Source of the DNA: a virus
Virus record (IMG/VR): IMGVR_UViG_3300037493_002604
Span: 1-42,126 of that record
Length of the DNA: 42,126 nucleotides
Strand: one strand, 5' to 3'
In this document: piece by piece, positions 1 to 42,126 of the stretch
How positions within the stretch are numbered: position 1 is the first letter of the stretch
Layout of the letters: every line of letters starts with the position of its first letter
Made by a program: the position numbers and the translations under genes
The notes under the pieces: generated by a model
Told to the model about the DNA's origin: nothing
The model's database searches: none
Seen by the model: the letters and a program-made list of their open reading frames with translations, nothing else

Positions 1-252
1 AAGGCTATTGATTTGGCCCGCCTATGCAACAAGCCAGTAATTATTGATATGTTCCCATTTATGCCGAAACCAGAAGCAGGTGGTGAACAGAAAGGACCGT
101 TCTACTTGGCTAATAACTTCAAGAAGGCAACGCCAGCGGGTGCATCACCTAAGCCACAAACGAAGACTGAAGCAGAAGAAGCTGTAGAAGAAAAGCAAGC
201 GGAATCGATTGATCCAGATTTAGTAGAAGAAGATAGCGATGTTCCCTTCTAG
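1..252 (+). CDS. C-terminal part of an SSB-like protein (5' partial)
   Basis: The reading frame is open from the first base, so the start lies outside the window. The visible 83 residues end in an acidic tail closing with EEDSDVPF. This closely resembles the conserved acidic tip of bacterial and phage single-stranded DNA-binding proteins (DDDIPF type), which recruits replication partners. Before it is a Pro/Ala/Lys/Glu-rich flexible linker (about residues 40-75), as in SSB proteins. The fold domain itself is almost entirely outside the window, so the family is inferred from the tail and from the helicase gene downstream. Another phage replication protein carrying an SSB-type tip is possible. 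Confidence 0.55.
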   Translation, partial: KAIDLARLCNKPVIIDMFPFMPKPEAGGEQKGPFYLANNFKKATPAGASPKPQTKTEAEEAVEEKQAESIDPDLVEEDSDVPF

Positions 253-262
253 TCTGTCATAA

Positions 263-300
263 ACCAAGGCGGCAATCCACCGCCGCCCATCTTCCTTGGT
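263..300 (+). promoter_or_regulatory. Intergenic stem-loop just before the 306 start
   Basis: ACCAAGG (263-269) pairs with CCTTGGT (294-300), and GGCGG (268-272) can pair with CCGCC (280-284) inside it. The outer stem ends 5 nt before the ATG at 306. No U-run follows, so it is not a clear terminator. It may control translation of the next gene or stabilise the mRNA end. Confidence 0.4.
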
Positions 301-305
301 GTCAC

Positions 306-1022
306 ATGAAAAACAAACTAGACGAAATATGGTCAACCATGCAAGATGATCCAGAATACGAACTTAATTTAAACGTATGTGATCGTGAATTGTGGTTGCG
401 TGAAAATAAATATAAATCACCAGATAAACTAACAGCCCAACAAGTGCGGGCTAAGTTTAGACGATTAATTGAAACTAGAACGTTTGAAAATAATTTACGC
501 ATGATTGGTTTCGATAAATTACCAAATGGCAATCAATCAAAAGATGGAATTGAATACGTATGTTTATTTGATTTATATTTCAATAAACCAGAAGCAAACC
601 AAAGCAAGCTATTAAATTACATGTGTGGATTGGCTGGCGTTAATAATGGTTTATATTATGGATGCAATGCAATTAATGAAGAGGTAAAAATTGTTACCAT
701 TGAATTTAATGAAAGTGAATTCAATGATAAACGTTCTATTATTTCATCAGAAACAATGCCTAATTGTGATTGCTGCCCTGTTCCTACATCAATCAAGCCA
801 CATTGCCACAATTGCACATCTTATAATAACGGGTGCGATATTGGATCAGGCAAAGCAGTTTGCCAATCGCATAGTTTTTACCCTGAAGTTATTACATCGG
901 TTTTCATGTGGGAAGTAGAAGAAATGCACATGGAAGATAGAGCGGTAACATACATAAAAACAAATGGCGAATCAATCAGAAACGGCAAAGGCGGAATAGC
1001 CAGCGCAAACCTATTCGAGTGA
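306..1022 (+). CDS. Cys-rich hypothetical protein, 238 aa
   Basis: I do not recognise this 238-residue protein. A central Cys/His cluster (about residues 155-185, with CDCC, CHNC and further Cys and His residues) looks like a metal-binding knuckle. The N-terminal third is charged and probably helical. It lies between the SSB-like gene and the helicase on the same strand, 4 nt before the helicase start, so a role in replication or early takeover is likely but unproven. No convincing Shine-Dalgarno precedes the ATG. A stem-loop sits there instead. The start was chosen as the first ATG after the upstream stop. Confidence 0.75.
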   Translation: MKNKLDEIWSTMQDDPEYELNLNVCDRELWLRENKYKSPDKLTAQQVRAKFRRLIETRTFENNLRMIGFDKLPNGNQSKDGIEYVCLFDLYFNKPEANQSKLLNYMCGLAGVNNGLYYGCNAINEEVKIVTIEFNESEFNDKRSIISSETMPNCDCCPVPTSIKPHCHNCTSYNNGCDIGSGKAVCQSHSFYPEVITSVFMWEVEEMHMEDRAVTYIKTNGESIRNGKGGIASANLFE

Positions 1023-1026
1023 CTAA

Positions 1027-2727
1027 ATGTTAATTCCTCGCCCATATCAACAAGATGCCTATGATGCTTCAATCAAGCACATCAGAACCAATAAAGATCC
1101 GTCTATTGTTCACGCAAGCACCGCAGCCGGTAAGAGCATCATTGTTGCCATGCTTGCGCAAACGGTAAAGCAAGCAAATAAACGTACGCTTATTCTTGTA
1201 CCTAATGGTGATTTGGCCGAACAGAACGCGAATAAATTTCGTGAAATTGGAGAGAAACCGTCTATTTACAGCGCTTCATTGGGGCATAAATGCGTAGAAA
1301 ATCACGCTGTATTTGCCACACCTATGAGTGTGTTAAATAATCTTGATGACTTTGGTGATGAATACGCGCTGATAATATCGGATGAATGCCAGATGATCTC
1401 TGAGAATCCTGATTCTTCATCTCAAAAAATACTTACTCATTTCAGATCAATCAATCCAAAAATACGTATTTTAGGACTAACAGCAACGCCGGTGCGCTTT
1501 AAGACTAAGCTTGTGTCTGCTGGCTCTACATTTAAAAGCGTTTGTTATTCAATCACAAGCGAACAACTGTCATCACAAGGCTGGACTGTTCCATATGGCA
1601 TCGGCGTATCAGATTCAACATACAGTTTGCTTGCACTAAAAACCGATTCTAAAGGTAAGTTTAAGCAGTCCGAGGTAGATGCACTTACACTAGATAATGA
1701 GCGTCTTACGCGCCAGATTATAGATGATCTGGTCGGTATTATGGATCTGCAAAATCGTAAGTGTTGCATTATCTTTGCATCATCTATAAAGCACGCAGAA
1801 GAGATCCGCAGCTATTTACCTGAATCAGATTCATCTATTCTTATCACTGGCAAGACAAGCAAGAAAGAACGGGCCAGATTATTGCAGGAAGCCCGCGATG
1901 GTAAACACCGATACATCATTAACTACGGCACACTTACCACTGGTACGGATATCCCTATTATCGACTGTGTTGCGCTGTTACGTGCTTCTGAGTCGGTAGG
2001 GTTAGTAATTCAAATGCTAGGCCGTGGTTGCCGTTTGTATGCACCTAGCTGGTTAAAGTCATATGGTCAAACTAATCGTCTATCTGATTTTTACGAAGGA
2101 AAGATGGATTGCTTAGTCCTAGACTTTGGCGAGAATTTAGAGCGGTTCGCACTATCCGATGATCTGGTTATTTCTGGCCTACTTGATTTAAAAGAGCGCA
2201 AAGATAAGCAAGGTGATGTACAATTATGTCCAGAGTGTAACGCAGAGAATTCACTCATGGCCCAGCGTTGCCACGGTGTCGTAAATGATGGTACTCGTTG
2301 CGAATATCGTTTCTTATCTAAAACGTGTGATGCTTGCGATTCAATAAATAGCCTGTCTGCACGACACTGCACAGATTGTGGCGCTGAGTTAATCGACCCT
2401 AACGACAAGTTAGAGCGTAAAGCAGCTATTGATACCACAACACCGCGCGAGTTACCTGTGGTGGCAATGCGTCTACGCAAACATGAGAAACAGGGAAGGT
2501 TTACTCTTCGTATTGATTGGACGATGGACGAAGGAACGAGCATTCTACCGGTGGCGCAGTTCTTATCTGAAAATCGTGTTTTATACTTTTTGAAGAAATG
2601 CCAAGCACAGCACTTAATGACTTGCTCGATTGATGAAATAGTAGACAGGCAGCATGAGTTGGTTAGGTTGCCAGAGGTTGTTGTCAGAAGACCGAAGGGC
2701 AGTAAATATTTTAATGTTACATACTAG
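1027..2727 (+). CDS. SF2 DEAD/DEAH-type helicase
   Basis: This 566-residue superfamily 2 helicase is probably the phage replication or recombination helicase. Motifs in order: an N-terminal Q-like RPYQ (5-8), Walker A AAGKS (33-37), motif II DECQ (119-122, a variant of DEAH), motif III TATP (152-155) and motif VI QMLGRGCRL (329-337). These span two RecA-like domains. A Cys-rich zinc ribbon follows (CxxC at 401-404, further Cys to about 425, CxxC at 434-437 and 448-451), and then a C-terminal domain of about 100 residues. The layout resembles phage and plasmid UvsW/Hef-like or type I restriction-like helicases. It starts 4 nt after the preceding stop, so the two genes are co-transcribed. Confidence 0.9.
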   Translation: MLIPRPYQQDAYDASIKHIRTNKDPSIVHASTAAGKSIIVAMLAQTVKQANKRTLILVPNGDLAEQNANKFREIGEKPSIYSASLGHKCVENHAVFATPMSVLNNLDDFGDEYALIISDECQMISENPDSSSQKILTHFRSINPKIRILGLTATPVRFKTKLVSAGSTFKSVCYSITSEQLSSQGWTVPYGIGVSDSTYSLLALKTDSKGKFKQSEVDALTLDNERLTRQIIDDLVGIMDLQNRKCCIIFASSIKHAEEIRSYLPESDSSILITGKTSKKERARLLQEARDGKHRYIINYGTLTTGTDIPIIDCVALLRASESVGLVIQMLGRGCRLYAPSWLKSYGQTNRLSDFYEGKMDCLVLDFGENLERFALSDDLVISGLLDLKERKDKQGDVQLCPECNAENSLMAQRCHGVVNDGTRCEYRFLSKTCDACDSINSLSARHCTDCGAELIDPNDKLERKAAIDTTTPRELPVVAMRLRKHEKQGRFTLRIDWTMDEGTSILPVAQFLSENRVLYFLKKCQAQHLMTCSIDEIVDRQHELVRLPEVVVRRPKGSKYFNVTY

Positions 2728-2738
2728 GAGAAGTAAAA

Positions 2739-3533
2739 ATGAAAGTATCCACAGTAGAAAAAAATAGCGTAATTGAGGTTATCGATCAGCATGGTGAGTT
2801 GATCAAGGTTGATAAGGAAGAGATTAAGTCTTACTTCACAGAAGAAGGAAAGATTGATCCTATTCTTGATGCGATTGCATTTGTGGCCCGTTCTTACGTT
2901 CCTGATATTTCAACCGAACAAGGGCGCAAAGAATTAACGGAATGGGCAGATAAAACACTTGAACACAATAAGATTTTAAAAGTACACCGTAAAGAAATTG
3001 CAGATGAAATTAAAAAACTACCTGCTATTGTCGATGCTACAGGCCGTAAGTGCATTAAGTTCTTAACAGAACTACATGCAGAAATTATGCTGCCAGTTAC
3101 TGAATGGCAGTATGAAGAAGATTTAAAAGAGTCTGCACGACTAGCAGAGAAAGAGCGCTTAGAAATGATTGAACGCGTCAAAGTTGACCACGTTCAAGCG
3201 TTAATTGATAACGAGCAATTTGATATTGATGCAGAACAAAATAGGATTGCAGAAGAGCTATTGCAGGCAGAACGGGATCAGCGTATTGCAGATGAAGCTA
3301 TTGAGCAAGAGCGTTTACGTGTCGCAGAGATCGCGTCGCGTTTGCAAGCTAAAGTAGACGCTGACAAGAAGAAAGAAGACGATAGAAAGGCCAATGTAGA
3401 GCATAGAAAGACGGTAAATAACTCAGCGCTTAATTCATTGGTTAAGCATTGCGGACTATCAGAAGAACAGGCTAAAAAAGTGGTGATTGCTATTGCTAGC
3501 GGATCTATTTCTAACGTGCATATAGAGTATTGA
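2739..3533 (+). CDS. Coiled-coil phage protein of the replication region
   Basis: The 264-residue protein begins 11 nt after the helicase stop with a good ribosome binding site (GGAGAAGTAAAAATG). Residues about 115-220 are very rich in Glu, Lys, Arg and Ala with heptad-like spacing, giving a long predicted coiled coil. The last 40 residues (SALNSLVKHCGLSEEQ and onward) form a short helical domain that, from memory, recurs at the C-terminus of proteins encoded beside recombinases or exonucleases in temperate phages. Function is unknown. A role as a replication or recombination accessory factor is inferred from position only. Confidence 0.8.
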   Translation: MKVSTVEKNSVIEVIDQHGELIKVDKEEIKSYFTEEGKIDPILDAIAFVARSYVPDISTEQGRKELTEWADKTLEHNKILKVHRKEIADEIKKLPAIVDATGRKCIKFLTELHAEIMLPVTEWQYEEDLKESARLAEKERLEMIERVKVDHVQALIDNEQFDIDAEQNRIAEELLQAERDQRIADEAIEQERLRVAEIASRLQAKVDADKKKEDDRKANVEHRKTVNNSALNSLVKHCGLSEEQAKKVVIAIASGSISNVHIEY

Positions 3534-3536
3534 TAA

Positions 3537-3758
3537 ATGGACGAAATAACCTACAAAGACGTAAAATTTCATGTATATGGAGAATATACACCGCCTAATG
3601 GTAGTGATTGTGCTGAGTATGATGTAGCAGCCATCTATGTACACGACAGCACAACTGACATCACCCACCTAATAGACTGCAAAGAATTTCAAGACGCATT
3701 AATTAAGCAGATTGAAGATTACGCAGAAGAGATGAACAATCAACTTGGTATGGAATGA
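3537..3758 (+). CDS. Small hypothetical protein, 73 aa
   Basis: This 73-residue acidic protein starts 3 nt after the preceding stop and ends right at a terminator, so it is the last gene of the left-hand rightward operon. No motif was recognised. It is rich in Asp, Tyr and Glu and has no membrane segment. There is no strong Shine-Dalgarno, so translation may be coupled to the upstream gene. Confidence 0.6.
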   Translation: MDEITYKDVKFHVYGEYTPPNGSDCAEYDVAAIYVHDSTTDITHLIDCKEFQDALIKQIEDYAEEMNNQLGME

Positions 3759-3786
3759 AAAAACCCCTCGTAAAGAGGGGTTTTTG
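3757..3786. terminator. Bidirectional rho-independent terminator
   Basis: AAAAACCCCTC, a 5-nt loop, then GAGGGGTTTTT. There is an A-run on the left and a T-run on the right, so it can end both the rightward early operon and the leftward tail operon that converge here. Confidence 0.95.
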
Positions 3787-3787
3787 T

Positions 3788-6163
3788 TTATATTATTTGT
3801 TTAATCAACCATCCAGCAGGAACAGCAACACCCTTATCTGCCCTGCCTTCAATCCCACCAGTCATAGTGCCTCCTGCCTTTATCGCTGTAATAGTATGTG
3901 GGTAAGCATTTAAATAGTTACCCTGTATTAACATAGTGTTTGAACTACCAGTTAATGAGGTGTCTGTTAATGATAAACACAGATCACCAGATGAGCCATA
4001 ACATAAATAAATTAAACTTACTGCTGCATTAGCTATACTAGTTAAGCCGCCTTTGATGGCAACAGTATTCCTTCCTTCATGTGACCAAATTGCCCCTTCT
4101 TCATTTGATCCGTGCAAATCTGCAGTTCTATTTATATTACACCCATTAAAAAATAATGATGTATTTGTTAATTTAAAAAAACCAGTACCAAAATTAATAA
4201 GTGGAGTATTAGAAGACCCAATCTTTTTCTCGAAAACAATGGTGCACCCGACAAACGCTATCTGGCTAGATATGTAATGCTCAGTAGCCCCATTTAATAC
4301 AAAACGAGCGTTAAAAGGTGTTGCATATTTTGTAGTGCTATCTTCAGTTCCATATGCATATGCATATCGTGATAACGCTGCATCAAGAGTCTGCATTGGT
4401 GAAGATTCATAAAATCCAGAATTTAGGTTATTTCCAGTAACTGAATCAACATAAATTAATCTGTTTTTATTTACATCATCTATTAAAGTATTTGCTGTCC
4501 ATGATTTATCAACATAAACAGGTAAATTTATTTGACTGGCTAGAAAATTAGCACCTTCTTGCGTGTTTGTAGATTGAAAACTTTTTGCACTAGCAACAGA
4601 TAAATTAAATCCAGCGCCAGATGTGTAGATGGACCCATTGAATGCGCCTGAAATAATCCCAAGATCTACGCCAGACGTAAAACCTATTACTAAAGAGTTT
4701 GTTGTTCTTTCTCCGTATAGGTTTAATGCTGACCACTGTGAGTTACATACAGCATGGGCGTAATCGTTACCTTCACAAGTAAGAGATGTTGTCGTCGTAG
4801 ATTGGGAATAACTAGTAAATGCACCAAATACTTTGTTTTTTGTTGTTGATGGTAAATATGTATCATTCGTAAATATATCAAAAAACTGAATAGAGCTTGT
4901 TAGCGCTGTTGTTGTTTGGTCTGCTCTGTTTAGATAGCCATCTAATGTAACAGAATTACCATCTGACGACGTAAAAACACCGCATTTATGATGAAGCGTG
5001 TTAGCTTTGATTTTTGATGCCCAGCAAGAGCTGTGTCCTACTCCGATATCAGCACCAGCAACAAAAATATCAACAGTAGACTGAGGAGCACCAATAAGAC
5101 GCAATCCACCTAGCAACCTTTTTCCAGTTGCAACAATTAGGCTGTATCCCTTGTTTACTGTACCGTGAGCAATAGTTATTTGACCACTATCAACCCTGCT
5201 TCCCGATGGCATATCATTAAAAGCAATTACAGCACCATTAGTTGTATTATATGTATCGGTGTCAATTGCCCATGTATCTTGTATTGATAAATCAGCAACC
5301 AAAACGCAACCAGATTTAAGGCGATCAAGTGCGAAAGCAAAGCCACCTTTTACATCAACACCAGTAAATCCAGAATATGCACCGTACCGCAACGGCGACG
5401 TAAAACGGCAACCACCCGAGCCTGTTGGGAGTTGAACTAGGCGACCACCTACTTTATAAGCGCCACCAGCTACCCATCCAATACTTGACGCTTTGTTTAG
5501 TGCATCTTTAAGGGCATTTGTGCTATCTGTACCATTTCCGCTTGAGCCATTGCAATCAGGCACAGCGCCGTAAGCTTCTGCTAATACGTGTTCAGTATTA
5601 TCAATCCTGATGAATCGACCAACACCACTAGGTGATTTTTGAATCACGTACCCATTGTCATCTGCAAGAGTGCTTGCGGCATCCCATACAAACATACCAC
5701 CTCCATAACCATTTGAGGTGTGGTAATTCATAATTACAGACTGACCATCTCTTGATGGATTAAATAATTTTAACGCTGCTAAGTTTGCAACCTGAACATT
5801 ATCAATGACTGATAGTACATCAACAGTATTTACCACCCGCCACAAAGTAGCATTAAACGCCCCGCTAGTCACAAATGGGAAAGCAGTTCCAAACGCAGGC
5901 GCGTAAATCAACCCACTATTTGTTACGGTCTGAGTCACACGTAAAAGTGTTTGACCACTTGTGCTGTACGCTGTTGGCTGCTCAAACCCAATGCGTTCAA
6001 TCTGGTAACTAGCATCGGAATTAATCCCATAAATTGTCCGGTCATAGTCACCAACGCGGTTCTGAAACGAATAATCTGAGCTATTAATTAGCTTGTCTAA
6101 GTCGCTAGCATTACGCACCAACACATCAGCTGCGCTTGAGCCAATAGGATCATTCAAAGGCAT
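3788..6163 (-). CDS. Tailspike / receptor-binding protein
   Basis: The 791-residue protein is the last gene of the leftward tail operon, the usual place for host-recognition proteins. The first about 20 residues (NDPIGSSAADVLVRNASDLD) match a common phage tailspike head-binding start. Around residues 195-225 is the AYGAVPD...DSTNALKDAL signature that opens right-handed beta-helix (pectate-lyase-like) tailspikes. A long Ser/Thr/Gly/Asn-rich beta region follows. The C-terminal about 250 residues begin with IYVDSVTGNN, found in other beta-helical fibres. Such proteins bind or cleave surface polysaccharide. Which glycan, and whether it is an enzyme, cannot be told. The start is well supported by AGGAAAGACA before the ATG. 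Confidence 0.88.
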   Translation of the reverse strand: MPLNDPIGSSAADVLVRNASDLDKLINSSDYSFQNRVGDYDRTIYGINSDASYQIERIGFEQPTAYSTSGQTLLRVTQTVTNSGLIYAPAFGTAFPFVTSGAFNATLWRVVNTVDVLSVIDNVQVANLAALKLFNPSRDGQSVIMNYHTSNGYGGGMFVWDAASTLADDNGYVIQKSPSGVGRFIRIDNTEHVLAEAYGAVPDCNGSSGNGTDSTNALKDALNKASSIGWVAGGAYKVGGRLVQLPTGSGGCRFTSPLRYGAYSGFTGVDVKGGFAFALDRLKSGCVLVADLSIQDTWAIDTDTYNTTNGAVIAFNDMPSGSRVDSGQITIAHGTVNKGYSLIVATGKRLLGGLRLIGAPQSTVDIFVAGADIGVGHSSCWASKIKANTLHHKCGVFTSSDGNSVTLDGYLNRADQTTTALTSSIQFFDIFTNDTYLPSTTKNKVFGAFTSYSQSTTTTSLTCEGNDYAHAVCNSQWSALNLYGERTTNSLVIGFTSGVDLGIISGAFNGSIYTSGAGFNLSVASAKSFQSTNTQEGANFLASQINLPVYVDKSWTANTLIDDVNKNRLIYVDSVTGNNLNSGFYESSPMQTLDAALSRYAYAYGTEDSTTKYATPFNARFVLNGATEHYISSQIAFVGCTIVFEKKIGSSNTPLINFGTGFFKLTNTSLFFNGCNINRTADLHGSNEEGAIWSHEGRNTVAIKGGLTSIANAAVSLIYLCYGSSGDLCLSLTDTSLTGSSNTMLIQGNYLNAYPHTITAIKAGGTMTGGIEGRADKGVAVPAGWLIKQII

Positions 6164-6172
6164 TGTCTTTCC

Positions 6173-8668
6173 TTAATCATGCGCGTAAGCGCGTTTATCA
6201 TATTTGCGTAATTGTAAGCCAATTATACCATCTTGCTTAGGTGTTTTATTAATAACGGTATAAAGTCCTGCTTCTGATATTTCTTGTTCTGTTAGACCAA
6301 TTCCAAAAACATACCTACTACTTGCTCCTTGATCGCCTGTCTTTAGATATGCAGCGCTTGGAACAGCATCTACAATAAAACCGTTTATACCATCACTGCG
6401 CGGTGTACATCTAACAAATGCAGAACTACTGCCATCAATACCAGTAAACGCAGTGCGGCCAGTAGATTGGCCTTTAAATAGGCATTCTTCGCTAGTCTCA
6501 ACTAAATTACCAACAATAGAAATAATCTCACCAGCCTGAAGGCCATCATCACCAAAAAAATCTGATGGATCAATCCAGCGAACCAGATCCCCACGACCTA
6601 GCATGTTAGCATCTGATAAAGCTTCATCTGTAACACCATCACGTGAATAGATTAAATGCCCAGCTTCAAGATATGCTCTGTTAGTGGCCTGATCCTTATC
6701 CCTGCATCCTGCTAGTTTAATCTTTGATGGATTACCTGCTGCTCCTTCAACTATTGAGCCATTGCTGTTTATCCTTAGTTTAATCAATGATTTTTTATTC
6801 AACGCAATATCAATATATTCTAGCTCTATCCCATCGAAAGAGTTTGGCATAACTCTATCCATTGTGATGTTTGAGTCACCACCCGCTGATAAATTACGAT
6901 AGTCGAGCTGCATAACTGGATAGTTGCCACGTAATTCATCACGCACAAACGACCATTTAGATCCATCTCTAAAAACAGAACATCGTCCGGCATTCGCCAT
7001 TGTTGCTATACGTTCACCGTATGAAACGTCTTTATCATCAAAAGTAAAGTCGAAATTAAGCAGCGTAGTGTTGATTGGCAATGATGCGTTAATACGCTGC
7101 ATTGTAGCAGTGTCGAGTTGAGATATATCGCGCTTAGCAACTGCAGTATGCTGATGCAGAATTGACCTAAACAAGTTTCTGCTAGCACTACATTCAACAG
7201 TATTAAAATCACGTACCCAGCGTGTGAACTCGCAATTAAACTTGCGCTCCGTTCCGCTAGTCGCTGACTCTGTTGCCTGAGTTGTCACACGTATAATGGT
7301 AGATGATGGGAAAACTTTACTTTCGTAATCTCTAATGCCATTGATTGATTCAATCTGAAGTCTGTCATATTCATTCGTTGAATATGAAAAACTTGTACGT
7401 GTTAAATTTGTTTTGTATCTAGCCAAACCAAATGATGGTGTAATATAGATCGTTCTAAATTGTTGGTCTAAAGTATTACCTGTGAATGTTCCTTGGTACT
7501 GACCACGACTACCCACAATTTCCGTATTGTTTACATCAACTGCCCAATAGTCTATGTTAAATTGGATAATTGCTGTGGCATTGTCATTAAATCTAAGACC
7601 CCTAAGCATAGCAAAGTTGTACTGCAATATTGATGCCGCAATTGGGATTGTGAACGTAGTAGTTGGCACTCTGTCACCATTATTTCTAGTCATAGAAACA
7701 GTCAGCGTAGTATCAGTTGGTGTATTGGCAGGTATAACACCAGTAAATATCATAGTAGTTATGCCACTAGAAACAGTATTAGATGCTAGCGTACAATCAG
7801 CATTAAATGTATCTGTTAATGAGGATGAACCTGATGTGTAATGGTATGTAAATACAAGTCTAATACCTCCTGAAACACCTAAAACCTGATTAAAGCTTGT
7901 GTAGTCTCCACTAGAAAACACCATCGTTAAATTATTGCCCGCAAATGTGCAGCCACCAGAAGTAGAAATGGGTGTTGATGCCACAGGCACTGGTAGTTTT
8001 TGACCGTTCACGTCTGGCGTAGAAAATGATTCCCTAATATTACTTACAGTTGTTTGTCCATCTTCAGGGTATTGCCCAGAAATCCAAGTCGGTTTAAATA
8101 ATGAATATGTAGCATTTGTAATATCAGTAAAAGGTGTAGATGCAGAGCGAACAACTGCAACATCACCAGTGCCACGACTGACAAGCATCCATTCGGTAAT
8201 AAACTTTACATTGTTGATGTATTCATAAAATGACTGTTGAATCAAATCAGGATAACTAACAACACGACCATAAATATCTGGCAACGCCTGATAAAGACGA
8301 TATTGATTAGTAGCGCCTGTGAATTTATTATTAGGCGAGTCCTTCCCTTGTCCGACATTATTTGGGATATCAGGCTTAGGAGTAAGTGCAACAACAACAA
8401 TAGCGGCTACGACAGCAATCGCTGCATAAATTAATATTTCAATACCTTCTTGTCTTCGTGCCAATCTAACTACATCAAATACAGTTGCCAATCTATCTAA
8501 CGTTTCGCACTCAACAGGATTTTCAATGATATCTCCATTTATCCATAGAGTGTAATCAGCGCCACTTTCAATATGCAGCGCAATATTTTCTTGAATGGTA
8601 AGACTATGATCAAGAGCGTATATATCGCCAATCATCGCCGCTTGAGGATCTTTATATACTGTAAGCAT
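6173..8668 (-). CDS. TipJ-type host specificity protein (lambda J-like)
   Basis: The 831-residue tail-tip protein lies directly after the NlpC/P60 gene, with start and stop overlapping by 17 nt. Gene order TMP, small tail proteins, NlpC, TipJ matches siphophage tail-tip modules. A hydrophobic stretch at about residues 76-95 (GIEILIYAAIAVVAAIVVVA) is typical of TipJ proteins and may insert in the membrane at DNA entry. The NNKFTGATNQYRLYQALPDIYGRV region (about 112-135) is also typical of the family. The rest should form the central baseplate hub and receptor-facing domains. It is shorter than lambda J (about 1130 residues). The receptor function may be shared with the tailspike downstream. 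Confidence 0.88.
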   Translation of the reverse strand: MLTVYKDPQAAMIGDIYALDHSLTIQENIALHIESGADYTLWINGDIIENPVECETLDRLATVFDVVRLARRQEGIEILIYAAIAVVAAIVVVALTPKPDIPNNVGQGKDSPNNKFTGATNQYRLYQALPDIYGRVVSYPDLIQQSFYEYINNVKFITEWMLVSRGTGDVAVVRSASTPFTDITNATYSLFKPTWISGQYPEDGQTTVSNIRESFSTPDVNGQKLPVPVASTPISTSGGCTFAGNNLTMVFSSGDYTSFNQVLGVSGGIRLVFTYHYTSGSSSLTDTFNADCTLASNTVSSGITTMIFTGVIPANTPTDTTLTVSMTRNNGDRVPTTTFTIPIAASILQYNFAMLRGLRFNDNATAIIQFNIDYWAVDVNNTEIVGSRGQYQGTFTGNTLDQQFRTIYITPSFGLARYKTNLTRTSFSYSTNEYDRLQIESINGIRDYESKVFPSSTIIRVTTQATESATSGTERKFNCEFTRWVRDFNTVECSASRNLFRSILHQHTAVAKRDISQLDTATMQRINASLPINTTLLNFDFTFDDKDVSYGERIATMANAGRCSVFRDGSKWSFVRDELRGNYPVMQLDYRNLSAGGDSNITMDRVMPNSFDGIELEYIDIALNKKSLIKLRINSNGSIVEGAAGNPSKIKLAGCRDKDQATNRAYLEAGHLIYSRDGVTDEALSDANMLGRGDLVRWIDPSDFFGDDGLQAGEIISIVGNLVETSEECLFKGQSTGRTAFTGIDGSSSAFVRCTPRSDGINGFIVDAVPSAAYLKTGDQGASSRYVFGIGLTEQEISEAGLYTVINKTPKQDGIIGLQLRKYDKRAYAHD

Positions 8669-9044
8669 AAAATTTCATTTTCCCGAATATTCTTTCTAGT
8701 GAGGCAATTTTATCTATTCTAACAGATCCATACTGATTATCGCTTCCAGCACTATGTAATACATTCCATTCATCAATAATAATCCCACAATGACTAGGTA
8801 TGCCACCCTTAAAACTCATGAATGCAATTCCTGATCTAGCTGGGTATGACTCGTGCCAATTTGGTGATTCTTCCTCGAATCCACCTTCGCTTATGTCACG
8901 GATGGGCATTAAACCTATATCAATACCCATGACGTGCTTATAGTAAAGCATCACAAGGCCATAGCAATCCATCGACTCAAAACTATGCGCATGTTTAACC
9001 CACGGCACACCAATAACCTTTGCAATAAATTCATCTTGCGTCAT
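8652..9044 (-). CDS. NlpC/P60 tail-tip peptidase
   Basis: This 130-residue NlpC/P60 cysteine peptidase is the lambda K-like tail-tip protein. It probably cuts peptidoglycan cross-links during DNA entry or assists tail-tip assembly. The nucleophile Cys27 lies in MDCYGLV and the catalytic His85 in PSHCGII, both in canonical context. A further acidic or polar residue should complete the site. Its start overlaps the upstream stop (ATGA) and its end overlaps the TipJ start, so the three are translationally coupled. Confidence 0.92.
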   Translation of the reverse strand: MTQDEFIAKVIGVPWVKHAHSFESMDCYGLVMLYYKHVMGIDIGLMPIRDISEGGFEEESPNWHESYPARSGIAFMSFKGGIPSHCGIIIDEWNVLHSAGSDNQYGSVRIDKIASLERIFGKMKFYAYSI

Positions 9045-9523
9045 GTCAATTCAAGCCCTGTAAAGTCCTCAATGGTGAAAATAGAGGATATATCAAGCCG
9101 CATCGGGTTATCATCAGATGCCTTAATGGTAACCGACTCTTTCCCGAAGACAATCCCTCCTTTGTCAGACACCCATAGATCAATGGTAAACGCAATATCT
9201 TCTATACTTGTGCCAATCCAGTGTGTATAAGTTGCCTTAATTGGAATAAATTTACCAGCGGTAGAAACCTTATTAAGTGCCTGTTTTAACTCTCTTCCTA
9301 CCACGTATCTAGAGAACGAAACAGAAAAAGAGCTGACAGGATCTTTACTGATTTCAGGTGGATTAATTTTCATACTGCAAGGAATATAATCATTTCCACC
9401 TAAATTTACCAAATTAAACTGATGATCTACTAGCCGATAATAACCAAAATCAGGATGATAATAATCAACTGTGAAGTATTCAGGCTTATTGACTTTAGTC
9501 GTCCAGAACTCTTTTTTGTTCAT
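9041..9523 (-). CDS. DUF1833-like tail-tip protein (lambda L-like position)
   Basis: This 160-residue protein sits between the fused tail protein and NlpC/P60, the position of lambda gpL or DUF1833 tail assembly proteins. The middle (SSFSVSFSRYVVGRELKQAL) and the beta-rich C-terminus agree with such a hub component. There are no Cys-cluster motifs like those of lambda L. It overlaps both neighbours by ATGA junctions. The assignment rests mainly on order and size. Confidence 0.7.
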   Translation of the reverse strand: MNKKEFWTTKVNKPEYFTVDYYHPDFGYYRLVDHQFNLVNLGGNDYIPCSMKINPPEISKDPVSSFSVSFSRYVVGRELKQALNKVSTAGKFIPIKATYTHWIGTSIEDIAFTIDLWVSDKGGIVFGKESVTIKASDDNPMRLDISSIFTIEDFTGLELT

Positions 9524-10902
9524 GATGTAAGTGCCTGTATTTCAGAGGCAGATAGTTTACGTAGGTAGTAACGCATGGTAGATATTCCACTATTAATTTG
9601 CATACTGCCACCATTCCTAGAACCTATAGAAATAAATTCGTCAGTAAGCAAAAATATCTTAGACCCTTGAGATATTGTTCCTGAATTCATTGACATCAAT
9701 ATCCCATCGTTTCCGTATGAAACACACGCCATATTTTTTCTATCTAAAAAAGCACTATTTTTTGTTTCAATTGTTGCCGTTGCTCCTAAGTCATCTGTAT
9801 ATCTAAGCCGCTCATTACCAAATAGATATAAAAAGCTTTGTGATCCACCAGCCCCAACAATAACTTTTATTGCTGATGTATCTATTGCAGAAAAACCACA
9901 AAGAAAAGATCCTATACCTGCATTTATTAAGCAGTCAACTTTGTTTATTTTGGCAAAGTCCTTATCCCTAGTTGCTGATGCAGATGTGGTAACAATCCTA
10001 GAAGTATAAAAACTACCAGCCTCTAACTGCCATTCAGTTACAGATCCAGTGACAGTTACCGTTAAATTGCCCGCGCTAGGTGTAAATGTCAGTGAAACAA
10101 GGTTATTTATGCCAGTACCAACCAATGATCCAATGCTGGCTCCTGATAATGCAACTGATCCAGTTCCCTTAAATGACAATGTATGCGCGGTAGAAGTTAC
10201 TTTTCTAGTTTGTGTTACACCAACATCAGACGGGAAAACAAGATTAGTCCTACCCTCTTCAATTAATAGCTCTTTATAGCCATATGACCAGCGATAGCGC
10301 GGCTCATTGACAGCAGCCTGTGTGAATGTACCTTGTGTTATCTCAGTGGTCCCGCTGCTAGCTCGCGTAAATATAGCCTTTTCATGCAAGACACCATCTT
10401 TAACGATATCAATGTATTCAACAGTCGGCCATTCTTGATTAATCGTCACATCCAGCAAGCTGGCATACGTTTTCCAATCTGGCAGTGTGACAATATAATC
10501 GCCGTTATCTAGGTAGGACTGAGGAACAACCAATTTACGCGCCATGATTGTGGCGTTGTATGTAAATGATGTTTGACTATCTTGTTTTGTATCTAAGAAA
10601 CTAGTAGATAAAAACCGACAGGTATGATCTACAAGGCCGAATTCTGTCTTGATGGGTAGAATAAATTCATTTAGTCCATTGTCTAGGTACTGAGATAATT
10701 TAACCCATAACTGAAAACGCTGTGCATCATCTTCATTAAAACGAAATGTAACATCCCAAAAAACAGGCATATCTGAGCCTATTTTTTGAGTGTAAGAAGG
10801 CCCGCGCCTTGGGTTTGATTCAGTAAATTGTGCGGGCTGATTGCGTGATTTACCAGCAAATAAGAACGTAGGCAAACCAACTGGATAAGCGATTATTGTC
10901 AT
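9520..10902 (-). CDS. Distal-tail-type protein fused to a lectin-like domain
   Basis: The 460-residue protein has two parts. Residues 1-about 160 form a compact tail protein domain (MTIIAYPVGLPTFLFAGKS and onward) of the kind found just downstream of TMP, comparable to lambda gpM or distal tail proteins. Residues about 165-460 look like a jelly-roll or LamG-type carbohydrate-binding module. The ELLIEEGRTNLV motif near 210 and the closing YYLRKLSASEIQALTS are typical of LamG-like phage domains. The fusion suggests an extra adsorption domain displayed at the tail tip. Coupled to TMP by an ATGA overlap. Confidence 0.75.
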   Translation of the reverse strand: MTIIAYPVGLPTFLFAGKSRNQPAQFTESNPRRGPSYTQKIGSDMPVFWDVTFRFNEDDAQRFQLWVKLSQYLDNGLNEFILPIKTEFGLVDHTCRFLSTSFLDTKQDSQTSFTYNATIMARKLVVPQSYLDNGDYIVTLPDWKTYASLLDVTINQEWPTVEYIDIVKDGVLHEKAIFTRASSGTTEITQGTFTQAAVNEPRYRWSYGYKELLIEEGRTNLVFPSDVGVTQTRKVTSTAHTLSFKGTGSVALSGASIGSLVGTGINNLVSLTFTPSAGNLTVTVTGSVTEWQLEAGSFYTSRIVTTSASATRDKDFAKINKVDCLINAGIGSFLCGFSAIDTSAIKVIVGAGGSQSFLYLFGNERLRYTDDLGATATIETKNSAFLDRKNMACVSYGNDGILMSMNSGTISQGSKIFLLTDEFISIGSRNGGSMQINSGISTMRYYLRKLSASEIQALTS

Positions 10903-13900
10903 AGTTTACTCTGTGTATTTGAACCGGCCTTTAAGCCATCCCATGCGGGGCCAGTGTTTGATCTAAGCCCATCACCAACGGCCTGCACTGCTTGACGTAC
11001 TGCTATTTCAATCATTTTACCATCTGGGGAAGTGGTTGTTTGAATATCTGCACCGGTATAGTTGCTAATGTTGATTGTAACACCGCCACCACCGCCGCCA
11101 ATATCATTTGCCGGTGTAACACTGCCATTTGCAGTTGCCATCATGTATTGGTTGCCATTGTTGGCAGTGTACATTTCAGGTGCGCCGCTTTCATTGACGC
11201 GATACATAGATCCAGCATCAACAGCACCGCCGTAACGACGCGCACCGGCTATAGGAGCTGCAGCAATAGAGGCAGCTCCTAGACCAGCAGCAGCAGCGCC
11301 AGCAGCAGCAGCAGCAGCAGGAGCAAGAGCTGGACCAACCAATGGTATAGCAGCAGTAGCAGCAAAAGCATTCATTGCCGCCATACTTGTCATCATTGCG
11401 ACCTGACCTGATGCCGCTGCTGTCATTGCCGCCGCTCCAACTGCCTTGCGCGATGTGTCGACTGTATCTTGAATGATTGAATTTTTTACATATTGAACGC
11501 CCATCTGTACAAGCGCACCTACTGCCTCGGTTAGGATAGATGAAGCAAGGCCACGCATAGCCTCTTGAGCGTTCATAGTGCCAGTTAAAAGCCCCTCAAT
11601 AGCTGATGCTGACGCAGAACCAAACGCATCCAGAGCGTCCAGAGTAAATTGGTTGATCTCGCTTTGCTTTCCCCACGTTTGAATAGCTAGCTCTTGCTTT
11701 GCAATATTATAATCAGTTTCTATTTGTAATTTTGTTGCTGTTGCTTCTGCTGATGCATTAACACCAGCAGCGGCCATCTCTGTCTCATACTGAGTTACAA
11801 TTTCAAGCTTTGCTTTATACTCATCCTCAAGAGCTGTTACCGGATCAAGCCCGCGAAACTTTGTAGTTACATCAATTGTTTTATTCCGCGCCTCAAGATT
11901 GGCCGCCTGTACGCTCTCCTGAATGGCAACCTCTTTATCTGATTCAGATTCAAGAAATGCAACACGATCTTGCGCGTATTTTTGAGCAACAAGAAACTTT
12001 GCTTCCTCGTATTGCTCAGTATTCTTAAACTTAAGCTTGTTTATTTTGTCCAGCTCGTCAAGCTCTTGCGCATCAATCTTAGCCAAGCCAGTAGCAGCCG
12101 CTGAACGAAGGCGTAGCAGCTCTTGGTAGCCTTTCTCTTGCTGCATTGCCAGTTTCTTAGAATTATCTTCACTATCAGACCCGCTATTGATGACGCGTTT
12201 TGGCTTGGATGCCGCTGGCTCTAGTGCTTTTTTTTCCTGATCTATCAGTTCTTGGTTTACTTTTAGCAGATTTGCTTTTTGTCCAGCTAGCTGTTCTATT
12301 TGTGCAGCAGTTTTTCCAGCGTCTGCAGTTGCAGTTATTTCACCCGCGCTTGTTCCTAATACCCCGCCTACCTTCCCTGCTTTATTTTTTACTATTGCAT
12401 CCTGAGCTTTTTGTTTTGCAATTAATGCATCCATTTGCGTGTTGATTTCTGCAAGTGTCGCAGATCTAGCAGCAGCATTTAATGAACGAAAGGCTCTCTC
12501 TACACGGCCAATAGACTCCGCGTATTCGTCTGCCTTCTTCTTGTCTATCGTCTTCTGGAATTCGTACATGGCAACACCGGCCAGCGCGATAATACCAATA
12601 GGCCCCCCAAGAAACGCCATTGCTGTTCGTAGACCTGTCAGTGTCGCCGTTAGCGCATTGGTGGCAATACTTGATGTAGTTGCTGCTGCTGCTTGCATAC
12701 CAAGTGCTGCGGATAAGCCTGTAACAGCAGGAACAGCAAGCAAGCTGGCTGACGCAGATGCCGCCATTGATGTTCCCCATGCCGTCATGGCGACGATTAA
12801 GCGAGAGGCCATCACAGCCCCCAATGATAGCGCTGCTAACTCAATCCCCAACAATACCTTTTCAAGAGCGCTTCCAGCCTCTACTTTTCCGGTAAGTGCC
12901 GCTGTTAGTGCATCTGCAAACACGCGCAAGGATGGGTTAAGCTTTTCTCCAACCGCAATCTGCATTTGATCGAACGACGCTTTTAATTTATCAACCGAAC
13001 CTTGGAAATTATCGCTGTTTGTTTTTGCCTGATCGTATGCTGATGAAGTGCCAACAAGTGAAGTCGACAGCTTATCGACGGTATCTTTTTGAGCGATTAG
13101 TGTCAGTGCCGCATTTACGCTTTCAAGACCAAACTTTTTTGTTAGTTCAGAAGTGCTTAGATTTTCTTTTGCAAGGTTATTAATTGCACCACTCAACCCG
13201 TTTACAGATGGTTTTAACTTCGTATTGGCATCATTTTCTAACTTAAGTAGAACGGACTTAAGCGCAGTTCCTGCTTCTGATCCTACAATTGCGCCTTTCG
13301 CCAAACCCTGAATGGCAGCATTTACATCCGAGAATGAAATACCAACAGCATTCGCAGTGGCCCCAGCGTTCTTTAGAGCCTCATTGACTTGTACGATCTC
13401 AGCCGTACCTTGCTGAGCGCCAGCAGCCATGATGTTAATGAATTCACCGGCCTTATTGGCTCCTTCTCCAAATTGATTTAAAGCACTTGTCAGAGCTGCT
13501 GCCGCTTCTGGTGCTCCGATGGTCGCCGCTTTTGCCAGTGTTAAAACTTGGTCAGTTACTTCTTTTAAAGCTTCTTTATTTTCTAATAGCTCTGGCTTTG
13601 TTGAGCCGATAAGCTTCATCGCCTCTACAATTTCAGAAGCAGATTTACCATACTTAAGCCCTAATTCCTTGGCAGCATCTCCAAAGAAAACAAGATCCCT
13701 TCCGGTAGCTCCTGTTAATGCGGAAAGATTAGATAGACCTCGTTCAAATACGCGCGCAGCATCACTGGCTGCTTTTAACTGCGATACCAATGCGCCAGCA
13801 GCAAAGATTCCGGCAATTGCGGTGGCCAGCACGTTGGCTTGCTTTGTTAGGAAGTCAAATGACCTTCCGGCCCCCTGCACTTCACGATCAATTGACCTAC

Positions 13901-13967
13901 GCCCCTCGATCAACTGCCCAGTATTAAACTGAACATCATATTCAATCCCACCAACATTCTCGCTCAT
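10899..13967 (-). CDS. Tail tape measure protein (TP901-type)
   Basis: The 1022-residue protein is the longest in the window and sits where the tail length ruler is expected. Residues about 85-330 form the TP901-type tape measure core (ARVFERGLSNLSALTGATG and the following helices). Hydrophobic Ala/Gly-rich segments occur at about 375-470 and 850-930. The middle (about 480-760) is charged and helical. Using the known rule of about 1.5 angstrom per residue, the tail would be about 150 nm. The C-terminal part holds an Ala/Gly-rich tract encoded by GCA/GCC repeats. Start and stop are both in ATGA overlaps with neighbours. Confidence 0.95.
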   Translation of the reverse strand: MSENVGGIEYDVQFNTGQLIEGRRSIDREVQGAGRSFDFLTKQANVLATAIAGIFAAGALVSQLKAASDAARVFERGLSNLSALTGATGRDLVFFGDAAKELGLKYGKSASEIVEAMKLIGSTKPELLENKEALKEVTDQVLTLAKAATIGAPEAAAALTSALNQFGEGANKAGEFINIMAAGAQQGTAEIVQVNEALKNAGATANAVGISFSDVNAAIQGLAKGAIVGSEAGTALKSVLLKLENDANTKLKPSVNGLSGAINNLAKENLSTSELTKKFGLESVNAALTLIAQKDTVDKLSTSLVGTSSAYDQAKTNSDNFQGSVDKLKASFDQMQIAVGEKLNPSLRVFADALTAALTGKVEAGSALEKVLLGIELAALSLGAVMASRLIVAMTAWGTSMAASASASLLAVPAVTGLSAALGMQAAAATTSSIATNALTATLTGLRTAMAFLGGPIGIIALAGVAMYEFQKTIDKKKADEYAESIGRVERAFRSLNAAARSATLAEINTQMDALIAKQKAQDAIVKNKAGKVGGVLGTSAGEITATADAGKTAAQIEQLAGQKANLLKVNQELIDQEKKALEPAASKPKRVINSGSDSEDNSKKLAMQQEKGYQELLRLRSAAATGLAKIDAQELDELDKINKLKFKNTEQYEEAKFLVAQKYAQDRVAFLESESDKEVAIQESVQAANLEARNKTIDVTTKFRGLDPVTALEDEYKAKLEIVTQYETEMAAAGVNASAEATATKLQIETDYNIAKQELAIQTWGKQSEINQFTLDALDAFGSASASAIEGLLTGTMNAQEAMRGLASSILTEAVGALVQMGVQYVKNSIIQDTVDTSRKAVGAAAMTAAASGQVAMMTSMAAMNAFAATAAIPLVGPALAPAAAAAAGAAAAGLGAASIAAAPIAGARRYGGAVDAGSMYRVNESGAPEMYTANNGNQYMMATANGSVTPANDIGGGGGGVTINISNYTGADIQTTTSPDGKMIEIAVRQAVQAVGDGLRSNTGPAWDGLKAGSNTQSKL
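11286..11321. repeat. GCA/GCC trinucleotide tract inside the tape measure gene
   Basis: An almost pure run of AGC/GCC triplets encodes a poly-Ala tract in the tape measure protein (minus strand). In-frame expansion or contraction here would change protein length without a frameshift. Confidence 0.7.
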
Positions 13968-14548
13968 AGACCAGCCTTTTCTCGTTTAGCCATAAGCTCA
14001 GCTTTGGCTTTCTTATATTGATCTTCAGTCATATCGACTTTGTTTTTAGCTGGGAATTTCATCTCAATTTGTCGCTGAAATTGCGTCATAGTCAATTGCC
14101 AAGCATCAGCAGCGCTAATGCCAAGGTGAACCATTGCAGCGTCTACAAACTCGCTAGCGTCGAATGAATCGCTATATTTACCTTCTGATGACTTACTAGT
14201 GGGCTTTTCTCGCCCAGCAATCCCATCAGTCATCAAAGATCGAGCGAGGATGATTAGTTCACCGTCAGGGATACTTCCATCAATACGCTGATCGAATGTT
14301 GCGCTGTCTTTGTTGCCGTCTATCCATCCAACAAGCATATCATCATAAATATCATGCTCACAGCAGCTGTGCATAACGCGCATAGCAGCAATTAATCCCA
14401 TGTGCTTACTATGTAGCCAATGGAAATATTGAACAATCTCTTTAGGATTGCCAATCTTTGCAATATTGGCGAACGATGGATTGAATAGAAATTCATTGCC
14501 ATCCGCATCCGTCACGCCTATCTGCCCAATCTCTGTCAATGCTCCCAT
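13964..14548 (-). CDS. Tail assembly chaperone-like protein
   Basis: This 194-residue protein sits between the tail tube region and the tape measure gene, the position of tail assembly chaperones (lambda G/T-like). It resembles the DUF6246-type proteins seen in this slot: N-terminus MGALTEIGQIGVTDADGNEF, a central helical region with a CCEHDIYDDMLVGWID segment, and a charged Lys-rich C-terminus. No obvious slippery heptamer and G-T style extension were seen. The gene overlaps TMP by 4 nt. Assignment is from position and general resemblance. Confidence 0.72.
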   Translation of the reverse strand: MGALTEIGQIGVTDADGNEFLFNPSFANIAKIGNPKEIVQYFHWLHSKHMGLIAAMRVMHSCCEHDIYDDMLVGWIDGNKDSATFDQRIDGSIPDGELIILARSLMTDGIAGREKPTSKSSEGKYSDSFDASEFVDAAMVHLGISAADAWQLTMTQFQRQIEMKFPAKNKVDMTEDQYKKAKAELMAKREKAGL

Positions 14549-14581
14549 GCTCGCCCCTAGAATATTTTGTATTATAGCACC

Positions 14582-14611
14582 AAATAAAAAAGCCCCCTAT
14601 TCAGGGGGCTT
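14582..14611 (-). terminator. Terminator between tube/decoration genes and chaperone gene
   Basis: AAGCCCCC (14590-14597), 6-nt loop, GGGGGCTT (14604-14611), followed on the minus strand by a T-run. It lies inside the tail operon and could reduce transcription from the abundant tube genes into the tape measure region. Confidence 0.92.
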
Positions 14612-14618
14612 GTATCGT

Positions 14619-14972
14619 TCAACCTAATTCAATCAATCGAACCTTAGCGCCAACAGCACCAGTAAGTGTAACCACACCTTGGCAGTATGCTGAAATAGTT
14701 GATAGGGTGATTAATTTACTACCAGTAGTAGCTGGAACTATGATTGTTTTACCAGCAGCAACGTTAATTGCACCGATACCTGCAACGCTCACTGTCGTAC
14801 CACCATCACCGTCAATAAGCAACGTTAATGCGCCTGCTGTGGTATTTGTTACCAATAAAATCTGAACTTTTGCAGAGTTAAAAGTGATCGTATCTGATGC
14901 AGTCAGTGTTGTTTCTGGTGCATCAATAAAATCATTCAAATTGCTTGCTGAAATAGCTGTAATAGCGGCCAT
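14619..14972 (-). CDS. Probable small structural protein, 117 aa
   Basis: The 117-residue protein is very rich in Ala, Thr, Ile and Val with Gly turns and almost no charged residues, as in beta-sandwich virion proteins. It lies 9 nt downstream of the tail tube gene and directly before a strong terminator, so it should be made in large amounts with the tube. Candidates are a tail tube decoration or Ig-like protein, or a virion surface protein. No family was recognised. Confidence 0.6.
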   Translation of the reverse strand: MAAITAISASNLNDFIDAPETTLTASDTITFNSAKVQILLVTNTTAGALTLLIDGDGGTTVSVAGIGAINVAAGKTIIVPATTGSKLITLSTISAYCQGVVTLTGAVGAKVRLIELG

Positions 14973-14981
14973 GATTATTCC

Positions 14982-15431
14982 TTATAGTAATTGTACGGTA
15001 ACTTGACCATTAGACTCTGCGCTCATAGACCATGTGCAAGCGCCATCATATGGCATTTCTTCTGACCATTCGGTAACGATAAATGGGCCAGTACGCACTT
15101 TGTTTGCATTAGAAATACGCAACCAAACTTTAGCGGCATTTGCTTTAATAGCTGGAACAGTACAAACATTTGAAGAGAATTCATCTTGATTATATGAATC
15201 CTCTGTGTATGTAACGCCATCACCAGAGAATGAAACAGATTTAAACGATACTAAGCTTGTCTTAGTAAAGTCTGGTGATTTATCTGCCGTAGTGTCAATC
15301 GTTTCCCATTTGTCAGATAGCGACTTAGACCGCATCATGCCTAGAGACTTCCACACCAAACTATTAACCAGTGCTGTTTCAGGGGCAATTGCGAATTCGA
15401 TAAGCGTATCGCGCCCTACCATTGCTGTCAT
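14982..15431 (-). CDS. Major tail tube protein
   Basis: The 149-residue protein fits the TP901-1-type tube family in size and position (after the tail terminator, before chaperone and TMP). Features: N-terminal MTAMVGRDTLIEFAIAP, mid SFSGDGVTYTED and C-terminal WSMSAESNGQVTVQLL, a beta-sandwich pattern. Hundreds of copies would stack as hexamer rings. A good ribosome binding site (AAGGAAGTAAAT) precedes the ATG. A diverged duplicate of its first about 44 residues occurs in the gene at 24603-24932. Confidence 0.88.
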   Translation of the reverse strand: MTAMVGRDTLIEFAIAPETALVNSLVWKSLGMMRSKSLSDKWETIDTTADKSPDFTKTSLVSFKSVSFSGDGVTYTEDSYNQDEFSSNVCTVPAIKANAAKVWLRISNANKVRTGPFIVTEWSEEMPYDGACTWSMSAESNGQVTVQLL

Positions 15432-15445
15432 ATTTACTTCCTTTT

Positions 15446-15808
15446 TTAGCTGTAAAGCATCTCAATTGACAGTTCAAATACAGGCCGCTTGTCATCTGTC
15501 TGGAAGAATACCGGCTCGCTTGACTGCATGTTAAAAGTACGCCCTGAGCTATGAACATTAGAGCGCATAGCTTCTATTATAGCATTGGCTTTACTAAGTA
15601 AAGCAAATCTTGATGAGTTTACTTCACCAACCAAAATAATACTGTGATATGGATAGCGAATTACTTCTGCATTACCACCGTTCTGTGGCCTAATGACTAA
15701 GTACTTATCATTCGGTTTATCTGCTTCATACATTCCGAATTGAACGCGAAAACCAGTAGATAAGCCGGTTGAATCAAGATAGTTCTTAAGATCTTCTGAT
15801 GGTGTCAT
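15446..15808 (-). CDS. Tail terminator protein (gpU-like)
   Basis: The 120-residue protein lies between the neck protein gene and the tube gene, where siphophages encode the tail terminator that caps the tube and joins it to the head. Content (TPSEDLKNYLDSTGLSTGFRV near the start and FQTDDKRPVFELSIEML at the end) fits the alpha/beta gpU-like fold. A longer frame begins at a TTG at 15835. I prefer the ATG at 15808, which has GGA about 8 nt upstream and avoids the extra overlap. Confidence 0.7.
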   Translation of the reverse strand: MTPSEDLKNYLDSTGLSTGFRVQFGMYEADKPNDKYLVIRPQNGGNAEVIRYPYHSIILVGEVNSSRFALLSKANAIIEAMRSNVHSSGRTFNMQSSEPVFFQTDDKRPVFELSIEMLYS

Positions 15809-15824
15809 AAATAATCCAAGAGGA

Positions 15825-16175
15825 TCATACAGCAAGATCCTTCTTTACAATTGCGTCAATAAGTGGCTTTGCTTCTTCAAAACCAAGCCTTAAGAATTCT
15901 TTCTTAGCATTGGCACGTCTAAACTTTTGCTTTATGTTTGGATCATGCACATATTTTGCATAACTTGCAGTGTATCCATAAATACCTTTTATCATTCCTT
16001 TACTGCTTTCTACTTTACGATAAGCAGAATTCAACAAAGTAGACGTATCAACAGGCGTAAATAAACTAGCATGGCTACCACCTAAAATAAGGATCTTCTG
16101 CATTGTCCCTATCATTTTTCTTTCTTGATTACTGATAAAACTATCTAGGTTATTTGTTATTTTAGCTGCCATCAC
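15825..16175 (-). CDS. Neck protein, HK97 gp10-like
   Basis: This 116-residue basic protein matches the HK97 gp10 / lambda Z-like neck family in layout. It has an N-terminal helix, a central TPVDTSTLLNSAYRK segment (the usual 'vdtG.LrnS' type motif), an ASYAKYVH motif and a helical Lys-rich C-terminus. It is adjacent to the tail terminator and head-closure genes and overlaps the latter by ATGA. It should help attach the finished tail to the head. Confidence 0.75.
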   Translation of the reverse strand: MMAAKITNNLDSFISNQERKMIGTMQKILILGGSHASLFTPVDTSTLLNSAYRKVESSKGMIKGIYGYTASYAKYVHDPNIKQKFRRANAKKEFLRLGFEEAKPLIDAIVKKDLAV

Positions 16176-16516
16176 GTTACCAGTATGTAGTCATCAGATA
16201 TATTCTCAAATACATCTTGGTCGCGCAGTACAGCCTTAATCTCTGACGAATCAACAAGCAGCGGATTGTATATTGATGTGAATTCACCAACAGCTATATA
16301 GTCACCCTGCCCAGCTAGGCTATATTCAGTCCAAAATTTCATGGTAGACACAAATTCTTGACCGTTAGCCATAGTCATACGTTCATTCTTTACGGCGTAA
16401 CTCACAGCAATAACCAGCGGCTGAGAGAATGTTTTAACATGCGTCCAATCATCCGTACCAGTACAGCGCCAAATGGTAGCTTTGCCAGTATTTGCCCACG
16501 ATGCGACTGATGACAT
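16172..16516 (-). CDS. Head-closure / neck protein
   Basis: The 114-residue beta-rich protein (WRCTGTDDWTHVKTF, later VAVGEF/YILVT-type strands) sits between the lysozyme and the gp10-like gene. In this order (connector, closure, gp10, terminator, tube) it is best explained as the head-closure protein that seals the portal channel. There is no signature I can name with certainty. It overlaps the next gene by 4 nt. Confidence 0.6.
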   Translation of the reverse strand: MSSVASWANTGKATIWRCTGTDDWTHVKTFSQPLVIAVSYAVKNERMTMANGQEFVSTMKFWTEYSLAGQGDYIAVGEFTSIYNPLLVDSSEIKAVLRDQDVFENISDDYILVT

Positions 16517-16517
16517 A

Positions 16518-16931
16518 TTAAACAGCCTTCAAGAATAGATTGCGTTCAACAGTGCGCCTACGTGTTAGGCCAGATAAAACTTTCCCTCCAGCTTTATCCC
16601 ACCGTAGGAACTGATTAGCAGCGGCTTGATAGTTTCCAGCATTTAGGTATTTTAGCAGCGTAGAGCCTTTTAACGCGCCTAAACCAAGGTTATATGCAAA
16701 GCTGGTAAGCGCTTCTAATTGATTGTTATTTATTGGTACGGTAACGAGCTTTTTTACGCCTGTTTTAAATGCGCCCATATCTTTTTTATAGCGCTCGTCC
16801 GCTTCTGCTTGTGTCCAAGTAACGCCTTTTGATACGCCAATCCCAGTGCTACCCCAGCCAATAGTCCATACCCCAGCAGGGCATAGATAGGCGGTAAGTT
16901 TACATCCTTCAAATTGCTGGATTAAATCCAT
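16518..16931 (-). CDS. Endolysin, GH24 phage lysozyme
   Basis: This 137-residue muramidase (GH24, T4/P21 lysozyme-like) cleaves the glycan backbone of peptidoglycan at lysis. Visible active-site pattern: Glu8 in QFEGCKL, Cys17 in YLCPAG where many relatives have Asp, and Thr23 in VWTIGWG, with E-x8-(D/C)-x5-T spacing as in the family. No signal-anchor-release or signal segment precedes it, so it needs a holin pore. The ATG at 16931 overlaps the upstream stop (TAATG) and has GGGGG before it. An earlier in-frame codon would add three residues. Its location inside the neck gene cluster, far from holin and spanins, is unusual. Confidence 0.93.
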   Translation of the reverse strand: MDLIQQFEGCKLTAYLCPAGVWTIGWGSTGIGVSKGVTWTQAEADERYKKDMGAFKTGVKKLVTVPINNNQLEALTSFAYNLGLGALKGSTLLKYLNAGNYQAAANQFLRWDKAGGKVLSGLTRRRTVERNLFLKAV

Positions 16932-17311
16932 TAAGAACAACCCCCATCTACAACCATGAAAAATGCATTTTTTGTTGCTGAATTACCCACAATAGCAGTA
17001 GTGCAACCGCTTGTATCTAGTTCACGTAGCTTGACGCGCATTGCATCTACGCCCTTCTTTCCATACTCAAACGACCGACTAGCCCCGTTTGGTGCGCCTT
17101 GAGACTTGAGCTTGCGCGGATCAGCAGCACTAGCAATGATTGCAACCGCGTAAAGCTGAATAAATAGCATGTGTGAGGCGGTATATCCTGCACCATCAAG
17201 GCATGGCTGAACACTTGCAACGCTATCAATCGCAGCTTGCAGGATAAAATCAGGGATAGAAACCCCGTAGGATGAATCTAAAAACTGTTTTACTTGTTCA
17301 AGCGTTACCAT
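16931..17311 (-). CDS. Head-tail connector protein (DUF4054/gp6-like)
   Basis: The 126-residue helical protein starts the neck gene series. It has an N-terminal helix (MVTLEQVKQFLD), a central AGYTASHMLFIQLYAVA helix and a middle SQGAPNGASRSFEYG segment recalling the DUF4054/gp6-like connector family (position-specific adaptor between portal and closure protein). The lysozyme start overlaps its stop. It is preceded by a terminator, so its promoter must lie in, or transcription must read through, the preceding accessory region. Confidence 0.65.
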   Translation of the reverse strand: MVTLEQVKQFLDSSYGVSIPDFILQAAIDSVASVQPCLDGAGYTASHMLFIQLYAVAIIASAADPRKLKSQGAPNGASRSFEYGKKGVDAMRVKLRELDTSGCTTAIVGNSATKNAFFMVVDGGCS

Positions 17312-17343
17312 GTGGCCCCCATAATTGCAAACATTATAGCATG

Positions 17344-17371
17344 AAAAAACCCAGCGCTAGGGCTGGGTTTT
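17344..17371. terminator. Rho-independent terminator
   Basis: AACCCAGC (17348-17355) and GCTGGGTT (17362-17369) with A- and T-runs on both sides. It ends the leftward 43-aa/YfiM-like accessory operon just before the neck genes. Confidence 0.9.
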
Positions 17372-17372
17372 G

Positions 17373-17504
17373 TTAAGACATAAACATGATGATTACGGGG
17401 CTGGTAATCGTAGGCAACTCCACCACATCAAGCACATATAGCAACGATACAAAGCACCCGATCACTCCTATAGCACATACAGTCATTATTGTTGAATGTT
17501 TCAT
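17373..17504 (-). CDS. Tiny membrane protein, 43 aa
   Basis: A 43-residue frame that starts MKHSTIMTVCAIG and is almost entirely one or two hydrophobic segments. Its ATG overlaps the stop of the YfiM-like gene (TAATG), and AGGGA lies about 8 nt upstream. It ends at a terminator. Coupling and ribosome binding site support real expression. Function is unknown; a membrane partner of the YfiM-like protein is possible. Confidence 0.55.
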   Translation of the reverse strand: MKHSTIMTVCAIGVIGCFVSLLYVLDVVELPTITSPVIIMFMS

Positions 17505-17845
17505 TACCATTTCCCTGTAAAATTAATTGTGTTGCGTGTCGCATAGATCACGCCATTACCAACCGACACACCCAATGCAGCGCCTAAAGCATCAGCAGCT
17601 AAATCTTTGTAGCTAAATCCGCTGCCTGCCGTTGCTACTTCGTCGCGAATCTCTTTTGCAAGGCCAACAGCCAACACAGCAGTCATCGGGTATAAGACTG
17701 GATGCTCTGAATCTTTAAAAGCTACCGATGCAGCTACGCCCATTAATGCGCTGCCAGCAAAGTGCTGCTTCTTGTCTTCTCCTGTCCATTCATCAGCATG
17801 AGCAAGACCGGATAGCAACATTAGGATAATTAAACGATTACGCAT
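17504..17845 (-). CDS. YfiM/DUF2279-like exported protein
   Basis: This 113-residue protein has a clear Sec signal peptide (MRNRLIILMLLSGLAHA, cut near residue 17). The mature part has DKKQHFAGSALMGVAAS and later YKDLAADALGAALGV, which resemble the YfiM/DUF2279 family of small exported proteins with an H-x-x-x-G/S-type helix. Phage copies occur near lysis or accessory genes. The job is unknown. It is the middle gene of a three-gene leftward operon under the promoter at 17994-18022. Confidence 0.75.
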   Translation of the reverse strand: MRNRLIILMLLSGLAHADEWTGEDKKQHFAGSALMGVAASVAFKDSEHPVLYPMTAVLAVGLAKEIRDEVATAGSGFSYKDLAADALGAALGVSVGNGVIYATRNTINFTGKW

Positions 17846-17961
17846 TTTGTAACCCCTTCAATTGTTAGAGCGTTGATCATATCTACTACCCGCAATGTTT
17901 CATTTTGATAAGTTCCCATGAGTTCTCCTGTTTTTATGCTGTATATGTAAAGTGTTTTCAT
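17830..17961 (-). CDS. Tiny hypothetical protein, 43 aa
   Basis: A 43-residue frame beginning MKTLYIYSIKTGEL, preceded by GGAGCAAGTAAG (a good ribosome binding site) and about 30 nt downstream of a strong minus-strand promoter. It overlaps the YfiM-like start by 16 nt. The composition is that of a small soluble alpha/beta protein. Not recognised. Confidence 0.55.
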   Translation of the reverse strand: MKTLYIYSIKTGELMGTYQNETLRVVDMINALTIEGVTKCVIV

Positions 17962-17993
17962 CTTACTTGCTCCGTTTCGTTATTGATGTAGTC

Positions 17994-18022
17994 ATCTTAG
18001 TATCACGCATAAATTTATGCAA
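17994..18022 (-). promoter_or_regulatory. Minus-strand promoter of the TTGCAT family
   Basis: On the minus strand: TTGCAT, 17-nt spacer, TAAGAT. The spacer is overlapped by a perfect 14-bp palindrome GCATAAATTTATGC (18007-18020), and an A/T-rich stretch lies upstream. It drives the 43-aa/YfiM-like/43-aa operon. Confidence 0.8.
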
Positions 18023-18038
18023 GATTTATTTCTAGTGC

Positions 18039-18067
18039 TTGCACTCTATAAATTCATAACGTATAGT
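18039..18067 (+). promoter_or_regulatory. Plus-strand promoter, divergent from 17994-18022
   Basis: TTGCAC (18039-18044), exactly 17 nt, TATAGT (18062-18067), preceded by GTGC as in other family members. It points into the 18104 gene and forms a back-to-back pair with the minus promoter. Confidence 0.75.
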
Positions 18068-18103
18068 TTGATACATCAACAACCACTTTGGAGTCATGCC
18101 TGT

Positions 18104-18526
18104 ATGATTAACCCCTTCATGTTACTAGCAGCAAAAACAAAGCTAACGCCAGAAGAAGTTACAGATATTGCTCTACCCAACTTAATCTGGCTTGATCTTC
18201 TAAAAGAAAACAAGGCGGATGATGCTATATGTGGACAGATAACACGTAATCTTGTTATAACGCAGATCATTGCAGCAGATAAGCAAAGCCGCGCTTTATA
18301 TGATATGTCATGTATTGGTATTAAAGCTTTTATGTCAGCAATGATTCGTAAAGATGAACGCAACATGCCATTTATGGAGTTATCAACACCAGAACTAAAG
18401 GCAGTGAAGAAAGTATTATTAAGTTATGGCCGTATCTTGCCGCAACTAGACTTAGGAAGTATCAACGGGGCCACTTATCGGTGGCTTGAAATTAAGCATG
18501 TTTTTGGAGGAAGGGATGATGAATAA
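18104..18526 (+). CDS. Hypothetical protein, 140 aa
   Basis: The 140-residue, mostly helical protein is not recognised. The frame is open from 18017, but the -10 of the promoter is at 18062, so starts upstream of about 18075 cannot be transcribed from it. The ATG at 18104 (MINPFMLLAAKTKLTPEE) follows GGAG at 18090 and is the best choice. It overlaps the next gene by 11 nt. It is an accessory gene inserted between head and neck modules. Confidence 0.65.
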   Translation: MINPFMLLAAKTKLTPEEVTDIALPNLIWLDLLKENKADDAICGQITRNLVITQIIAADKQSRALYDMSCIGIKAFMSAMIRKDERNMPFMELSTPELKAVKKVLLSYGRILPQLDLGSINGATYRWLEIKHVFGGRDDE

Positions 18527-19019
18527 ATCAAACAAGCCTAGCTGGGATGATGCGCCGGCAGGGGCTAGGATTCTTGTTCAATCTGAGACTGGTAATTTTA
18601 ACTTTGGAAGTTTTAATAATGCTTACGTTGTAGACGATGAAGGGTGGACTGGGACTGGTAAAGGGCAGTGGTTTACCACAATTCATGGATTCTCAAACCC
18701 AGACTGGCGCAACACACTAGAGTACCGGCCAACTGTAAAGGAATCCTTGACAGTTGACACAAAAATCAACCACGTAACAACAACTAATTTAAGTGAGGAG
18801 TTGGATAGTATGAGTATTAACAAATACAACAAGCAATGCAAAGGCATCACAATCGACGTATACGACGTTTTAAAAGCTTTTGATGTAACTTGTCCAGCAA
18901 TGCAGCACTCTATCAAGAAATGCCTTATGGCTGGTAAGCGTGGTGCTAAGGATGCGGCGCAAGATATGAATGAAGCCATCCAGTCTATTGAGCGAAGTAA
19001 GGAATTGTTAGATCAATAA
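18516..19019 (+). CDS. Phage protein with a DVYDVLKAF-type C-terminal domain
   Basis: The 167-residue protein starts at an ATG with GGAGG 5 nt upstream (a second ATG follows immediately). The C-terminal about 65 residues (KGITIDVYDVLKAFDVTCPA, then HSIKKCLMAGKRGAKD) resemble a small domain common in phage genomes with unknown function, often encoded alone. The N-terminal half is rich in Gly, Asn and Trp and seems to be a separate module. Coupled to the preceding gene and followed by a terminator. Confidence 0.75.
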   Translation: MMNKSNKPSWDDAPAGARILVQSETGNFNFGSFNNAYVVDDEGWTGTGKGQWFTTIHGFSNPDWRNTLEYRPTVKESLTVDTKINHVTTTNLSEELDSMSINKYNKQCKGITIDVYDVLKAFDVTCPAMQHSIKKCLMAGKRGAKDAAQDMNEAIQSIERSKELLDQ

Positions 19020-19023
19020 AACA

Positions 19024-19052
19024 AAACCCACCTAAGCAGTGGGGTTTTTTAT
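19024..19052 (+). terminator. Rho-independent terminator
   Basis: AACCCAC, 7-nt loop, GTGGGGTT and a T-run. It closes the 18104-19019 operon and may also act on the converging 19052 gene. Confidence 0.9.
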
Positions 19053-19264
19053 TAACTAGCCGTATAACAAGTCGCCCACAGCTCTTGGGAAATACGCACA
19101 GCATTAGCCGCACGTTCTGTGCCTTGCGTATGCATGGCTCTGTTATATTGGCGCTGGAATACAACAAACTTTTCTTCACTTGTCACAAATACAGCAGCAA
19201 TACCAAATGATGCTACATCGTCATTGACAAGATTCATCAGCGCATCACGCAGTTTAAAGTCCAT
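19052..19264 (-). CDS. Small hypothetical protein, 70 aa
   Basis: A 70-residue protein (MDFKLRDALMNLVNDDVASF and onward) downstream of the Rha-family gene on the minus strand. The chosen ATG has GGAG 6 nt upstream. The frame also reads upstream to a TTG inside the end of the rha-like gene, without a ribosome binding site. Not recognised. The Gln/Arg-rich second half may be helical. Confidence 0.65.
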   Translation of the reverse strand: MDFKLRDALMNLVNDDVASFGIAAVFVTSEEKFVVFQRQYNRAMHTQGTERAANAVRISQELWATCYTAS

Positions 19265-19301
19265 AGGATTCTCCATATAAAAACGTATGATAGCACAATA
19301 A

Positions 19302-19970
19302 TTACTTGGCAATTTTTAGGTTATCGATCAACCCGCTAAGAGTACCGCAGCGGTACTTTGCCATCTGATAAATATCGTGATAATCCATCTCCGCCTTTAT
19401 GCCGTCTTGGATAGCTATCTTAATCATCATTTCAACCGTTGCCATGATTGAAAGCTGTCTAGCGTCCATGCTGTCGCGCTCACCAGCTTTTACACCGCAG
19501 ATATTGTTTGCCAACTTGCTGTATGCAATGTAAAGCTTGCTTGCGTTCTGACTGCCCGCTGCCTCTGCATAATCCTTTAGCTCTTTGATTGCATCTGTTT
19601 CTTCTAGCCTTACTTTCTTTCCGCTTAGGCGTGCTAAGTCGCGTGTGGCTAGTTGTTTGCGTGCGCTAGAGAATGACTTTACCAGCGCCAGCTTGCATGC
19701 AACCACGCGGGCATTGTTTCGCATAAGGGTAAGCAGGAAAAAACACTGATCTTCATTTAGCAAAGCATAACGGATTGTTGCATAACCGCCTTGAGGTCGC
19801 TCCAAACCACCTTCCGTTTGAAACGGAAGGTGTCCTAGCTGCCTTAATTCATCTGAATACTTATCGATACTTTCAAGAATTGTTCTGTGGCGGTGATCTA
19901 GGAAAGGCGCAAGCAGGCGGGAGTCAGTGCGAAGTTCTTTATGAATCTGAGAGATGATAATTTCATTCAT
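19302..19970 (-). CDS. Rha-family phage regulatory protein
   Basis: The 222-residue protein carries the Rha/pRha-type regulator core at about residues 38-85 (RPQGGYATIRYALLNEDQCF then FFLLTLMRNN and KLALVKSFSSAR). A C-terminal helical domain follows (KELKDYAEAAGSQNASKLYI and KLANNICGV), common in Rha and related antirepressor-like proteins. Rha proteins modulate phage growth and lysogeny decisions, and their exact mechanism is poorly known. The ATG at 19970 (MNEIIISQ) fits the family start better than the one at 20009. Unusually, it is embedded between capsid-side fibre genes and the neck genes. Confidence 0.85.
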   Translation of the reverse strand: MNEIIISQIHKELRTDSRLLAPFLDHRHRTILESIDKYSDELRQLGHLPFQTEGGLERPQGGYATIRYALLNEDQCFFLLTLMRNNARVVACKLALVKSFSSARKQLATRDLARLSGKKVRLEETDAIKELKDYAEAAGSQNASKLYIAYSKLANNICGVKAGERDSMDARQLSIMATVEMMIKIAIQDGIKAEMDYHDIYQMAKYRCGTLSGLIDNLKIAK

Positions 19971-20014
19971 GATTAATACTCGTTGCAGCCACAATTTGGC
20001 ATTTAGCATTATAC

Positions 20015-20042
20015 AATAAAAAACCCCGCATCACGCGGGGTT
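20015..20042 (-). terminator. Rho-independent terminator
   Basis: AACCCCGC (20022-20029), 5-nt loop, GCGGGGTT (20035-20042). On the minus strand it is followed by a T-run. It should stop leftward readthrough into the rha-like gene. Confidence 0.85.
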
Positions 20043-20140
20043 AGTGGCCTGCCTATTATTTATGCCACTTATTGTGTGGCTAAAGATTAGATCACCGCCT
20101 TATGAGTTGCTGTGACTTAAAGATATACCTAAATATTTAC

Positions 20141-20169
20141 TTGCACAAGTTTTATTGTTGTTGTATAGT
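20141..20169 (+). promoter_or_regulatory. Plus-strand promoter of the TTGCAY family
   Basis: TTGCAC (20141-20146), 17 nt, TATAGT (20164-20169), 33 nt before the zinc-ribbon gene. Hexamers are identical to those of the 18039 promoter, but without the palindromic spacer. Confidence 0.78.
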
Positions 20170-20201
20170 TTTGTACATACACACTCTTATGAGCATCAAT
20201 C

Positions 20202-20843
20202 ATGCACCCAAAAATGATTTTTAAACCTTGCGCAAAGTGCAACGGAGAAATGAAAATAAGTTACTTTAAAAATAACGTGCGCTGCACAAAATGTGTGAGT
20301 TGCAGCGACTCTGTGAGGACAAATGTTTTGACTGGGGAAGTAATTGGCGGACAGCGTAGAAAAATGCCTACTTGCCCTATATGCGGTGCTAAGGGCGTTT
20401 CTCATCGTGACTTAGGAAAAAAAAGATATATGCATTGTAAAGGAGAAGTATCCCATGATTTTGTAGTATGGAAAGAAACACTAGAGATAGTTACAAATCA
20501 TAAGCCACGAACAAAGAATGGAGAAGCGCAACCAAGAATAAGACCATCACGTGCTAAGCACCCGCCGCGCATTCCTAAACCAAGCAAACCTACAAATACC
20601 AATGCAAGCAAAACGAAGCGCGAAGAATCAGTAAAAATATTTACTGAGATGAAAACTTGTTCAAAATGCAATGAGTCAAAGCCTGTTATTCATTTTAGGC
20701 ATTACAAAACAGGTCTATACCCACAATGCAAGCACTGCGAGAATTTAAAGGCTAGTCAGAAGACCGCTGTAATTGATAACGCCAGACTAAGGATAGAAGC
20801 GCGACGTGATTTGATGGGCGATGTTGATCCGTTGTTTGTATGA
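20202..20843 (+). CDS. Zinc-ribbon protein, 213 aa
   Basis: The 213-residue basic protein has three Cys clusters: CxxC pairs in residues 10-35 (CAKC, CTKC plus CVSC region), CPIC with a later Cys/His at about 58-80, and a C-terminal CSKC...CKHC at about 150-180. The last follows the pattern seen before HNH domains in phage proteins (CSKCNESKPVIHFRHY then YPQCKHC). No HNH motif follows, so it is a DNA/RNA-binding zinc protein rather than a proven nuclease. The central linker is Lys/Arg/Pro-rich. It is a stand-alone gene with its own promoter and terminator, inserted against the direction of the structural genes. Confidence 0.8.
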   Translation: MHPKMIFKPCAKCNGEMKISYFKNNVRCTKCVSCSDSVRTNVLTGEVIGGQRRKMPTCPICGAKGVSHRDLGKKRYMHCKGEVSHDFVVWKETLEIVTNHKPRTKNGEAQPRIRPSRAKHPPRIPKPSKPTNTNASKTKREESVKIFTEMKTCSKCNESKPVIHFRHYKTGLYPQCKHCENLKASQKTAVIDNARLRIEARRDLMGDVDPLFV

Positions 20844-20875
20844 AAAAAACCCCCTAGAGATAGGGGGTTTTTTCA
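20842..20875. terminator. Bidirectional terminator
   Basis: AAACCCCCTA, 4-nt loop, TAGGGGGTTT with A/T-runs on both sides. It serves the zinc-ribbon gene and the converging 516-aa fibre gene. Confidence 0.95.
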
Positions 20876-22426
20876 TTACAGGCCAGTACCTTCTGCAAAT
20901 GCAATGCCGTTACGTGTACACATCCAGCGCTTATCTACTGACTTAACAAAATCAAAAGTCCCCGTCTCAGTCAAGCGAATGCTATCAACACCAAGCATCA
21001 CATCTACTCGCTGACCAGAAGCAAACGCGCTGTTACCGTCAATGATCTTGAACGACTTCATAGCTGGCGTTACTTCTACCGTTACCGGTGGAGCGCTATC
21101 GGGTACGGTATGGATCAATACGCTTGTAATGCCGCTATTCTTCATATCCCAGCTAGTAGCAACATCAATAGCCATGTAACGAGCGGTTACACCAGCAGCT
21201 CCTAAGCTAGGGCGTAAATCGAACAACTCGCCCAGACCACTGAAACTGGTCTGATTAGAGCCAGCGGCAAACTGGTTAGGCCATTCCTTAGACAAGTTTG
21301 CAAGGTTGCCAGTGCCAGAGTTATAGATCGGGCTAAATGGAACATTTGAGAAGCGGAACGTCACGGCACGCGGCCCGCTTGATACGTTCGGGTATCCTGT
21401 TCCAATGTTCCCTTGATACTCTAAGCCAAGAATCTTAACTGCCTCAGCCAGATCAACAATGATGCGGAACGGTTTCACATCCGCGCTATTGCCGCTCCAG
21501 CCGTTTCCGTAAATTGGTGCAGTTCCAGTTAGAGGGGGGTTGCGGAATACGTTCAGAGGATTGCCGCCGTTATCACCGTTGCCGCTTGCTGCAATCGTAG
21601 TCTTGTACTTGTACAGTGAACCGATAGGCGTAGTCGCTTGAAGAGGGCCAGCCTGCGCTTTAACGACGTAGGCCGTGTTATCGCGATCTGCCTTAAAGCT
21701 TCCCGCTTTAAACTGAGCCAGAAGCGGGTTGGCGGTTCCACCAACAGCCTCGACTGCAACCAAGCGATTGGCTAGCGCCTCTAAATCAGCAGCTTTAGCT
21801 AGAAATTCAACATTCTTTAGCGCCTTAGGGCTATCCGGTGCGGCCATACAATCTGCACCAAAGTATTTCTCTTGCAGCCATTCTTTGTAGCTTTCGCCAT
21901 TGCTAATAGCGGCATCTTGCTTTTGCCAAAGATTACTAGCGATCTTGCCTTGTTCTGAATCAACAAAGTCATCTACGCTGGTGCTTTCAATATCTGCGCC
22001 CATTGATGTGGCATAGCGGGTGAACTGGTCAGGCGTTGAGCAGAACTGATTTAAATAAGCAACAAAATCAGGATCAGGCACGACAGAAACAAAAGAAACC
22101 ACACCGCTAACAGGATCTTTCACCATGTTCTTTTGGGTGCGCTCGATATCCCACTGCAAGTGTGAGCGATAACCAAGTGCCGATAGGCGGGTTTCTACGT
22201 TGGCAAAATCATAACCGTTGATTTTTGTTTCTGTTGGCGTCGCTGGGTTTCTTGAAATACTAGGCGCAGACACCATGCTGTCGAACATGATTGCATTCTT
22301 TTCTGTGACAAGTGCAAAGCCATCCTCACGAGTAAAGAACACCAACGAAACGGGCGTACTTGTTTGCATCAGCACTTTGAGGGCTGCACGGGTCGCACAA
22401 GTACGAATTAAAGTAATAGCGGCCAT
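20876..22426 (-). CDS. Large fibre-like virion protein, 516 aa
   Basis: The 516-residue protein is unrecognised as a whole. The ATG at 22426 has GGGGAG about 8 nt upstream and overlaps the preceding stop region. A GTG at 22441 would add five residues. A segment at about residues 325-450 (PFRIIVDLAEAVKILGLEYQ ... VTARYMAIDVATSW) recalls a discoidin (F5/8C) or galactose-binding beta-sandwich. The C-terminal 70 residues look like a separate beta domain. It follows a fibre gene and a lectin-like gene, so it may be part of a surface appendage, on capsid or tail. Confidence 0.6.
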   Translation of the reverse strand: MAAITLIRTCATRAALKVLMQTSTPVSLVFFTREDGFALVTEKNAIMFDSMVSAPSISRNPATPTETKINGYDFANVETRLSALGYRSHLQWDIERTQKNMVKDPVSGVVSFVSVVPDPDFVAYLNQFCSTPDQFTRYATSMGADIESTSVDDFVDSEQGKIASNLWQKQDAAISNGESYKEWLQEKYFGADCMAAPDSPKALKNVEFLAKAADLEALANRLVAVEAVGGTANPLLAQFKAGSFKADRDNTAYVVKAQAGPLQATTPIGSLYKYKTTIAASGNGDNGGNPLNVFRNPPLTGTAPIYGNGWSGNSADVKPFRIIVDLAEAVKILGLEYQGNIGTGYPNVSSGPRAVTFRFSNVPFSPIYNSGTGNLANLSKEWPNQFAAGSNQTSFSGLGELFDLRPSLGAAGVTARYMAIDVATSWDMKNSGITSVLIHTVPDSAPPVTVEVTPAMKSFKIIDGNSAFASGQRVDVMLGVDSIRLTETGTFDFVKSVDKRWMCTRNGIAFAEGTGL

Positions 22427-22427
22427 G

Positions 22428-23564
22428 TTATAGCTCCCCACTCAAGTTGAACGACGTTTTGTGTGTAGTTGAGTGAATCAACATACGGTTAGGTTTCTGG
22501 AGTTTGCTATCTAAGCGAATAACAGTGCCGTCTACCTCATAACGACGGTAGTGAATGCGACCATTCATAGTTACTTGCAGGACGATTTGAGCATGCCATG
22601 CCATCATATCTCGCGGATCTTTCCATTCGCCCTGTAAGTATAAGAAACCACAGATGCCGCCGTGATCAACACCATTAGCTTTTAAATCGCACTTACGACC
22701 AGTGCTTAGTGTTGTATTTTGTCGTGGATCTTCCCAACGAGAAGTCATGTAAGCGCGAATCTTAAATTCCGCCGGCTTGCCAGTTGTACTATCGAGGTGC
22801 TGACCGTTAGAAATAAGGTAGAAGCTGTCTAGCTGAGGGTCGATAATCATTGACAGCATATCGTCAAGCGGTACGGCATTAACCAAACTTCCCGTACCGG
22901 TATTGCCCGATACATTGCCCGGCAATACAACGCCGGTAAACGAGGTGCTTGACGAAACAGCATTTTCAAGGTTATTTAAGCGCTGATTTGCTTTGTCTGC
23001 ACCTTCCCAATTCTTATCGGTAAACGCAGCAGAAGCGGGAACCTTAGTTTGCACCCATTCCTTTGGGGCTAGCTTGTCCAGCTCGCCAGCAAGACCAGTA
23101 ACTTGCTCCATTTGCAAGCTACCATTCTTATCCTGCTTCAACAGCAAGGCAGTGGCCACTTCATCCTTCTTAAAGTAACGATCATCATGATTGTGAGCAG
23201 CAGAAAGCTTATAGGCGTAAACCCATGCGCCAGCTTTGAAGCTGTAAACATCGCGCTCATTATCAGCACCGACTAAAACGCCTTGCTCACCTTCTACCAT
23301 GCCGGTCTGAGCTGTTTGTGCCGCAGCATTAACCCATTCATATTTAATGCCCAAACTGGCATTAGCAGCTACTGCGGCCAGTTCTGACTTAGTTGCCATC
23401 AATGCAATGGCGGCATCCAAGCCATCGACAAGCGCCATAGGCAGCTTAGAAATTGGTGTGATTTTGTCGTGCTTACTGGCTAGCGCAGTAGTTGCAGCGG
23501 TAGATAGTGGCTTATCCGCGTCTGCTGTGTCATTTGTCTGGCTAACATCCAATAGGGTGCGCAA
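22428..23564 (-). pseudogene. Tail/head fibre protein, main part after a frameshift
   Basis: This open frame encodes a fibre-like protein. Near its start is VSQTNDTADADKPLSTAATT, the 'NTADADKP' repeat typical of phage fibres, and later HNHDDRYFKKDEVA, another fibre signature. The frame has no natural start. Its first possible codon is a TTG inside the sequence KGQLRTLLDV, which is the direct continuation, in the -1 frame, of the protein encoded at 23480-23791. Joining the two by one base gives an unbroken fibre of about 454 residues from 23791 to 22428. This looks like a one-base deletion in the fibre gene or a sequencing error near 23567. No slippery heptamer is present there. Confidence 0.75.
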
Positions 23565-23791
23565 TTGACCTTTGGTGATAGAGCAAAGCCCACGAGATCC
23601 CCATTGGCCTTTGCGCCTGTTAGCTTCAATTCAGCGCCATCACTTACCAACGCGGATGGGACAAGCGGCGTAAACGTTTCTGATGCTGAACCCGCTTGGA
23701 TTTTTAGCTGGGTATCAAAAGGAGTTACGGTTAAATCAAACGGCTCTTGCGCGTCACTTGCATCTAACTTTAAAACTCTTGTAATTAACAT
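23480..23791 (-). pseudogene. N-terminal part of the frameshifted fibre protein
   Basis: The ATG at 23791 has a good ribosome binding site (GAGGTAAT). The first about 74 residues (MLITRVLKLDASDAQEPFDL to LVGFALSPK) look like a normal fibre N-terminus. After ALSPK the frame continues with about 29 residues that are only a shadow of the fibre sequence read in the other frame. The break lies at about 23567. If the sequence is correct, the phage makes a truncated 103-residue product and perhaps a reinitiated fibre body. Confidence 0.75.
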
Positions 23792-23840
23792 ATTACCTCA
23801 CATTGAAATACCGCGCTTTGAATGGGCGCGGATGACCATT

Positions 23841-24551
23841 TTACTCTAAATAATAACGGTTATTTACCGGAAAACTTAATTCAATAAAATCAAACCTAGC
23901 CAAAGATTTTGCTACCGTACCAGTGTTGAATGTTTTTATCCCTAGCAATGCGCCATTAAACAACGCTACATTAACGGTATGAGTATAAAGCAACGCTCCA
24001 TTTTCTGAATATAAAGAAAATACGGCGCTTGAGTCAGAGTTATATTTTACTCTAGCAATATACCAAGTATTTGCTGCTACTGTATACGTTCCGCCGCTAT
24101 CTGTCGCAGTTCCGCCAACCACGTTTTTTACTTGAGCAGAGCTACCAGATATTTCAATAGCTGATCTATCCGTTCCAGTGTTTGAATATGTTCCGATCTG
24201 AATAACTGAGTTAGCATCAATAGCGGATGGAGTTTTAAAGTGAACGGTTATAATTGGCTTAGCACTATGTGGGCATCCTGTTTGCAGAATACCGCAATGT
24301 GCTCCGCTGTTTGCAGTAGTTGATGAATTAACATCCCATACGCAAACCCTATTTTCGCTTTCATAGCCGATTAGGGTAAACGTCCCTGAATTAAACACAC
24401 CTCCAGCAAAAGGCGTTATGGGCGTTATACTCATAAAGTCATAAGTGTATCTAACCGTCTTATTCGGATTATACAGATTAGGAATCTGCGATGGTTCTAG
24501 TGGAGTGGAAGGGCTTAGACCTCCACCACCTCCATCTGATGGATATGGCAT
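23841..24551 (-). CDS. Lectin-like (jelly-roll) surface protein
   Basis: The 236-residue protein has a short N-terminal arm with a GGGGG linker (MPYPSDGGGGGLSPSTP), then a Ser/Thr/Gly-rich beta-sandwich. The pattern GGTYTVAANTWYIARVKYNS, followed by FSLYSENGALLYTH, is typical of LamG/concanavalin-like carbohydrate-binding domains. No catalytic residues are evident. It is likely displayed on the virion, perhaps on the capsid given its place just after the capsid genes. It is the first gene after the 24563-24590 hairpin. Confidence 0.65.
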   Translation of the reverse strand: MPYPSDGGGGGLSPSTPLEPSQIPNLYNPNKTVRYTYDFMSITPITPFAGGVFNSGTFTLIGYESENRVCVWDVNSSTTANSGAHCGILQTGCPHSAKPIITVHFKTPSAIDANSVIQIGTYSNTGTDRSAIEISGSSAQVKNVVGGTATDSGGTYTVAANTWYIARVKYNSDSSAVFSLYSENGALLYTHTVNVALFNGALLGIKTFNTGTVAKSLARFDFIELSFPVNNRYYLE

Positions 24552-24562
24552 TTTGTTTCCTT

Positions 24563-24590
24563 TAAATAAACCCGCACTGGGCGGGTTGGG
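24563..24590 (-). terminator. Terminator-like hairpin
   Basis: AACCCGC (24569-24575), 5-nt loop, GCGGGTT (24581-24587), followed on the minus strand by TTTATTTAAA. A moderate terminator after the chimeric tube-like gene. Confidence 0.65.
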
Positions 24591-24602
24591 TTTGAAACTG
24601 AT

Positions 24603-24932
24603 TTATCGAGAATCACGAACATATTTAGAAATTTTATCAACGGTATCAACGATCAACAATCCTTGATCTGAAAACCATTTCATTTCATCAAGCATCCAAC
24701 AATATGATTTGATGTTGCTGGGATTAATTTGATGAAAGATATCTTGCCCGATGTACCCATACTGGACAATCCTACTTATATACTCTCGAGCTGCTGTTTC
24801 AGTGTCCCAAGGCTCTGACAGTGCTTTTGAGCGCATCATACCCAGCACTTTCCAAATCAAGCCTGAATATAGTGCTGTTTCTGGAGCAATCGCATACTCG
24901 ACAAGCGTATCCCTGCCTGCCATCGCTGACAT
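24603..24932 (-). CDS. Chimeric protein: tail-tube N-terminus fused to unrelated sequence
   Basis: The first 44 residues of this 109-residue protein match the first 44 of the tail tube protein (14982-15431) at 31 positions, including GRDTL, AIAPETAL and LGMMRSK. After residue 44 the similarity stops. The rest (about 65 residues, Ile/Tyr/Trp-rich and probably helical) is unrecognised. DNA between the two copies is diverged, so this is either an old duplication or a remnant of another phage's tube gene. Its ATG overlaps the preceding stop (TAATG), which suggests it is still translated. Confidence 0.75.
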   Translation of the reverse strand: MSAMAGRDTLVEYAIAPETALYSGLIWKVLGMMRSKALSEPWDTETAAREYISRIVQYGYIGQDIFHQINPSNIKSYCWMLDEMKWFSDQGLLIVDTVDKISKYVRDSR

Positions 24933-25303
24933 TATTGCTTACTCCACAGCGTTACGCGAGCATAAGCTGCGCCCGTAATACCTGCAAAAATGGCGCGAAG
25001 CTTATAAACTGACCCGCTGATAGTAGGTGGTGTGTATGTTGCTAAGCCATTTGCAATGACAGTATTAGCCGTGATTACAGGATTGGTTACAGCTAGGTAA
25101 TGTGATCCAGTAGGGGAAGCGGCAATAGTCACCGTGCCAGCAGTTGGCGTTACTGGTGTAGTTGCAGCAGCATCACTGAAGAACTCAACATAAACTTGAT
25201 GCGAGCTGTAATTCCCATTTACTGGCGGCGTGTAAAACGCACCATCAGCGGTCGGCAAAATAGATTCACCAGTTGTCTTTGTTACATACGTGGTAATCGG
25301 CAT
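24932..25303 (-). CDS. Probable small virion protein, 123 aa
   Basis: The 123-residue protein is Thr/Ala/Val/Pro-rich with alternating hydrophobic residues (TAGTVTIAASPTGSHYLAV), suggesting an all-beta fold. It lies downstream of the capsid genes between two terminator hairpins and is coupled to the chimeric tube-like gene. A capsid decoration or fibre-base protein is plausible. No family was recognised. Confidence 0.6.
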   Translation of the reverse strand: MPITTYVTKTTGESILPTADGAFYTPPVNGNYSSHQVYVEFFSDAAATTPVTPTAGTVTIAASPTGSHYLAVTNPVITANTVIANGLATYTPPTISGSVYKLRAIFAGITGAAYARVTLWSKQ

Positions 25304-25315
25304 AATCTTTCCCTA

Positions 25316-25345
25316 TAAAAAAACCCGCCCAAATATGGACGGGCT
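25316..25345 (-). terminator. Rho-independent terminator
   Basis: A hairpin of GCCCGTCC and GGGCGGGT with one mismatch, followed on the minus strand by a run of seven T. It ends the short transcript carrying the 68-aa gene after the major capsid gene. Confidence 0.85.
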
Positions 25346-25364
25346 TGTACTTATTTTACGCGAA

Positions 25365-25571
25365 TTAAGCGCGGCGTTTAGGTGTTTCTTCTGGTTCTGG
25401 CTCAGGTGTGGCAACTTCTAGCGACAGATTTGATACTTCAACTTCATCAGATTCAGAAATTAAAACTACATGCGATACCAGTGCAGGATGAAGCGATGCC
25501 AAAGAAATGATCTTACCTTCTTCTAGGCCAGCGTCATAGCACCATGATTTTACGATTTTGTACAAAGCCAT
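25365..25571 (-). CDS. Small protein downstream of the capsid gene, 68 aa
   Basis: The 68-residue protein has a compact first part (MALYKIVKSWCYDAGLEEGK) and an acidic Pro/Glu tail ending in KRRA. Small proteins of this shape often follow the major capsid gene in siphophages. Its role is unknown. It lies between two hairpins, so its level can be set separately from that of the capsid gene. Confidence 0.6.
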   Translation of the reverse strand: MALYKIVKSWCYDAGLEEGKIISLASLHPALVSHVVLISESDEVEVSNLSLEVATPEPEPEETPKRRA

Positions 25572-25581
25572 ATTTAATCTC

Positions 25582-25609
25582 CAAAAGATAGGGCCTTTCG
25601 ACCCTATCT
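25582..25609 (-). terminator. Hairpin after the major capsid gene
   Basis: AGATAGGG (25586-25593) and CCCTATCT (25602-25609) form a perfect 8-bp stem. On the minus strand TTTT follows. It probably acts as a partial terminator or 3' stabiliser for the highly expressed capsid message. Confidence 0.8.
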
Positions 25610-25613
25610 GTTA

Positions 25614-26756
25614 TTAGCCCAAGTTACCAGCGTAGAACACGCCACCACGACCATTCACATCTGCCTTAATCTGCAAGCCAACCGCAGCGTATAAGGCGAA
25701 ATTAAAGTTATCGTAAGGCATAACACGCGGAACTGGAACGGTTGACATTGGAGCGCCAACCAGCGGCGTGATGTATTCCTTGCTGCGAACGTAGCACAAG
25801 AACTCATTGCCAGTCAGTTTAAATGTTTGGCGAATATCACCGATTCGACCGTTTGTGAAGTTCATCACGTAGTCTTTCAGTGTACCTTCTTTGAATGCAC
25901 CAGACGCGCTATAGGCCAAATTCAAGCGGCGCATAATATCAGGAGAAACCCACAATACATCTACTTTCTGGCAGTAATTATCATCAAGCTGTTTGATAAA
26001 ATCACGCGTCCAGAATTGGAAGATGTTGTCATTGGTTGTTGCGCTTGCAGACAAGTCAATATTAAAACCAGATGCGCCCAAGTTAATTTTCTTGGTGTTG
26101 CGATGGTTCTTAATACCTTGACCAACAGCGCCATCCACTTTGATAGTAGTATCGCCAGTCAGGAAGTAATCCGCGATATTGCTGATCATCCACTTAGATT
26201 TAAGACGAAGCGAAGAAGCTGCCAAATCAATACCTACACGCAAACCACCACGCGCTTTGCGGAATGAAACGCCATAACCAGCCGTAAAGGTAGGAATAGG
26301 ATCAGAATCGTAACCGATTTCGTTATGATCTTTACCAACTCGCGTTTGGAAATCCATAGAGCGAATTACTTCTTTGCTAAGATCAGTTTCAACACCATAG
26401 GCATTAGAGGTTACACCGATATCCAGCGCGGTAGAGATACCCATCAAATCGCCAACCAAATCACGCCCTTGATCGTTGTCCATTACTTCGCGGATAGTAC
26501 GATCAGTAGAACGCCAGAAGTCAAGAGCAGGTTTGCCATCGTTTGTTGCTAGACCAGCAAATTGATTTGCCGCTGTTAGTAAATTCTGCTCTTCTTCTCC
26601 GCCATCTTTGAAGGCGTTGCCGAACATATTTACAATGCGGTTTTCATTGATAGCATGTACTTGTACTTTAGCCTTCCAAGCCTTGCGCTGATTGGCATGA
26701 TTAGCGTCAAACTCAGCAGATTCAGGATTGTATTTTTTTTCGTCAAAAATAATCAT
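25614..26756 (-). CDS. Major capsid protein
   Basis: The 380-residue protein sits directly after the decoration protein and the protease/scaffold gene, as expected for an HK97-fold major capsid protein. Its N-terminus is charged and helical (MIIFDEKKYNPESAEFDANH). The middle has WISP-type strand patterns such as KVDVLWVSPDIMRRLNLAYS, and the end is PYDNFNFALYAAVGLQIKAD, typical of the DUF6260-type capsid proteins of some proteobacterial siphophages. There is no separate cleavage site that I can point to. It should be the most abundant product of this phage. Confidence 0.88.
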   Translation of the reverse strand: MIIFDEKKYNPESAEFDANHANQRKAWKAKVQVHAINENRIVNMFGNAFKDGGEEEQNLLTAANQFAGLATNDGKPALDFWRSTDRTIREVMDNDQGRDLVGDLMGISTALDIGVTSNAYGVETDLSKEVIRSMDFQTRVGKDHNEIGYDSDPIPTFTAGYGVSFRKARGGLRVGIDLAASSLRLKSKWMISNIADYFLTGDTTIKVDGAVGQGIKNHRNTKKINLGASGFNIDLSASATTNDNIFQFWTRDFIKQLDDNYCQKVDVLWVSPDIMRRLNLAYSASGAFKEGTLKDYVMNFTNGRIGDIRQTFKLTGNEFLCYVRSKEYITPLVGAPMSTVPVPRVMPYDNFNFALYAAVGLQIKADVNGRGGVFYAGNLG

Positions 26757-26769
26757 TTATGTTTTCCTT

Positions 26770-27195
26770 TTAAGCTGCGCGAACGCGGACTAATTCACCA
26801 CCAGCGGCTACGGTTAAGGGTTCGCATGAGTAAGCAACAACTTCATCAGTACCCAAAACAGCTAGCTTTAACAGACCAGCGCCATCTGACGTCAACGGGC
26901 TGTCGAGTTTAAGAACAGTGGCAGCTACGACCAAAGCAGCACATTCACGGTTTGTAACAAACATTTCACCTACACCTGTATCACCTGATGTAATGGTGTC
27001 ATCTGCTTTTTTACCTTGCAGGTAATCAACATTCATCAGATAAACGAAGTCTTGCTTTTTACCGGCGGTAGCATGAACAACAAACGCGCCTGATGCGTTT
27101 AGCTTAACAAGATTACCAGCTTTTAACGCAGCGCCAGTTAAGGCCGTGCGTGTAACTGATTCACCGTCAAGATTAATACGATTATAACGAGCCAT
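26770..27195 (-). CDS. Capsid decoration-like protein
   Basis: The 141-residue, Val/Ala/Thr-rich beta protein lies between the protease/scaffold and major capsid genes. That is the place of head-stabilising decoration proteins (lambda gpD, SPP1 gp12 position). The sequence (MARYNRINLDGESVTRTALT, TSGDTGVGEMFVTNRECAA) agrees with a trimeric surface decoration protein. No firm family was recognised. Confidence 0.7.
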   Translation of the reverse strand: MARYNRINLDGESVTRTALTGAALKAGNLVKLNASGAFVVHATAGKKQDFVYLMNVDYLQGKKADDTITSGDTGVGEMFVTNRECAALVVAATVLKLDSPLTSDGAGLLKLAVLGTDEVVAYSCEPLTVAAGGELVRVRAA

Positions 27196-27210
27196 ATTTA
27201 TATTCCCTTA

Positions 27211-28464
27211 TTACAGCGCGTCAAACGCGGTATTTTTGTGTTGTGGTGCGCCAGTGTTGGCAACCAATGGTGCAGCCTTAGCAGATAATTCTTTCAAACG
27301 ATCAGCACCCAATGCTTTTAATTCTTCAACAGTCAATGCAGAATTAACTGCCAATGGTGTCGCAAGCGCGGTCAATTCAGCATCTTTAGCTGCATTAGCT
27401 ACTTGCTCAAATTCAGCAATCTTGCTATTGGCAGCGGTTAGTTTATCTGACACTGGCTTAGTAACCAGCGCGTTATAGGAAGACAGCAAGGCAGCTTCAT
27501 CTTTGCCCTCTGTTGCGATGCCTGCCGCATTAATGGCGGCGATAATGCTTTCTTTCATGTGGTCTACCTTTTTCGTGTTTATGGTTTTATATTCTACTTC
27601 GCGTTTAACTTCTATCACGCTTCCAAGCAATTGTACAACATTCTCGCTGTCAATTACATAATCTTGACGATAAAGTTTTTCGCCATCTCGATAAATAAAA
27701 TATTTATCATAAACTTCTTGCACCCATTTATTGCCATCGTATCCGCCGATCGCTTGCTGTAATGCAGAGGTGATTTGATCAAAACTAACGTCTGATGAAT
27801 TGCCAAACAAAGACGCAATCCATTTTAGGATACCGCGTGGCTGTGTTTCATTTGCCACTAAGTAGGCCGTATCGACAGGCTCTGATTCACCAGCAGCATT
27901 TAGATACATACCCACCCCTTCGGATGGTGTACCAGCACCCTCTTGGTGTAGCAGAATTGCAACATGATCATATGACATATTGCTGGCTACCGACTTATAC
28001 GCCTTTCCTTTGCTATTCCCTTCCATCTGCGTCTTAGTCAGCATTACACCGGTGCTGATATGGATAGGTGCGATAGTCTCACCATTCATCGCAGCTTCAG
28101 CACGCTTTACCAGCTCAATGCCATCCTTGTGAGCGTTTGCTTGATCTATATTGATGACAACATCAATCAATGATCGACCATCGCTGTGACGGGCGTTTGT
28201 GGCGATTGCACCGGCATAATCATTCAGCAATGCCTCACCAGATGATGCAGAAATATAATTACCATTTGCATCTTGTGGATGACCCATCGGCATAGGCACG
28301 CTGTTTAGACTAGCCGTTGCCGCCTTTACATCCTGAGCTGGGTACAAGATGCCATTCATCACAATATCATCAACAATCGGCACTACGTCACGCAAGGTAA
28401 TACGATTACCTGATCGGGTAATCTTTTTGCTGTTTACTTGACTGACAATATTAATTCTTGGCAT
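27211..28464 (-). CDS. DUF2213 prohead protease with C-terminal scaffold
   Basis: The 417-residue protein begins MPRINIVSQVNSKKITRSGN, with AGGTG 7 nt before the ATG at 28464. A longer frame reaches 28575 without support. The first about 190 residues (TLRDVVPIVDDIVMNG, PMPMGHPQDANG, HISTGVMLT) are typical of DUF2213 head maturation proteases. The last about 115 residues are Ala/Leu/Glu-rich and helical, as in scaffolding domains, and begin at an internal Met with its own Shine-Dalgarno at 27558. The protein should form the procapsid core, then cut and be removed. Confidence 0.85.
   Translation of the reverse strand: MPRINIVSQVNSKKITRSGNRITLRDVVPIVDDIVMNGILYPAQDVKAATASLNSVPMPMGHPQDANGNYISASSGEALLNDYAGAIATNARHSDGRSLIDVVINIDQANAHKDGIELVKRAEAAMNGETIAPIHISTGVMLTKTQMEGNSKGKAYKSVASNMSYDHVAILLHQEGAGTPSEGVGMYLNAAGESEPVDTAYLVANETQPRGILKWIASLFGNSSDVSFDQITSALQQAIGGYDGNKWVQEVYDKYFIYRDGEKLYRQDYVIDSENVVQLLGSVIEVKREVEYKTINTKKVDHMKESIIAAINAAGIATEGKDEAALLSSYNALVTKPVSDKLTAANSKIAEFEQVANAAKDAELTALATPLAVNSALTVEELKALGADRLKELSAKAAPLVANTGAPQHKNTAFDAL
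27558..27570 (-). promoter_or_regulatory. Internal ribosome binding site for a scaffold-only product
   Basis: Within the DUF2213 gene, AAGG lies 8 nt before an in-frame ATG (27558). Translation from it would give a 115-residue scaffold (MKESIIAAINAAGIATEGKD and onward), as in lambda C/Nu3. Confidence 0.55.
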
Positions 28465-28640
28465 GGTATGCACCTGTATAAATACATTTTGACGCGTTTC
28501 GTGAAGCATTGGCGCGGTTAGGTGGCCTTGTACGCAACGGGAAACAACTAAGTGACGCTCTCTACAGGGCTCCATACGTTACCCGCATGCGAGATAATAG
28601 GCACGTGTTAGTGCATCAATAATAATTATACCACAGAATG

Positions 28641-28672
28641 AAAAAAGCGCCATGCTGTTACACATGACGCTT
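28641..28672 (-). terminator. Terminator after the superinfection-immunity operon
   Basis: AAGCG and CATG pair with CATG and CGCTT across one mismatch. The minus strand continues with TTTTTT. It separates the 28692-29401 operon from the capsid genes. Confidence 0.85.
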
Positions 28673-28691
28673 GATATAAAATATTTTGGTG

Positions 28692-28859
28692 CTATTTCTT
28701 CACCGCCCAAACCAAACAAACAACCCATCCTATAAACGTCCAGCCTAGCAAAATATTCAGCACACTAATGGCTTGAGTGTTTTTGTTATCGCAACGAGCT
28801 GCTGCAATTGTTGGAAACATGTACATAAAAAATACGAATAGTGCGATTACTAAGCTCAT
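28692..28859 (-). CDS. Superinfection immunity protein
   Basis: The 55-residue membrane protein starts MSLVIALFVFFMYMFPTIAA, with AGGA just upstream of the ATG. The MFPTIAAARC segment, then QAISVLNILLGWTFIGWVVCLVWA, matches the superinfection immunity family (T4 Imm-like proteins, two membrane helices with an LLGWTxIGW motif). Such proteins sit in the inner membrane and block DNA entry by related phages after infection. It is the last gene of a four-gene leftward operon with a TTGCAT-type promoter. Confidence 0.88.
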   Translation of the reverse strand: MSLVIALFVFFMYMFPTIAAARCDNKNTQAISVLNILLGWTFIGWVVCLVWAVKK

Positions 28860-28860
28860 T

Positions 28861-28971
28861 TTATCCTGCCCTATGAAGAAACTTAATAACACCACGCCAT
28901 ACTCGGCACACGAAACCATCTTTGATGTAGTAATGCGGCTTGTTGTTTGTGTTTGCTAGTTTGGATTTCAT
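28861..28971 (-). CDS. Tiny hypothetical protein, 36 aa
   Basis: A 36-residue basic frame (MKSKLANTNNKPHYYIKDGF and onward). Its ATG overlaps the upstream stop (ATGA), and it ends 1 nt before the immunity gene start. The tight packing in a coupled operon supports real translation. Function is unknown; it may assist the membrane protein that follows. Confidence 0.6.
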   Translation of the reverse strand: MKSKLANTNNKPHYYIKDGFVCRVWRGVIKFLHRAG

Positions 28972-29204
28972 CTAACGCTCCGATATTCACTCACCATCTC
29001 ATCAGCACTTTTCAATATTTCATCCGTCTTTTCATTCCAAGGCGTTTTAAGTGCTTCGCTTAGCTCTTCTAACTTTGCCAGCAACTCAGCAACATTATCG
29101 CCTTGTTGTTGCCATGCTCTTGTGAAACCTCTTTCCATATCAACCGACACTATAGAACCTACCCGTGCCGTTAGTGTTTTGTGTGCTGCTTCTCTAGTGA
29201 TCAT
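28968..29204 (-). CDS. Hypothetical protein, 78 aa
   Basis: A 78-residue helical, acidic protein (MITREAAHKTLTARVGSIVS and onward). Its ATG overlaps the preceding stop (ATGA). An in-frame TTG at 29219 could give five more residues but has poorer support. There is no membrane segment. It is the second gene of the immunity operon. Confidence 0.7.
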   Translation of the reverse strand: MITREAAHKTLTARVGSIVSVDMERGFTRAWQQQGDNVAELLAKLEELSEALKTPWNEKTDEILKSADEMVSEYRSVR

Positions 29205-29401
29205 TTTCCACTTTCCCAAATAGATCTAACAAATTTACCATCTTTATCTATCAAACTAACAGAAGTGCAGTTACCTTTACCATCGGTCGTGATTGATGTA
29301 AATAAATCTCCCGCAGTCATTAGAGCCGCTTTTATTGCCGTCATTGATTCGGGAGTTGTAAAGTATTTCTTATAATCAGATACCTTTATAGAATCTCTCA
29401 T
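29201..29401 (-). CDS. Hypothetical protein, 66 aa
   Basis: The first gene of the immunity operon. The 66-residue protein has a helix-rich first half (MRDSIKVSDYKKYFTTPESM) and a beta-rich second half (NCTSVSLIDKDGKFVRSIWE). AGGAAG lies about 8 nt before the ATG, and the TTGCAT-type promoter ends 28 nt upstream. Not recognised. Confidence 0.7.
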   Translation of the reverse strand: MRDSIKVSDYKKYFTTPESMTAIKAALMTAGDLFTSITTDGKGNCTSVSLIDKDGKFVRSIWESGK

Positions 29402-29428
29402 GACCGCTTCCTGTTTGTCGATAACTGC

Positions 29429-29457
29429 ATCTTAAACCACTGCATAAAATCATGCAA
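29429..29457 (-). promoter_or_regulatory. Minus-strand TTGCAT-type promoter of the immunity operon
   Basis: On the minus strand: TTGCAT, 17 nt, TAAGAT, with AAATAAAT upstream. The spacer overlaps TGCATAAAATCATGCA (29441-29456), identical to the element at 31034-31049. Confidence 0.82.
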
Positions 29458-30041
29458 CATTTATTTTGAACTAATCACAATCTATTCCTAAGCGATCAGA
29501 CCGTGTAGATGACGCTATGTGTTATCCGTCACCACAACAATGTAGCGTAGGTGTGTTTCTATCTAAGGCATGGGCATTGTGAGTGCATACATGGGGATTA
29601 TTATCGTAATGCCGCCAACGTATGCCGCCGTGCTGCCTATATGCCGCCTTGCCCAGTGTGGCTCAATCCTTACTAGCGCTAAAAACATGATTTTATTTTT
29701 GTAATGCTTTAGCGCGAGAGACATGTTTTTATATCTACATCGTTAAGCGTTACAAGCTCTTTTTTCAGAGCATTTCACGACACAACTCTTAGCGGGAAAT
29801 ATCATTTTTGTTTACGCTACATGAAAGAACGATTACAAATAAGCATGTTATTTTGTAATGATTACATTATACGTAAACAAAAAACATTTATGTTTGAAAG
29901 ATAAGTCTGATTTATGGTGATAATTACATCACATTTAAGTTTCACCTACCTATGTTTGTAACACACAGGTGGTGTGGGGGGTCGCTTTTTCGTGAAAGGT
30001 TTTGTAATTATCGCCATATTAGCACTGCAAGTGTAAGCATA

Positions 30042-30059
30042 TAAGCATATATATGCTTA
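30042..30059. repeat. 18-bp perfect palindrome with a flanking direct repeat
   Basis: TAAGCATATATATGCTTA is its own reverse complement, and TAAGCATAT is repeated directly at 30034-30042. It lies 11 nt from the end of the gp7-like gene. A dimeric regulator or replication protein could bind here. Confidence 0.6.
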
Positions 30060-30070
30060 CATAATGTTAT

Positions 30071-30991
30071 CTAATCGCCATACTCATCTTGCCATTGTTT
30101 GCGTTCGTCAGCCATTTTGTCGGTTAGATTCTTAGTCAATAATGGCTTCCCATTGTCGTCTAGTAATACAGTGGTTACTGAACAGTGGCAGTTAAACTTG
30201 TTACCTCGCTCTGCATAAAAAGCCTTTACCTCTGCTTCCGTGTACACCCCACCGGAACGCGATGCGTGCCAGTGCCTTGTGGTAGCCAAGAATGCAGAAG
30301 TCCATAACAGCGCGGTCTTTATGCCAAACTCCTTTTGTACACGCGCGTCTTCATTCATCGTCGTCTGGCGTAGCGTGTCGGTGATGTCAGTCTGACTATA
30401 TTGTCTGGCCTTTGACCTACTCACCCCTAACCGATCGCTAATCTCAGTAACCACCGACTTAGGATTCTTCCCATCAGCCACCGCCTGCGTAATAACCTGC
30501 ATCAGATCGGCTTTAGTTTGAGCTGCAAGTCCCGTCCAGTGCTCATAACTCTTGAATTGCGCCGTTGCTATGGCATTCTGGTACGGTTGACTATGAATAA
30601 TGCTAGAAAGCGTCTCAGCAGCCGCGTAGGTGGAACTAACGGTGGATATGTTTGTGTATGCAGTTGCAGCCCCTGTTGCTACAGCCTGTTCGCTGAAAGT
30701 GGCATAGAAAAAGTCATCTGGAGATTTTCCATCTATCAGCCACTTATCAAGAATGCGCTGTATTGTCTCAGATAGCGCCATGCGATCAATCGCAGATAGG
30801 CCATAGGCTACCTCGGCCTCGTTTATGGCAGTGCCCGAGTTGAGGGCATACACCGGCACGGCATTAAACGCCGCTATGATCTCTGTCTCCGCGCCTTTAT
30901 AACGTGCGTCAATCTCTTTAAGCGCCTTATTAAGAATACGGTTAGCGCCTACAGGATCTGTCTTGCTACGGGGAATGATTGGGTTTTTCAT
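30071..30991 (-). CDS. SPP1 gp7-like minor head protein
   Basis: The 306-residue protein belongs to the SPP1 gp7 / Mu gpF head morphogenesis family. These proteins ride on the portal and aid DNA ejection and head assembly. Family features are clear in the C-terminal half: RLGVSRSKARQYSQTDITDT (about 185-205), RHWHASRSGGVYTEAEVKAF and the final NKFNCHCSVTTVLL. The ATG at 30991 has GAGG 5 nt upstream; a GTG two codons earlier is also possible. It is separated from the portal gene by a small plus-strand accessory unit. Confidence 0.88.
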   Translation of the reverse strand: MKNPIIPRSKTDPVGANRILNKALKEIDARYKGAETEIIAAFNAVPVYALNSGTAINEAEVAYGLSAIDRMALSETIQRILDKWLIDGKSPDDFFYATFSEQAVATGAATAYTNISTVSSTYAAAETLSSIIHSQPYQNAIATAQFKSYEHWTGLAAQTKADLMQVITQAVADGKNPKSVVTEISDRLGVSRSKARQYSQTDITDTLRQTTMNEDARVQKEFGIKTALLWTSAFLATTRHWHASRSGGVYTEAEVKAFYAERGNKFNCHCSVTTVLLDDNGKPLLTKNLTDKMADERKQWQDEYGD

Positions 30992-31032
30992 GTTCACCTC
31001 AAAAATATATGCATAGTATACGTCAAAAGCGC

Positions 31033-31061
31033 TTGCATAAAATCATGCAGTAGATAATAAT
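31033..31061 (+). promoter_or_regulatory. Plus-strand TTGCAT-type promoter
   Basis: TTGCAT (31033-31038), 17 nt, AATAAT (31056-31061; TAATAA one base earlier). TGCATAAAATCATGCA lies at 31034-31049. It precedes the 31090 gene. Confidence 0.75.
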
Positions 31062-31089
31062 GACTGCATACACAAACAAGGAGCGAGTA

Positions 31090-31260
31090 ATGACAAGCAT
31101 CCCACCATTACCACACGGCTGCAATAGCTGGGTAATCATCTCAAAAAAAACGGGGAAAGCAATTTGTGAGCTTTACAATATTGATAACGTCATGAAAGTT
31201 GACGCAACAAAGAATATTATTATGGATGCTAAAACCTATCTATCAGGATTGAATAAATGA
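31090..31260 (+). CDS. Small phage protein, 56 aa
   Basis: This 56-residue protein (MTSIPPLPHGCNSWVIISKK) has the SWVIIxxxTGxAxxE pattern of a small phage protein family of unknown function that I recall from accessory regions of other phages. The ATG at 31090 has GGAGCGAGTA before it. The earlier ATG at 31060 lies inside the promoter -10 and is rejected. Coupled to the next gene by ATGA. Confidence 0.72.
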   Translation: MTSIPPLPHGCNSWVIISKKTGKAICELYNIDNVMKVDATKNIIMDAKTYLSGLNK

Positions 31261-31457
31261 AAAAATACGATCACACATGGCTTATCGCAGAATTGGAGCG
31301 GATGGGTCGGCCAGAGCGTGAAGCATCATTCACCCACGGCACATGCGAATGGAAAGACCCCTCGTTATGCGGCCTGTTGTTGTTGGAGAATAAAAAAAAG
31401 CCCCAAGTCATCGGGGCTTTTTCTATTACATCACCGTCTTGTCTTGCGTATCCGTAG
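31257..31457 (+). CDS. Small hypothetical protein running through a terminator
   Basis: A 66-residue frame coupled by ATGA to the preceding gene (MKKYDHTWLIAELERMGRPE). About residue 46 onward it is encoded by the terminator hairpin at 31389-31421 and by the antisense of the portal gene end, so the last 20 residues are unlikely to be native. Probably a truncated accessory gene whose original 3' end was lost, or a gene that ends by terminator-limited transcription. Confidence 0.5.
   Translation: MKKYDHTWLIAELERMGRPEREASFTHGTCEWKDPSLCGLLLLENKKKPQVIGAFSITSPSCLAYP
31389..31421. terminator. Bidirectional terminator
   Basis: AAGCCCC, 8-nt loop, GGGGCTT with A/T-runs on both sides. It serves the portal gene on the minus strand and the small accessory unit on the plus strand. 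Confidence 0.92.
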
Positions 31458-32742
31458 GCACATCAATCACCGGCCTTTCAATCACCATCGGATCATAATC
31501 AGCAGCTAAACGCATCTCCTCTTGCGTATATACTGGCTCTGCACCTGATTCAAATGTTATTTTGTTTGTATCGGCCATGATCTTAGTCTTTTCAAGCCTA
31601 TCTTTATCGCTTGGCTCAAGCAGGTCTGACCATTCAATCTTGAAATTACCCTTTGGCAATAGGTTTGCTAGCTGCATGCGCGTAATGTACTCAGTCAGCA
31701 TTGGCTCTACTTCATTCAATCGACGTGATCCGCACCGATTAGCCATATCTACTTTGTCTTGATCAGAAGCAAGACGGCCAGTCTGTTGACCAAATAACAC
31801 GGTAAATGGCACTTGAATCGACGCTGCAAACTCATTAGCAGGCACAGCCCACGGGCCAGTAGGATCTGCAATTGTAGTTTGTAGCGTTGTTGCCTTTGCG
31901 CCTTGCAAGACCATCGCCGCGTCTTGATTGGTGTTTAATGCCCGTACCTGATCATTAAGCGCATCTTTTAGCGACACCTCTTTACCATCTACGCTTTTTA
32001 CAACAGGGTCAGCATCGTCGTTAAACTCAATAGAAACCGTCCGAGCGCTATTCTTTAAGAAAGACTCACCAGAACCACCAGAAACTTTACACATATCAAT
32101 GATGTGGTTAAAACCAGCCTTTAACAGTGGCTTAGTCCGCATCTCTTGTACGCGTGTCCAGTGGATCTGTACTTGAGTTACTGGCTGCTTATCTTGAGCG
32201 AATGGCCTATTTTCTGTATAGCTCCACATGGTAGGCTCGCCGTATCGCTCTGACGATTGATCCATATCCCATGCGCTGGCTACTAATTCATTTTGCCAGC
32301 ACGGGATAAGCTTTACTAATCGCTGAGCTGTTTCAAGTGGTTGATCCCATTTTTTGTTATCTGCAACCTGATAAATGATTGCTGAGTAATAACCAACAAG
32401 ACCACGCCGGTCTAGTTCGACCAATCGATTCCAGATGTTTGTTTTTTTGTCTTCAAAGAATAGATCAACCTGCTTTTCCCAAGGTGTTTCGTCGTCTTTG
32501 CCGTCATCCATCTTAATGCGGGGGACTTTCTCCCAGCACTTACCCAAAATACGCTCTACCGCACCATGCCCAGCACCAGTCCGCTCATATGCCGTCTTGA
32601 ACTCATCGAAGCTAATCTCTGTCGGGTAGCCATAGGTGCACCAAGCATCTGGTCGCTTGTTGTCTAGAGAAAACCCTGCATCGTTGCCAAACGCTTGGCG
32701 CGCCCTAGACACAGCGTTATTCACAGCCATTAAAATATTCAT
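31426..32742 (-). CDS. Portal protein (DUF1073 family)
   Basis: The 438-residue protein fits the DUF1073-type portal family in length and position between TerL and the gp7-like gene. Features: an early SFDEFKTAYERTGAGHGAVE, a central QIHWTRVQEMR followed by an FLKNSARTVSIEF segment, and PFTVLFGQQTGRLASDQDKV near 340, the region that lines the DNA channel in such portals. Twelve copies should form the vertex ring through which TerL pumps DNA. Database labels sometimes mix this family with anti-CBASS Acb1. Nothing here supports that activity. Confidence 0.88.
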   Translation of the reverse strand: MNILMAVNNAVSRARQAFGNDAGFSLDNKRPDAWCTYGYPTEISFDEFKTAYERTGAGHGAVERILGKCWEKVPRIKMDDGKDDETPWEKQVDLFFEDKKTNIWNRLVELDRRGLVGYYSAIIYQVADNKKWDQPLETAQRLVKLIPCWQNELVASAWDMDQSSERYGEPTMWSYTENRPFAQDKQPVTQVQIHWTRVQEMRTKPLLKAGFNHIIDMCKVSGGSGESFLKNSARTVSIEFNDDADPVVKSVDGKEVSLKDALNDQVRALNTNQDAAMVLQGAKATTLQTTIADPTGPWAVPANEFAASIQVPFTVLFGQQTGRLASDQDKVDMANRCGSRRLNEVEPMLTEYITRMQLANLLPKGNFKIEWSDLLEPSDKDRLEKTKIMADTNKITFESGAEPVYTQEEMRLAADYDPMVIERPVIDVPTDTQDKTVM

Positions 32743-32797
32743 TATGTCAACCTTGTAAAGTTTTTATCATTATAACAACTAAATGCAAAGATAGTGC

Positions 32798-32826
32798 TTG
32801 CATAAAATTGTGCGTACACTTATAAT
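32798..32826 (+). promoter_or_regulatory. Plus-strand TTGCAT-type promoter, near consensus
   Basis: TTGCAT (32798-32803), exactly 17 nt, TATAAT (32821-32826), preceded by GTGC. It drives the 32865-35461 accessory/lysis block. Confidence 0.88.
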
Positions 32827-32864
32827 CATTACATCGAATCAAACAACGCAACGGAATAAATATC

Positions 32865-33149
32865 ATGAGCAACAAATTCCAACCACGTTACCAAGTATTC
32901 TTTGATGCATTTGGTAAACAAAAAAATTGGGTTTACCTTGATTTTATCAAAAAAATGAAACTTTCTTATATGAAGTCTATTTACCCAAATATCAGCAATG
33001 TTGATGCGCTTTATAAAACACTAGAAAGCCAAGAAGGTTTTGATGTTTTTATCAAAGAAAACCTATATTTACACATTTTACCGGAAGGAGTTGATCATGA
33101 AGCAACAAACACAACCAACCGACACAGAGATGCTCAATTGGATGATTGA
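32865..33149 (+). CDS. Hypothetical protein, 94 aa
   Basis: The first gene after the near-consensus promoter, with GGA 9 nt before the ATG. The 94-residue protein is basic and aromatic (RYQVFFDAFGKQKNWVYLDF). The last about 20 residues (after LHILPEG) overlap the next gene in another frame and look unlike the rest, so the native end may have been changed by rearrangement. Not recognised. Confidence 0.65.
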   Translation: MSNKFQPRYQVFFDAFGKQKNWVYLDFIKKMKLSYMKSIYPNISNVDALYKTLESQEGFDVFIKENLYLHILPEGVDHEATNTTNRHRDAQLDD

Positions 33150-33267
33150 AAATGCAACGTGGGCAGCTGATATTTTTTACGTAACACACATAGAAGGAAT
33201 GTCGGATGATGAATACCCAACCGCCCGCCAAGCAATCGCCGCCGAAATGGCAAAGGAAGCAAAATGA
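33097..33267 (+). CDS. Small acidic hypothetical protein, 56 aa
   Basis: A 56-residue protein (MKQQTQPTDTEMLNWMIENA) with an excellent ribosome binding site (GGAAGGAGTTGATC) 5' of the ATG at 33097. The longer frame from 33040 is not supported. Helical, with no membrane segment. Coupled by ATGA to the next gene. Confidence 0.7.
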   Translation: MKQQTQPTDTEMLNWMIENATWAADIFYVTHIEGMSDDEYPTARQAIAAEMAKEAK

Positions 33268-33524
33268 AACTCTCACAAATCCTAATTGAAGCAGGCGTGA
33301 CACCTAGCGACTTTGCAAACTATAAATTTGTTTCACAAGATAATGTCGGCAGATTAAATTTATCGACCACAAAGCCATGCGAAATATTTAATGGCTACTG
33401 GATGCATGCAGACAAAGACGCGGATTGTGTCGGATTCTTACCTCGCGCCGAAGACTGGCAAACCCCACTCTCCCGAGCACAATTCATTGCTGATTATGAG
33501 GAGCATTGTGCCAAAATAACTTAA
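33264..33524 (+). CDS. Hypothetical protein, 86 aa
   Basis: An 86-residue protein starting MKLSQILIEAGVTPSDFANY, coupled to the preceding gene by ATGA. The N-terminal helix followed by a compact Trp/Asp-rich part suggests a small soluble domain. Not recognised. Confidence 0.7.
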   Translation: MKLSQILIEAGVTPSDFANYKFVSQDNVGRLNLSTTKPCEIFNGYWMHADKDADCVGFLPRAEDWQTPLSRAQFIADYEEHCAKIT

Positions 33525-33584
33525 ATACTTCCTCCTAACGCTATCTGCTGGCGTTGTTTATTCTTTAATTTGGTGGGTTATGGC

Positions 33585-33776
33585 ATGAAACTAAATACTA
33601 TTCTATTTTTAACGCTTTGTTTTATGCTTGGCAATATACTTGGTGGGATTTATTTGGATAAATATTATCCAAAGCCTGTAGATAAATCTAAATACATCGA
33701 TAAATCACAATGCATTGGCCTACCAAGTAGTGATGTTAATGATTATTGGGCGTGCCGGAAGGAGGTTAATAAATGA
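33585..33776 (+). CDS. Small membrane-anchored protein, 63 aa
   Basis: A 63-residue protein with one N-terminal hydrophobic segment (about residues 4-25, NTILFLTLCFMLGNILGGIY) and a short Lys/Tyr-rich tail with two Cys. The orientation is probably N-in with the tail outside the inner membrane. The ATG at 33585 has GGTGGG upstream. It lies 60 nt after the previous gene and is coupled to the next by ATGA. A lysis accessory or exclusion function is possible. Confidence 0.65.
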   Translation: MKLNTILFLTLCFMLGNILGGIYLDKYYPKPVDKSKYIDKSQCIGLPSSDVNDYWACRKEVNK

Positions 33777-33991
33777 TTTACTTGATAAAAGCATTTAACT
33801 GGTTACGCTTCGGCACTTTGCAGCCTATTATTACAAAGGTAGAGCATGGTTTCGCTGCTGAAATAGAATTCTTTGGTAGAAATGATAAATTAGTTGGCGT
33901 CTATTCTTATGGGTATTACTACCAAACACTCCCATATAAAGGACAGTCATGCCCTATGACTGAGACAATTAAGAAGGAGATGATTGTATGA
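33773..33991 (+). CDS. Hypothetical protein, 72 aa
   Basis: A 72-residue protein (MIYLIKAFNWLRFGTLQPII) with an amphipathic N-terminus and a beta-rich Tyr-containing middle. Both ends overlap neighbours by ATGA. Not recognised. It precedes the holin candidate, so it may belong to the lysis unit. Confidence 0.62.
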   Translation: MIYLIKAFNWLRFGTLQPIITKVEHGFAAEIEFFGRNDKLVGVYSYGYYYQTLPYKGQSCPMTETIKKEMIV

Positions 33992-34224
33992 TTTCTTTAA
34001 TCCCCGACTGGCGCACATCCCACAAAAAAGCCACAGTTATATTCTGCGCATTCATGGCAGTACTTGCACAATACTATACTGATGTGCTATTATTTGCTTA
34101 TGAGCAATTGCCGATCATTGTTCAATACATGCCAGCAGAGGCTGGATTTGGCAAGTGGATGCCGTGGATAGTGATAGGACTGCGGATTGTTAGTTTTAAA
34201 TCAAATAAGGAAGAAACAAAATGA
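33988..34224 (+). CDS. Holin candidate (DUF7940-like)
   Basis: The 78-residue protein starts MISLIPDWRTSHKKATVIFC. It has a first membrane segment at about residues 14-38, a Pro/Gly-containing loop and a second at about 58-72, and ends in a Lys/Glu tail. Size, topology and the 'IPDWR..xK' start agree with phage holins annotated in the DUF7940 group. It would open the inner membrane for the lysozyme encoded at 16518-16931. Coupled on both sides, and followed within 800 nt by the spanins. Confidence 0.72.
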   Translation: MISLIPDWRTSHKKATVIFCAFMAVLAQYYTDVLLFAYEQLPIIVQYMPAEAGFGKWMPWIVIGLRIVSFKSNKEETK

Positions 34225-34310
34225 CCAACCATATTCCCCTACAACCATTATCCGAATCATTGTTTGATCAGCAGAATGAAGTAATGGCTGCTATGCATGA
34301 CTATGAATAG
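34221..34310 (+). CDS. Tiny hypothetical protein, 29 aa
   Basis: A 29-residue frame (MTNHIPLQPLSESLFDQQNE) whose ATG overlaps the holin stop (ATGA) and whose end overlaps the next tiny frame. The coupling is the only support. Confidence 0.4.
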   Translation: MTNHIPLQPLSESLFDQQNEVMAAMHDYE

Positions 34311-34383
34311 CCTTCTAACATCATCAATCCTAGCAAGCCTCATTACGGGGCTTGTTTTTGGCGCATGTAAGGATATTGATTAA
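34303..34383 (+). CDS. Tiny hydrophobic peptide, 26 aa
   Basis: A 26-residue hydrophobic frame (MNSLLTSSILASLITGLVFG, then ACKDID) with a lipobox-like FGAC. It overlaps the preceding frame by 8 nt and the AP2/HNH-like gene start by TAATG. It may be a real small membrane or lipoprotein peptide, or only a coupling device. A CAAGCC/GGCTTG hairpin with TTTTT lies inside it. Confidence 0.35.
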   Translation: MNSLLTSSILASLITGLVFGACKDID

Positions 34384-34994
34384 TGAAAAAGTTAGTGCAT
34401 GGTATTGGCATTAATGATGCAGATTATGTGGTTAGACCCACCATTAACGGCAAGCAAGTAATGTGTAGAATTTACATGACTTGGAATAACATGATTACTA
34501 GATGTTATAACGAAAAACGTAAATCCAGATTCCCAAGTTACATTGGCTGCACCGTTTGTGATGAATGGTTGGTATTTTCAAACTTTAAGAAGTGGATGGA
34601 GAATCAAGACTGGAAAGGTAAGCATTTGGATAAGGATATTATCTACCCAATGAACAAGCAGTACGGCCCAAATAATTGTGTTTTTATTTCTAGTGGATTG
34701 AACATGCTATTAATAGACCATGCTGCCAAGAGAGGGATATTCCCAATAGGTGTCTGTTGGAGTGATGCAAGGAAAAAATTCATGTCATACGTAACAGTGA
34801 ATAGCAAGCCAAAGCATTTAGGTTTGTTCGAAAATAAAGAATTTGCCCATCAAGCATGGCAAAAAGCCAAAAAAGAATTGATCTACATTGCTGCACAGGA
34901 ACAAGAAAACGAACGAGTAAAGAATGCTTTACTTTCAAGATGTACACAACTGCAATATGATATTGATAACGAGTTGGAGACAGTAAAATTATGA
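34383..34994 (+). CDS. AP2/HNH-like DNA-binding protein
   Basis: The 203-residue protein resembles a widespread phage family of homing-nuclease relatives. The N-terminal MTWNNMITRCYN and CTVCDEWLVFSNFKKWMENQ, then LDKDIIYPMNKQYGPNNCVF, form the conserved HNH-like treble-clef region. The second half, with IGVCWSDARKKFMSYVTVNS and LGLFENKEFAHQAW, is an AP2-type DNA-binding domain. The classic catalytic His pair is not obvious, so it may bind rather than cut. It is inserted between holin and spanins with coupled start (TAATG) and end (ATGA). Confidence 0.8.
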   Translation: MKKLVHGIGINDADYVVRPTINGKQVMCRIYMTWNNMITRCYNEKRKSRFPSYIGCTVCDEWLVFSNFKKWMENQDWKGKHLDKDIIYPMNKQYGPNNCVFISSGLNMLLIDHAAKRGIFPIGVCWSDARKKFMSYVTVNSKPKHLGLFENKEFAHQAWQKAKKELIYIAAQEQENERVKNALLSRCTQLQYDIDNELETVKL

Positions 34995-35461
34995 ATTCAA
35001 TTCTAATGCAATCCATTGTTGCAAGCTTCATTGTTGGTGCTTTTGGCGGGCTATATACTGGTTATCAGTACTCGCAAGGGAAGCAGGCCATTAAAAACAC
35101 CGCCATAATGACAGAGCAGGCTTCTGCTGTGGATAATGCTCGCATAGAAGAGCAGGAAATTGTAAAGGCTGACGTAGCCACATCTAAAACATACCAAGAG
35201 GGATTGAACGATGGTAAAAAAGATCTTAATGCTGTTATTGCTAAGCTTCGCTATGATAGGGTGCGCAACAGTTCCACCGGTAGTGCAAGTATGCCCACAA
35301 ATACCACCACCGCCAGCGGACGTGATGCAGAAGAGAGAGCCTACATTTTTGAAGAGATGGCAAGACTTGCAGGAGAAGCTGACGACGTTACAAAACAATT
35401 AACGGCAGCTCAGGATTTGTTAGATGGCAGGGCTGCGGCAATCAACCAAACCACACCTTAA
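34991..35461 (+). CDS. Inner-membrane spanin, Rz-like
   Basis: This 156-residue i-spanin has an N-terminal membrane anchor (about residues 5-25, LMQSIVASFIVGAFGGLYTG) and a long helical periplasmic part (about 35-150) rich in Ala, Glu, Lys and Asp. It fuses inner and outer membranes together with Rz1 at the last step of lysis. Its start overlaps the upstream stop (ATGA). The o-spanin gene lies wholly inside it in another frame, the strongest evidence for the assignment. Confidence 0.9.
   Translation: MNSILMQSIVASFIVGAFGGLYTGYQYSQGKQAIKNTAIMTEQASAVDNARIEEQEIVKADVATSKTYQEGLNDGKKDLNAVIAKLRYDRVRNSSTGSASMPTNTTTASGRDAEERAYIFEEMARLAGEADDVTKQLTAAQDLLDGRAAAINQTTP
35211..35402 (+). CDS. Outer-membrane spanin lipoprotein, Rz1-like (embedded)
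   Basis: The 63-residue lipoprotein has a signal sequence MVKKILMLLLLSFAMIGCA with a lipobox ending in Cys18, and a Pro-rich mature start (TVPPVVQVCPQIPPPPADV). This is the classical Rz1 profile. It is encoded entirely within the Rz-like gene in a different frame. The mature 46-residue protein would sit in the outer membrane and bind the Rz C-terminus. Confidence 0.92.
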   Translation: MVKKILMLLLLSFAMIGCATVPPVVQVCPQIPPPPADVMQKREPTFLKRWQDLQEKLTTLQNN

Positions 35462-35477
35462 ACGTGTGGTTTTTTTA
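35449..35477 (+). terminator. Rho-independent terminator after the spanins
   Basis: AACCACAC, 7-nt loop, GTGTGGTT and a T-run. It overlaps the Rz stop codon and is followed 10 nt later by the next promoter. Confidence 0.93.
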
Positions 35478-35486
35478 ATGTTGTGC

Positions 35487-35515
35487 TTGCATGATTTTAT
35501 GCGTTGATATAGAAT
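35487..35515 (+). promoter_or_regulatory. Plus-strand TTGCAT-type promoter
   Basis: TTGCAT (35487-35492), exactly 17 nt, TAGAAT (35510-35515), preceded by GTGC. The spacer has TGCATGATTTTATGC. It drives the single 61-aa gene. Confidence 0.82.
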
Positions 35516-35555
35516 GCAGTTATCGGATTAAACAACGCAACAAGGGGCAGTAAAA

Positions 35556-35741
35556 ATGGTTAATTACTATGTGTATGACTCATCAAAATTCTCAACACTT
35601 CTTGACGCAATTGATTCAAAGCAGGCTTTTAATGCAAATGCATTTATCAATATAAAAAATGATGTTGAGATTGGTAAGCTGGTTGATTTTCTATCTGATT
35701 GCTTCGGATTTGAGGTTAGAATAACCAGAGAAATTTTATAA
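35556..35741 (+). CDS. Small hypothetical protein, 61 aa
   Basis: A single-gene unit with its own promoter and terminator. The 61-residue protein (MVNYYVYDSSKFSTLLDAID) looks like a small alpha/beta domain ending FGFEVRITREIL. AAGGGG lies upstream of the ATG. Not recognised. It is an insert between the spanins and the split terminase locus. Confidence 0.68.
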   Translation: MVNYYVYDSSKFSTLLDAIDSKQAFNANAFINIKNDVEIGKLVDFLSDCFGFEVRITREIL

Positions 35742-35774
35742 AAAAAAACCCCACACTTGTGGGGTTTTTTTTAT
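35741..35774. terminator. Bidirectional terminator
   Basis: AACCCCAC, 4-nt loop, GTGGGGTT with A/T-runs of eight on both sides. It stops the 61-aa gene (plus) and the terminase C-part (minus). Confidence 0.95.
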
Positions 35775-36025
35775 TAAACAAACAACTTACCACGTTTAGG
35801 CCGCTTGATTAATGGGCCTAGGGCGTAGCGAATCGCATCTATGCAGTTGTGAACAAGAATTCCAGATGCTACAAACTCATGATCATCTTTTACCGTTAAG
35901 TCATATACCTTATTAGCCTTTCCGATATCTACTACCGACAGCACAAGAACGGGTACAAAATCGTACTTTGGCGTGTTTATTTGACGTAAACGACGATCCA
36001 CATAGCTCGCAATTCTTTTCAACAT
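35774..36025 (-). CDS. Intein C-half fused to the last 23 residues of TerL
   Basis: The 83-residue protein has residues 1-60 as the intein C-terminal part. Block F is KVYDLTVKDDHEFVASGIL and block G ends LVHN, with Asn60 as the cyclising residue and Cys61 as the +1 nucleophile. Residues 61-83 (CIDAIRYALGPLIKRPKRGK and so on) are the TerL C-extein, with the third catalytic Asp of the packaging nuclease. An in-frame stop (TAG) lies two codons before the ATG, and a strong Shine-Dalgarno AGGAAGGA lies 7 nt upstream, so it is translated on its own. It should splice in trans with the product of 36440-38116. Confidence 0.9.
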   Translation of the reverse strand: MLKRIASYVDRRLRQINTPKYDFVPVLVLSVVDIGKANKVYDLTVKDDHEFVASGILVHNCIDAIRYALGPLIKRPKRGKLFV

Positions 36026-36808
36026 TATCTAGTCCTTCCTTTCTGCGCCATGCTGATTTACATGCATTAGTACAAAACTTGTTGTCATGCCCTACCCTTG
36101 TTGATTTGAATGATTTTCCACATTGCTTGCAATTCAAATCAATAGGTACAAAATTAATCCATGCTTGCTTACCTATTTCTGAATGCTTTGCTTTTCCTTC
36201 TAAGCTTGAATGCCAAGCTTTGGTAAGTGGTCTTATCCTGTTTAGGAGAGTCCTATTATTGAAGCGCCTATCTTCATCCCATTCATGCTCTGCAAAATGA
36301 TCTTTTACGGTCAAGCATTCAAGATTTTTTATATCGTTATTCAATGGATCATCGTCCATATGATGGATATGCATTCCTTTTGGTATGACCCCATGTGCAT
36401 CAGACCAAATTGCACGATGAAGCCATACCGTACCGCCTGTTATTGACCTTTTGAAATAAACCCTATCGCTCCTGCGTTCACTTTCAGGATAGCGATTATA
36501 TTTCTTGCCTTTGTATATAACTGTTTCAACCATGATTTACGTTCAACCGCCATTAATATAGTATCACCATATCTTATAGCATCGGCACGAATAAAGCCAC
36601 GGCCTTTAACGAATATCTTATGGCATGGGGTACATTTCAGAGTCTTATCTCCTGCTTTTATCTCTAAAATATCTCTGTTCTCTCCTGATTGCCAAGCATC
36701 AATAACTTCTTTCATGCCTGATCTAGTTAGAACAAAGTCACCAGTCTTTACTTGCTCAATTGGTATATCGCCTTTTGATGTTGTAACAAGCTCACCTTCT
36801 GCTATGCA
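35846..36808 (-). mobile_element. Split intein / HNH endonuclease insertion in terL
   Basis: This 963-bp element interrupts terL between the His and Cys codons of the DKDNH/CIDAIRY motif. It carries the intein N-half (codons from 36808), an HNH gene in another frame, and the intein C-half (to 35846). TGCATAG occurs at both edges. Splicing would remove both intein halves and rejoin a TerL of about 459 residues. Confidence 0.88.
35913..36533 (-). CDS. Free-standing HNH homing endonuclease inside the split terL
   Basis: The 206-residue protein has a clear HNH core at about residues 35-85 (TVWLHRAIWSDAHGVIPKG, HIHHMDDDPLNNDIKNLEC, then TVKDHFAEH). Two Cys4 zinc fingers follow (CKQCGKSF...FCTNAC at about 134-153 and CELCGSSF...FCTRSC at about 175-198) for DNA recognition. 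It overlaps the end of the intein N-half gene by 94 nt and the start of the intein C-half gene by 113 nt, in a different frame from both. The ribosome binding site is weak. It probably cuts intein-free terL copies and drives spread of the element. Confidence 0.9.
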   Translation of the reverse strand: MVETVIYKGKKYNRYPESERRSDRVYFKRSITGGTVWLHRAIWSDAHGVIPKGMHIHHMDDDPLNNDIKNLECLTVKDHFAEHEWDEDRRFNNRTLLNRIRPLTKAWHSSLEGKAKHSEIGKQAWINFVPIDLNCKQCGKSFKSTRVGHDNKFCTNACKSAWRRKEGLDNVEKNCELCGSSFTSNKHAKVRFCTRSCAVGSRYRKG

Positions 36809-38116
36809 GTGATTGTCTTTATCCACAATATCAGGAAGCACATCACCAGTAAGCCTATCTACCTTGAATGAATACGCATTAGCCTCATGAATCGCATTTT
36901 TGCACCGAGGATGAATGATAATCTCTTCATATGACCTAAGGTGTTCAATACCATCCTCCACCGAGCCAGGCCATTTTTCACAGCCTTCAATATTGAACCC
37001 ATGCCGCTTGATATGGCTAATTGTTTCTGGCCTCGCACAATCAGCCCTAATTTTATATCGTTTAGCATCTGGCACTGATTCATAGAATGCAGGCATATCA
37101 TCCAATTCAACACCTACTTTGCAAGCCTCATACTCAACATACAATCGGCTATTGTGTACCCAGCACCTAACCAATGTTGACGGATCTTGCGAGAAACCAA
37201 AGTCAGCGCCATAAAGCGGACTACCCCATGATTTATCAGGCGTGAATTCATCAATACGCCATTTACCATTGAGCACCTTCACATTGCTATTGCGTCGAAA
37301 CTTTCCTTCCCATATCCATAGATAACGATCAGTATCAACGCGCCTCATCTTGTCGCGGGTAATGATTAGCTCTTCAGTCAACCAAGGGTTATGCGTGTGA
37401 TTGCACTCAATGATAAGCGTGTCTTTGTCTTCATAGATTCCATCTACAGCCTTGTCCCAATATGGAGCAACCATATCCGCCCACATTGGGTCTGTTTCTT
37501 CGCGTGGGTTAAACGTAAACCACAACTCAGAACCTGCCCCACGAATAGTTGGTTCAAGCACATCCAGACTAGCACGGCTTACATTTTCAGCTTCATCAGT
37601 CCAAGCCTTTGTGGCCCCTGCATATCCCTTAATGTTGGTAATGTTTCTGTATAAGCCGCCAAAGCTAAAACGTGACTTTGTAGAAGGAACTTTAATCTCT
37701 GAATCCAAAACCCTAAACTCGTTTGAGTTGCCCTTTCTGTTCACCTCATCGGCAATTTCTTGATAAGAACTATCTTTAATGGCCGCCATTATCTCGCGGA
37801 AACAAGCCACGCGCTCGGTGGTGATTCTGGCGCTCTCAGTTAATATAGACACAACCGTGCGAGTCTTGGCACTACCACGTCCTCCCCATACTATCTTAAT
37901 GCGCTTCGGATAAAGCAACTTCTCCAAACGCTCAGGAATAAGAATGGTTGCTTCTTCTTCTGTCTCGCAAATGCCATCAGGAGTCATTTTCAGACTCCTG
38001 ATAACTTCACGATCCATATTGCAAATGCCAAACACTGCAGAATGGTTTGCTTGGCCTATCTCTTGAATAAATGTTTCTAATTTGCCTAGCTTTGCACTAC
38101 TTAGGCGCTTTGCCAT
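36440..38116 (-). CDS. Large terminase N-part fused to the intein N-half
   Basis: The 558-residue product has residues 1-436 as TerL N-extein. Visible are Walker A GGRGSAKT (78-85), Walker B WTDEAE (172-177), motif III FTFNP (200-204), and the RNase H-like nuclease with Asp305 (GADFGF) and Asp359 (ADCARPE), ending DKDNH. Residues 437-558 are the intein N-half: Cys1 in CIAEGELVTTSKGDIPIEQV (block A) and KCTPCHKIF (block B, TxxH), then a basic tail ending at a true stop. ATG 38116 has GGAG upstream; a TTG at 38134 is less likely. Without splicing, the packaging nuclease lacks its third catalytic Asp. Confidence 0.93.
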   Translation of the reverse strand: MAKRLSSAKLGKLETFIQEIGQANHSAVFGICNMDREVIRSLKMTPDGICETEEEATILIPERLEKLLYPKRIKIVWGGRGSAKTRTVVSILTESARITTERVACFREIMAAIKDSSYQEIADEVNRKGNSNEFRVLDSEIKVPSTKSRFSFGGLYRNITNIKGYAGATKAWTDEAENVSRASLDVLEPTIRGAGSELWFTFNPREETDPMWADMVAPYWDKAVDGIYEDKDTLIIECNHTHNPWLTEELIITRDKMRRVDTDRYLWIWEGKFRRNSNVKVLNGKWRIDEFTPDKSWGSPLYGADFGFSQDPSTLVRCWVHNSRLYVEYEACKVGVELDDMPAFYESVPDAKRYKIRADCARPETISHIKRHGFNIEGCEKWPGSVEDGIEHLRSYEEIIIHPRCKNAIHEANAYSFKVDRLTGDVLPDIVDKDNHCIAEGELVTTSKGDIPIEQVKTGDFVLTRSGMKEVIDAWQSGENRDILEIKAGDKTLKCTPCHKIFVKGRGFIRADAIRYGDTILMAVERKSWLKQLYTKARNIIAILKVNAGAIGFISKGQ

Positions 38117-38543
38117 TGTTTTGTTGCTCCACAATAGCTTCTAGTTTTTCCATCCTCTCTACCAGCTCTGTCGTTTCCATCACTTCTAGCGAGGTTTTTA
38201 TAATACCTGCGAGAGTGGAAGCAATGTCAGAAGGCAAATCACCATTAGCCACGGCGCGAATGATCGCATCCATTTTTTCAACTGGCGTCCCATTAGTAGG
38301 GAAGAAGAATTCAACAGCAGGCATGACTGATTTAGGAACAGGTGCAAGTCGAGATAAAATCTCTCGCATAGCGTATTCATCGCCACTTTCAATTGCATTG
38401 GTTAGCAAAACATCAATAAGATCCTCTTCTGTTTTACCTTGGCGCTCTAATGCCTCAATAATCTTTGCTTTCCATCCTTTCCCACGCTTAGCACGTGTTG
38501 AATAATCTGGCTGATGATCAGCATCAAAAAGAAGTTTTGCCAT
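38097..38543 (-). CDS. Small terminase subunit (TerS)
   Basis: The 148-residue, mostly helical protein lies directly upstream of terL and overlaps its start by 20 nt, as TerS genes usually do. The N-terminal KRGKGWKAKIIEALERQGK region could form the DNA-binding helix-turn-helix, and the C-terminal MEKLEAIVEQQNNGKAPK a coiled coil for oligomerisation. It should recognise the packaging site and load DNA into the split TerL motor. Confidence 0.8.
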   Translation of the reverse strand: MAKLLFDADHQPDYSTRAKRGKGWKAKIIEALERQGKTEEDLIDVLLTNAIESGDEYAMREILSRLAPVPKSVMPAVEFFFPTNGTPVEKMDAIIRAVANGDLPSDIASTLAGIIKTSLEVMETTELVERMEKLEAIVEQQNNGKAPK

Positions 38544-38581
38544 TCCGTTTTTTTTCCGTCTTAGTGATTAATAATATACAT

Positions 38582-38605
38582 AAAAAAACCGGCACTATTG
38601 CCGGT
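38582..38605 (-). terminator. Rho-independent terminator
   Basis: ACCGGC (38588-38593), 6-nt loop, GCCGGT (38600-38605). The minus strand continues with seven T. It lies between the membrane-protein pair and terS. Confidence 0.92.
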
Positions 38606-38863
38606 CTATTGTTTACTTTCCAGCTTGGCAATTTCAAGATCTTTGATGCGCATGTCTTTCTCTGCGATCTTAGATGATTGCCACATTCGATACATAGTAA
38701 AAATACCAATTAACAAACCAACAAATGTGCTTACCACACCCAACATCAGATTTAGATTATTCAATCCTATTGATGTGACTAAAGCACTAATAGTCCCCGT
38801 AATCTTTGGTTGGTTTGCGGCGAGTGCGAATACTTCTGATTCGCTGTTTGCATGTTCGCTCAT
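38606..38863 (-). CDS. Holin-like membrane protein, 85 aa
   Basis: The 85-residue protein has a soluble N-terminus and one strong membrane segment at about 37-60 (LMLGVVSTFVGLLIGIFTMY), a weaker hydrophobic stretch before it, and a charged C-terminal helix (KIAEKDMRIKDLEIAKLESK). The outline suits a small holin or antiholin. With the DUF7940-like protein at 33988, the phage may have a holin/antiholin pair on opposite strands. It starts 2 nt after the stop of the next membrane gene. Confidence 0.6.
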   Translation of the reverse strand: MSEHANSESEVFALAANQPKITGTISALVTSIGLNNLNLMLGVVSTFVGLLIGIFTMYRMWQSSKIAEKDMRIKDLEIAKLESKQ

Positions 38864-38865
38864 GA

Positions 38866-39306
38866 TTATACCATTTTACCTTTAAAAGTACCCAATACAC
38901 GATCACGCATACCCACACGATCATCGAAATTGCAGAAAGCGCGTCCTGTATCATATATGCCAGCCCTTAGCAAAATTGCCATTTGAATCACCAAAATCAT
39001 AGTAATGGCGATATTGTAGGGTATTGCAGACATATAAGCCAAGTACCAAAGATAACCTAATCCATTGATGATACAACTTATTAGGCTAAAAACAGCCAAC
39101 AAAAAACTGGTTCGTGTATTTAATCCAACCACAAACCAAGCAGTAATGCCGTCTAGAAGTGCTGCAGTTGCATAATAAACAAATGGCCCATGCTCTCTTC
39201 CTATTCCAAAATAATGAAACATATTCACAACAAAAAAAGAAAGTGCAGCAATCCTCCTATCTCGTTTTAACAACAACGCAAATATGATGAATGCTGCACT
39301 TTCCAT
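38866..39306 (-). CDS. Multi-pass membrane protein, 146 aa
   Basis: The 146-residue protein has about four hydrophobic segments (near 3-14, 20-33, 43-60 with 64-82, and 88-112) and a charged C-terminal tail. No family was recognised. It is paired with the holin-like gene downstream and may modify lysis timing or host membrane properties. Confidence 0.68.
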   Translation of the reverse strand: MESAAFIIFALLLKRDRRIAALSFFVVNMFHYFGIGREHGPFVYYATAALLDGITAWFVVGLNTRTSFLLAVFSLISCIINGLGYLWYLAYMSAIPYNIAITMILVIQMAILLRAGIYDTGRAFCNFDDRVGMRDRVLGTFKGKMV

Positions 39307-39326
39307 TGTATTAAATCCAAAAATGT

Positions 39327-39416
39327 TTATTTCTTTTTAGTTGGTACTTGTTTTTTTTCTTGCACTGGTGATTGAGGAGCTTGCTTAGGACGTTCAAAAC
39401 CGCTGCCACCTGCCAT
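39327..39416 (-). CDS. Tiny basic protein, 29 aa
   Basis: A 29-residue frame (MAGGSGFERPKQAPQSPVQE, Lys-rich end) with an excellent ribosome binding site GGAGGTTTTATT before the ATG. Likely translated. It lies 20 nt before the membrane protein gene. Very small 'MAGGSGFE' peptides occur in other phages, with unknown function. Confidence 0.55.
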   Translation of the reverse strand: MAGGSGFERPKQAPQSPVQEKKQVPTKKK

Positions 39417-39448
39417 AATAAAACCTCCATTTAAAAGATTATAATAAC

Positions 39449-39664
39449 CTATTCTGACCAAAAAGCCAATGGTTCTAATGTTTCACCAGCCTTTCGTAGC
39501 GCTTCAATTGTCTTATCACGTGGTGGACGATGCCCACGTTCTTGATGACTAATCGACAGCGCAGTAGTTCCAGCCAGTTCTGCAAGTTGTTTTTGAGACA
39601 AACCCAAGTAAACCCGATTCATCTCAATAAACTTTCGTTTTGTCCATTCTTCGTTGACTTGCAT
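39449..39664 (-). CDS. Cro/CI-type HTH regulator
   Basis: The 71-residue protein is a single XRE-family helix-turn-helix domain. LSQKQLAELAGTTALSISHQ (about 22-41) gives the two HTH helices, and ERGHRPPRDKTIEALRKAGE follows the usual pattern. It should bind an operator as a dimer and could be a Cro-like repressor. The repeat-rich region upstream (39665-40003) is the likely place for its operators. Confidence 0.88.
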   Translation of the reverse strand: MQVNEEWTKRKFIEMNRVYLGLSQKQLAELAGTTALSISHQERGHRPPRDKTIEALRKAGETLEPLAFWSE

Positions 39665-40003
39665 ATTTACCTTAATAAAAAAATATTAGAGATATAACCA
39701 ACACAGCTTAATCCCCGTTATCACGGCTACATTGCCTAATCAGTGCATGGACTAAGTTGTGTTGCTACTGCTTAGGCCAGTAAATCCGGTCTTCCACAAT
39801 GAGTATCGCCACCACACGACCACAACACAAGGAGTCACAGCTAGCTGTACTGCCAACACAACCCCCTAGCTGTTACTGCTTATGCAAATTATTGTGGATT
39901 TTGCAATTCGCAGGAGAAAAATAGGAATGTGTTGTCTACTTCAATAAGTACATATTAATACAAAGAACAAAAACATGCAAGCATTATTTCCACCGCTAGT
40001 AAT
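39665..40003. other. Repeat-rich intergenic region
   Basis: There is no gene. The 7-mer CAACACA or its complement occurs five times (39699, 39758, 39823, 39854, 39928) within 236 bp. ACAGCTAGCTGT (39837-39848) is a perfect 12-bp palindrome, and CTAGCTGTACTGC recurs with one inserted base at 39866-39879. It lies between the HTH gene and the small-gene operon, about 1.1 kb from terS. Operators, a packaging site or an origin are all possible. Confidence 0.6.
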
Positions 40004-40219
40004 TCATTTCCTATCTATTCCATTAAAAGGTACAAAATCGATAAGGTTTATTACTTTACCATCTATGCAAGCCGAACCGAGTAGTGTTGTGACTCTATTC
40101 ATAGCGTTAGTGGCATCTACTACAAAACAAGCACCAACATTGCGTTGTTCACTCATAATCTTGCCTTCCAGACATAGGTACGCAAGATGATTGAATGCCT
40201 CATGTAAATCATTATTCAT
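40004..40219 (-). CDS. Small hypothetical protein, 71 aa
   Basis: A 71-residue protein (MNNDLHEAFNHLAYLCLEGK) with GGAG 6 nt before the ATG, and a beta-rich C-terminal half (GACFVVDATNAMNRVTTLLG). Its ATG overlaps the end of the interrupted gene at 40212-40406, so it is the last gene of the minus-strand small-gene chain. Not recognised. Confidence 0.68.
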   Translation of the reverse strand: MNNDLHEAFNHLAYLCLEGKIMSEQRNVGACFVVDATNAMNRVTTLLGSACIDGKVINLIDFVPFNGIDRK

Positions 40220-40406
40220 CGCTATCTCCAAGGCTATATAGATCCAAAGCGCTCACATTATCCTTGTCCGCTTCCCAATCAATAATAATCGAGTGTTCAC
40301 CATCCAAGAGAAACATATTCACATCATCAGTTTAACCAAGTGGGAAATCCCAATCGTTAAGATATGGCTGAATGCGCTTTAAAAGTTCAATAGCTTCATT
40401 GATCAT
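40212..40406 (-). pseudogene. Small gene interrupted by an in-frame TAA
   Basis: From the ATG at 40406 (GAGGTGGAATA upstream) the frame reads 24 codons (MINEAIELLKRIQPYLNDWD then FPLG), then TAA, then 39 more codons in the same frame (TDDVNMFLLDGEHSIIIDWE and onward), ending in the overlap with the next gene. The two parts together look like one normal 64-residue protein. A point mutation to TAA is the simplest explanation. A restart at the ATG of MFLLDG is possible but lacks a ribosome binding site. Confidence 0.65.
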
Positions 40407-40599
40407 TATTCCACCTCACTACTGACAAACGATTAATCAAAGCACCCGCATAACGCCGTACACGTCCTTTAGCTATCATCTTTTCCCAAGCTAAAGATGG
40501 TCGCTCGGTTTGTTTATCAAGCGCTTCCATCTCTTCCGCTGCGCGCATGAACTCTTTACATTGGCGTAGTGCTAGGTTTATGGGGCATGGTTGAGTCAT
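40396..40599 (-). CDS. Small basic helical protein, 67 aa
   Basis: The 67-residue protein (MTQPCPINLALRQCKEFMRA) has GGAGG about 10 nt upstream, and its ATG overlaps the preceding stop (ATGA). It is helical and Arg-rich at the end (GRVRRYAGALINRLSVVRW). Not recognised. The longer frame from 40680 is not supported. Confidence 0.68.
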   Translation of the reverse strand: MTQPCPINLALRQCKEFMRAAEEMEALDKQTERPSLAWEKMIAKGRVRRYAGALINRLSVVRWNNDQ

Positions 40600-40676
40600 C
40601 GCGTAAGCACCTCCAATACCCAGCAAATACCTAGTAAAAAGCCTATGGCTACCGTATGCCAGTTTTTTGTCAACAT
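40596..40676 (-). CDS. Tiny membrane peptide, 26 aa
   Basis: A 26-residue frame with one membrane segment (MLTKNWHTVAIGFLLGICWV). Its start overlaps the upstream stop and its end overlaps the downstream start by ATGA. Coupling is the main support. Confidence 0.5.
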   Translation of the reverse strand: MLTKNWHTVAIGFLLGICWVLEVLTR

Positions 40677-40942
40677 GCAATCACCTTCACCCCATCAACA
40701 ACAAAAACACGCTTTCCAGCAATCATTTCTTCTGACAATTCACCACCCAAGAATAGGGAGAAAGGCAATACCTGTACCCAAACTTTAGCCACTCCATCAT
40801 GTATACATACTACTGCACCAGCATTGTGTTTAAGCGCAAACGCTTCGGCATTAATTATCTCTTCTCTAGCCTCCCGCAATGCCTGTTTGTTTAAGATATA
40901 TTCAGATTCTAATTCTTGAAATTTTTGCATGAATAGGTTCAT
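40670..40942 (-). CDS. Hypothetical protein, 90 aa
   Basis: The 90-residue protein has a helical N-terminal half (FQELESEYILNKQALREARE) and a beta-rich half (GAVVCIHDGVAKVWVQVLPF). GGAGGTGATAA precedes the ATG, which overlaps the upstream stop (ATGA). Not recognised. Confidence 0.72.
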   Translation of the reverse strand: MNLFMQKFQELESEYILNKQALREAREEIINAEAFALKHNAGAVVCIHDGVAKVWVQVLPFSLFLGGELSEEMIAGKRVFVVDGVKVIAC

Positions 40943-41199
40943 TTATCACCTCCAAAATCCATACCTTCCAATTTAGCAATCTGCTTTTTTAAGATTGCAA
41001 TCTTTTTATCTCTCATCACCTTAGCGCGATCTAGTGCTTCTTGTTCTGTGAAGCAATAATCACCTTTATGGGCGTAGGTTTTAATTCTTCCAGTTCCATG
41101 ACCATCAATACAATACATGCCATCAATACTTGTTTCATGAGCATCAAACTTCATAATGCCACCAGTCAAGCATCCCTTAGTAACATAAATAATTGTCAT
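40939..41199 (-). CDS. Hypothetical protein, 86 aa
   Basis: The 86-residue protein (MTIIYVTKGCLTGGIMKFDA) has GGAGG upstream and a C-terminal coiled-coil-like helix (MRDKKIAILKKQIAKLEGMD). The middle, with DGHGTGRIKTYAHKGDYCFT, recalls small phage proteins with a conserved 'Y..K.DY.FT..EA' segment. Function is unknown. Coupled on both sides. Confidence 0.72.
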   Translation of the reverse strand: MTIIYVTKGCLTGGIMKFDAHETSIDGMYCIDGHGTGRIKTYAHKGDYCFTEQEALDRAKVMRDKKIAILKKQIAKLEGMDFGGDK

Positions 41200-41321
41200 T
41201 TAAAAACCTCCATCAACTGTTCAAAACTAAACACGCCATCCAGATTGGATACTCGATAGCCACCATGTACGGGGAATATTGTTAGGCCTATATTGCGGGC
41301 TGATTTGATAAGTTGTGCCAT
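41196..41321 (-). CDS. Small hypothetical protein, 41 aa
   Basis: A 41-residue frame (MAQLIKSARNIGLTIFPVHG) with GGAGAGCGAG upstream, ending in the ATGA overlap with the 86-aa gene. It looks like a small alpha/beta peptide. Likely real. Confidence 0.58.
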   Translation of the reverse strand: MAQLIKSARNIGLTIFPVHGGYRVSNLDGVFSFEQLMEVFK

Positions 41322-41347
41322 TCTCGCTCTCCACTTAGTTATTTACA

Positions 41348-41518
41348 TTAAATATCAAAAACAACATTACTTCTTTTGATTACTAAATCGCCTTCAATCT
41401 CATATCCATAATGTTTGCAAAATATTTCTTCCATTTTTTCGTATGGAAGCGATTGAATTTCTTCTGTTGTCAATCCTGAACATTTAAGTGCTTCGTTTAT
41501 TTGTCCTGCAATGTTCAT
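41348..41518 (-). CDS. Hypothetical protein, 56 aa
   Basis: The first gene of the minus-strand small-gene chain, 37 nt downstream of the TTGCAT-type promoter. The 56-residue acidic protein (MNIAGQINEALKCSGLTTEE) looks like a helical bundle with a short beta end (GDLVIKRSNVVFDI). The ATG at 41518 has GGAG 6 nt upstream. Not recognised. Confidence 0.7.
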   Translation of the reverse strand: MNIAGQINEALKCSGLTTEEIQSLPYEKMEEIFCKHYGYEIEGDLVIKRSNVVFDI

Positions 41519-41554
41519 CTCGTTCTCCAATCTGTTGTTTACTTCGATGTAGGT

Positions 41555-41583
41555 ATCTTATGCCTACGTATAAATTTATGCAA
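41555..41583 (-). promoter_or_regulatory. Minus-strand TTGCAT-type promoter of the small-gene chain
   Basis: On the minus strand: TTGCAT, exactly 17 nt, TAAGAT, with an A/T-rich stretch upstream and the TGCATAAATTTAT half-palindrome in the spacer. Same -10 as at 17994 and 29429. Confidence 0.82.
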
Positions 41584-41604
41584 GTATTATTTTATAACAA
41601 GCAA

Positions 41605-41628
41605 CAAAAAACCCACCTAAGTGGGTTA
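41605..41628 (-). terminator. Terminator after the antirepressor gene
   Basis: AACCCAC, 4-nt loop, GTGGGTT. The minus strand continues with TTTTTT. It separates the KilA-C gene from the promoter of the small-gene chain. Confidence 0.9.
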
Positions 41629-41632
41629 TGTA

Positions 41633-42126
41633 TTAAAGCAATCCTTCCAATCCATCTTTTGCAAACTGCGATTTTAAGTATGCATCACCCGTATTTGTAA
41701 TCATCGCCTGATCGCGGTCTTTATCATTGGCAATAATTTGCTTTGTAACTCCATATCCTTTATCTACAAACCATTGCATCCACACCATCTTATCGGTGCG
41801 CTTAAACGCCATGCCATGCTCTCTTAACAGCCTACCCAACTTAACCGCTGACAGACCCATGCTCTTCGCTACGTCAGTTAGGTTTCGCAGCCCATCACGC
41901 GCTACATACTTATCGAAATGATCTACTTTAGGTGCTGCAATAACCAACTTCTCTTCCAACAATGCCTCTGCCTTTTTAGATTCCAGCAATTTCTCCAGTG
42001 CTGTTATGTAGGTTGTTGGCAATGCAATAGGTAAATGATCTTGCATGGCTTCTAGTTCATGCCAGCGTTTAATTACTAACATTCTTGCTTTGGCGCTGTA
42101 ACCGGTAAGCAGACAATCCGTGTGCT
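41633..42126 (-). CDS. KilA-C domain antirepressor (5' partial)
   Basis: The frame stays open to the window edge: before the Met at 42082 it reads DCLLTGYSAKARM in frame, a typical Rha/BRO-type continuation, so the start lies outside. The visible about 163 residues end in a KilA-C (phage antirepressor) domain. It shows GLRNLTDVAKSMGLSAVKLG as a winged-helix-like segment, then LREHGMAFKRTDKMVWMQWF and KQIIAND with a closing DAYLKSQFA. Such proteins relieve repression of lytic genes. With the Cro-like and Rha-like genes it forms a set of regulators. Confidence 0.87.
   Translation of the reverse strand, partial: HTDCLLTGYSAKARMLVIKRWHELEAMQDHLPIALPTTYITALEKLLESKKAEALLEEKLVIAAPKVDHFDKYVARDGLRNLTDVAKSMGLSAVKLGRLLREHGMAFKRTDKMVWMQWFVDKGYGVTKQIIANDKDRDQAMITNTGDAYLKSQFAKDGLEGLL

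Follow-up and report, generated by a model that had tools for sequence, protein, structure and literature searches.

The phage genome and its relatives

The window analyzed here is an entire viral record of 42,126 bp, of which 91% is coding by our own gene list. Its genes mark it as a tailed phage: A portal, a terminase, a 1022-aa tape measure, and tail proteins are encoded on the minus strand. A related record of 47,101 bp (G002) is circularly permuted relative to the window and supplies the parts beyond the window ends, including replication genes and a P22_Cro-like gene. Because no exact end repeat was found in G002, its completeness is only presumed. Tyrosine integrase and resolvase families had no match in any of five records, and the phage group is probably virulent. 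Searching species genomes with the portal protein revealed no host. Iodobacter phage PhiPLPE, which excerpts of its published description present as lytic and as carrying a lambda-like anti-repressor (PMC3391216), shares short and moderate similarities with the window, and these give only a hint of its host.

Promoter-like sites in the window

The sites considered here, all of which fall in non-coding gaps, are as follows, together with adjoining features.

17994-18022, minus strand: promoter-like site with dyad (operator 18007-18020), before 17830-17961 and 17504-17845 (lipoprotein-like)
18039-18067, plus strand: promoter-like site TTGCAC/TATAGT without dyad, pointing away from 17994, before 18086-18526 and 18486-19019
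20141-20169, plus strand: promoter-like site TTGCAC/TATAGT without dyad, before 20202-20843
29429-29457, minus strand: promoter-like site with dyad (operator 29442-29455), before 29201-29401, 28968-29219, and 28692-28919
31033-31061, plus strand: promoter-like site with dyad (operator 31035-31048), before 31090-31260 and one more small ORF
32798-32826, plus strand: promoter-like site with dyad (operator 32800-32813), before 32865-35461
35448-35472, plus strand: terminator-like stem-loop directly upstream of the 35487 site
35487-35515, plus strand: promoter-like site with dyad (operator 35489-35502), before 35556-35741
39449-39664, minus strand: 71-aa HTH_3 Cro-like protein, candidate binding protein (Pfam HTH_3, E 7.4e-07)
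39952-39980, minus strand: ninth site of the same family, with half operator, ∼290 nt upstream of the HTH gene
41555-41583, minus strand: promoter-like site with dyad (operator 41568-41581), followed by 41348-41518 and additional small genes as far as 40396
41610-41627, minus strand: terminator-like stem-loop directly upstream of the 41555 site

Accessory genes do lie behind these sites, as the first-pass annotation had proposed, but the description is too narrow. The region behind 32798 holds, besides small genes, a holin-like gene (33988-34224), an HNH gene (34383-34994), and a spanin gene (34991-35461), and 39952 is followed by the HTH gene and, farther on, by the terminase region. The 29429 unit includes a member of the superinfection immunity family (28692-28919) and ends at a terminator-like stem (28672-28645). 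A stem-loop with a T-run lies near 31398-31420 in the 31033 unit, and a terminator-like stem (35737-35770) closes 35556-35741. For the 41555 unit, no clear terminator could be recognized.

Eight of the sites had been reported previously, and each of these 29-mers is present on the strand listed with the hexamers and 17-nt spacer ascribed to it. The pattern TTGCAY-N17-[AT]A[ATG][AG][AG]T occurs eight times in the window, compared with a mean of 0.96 and a maximum of 5 in 200 dinucleotide shuffles. Several finer details are also correct: An inverted repeat lies in the spacer of six sites, an identical 16-mer begins at 29441 and 31034, TAAGAT is common to the three minus-strand copies, and GYGC precedes four of the five plus-strand copies.

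The eight sites do not form one class of near-identical promoters, however, since the two TTGCAC sites (18039 and 20141) lack the dyad and fit the family weakly or not at all. When each junction was scored with a matrix trained on all other junctions, the six dyad sites were each recovered from the window with zero false positives (18.5-39.3 bits, versus 7.6-10.1 for the best non-site). The ninth site, 39952, which had been missed, was also recovered (24.7 versus 9.5 bits). Site 20141 is marginal (10.0 versus 8.7 bits) and is conserved in six contigs. Site 18039 fails (−2.7 bits, with 76 non-sites scoring equally high) despite being conserved in three contigs. A nine-site matrix applied to 100 first-order Markov sequences of window length gave a maximum of 16.8 bits and a total of eight hits of at least 14 bits, and the reversed sequences of every scanned locus yielded no hit at 11 bits. 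In a general sigma-70 scan, promoter-like hits were no more common than in shuffled sequences, and only 20141 of the nine sites appeared, offset by one base.

G001, a diverged relative, and PhiPLPE have a promoter-like site in common, GTGCTTGCGCTAACGAAAC (L059 2449-2491, plus strand, in record G001; L001 47332-47374, minus strand). The nearest match to this site in the window is 18039.

A putative symmetric operator between the −35 and −10 boxes

The six sites at 17994, 29429, 31033, 32798, 35487, and 41555 have a common GCAT-N6-ATGC dyad between the −35 and −10 boxes. Among the 26 distinct sequences collected from these six junctions, the outer four dyad positions pair on average 3.4 times out of 4 at the expected axis, versus at most 1.36 at twelve slid axes and 0.5 at the three other junctions. 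At the inner position, where C or T faces G or A, the combinations are C-A (12 sequences), C-G (9), T-A (4), and T-G (1). Thirteen of the 26 are therefore imperfectly complementary at this position, and the site is best written in the tolerant form GYAY-N6-RTRC. At 17994 and 29429, both half-sites are changed in some relatives. This co-change is suggestive rather than conclusive. At 39952, little more than the left half of the dyad is present.

Each of the six dyad sites would constitute a host-type promoter with a −35 box of TTGCAT, a 17-nt spacer, a −10 box resembling TAAGAT or TATAAT, and one symmetric 14-bp operator that overlaps the −35 box. With a transcription start 7 nt downstream of the −10 box, the operator would span about −33 to −20, with its center near −26. 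A dimeric protein bound there would be expected to exclude RNA polymerase.

The same elements could instead recruit a phage middle or late activator, with TTGCA and its partner half-site offsetting a poor −35 box and the units being middle or late genes. TTGCAT does match TTGACA at only three of six positions, every promoter of the family retains TTGCA even where the dyad is missing, and lysis genes and the terminase side lie behind family members. However, the dyad center falls within the polymerase footprint, where bound proteins usually repress, and the 17-nt spacer is unlike that of MerR-type promoters as these are generally described. We consider activation unlikely. Sites of the T4 MotA and lambda CII types were dropped on the basis of the spacing usually attributed to them.

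Another scenario requires no shared regulator at all: Copies of one strong promoter would have been spread by recombination, and the dyad would reflect inherited likeness only. Consistent with copying, the likeness runs past the operator into the leader (71% over 59 nt in family D4). Yet the symmetry largely survives base changes, and the half-sites are retained across junctions and relatives while neighboring spacer bases vary, which makes simple copying the least probable of the explanations considered and quite improbable in its own right.

Promoter-like sites persist while the genes behind them change

The same promoters stand at the same junctions in related viral contigs. A promoter site lies upstream of the portal in all 14 loci found via the portal, and a 39952-type site is present in eight of the 11 loci found via the HTH protein (two of the rest are cut short, and one belongs to an unrelated phage); these counts, like the turnover counts below, are not independent, since the loci are relatives of one another and some share a contig.

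To measure gene turnover, we looked within 1.2 kb downstream of each promoter for the gene that comes first behind it in the window. The count covers 26 loci from 20 contigs and uses only 43-mers assigned by hand to a junction. The first gene is absent behind 31033 in 13 of 13 cases, behind 41555 in 7 of 7, behind 32798 in 11 of 13 (10 of 12 without one case of 361 nt that is too short), behind 29429 in 6 of 8, and behind 35487 in 3 of 5. It is kept at 18039 (3/3), at 20141 (6/6), and, although this is a dyad promoter, at 17994 (5/5). At 39952 it is kept in 8 of 9 cases, the ninth being too short to judge at 77 nt; without this case, none of eight lacks the gene.

One L019/G005 site was assigned to 41555 by the gene behind it. 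The count omits the 32798 variant of contig 3300036977_000101, the sites before replication genes (L029 and G002), two weak 17931-type sites (G005 and G006), one L070 site, and the diverged G001 sites. Contigs fetched by pattern (L002, L005-L011, and L013) were left out; the five of these that were checked (L002, L005, L007, L010, and L013) have no protein match to the window behind the site. L026, which carries an inverted segment, was counted at 29429, 31033, 32798, and 20141. This contig had appeared to show a cassette swap between junctions 29429 and 31033. Its gene map shows that a whole segment corresponding to window 28968-31457, with both promoters and a head morphogenesis gene, is inverted, either truly or by misassembly, and for this reason the swap is not used as evidence.

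Pairwise comparisons give the same picture at the nucleotide level. Agreement covers the promoter and the opening bases of the leader; around the start codon, identity drops to what is seen between unrelated DNAs. The best example is 41555 in the window and in the near relative L029, where identity is 0.93 over the promoter, 0.84 over the first 25 nt, and about 0.5 thereafter; 17994 and 39952 remain alike downstream. In six of ten compared pairs, the 150 nt on the upstream side are dissimilar as well (0.55-0.60), and the exchanged piece may therefore exceed the gene and take in this side. The promoter sequence itself might aid such exchange. Genes of the HNH-type family (window 34383-34994) are found in the accessory regions of G002 and G006 (two each) and of L024, L029, G005, and G001 (one each), and could promote local exchange.

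A candidate regulator

Operators of the 434-type Cro and repressor proteins are symmetric and 14 bp long, with 4-bp half-sites of ACAA placed between the −35 and −10 boxes. The layout in the window is similar, with symmetric operators inside the putatively controlled promoters at six of nine sites, and the phage encodes a small HTH protein of the same size class with an HTH_3 match. In contrast to the 434-type operators, the half-site is GCAT and the sites are distributed over six to seven distant units.

The 71-aa HTH protein, whose gene lies at the head of the late-gene side, has weak sequence likeness to solved structures of HigA, MqsA, C.BclI, and a phage immunity repressor. AlphaFold models had a mean pLDDT of 55 for the protein alone and 50 with seven sequences. 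In G001, the only diverged genome compared, the HTH protein is 45-46% identical with a changed recognition segment, and the right half-site is changed in the orthologous promoters. This single case fits a joint change of protein and operator.

A different regulator might act on these sites, either a host protein or the P22_Cro-like protein encoded beyond the window end. Both G002 and L029, a relative nearly identical to the window, carry a 65-aa gene of this P22_Cro-like type. However, this gene is preceded by GTTGCAA-type repeats rather than by the GCAT-N6-ATGC dyad, and an exact-pattern scan of 84,980 species genomes yielded 29 scattered stretches, all single matches, with no host regulon seen. 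We judge a regulator other than the 71-aa protein to be improbable, to about the same degree as activation.

The preferred explanation is that the six operator-bearing promoters are fixed sockets for exchangeable genes under one switch, for which the 71-aa HTH protein is the likely candidate repressor; we give this about even chances. One switch would then hold six units that carry superinfection immunity, lipoprotein, small unknown, and lysis genes. The HTH product would be made from a promoter of the same family and, because 39952 carries a half site only, its gene would escape or only weakly control itself. The promoter and the start of the leader would stay at each junction while, at five of them, the gene that follows is exchanged, and a newly acquired gene would therefore come under the switch at once. 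The further proposal, that unrelated genes are plugged into and out of these junctions under one phage-encoded repressor so that the regulon is set by place and not by gene content, is more tentative and falls somewhat short of even chances.

The first-pass annotation had envisaged a single regulon switched together at all eight sites. A shared, symmetric, conserved element does stand before several accessory units, and this idea is partly supported: The common switch would cover the six dyad promoters and perhaps 39952, but not all eight, and it would include lysis genes. The latter is a point against our preferred explanation, since lysis genes behind a repressed promoter require a relief step. 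Anti-repressor-like genes of the Rha type (19302-20009) and KilAC type (41633-42082) are present and could lift the repression, that of the lysis genes included. Also weighing against the preferred explanation are the retained first gene at the dyad promoter 17994, the imperfect complementarity of half of the dyad sequences, the upstream differences in the compared pairs, the placement of the HTH gene at the head of the late-gene side, and the presence of a second, P22_Cro-like regulator in relatives.

Relation to known systems

Phage morons are single small units with their own promoter and mostly their own terminator. The units described here are likewise small, lie between structural genes, and carry promoter-like and, for the most part, also terminator-like sequences, but unlike morons several of them have a common operator-bearing promoter. 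Prophage expression is not an evident purpose in this case because no integrase was found. Morons and the PeSL cassettes of T4-type phages appear to be the closest kinds. In PeSL cassettes, according to excerpts of the literature, near-identical promoter copies stand in plastic regions and genes are exchanged at them (Arbiol et al. 2010; Comeau et al. 2014, via PMC4177764, PMC4503421). The window shares with them repeated near-identical promoters between conserved genes, with gene turnover behind. The differences are that this is a long-tailed phage with TTGCAT promoters rather than a T4-type phage with the T4 early promoter, that a symmetric operator is added, and that a terminator stem-loop lies directly before the promoter at only two of nine sites (35487 and 41555).

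The stoperators of Cluster A mycobacteriophages, as described in excerpts of PMC6550527, are asymmetric and mostly outside promoters. They resemble the present sites in being many copies of one repressor site (here a putative one) across a phage genome that drift with the repressor, and differ in that the sites in the window are symmetric and all lie within promoter-like sequence. Judged by titles and abstract openings, the literature searched gave no description of such an arrangement in this phage group.

Overall, this bacterial virus appears to place copies of a single switchable promoter before its optional and lysis genes. The accessory genes of phages are replaced rapidly, and how a newcomer acquires proper timing is an open question. 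If our reading is true, fixed operator-promoters give a simple answer, namely that position confers control. The operator would also allow small unknown genes to be located, and the related sites and regulators would form a compact set for studying joint change of operator and repressor.

Other conserved elements

In the untranslated leader that separates the HTH gene from the 39952 promoter (39660-39955, minus strand), ∼190 nt are shared with relatives at 88-99% and a 147-nt stretch is shared with G001 at 74%. The leader has no Rfam match, and its fold z-score is only −0.6. A second conserved non-coding element of ∼250 nt, absent from the window, lies in the HTH leader of relatives directly upstream of a tRNA-Ile or tRNA-Arg gene (L019 2158-2412, plus strand; also L020, L030, L031, and L036; L001 47086-46925, minus strand). 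Part of it is 90% identical in PhiPLPE; it has no Rfam match and a fold z-score of −2.2.

In G002 (L062-L064, flipped coordinates 796-1230), a 144-aa ORF lies behind a 17994-type promoter, and a 144-aa ORF occupies the same place in L054 (near 4650-5080). The G002 ORF presumably resembles a phage DNA methyltransferase. Finally, patches of 83-95% identity to PhiPLPE occur at window 31255-31427, 33115-33506, and 18527-18565, where the accessory regions are otherwise unrelated. Such short patches suggest that genes may be exchanged at short shared stretches.

What the first reader, a model, noticed from the sequence alone, without database searches (positions are those of the whole stretch)
35774..38116. 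Fractured terL: a split intein with a free-standing HNH gene between its halves
Seen: terL is carried by two separate frames. The first ends with an intein N-half (block A with Cys1, block B TxxH). The second begins with an intein C-half (VYDLTVKDDHEF, then LVHN followed by Cys). A stop ends the first, an in-frame TAG lies just before the start of the second, and the second has its own strong Shine-Dalgarno. An HNH gene in a third position overlaps both. Known: 'fractured genes' with split inteins flanking an endonuclease gene were described from environmental sequence data, and very few have been seen in a defined phage. Inference: TerL is assembled by protein trans-splicing, and the HNH enzyme mobilises the element. 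This is the best candidate for an undescribed system in the window.
Basis: partly seen in the sequence, partly recalled or inferred. Interest (0 to 1): 0.93.

Follow-up and report, generated by a model that had tools for sequence, protein, structure and literature searches.

The report
Split phage packaging gene, formerly dual-coding
This phage makes its DNA-packaging motor protein as two separate pieces that should splice themselves together, and comparison with about ninety relatives shows how the split arose: a DNA-cutting gene was hidden out of frame inside a once continuous self-splicing insert, whose own reading frame then filled with stop codons.

Summary
terL lies in two frames: TerL residues 1-436 plus an intein N-half, and an intein C-half plus the last 23 TerL residues. 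An HNH gene overlaps both. Two further IMG/VR assemblies (99% identical) carry the same frames, and an intein-free relative has a TerL of exactly the predicted ligated length, 459 residues. No RNA intron or second terL was found. Protein trans-splicing is therefore the best reading, though splicing itself was not shown.

The new part comes from relatives. A scan selected on the HNH alone gave most of 89 loci where the same HNH is nested out of frame (always +2) inside a continuous intein, almost always in TerL at nuclease motif III. Across their HNH genes the intein frame has 0 stops, against about 190 expected by synonymous shuffling; its amino acids look unconstrained. In the window that frame has 12 stops (11.0 expected), so constraint is gone. 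The window sits inside a well-supported clade of continuous members, apart from other split TerL inteins (AU p=9e-5). The C-half starts at an ATG inside HNH codons.

Fractured genes, split TerL inteins and one out-of-frame HNH in terL were already known. New variant of a known kind.

The parts
36809..38116 (-). TerL N-extein, residues 1-436 (ATPase domain and most of the nuclease domain)
   Evidence: Terminase_3 and Terminase_3C; 75% identical to intein-free TerL of L004
36443..36808 (-). intein N-half, 122 aa, Cys1 and block B TPCH; last ~31 codons overlap the HNH gene
   Evidence: Intein_splicing, Hint_2, TIGR01445; model of a continuous family member folds as HINT
35913..36533 (-). HNH homing endonuclease gene, 206 aa, HNH_3 domain plus two zinc-ribbon motifs, in frame +2 of the intein
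   Evidence: HNH_3 E 2.6e-15, phrog_15471, 28-member alignment, AlphaFold pLDDT 94
36026..36442 (-). decayed linker: the intein frame between the halves, 12 stops; the homologous stretch is open in 89 relatives
36033..36041 (-). Shine-Dalgarno AAGGAAGGA for the C-half, lying in HNH codons for R-K-E-G
   Evidence: duplex energy -7.8 kcal/mol
35846..36025 (-). intein C-half, 60 aa, blocks F and G, ends LVHN
   Evidence: TIGR01443 E 4.9e-9, Intein_splicing
35777..35845 (-). TerL C-extein, 23 aa from Cys+1, with the IDAIRYA motif of the nuclease site
   Evidence: matching residues end the intein-free TerL of L004; aligns to NHTIDATRYA of SPP1 TerL nuclease 2wbn
35740..35770 (.). terminator-like hairpin after the operon
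   Evidence: sequence; leader and sRNA models match there only below their cut-offs

Best explanation
A genuine split (trans-splicing) class-1 intein in phage terL, derived from a continuous dual-coding intein. Ancestral and still common state, shown by comparison: one open frame runs TerL-IntN-linker-IntC-TerL, and the HNH homing endonuclease is encoded on the linker in frame +2, so the linker is a stop-free by-product with no visible sequence constraint of its own. In the window lineage the linker frame decayed to the neutral number of stops, while HNH and both splicing halves were kept. The C-half is probably translated from an ATG and Shine-Dalgarno that lie within the HNH codons RRKEGLDN. 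The two precursors (63.5 and 9.5 kDa) associate and splice to a 52.6 kDa, 459-residue TerL, restoring the motif-III aspartate of the nuclease (inferred). The HNH protein cuts intein-free terL and drives homing (inferred from family, insertion site and patchy spread).
For: Both halves with catalytic residues, profile-supported. Same frames in two further assemblies. Intein-free 459-aa TerL with the same joint. Only one terL in this record. Relatives: 89 with continuous intein frame at constant offset, 0 stops against about 190 expected, control frame 1561 against 1647 (91 loci in all). Window 12 against 11.0. Linker identity is like the unused frame's in close pairs, e.g. 0.50 vs 0.52 with HNH 0.75. 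Window inside starred clades of continuous members, one origin of splits rejected p 8.9e-5. L016 intein model: HINT halves pLDDT 91-96, linker 30-50; matches gp41-1 intein rmsd 2.2. Latent ATG site shared with other splits. Nearest TerLs are intein-free at 75% and 66% while intein-bearing kin have TerLs about 40% identical, so the element probably moved horizontally.
Against: No splicing, expression or cleavage data. The three split assemblies are nearly identical and so count as one lineage; selection on the two halves cannot be measured between them. HNH has no close solved homologue (I-HmuI is only a weak match). The exact sister of the window is not resolved within its clade. The direction continuous-to-split is a parsimony argument.
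Confidence: 0.85

Rival explanations
1. A dead intein: HNH insertion or decay has broken terL, and the phage lineage is defective or uses another terminase.
For: The linker frame is full of stops; splicing is unproven.
Against: All splicing residues intact, no second terL in the record, same arrangement in three assemblies with no frame damage in either half, C-half with its own strong SD, C-extein ending as in intein-free TerL.
Confidence: 0.07
2. TerL-N and TerL-C work as two non-covalently associated subunits without splicing.
For: Split nrdA genes interrupted by a homing endonuclease gene can work in pieces (cited in PMC10448857).
Against: Complete intein motifs on both sides would be pointless; the C-piece of TerL is only 23 residues.
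Confidence: 0.03
3. A fractured gene in the classical sense: a free-standing endonuclease gene was inserted directly into an intein and broke it.
For: Same final layout as published fractured genes; free-standing homologues of this HNH lie near terL in phages BP10, PAE1 and Shemara.
Against: Window's HNH overlaps both halves in the fixed offset seen in 89 continuous inteins, and it branches inside them.
Confidence: 0.08
4. Group I intron or programmed frameshifting joins the pieces.
For: HNH genes often sit in introns; the halves share a frame.
Against: No Rfam intron even at E up to 1; intein motifs at both joints; 12 stops of all kinds in the frame; no slippery heptamer recognised by eye at the boundary.
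Confidence: 0.02

Closest known systems
Fractured genes (Dassa et al. 2009; MIJ3 polB, PMC6892783; AceL NrdHF, PMC7891396)
   Same: Host gene broken by a split intein with an endonuclease gene between the halves.
   Different: Here the nuclease gene overlaps both halves, and relatives show a continuous dual-coding precursor. Whether some published fractured genes also overlap could not be checked (Dassa 2009 not held).
AceL-TerL and GOS-TerL split inteins (PMC11766414)
   Same: Naturally split inteins in phage TerL with Cys+1; splicing shown in vitro.
   Different: Those split after 25 or 37 residues (C-part 104-115). Here the halves are 122 and 60 residues.
Out-of-frame HNH in terL of brucellaphages (PMC4422536)
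   Different: One phage group, not split. I could not fetch a record to test it, and no Brucella phage appeared among matches to this HNH at E 1e-6.
ShiLan domain (PMC11855218)
   Same: Stop-free insertion whose other frame encodes an HNH with zinc fingers.
   Different: In a methylase, with no intein or splicing domain.
TerL inteins of Acinetobacter phage Highwayman, Tetrasphaera phage TJE1, Rhodobacteraceae phage MD07
   Same: Homologous intein and HNH, both found here.
   Different: Continuous frame; the HNH is not annotated in these records.

Membership tests
Class 1 split intein | Cys/Ser at position 1, block B TxxH, terminal HN, nucleophile at +1 | tested here: met
   C437, TPCH, LVHN, Cys+1; profiles
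Class 1 split intein | two halves on separate polypeptides | tested here: met
   12 stops between halves, own start and SD; translation itself not shown
Class 1 split intein | ligates its exteins | not testable with these tools
   needs co-expression
Fractured gene | endonuclease gene between the intein halves | tested here: met
   HNH_3 gene 36533-35913
Fractured gene | endonuclease gene is a free-standing insert separate from the two coding regions | tested here: not met
   HNH overlaps both ORFs, by 94 and 113 nt
HNH homing endonuclease | HNH catalytic motif conserved in the family | tested here: met
   invariant H57 H58, L71, H79 and zinc cysteines; N65, N66, N70 at 90% or more
HNH homing endonuclease | cuts intein-free allele and is copied | not testable with these tools
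   only indirect: patchy spread
Atypical TerL split intein (AceL/GOS) | N-part of 25-37 residues | tested here: not met
   N-half is 122 residues
Out-of-frame nested HNH intein | intein frame open through the HNH gene | tested here: not met
   12 stops in the window, 0 in 89 relatives
Group I intron | intron RNA core | tested here: not met
   no Rfam intron match

The most novel reading that the evidence does not exclude
Phage inteins commonly carry their homing endonuclease overprinted out of frame on the splicing domain's linker, where the only constraint on the intein frame is to contain no stop. Split inteins arise from these repeatedly by loss of that constraint, using a start codon and ribosome-binding site already latent in the endonuclease gene, so no separate insertion or rearrangement is needed to break the gene.
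Probability: 0.6. Interest if true: 0.85.

Novelty: new variant of a known kind. Interest (0 to 1): 0.74.

Why it matters
How split inteins, now standard protein-engineering tools, arise in nature is an open question; the usual proposal is that an endonuclease gene breaks an intein. Here the precursor state survives in about ninety relatives and the derived state in the window, so the route can be tested. It also shows a large set of overlapping genes, unannotated in several of the records examined, in which one frame is a coded protein and the other need only stay open. A split TerL whose nuclease motif III is completed by splicing offers a possible way to time DNA packaging, and the 60-residue C-half may be a useful new splicing reagent.

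Tried and rejected
Sequencing or assembly error: rejected by two further assemblies. Stop-codon reassignment: stops are of all three kinds. RNA intron: no Rfam match. A second terL: none in the record, which may be incomplete. Single origin of all split TerL inteins: rejected. Split in L120: looks like a contig frameshift, since the HNH overlap has no stops. PDB fold search with the HNH gave no significant hit. A brucellaphage record could not be fetched; one accession tried from memory was a Burkholderia phage and was not used. Dassa 2009, Gorbalenya 1998 and the Gosselin 2025 preprint on non-canonical actinobacteriophage inteins are not held; the last two may already describe out-of-frame endonucleases in inteins, which would lower the novelty of the general pattern but not of the derived split.

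Full report
Observation. The window is a 42,126-base IMG/VR virus record. On its minus strand terL is carried by two ORFs, 38116-36440 (558 aa) and 36025-35774 (83 aa), with an HNH ORF at 36533-35913 overlapping both. Pfam and NCBIfam find Terminase_3 and Terminase_3C in the first ORF, intein N-terminal signatures behind them, intein C-terminal signatures in the second ORF (TIGR01443 above its cut-off), and HNH_3 in the third. Two further assemblies, L002 and L003, have the same three ORFs; the only difference inside the element is a synonymous SNP at 36602. An intein-free relative, L004, has a 459-residue TerL ending NNH-VIDAIRYAVGPLIKR, exactly where the window's DNH and CIDAIRYALGPLIKR would be joined to give 459 residues.

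Mechanism of the two halves. The splice site lies directly before the IDAIRYA motif, which aligns to NHTIDATRYA of the SPP1 terminase nuclease domain (2wbn); from general knowledge this holds the third metal-binding aspartate of TerL nucleases. The 436-residue N-extein therefore lacks part of the nuclease site, and splicing should be needed for a working TerL (inference). The C-half has a Shine-Dalgarno AAGGAAGGA seven bases before its ATG (duplex -7.8 kcal/mol).

Relatives change the picture. Loci found with the C-half showed the HNH in a different frame from a single, uninterrupted TerL-intein frame. I then selected loci by HNH alone in viral contigs and genomes and asked what the intein frame does. 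Over both sets, eighty-nine loci have both intein halves in one continuous frame with the HNH at the constant offset +2; two more, L012 and L013, have a DUF559-type nuclease at offset +1 in a clamp-loader-like AAA protein and a helicase. Nearly all the HNH set sit in TerL at the same motif; Pfam recognises terminase families in many of the N-exteins.

Is the open frame more than chance? With HNH residues and codon counts fixed, synonymous shuffles predict 190.9 stops in the intein frame over 91 loci; 0 are seen. The third frame shows 1561 against 1647.1 expected. In close pairs the linker's amino-acid identity is like that of the unused third frame (0.50 vs 0.52 for L041/L042 and 0.54 vs 0.50 for L021/L026, with HNH 0.75 in both), and differences fall mostly on HNH third positions. 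So HNH is under protein-level selection and the linker only has to be open. The predicted structure of the continuous L016 intein agrees: residues 1-85 and 285-325 form a confident HINT fold like gp41-1 intein (6qaz, rmsd 2.2), while residues 90-283 mostly have pLDDT 30-50. The HNH frame of the window models at pLDDT 94.

The window is the exception. Its intein frame has 12 stops across the HNH gene where 11.0 are expected, so the constraint is fully lost. In a concatenated tree it lies in a clade of 11 rows of which 10 are continuous (98/95), inside further supported continuous clades; the other split TerL inteins (L036 Lactobacillus phage CL2, L058, L081, L104, L122, L124, L126, L129, L130) lie elsewhere, and one origin for all splits is rejected (p 8.9e-5). 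Hence the window's split is independent and, by parsimony, derived.

A likely step in the change. The HNH motif R-R-x-x-G-x-D-N/D followed by a codon starting with G writes an ATG in the intein frame, with purine-rich codons before it that can act as a Shine-Dalgarno. Six of 9 split loci and 23 of 88 continuous loci have an ATG there (Fisher p 0.019); start plus strong SD 4 of 9 against 5 of 88 (p 0.0037). These tests treat related loci as independent and were made after seeing the site, so they are suggestive only. In Brochothrix phage BL3 the C-half also begins just after two stops in the corresponding stretch and the HNH is reduced to a remnant.

Mobility. The window's nearest TerLs are intein-free (75% and 66%), while its intein-bearing kin share about 40% in TerL but 43-55% in the N-half, 40-54% in HNH and 60-70% in the C-half. 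Horizontal arrival by homing is the simplest account; cleavage was not tested.

Comparison with the known. Fractured genes, split TerL inteins, a phage polB with HNH, an out-of-frame HNH in brucellaphage terL, and a hidden HNH in a methylase are on record (PMC7891396, PMC11766414, PMC6892783, PMC4422536, PMC11855218). I found no held paper that joins them: a survey showing the dual-coding intein as a widespread form, and a split intein derived from it by decay of the overprinted linker. Two relevant sources on non-canonical inteins could not be read.

What is shown and what is inferred. Shown: the ORFs, the motifs, further copies of the arrangement, the open frames of relatives and their statistics, and the tree position. 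Inferred: translation of the C-half from ATG 36025, trans-splicing, need of splicing for packaging, and homing by the HNH.

Noticed in passing
window 34366-35049: A second, different HNH gene (34383-34994, plus strand, phrog_953 E 1e-86) abuts an Rz-like spanin gene; the whole stretch is absent from the near-identical assemblies L002 and L003, so it is a recent insertion or loss.
   Followed up: partly
L012 1598-2338 and L013 3902-4777: DUF559/MTES_1575-type nucleases lie out of frame (+1) inside continuous inteins of a clamp-loader-like AAA protein and a helicase: a second nuclease family with the same dual-coding trick.
   Followed up: partly
L141 (Brochothrix phage BL3) 727-2607: gp2 and gp3 look like an unrecognised split TerL intein in a cultured phage, with the HNH reduced to a C-terminal remnant.
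   Followed up: partly
L036 (Lactobacillus phage CL2) 376-2692: TerL, HNH and an unannotated C-half ORF form a fractured terL in a cultured phage.
   Followed up: partly
L137, L138, L139, L140, L142: Free-standing homologues of the HNH sit near terL with no intein found, in phages BP10, EauM-23, PAE1, Shemara and FBPa53; possible sources or escapees of the nested gene.
   Followed up: no
window about 31392: L002 carries roughly 370 extra bases here relative to the window, next to the portal gene.
   Followed up: no
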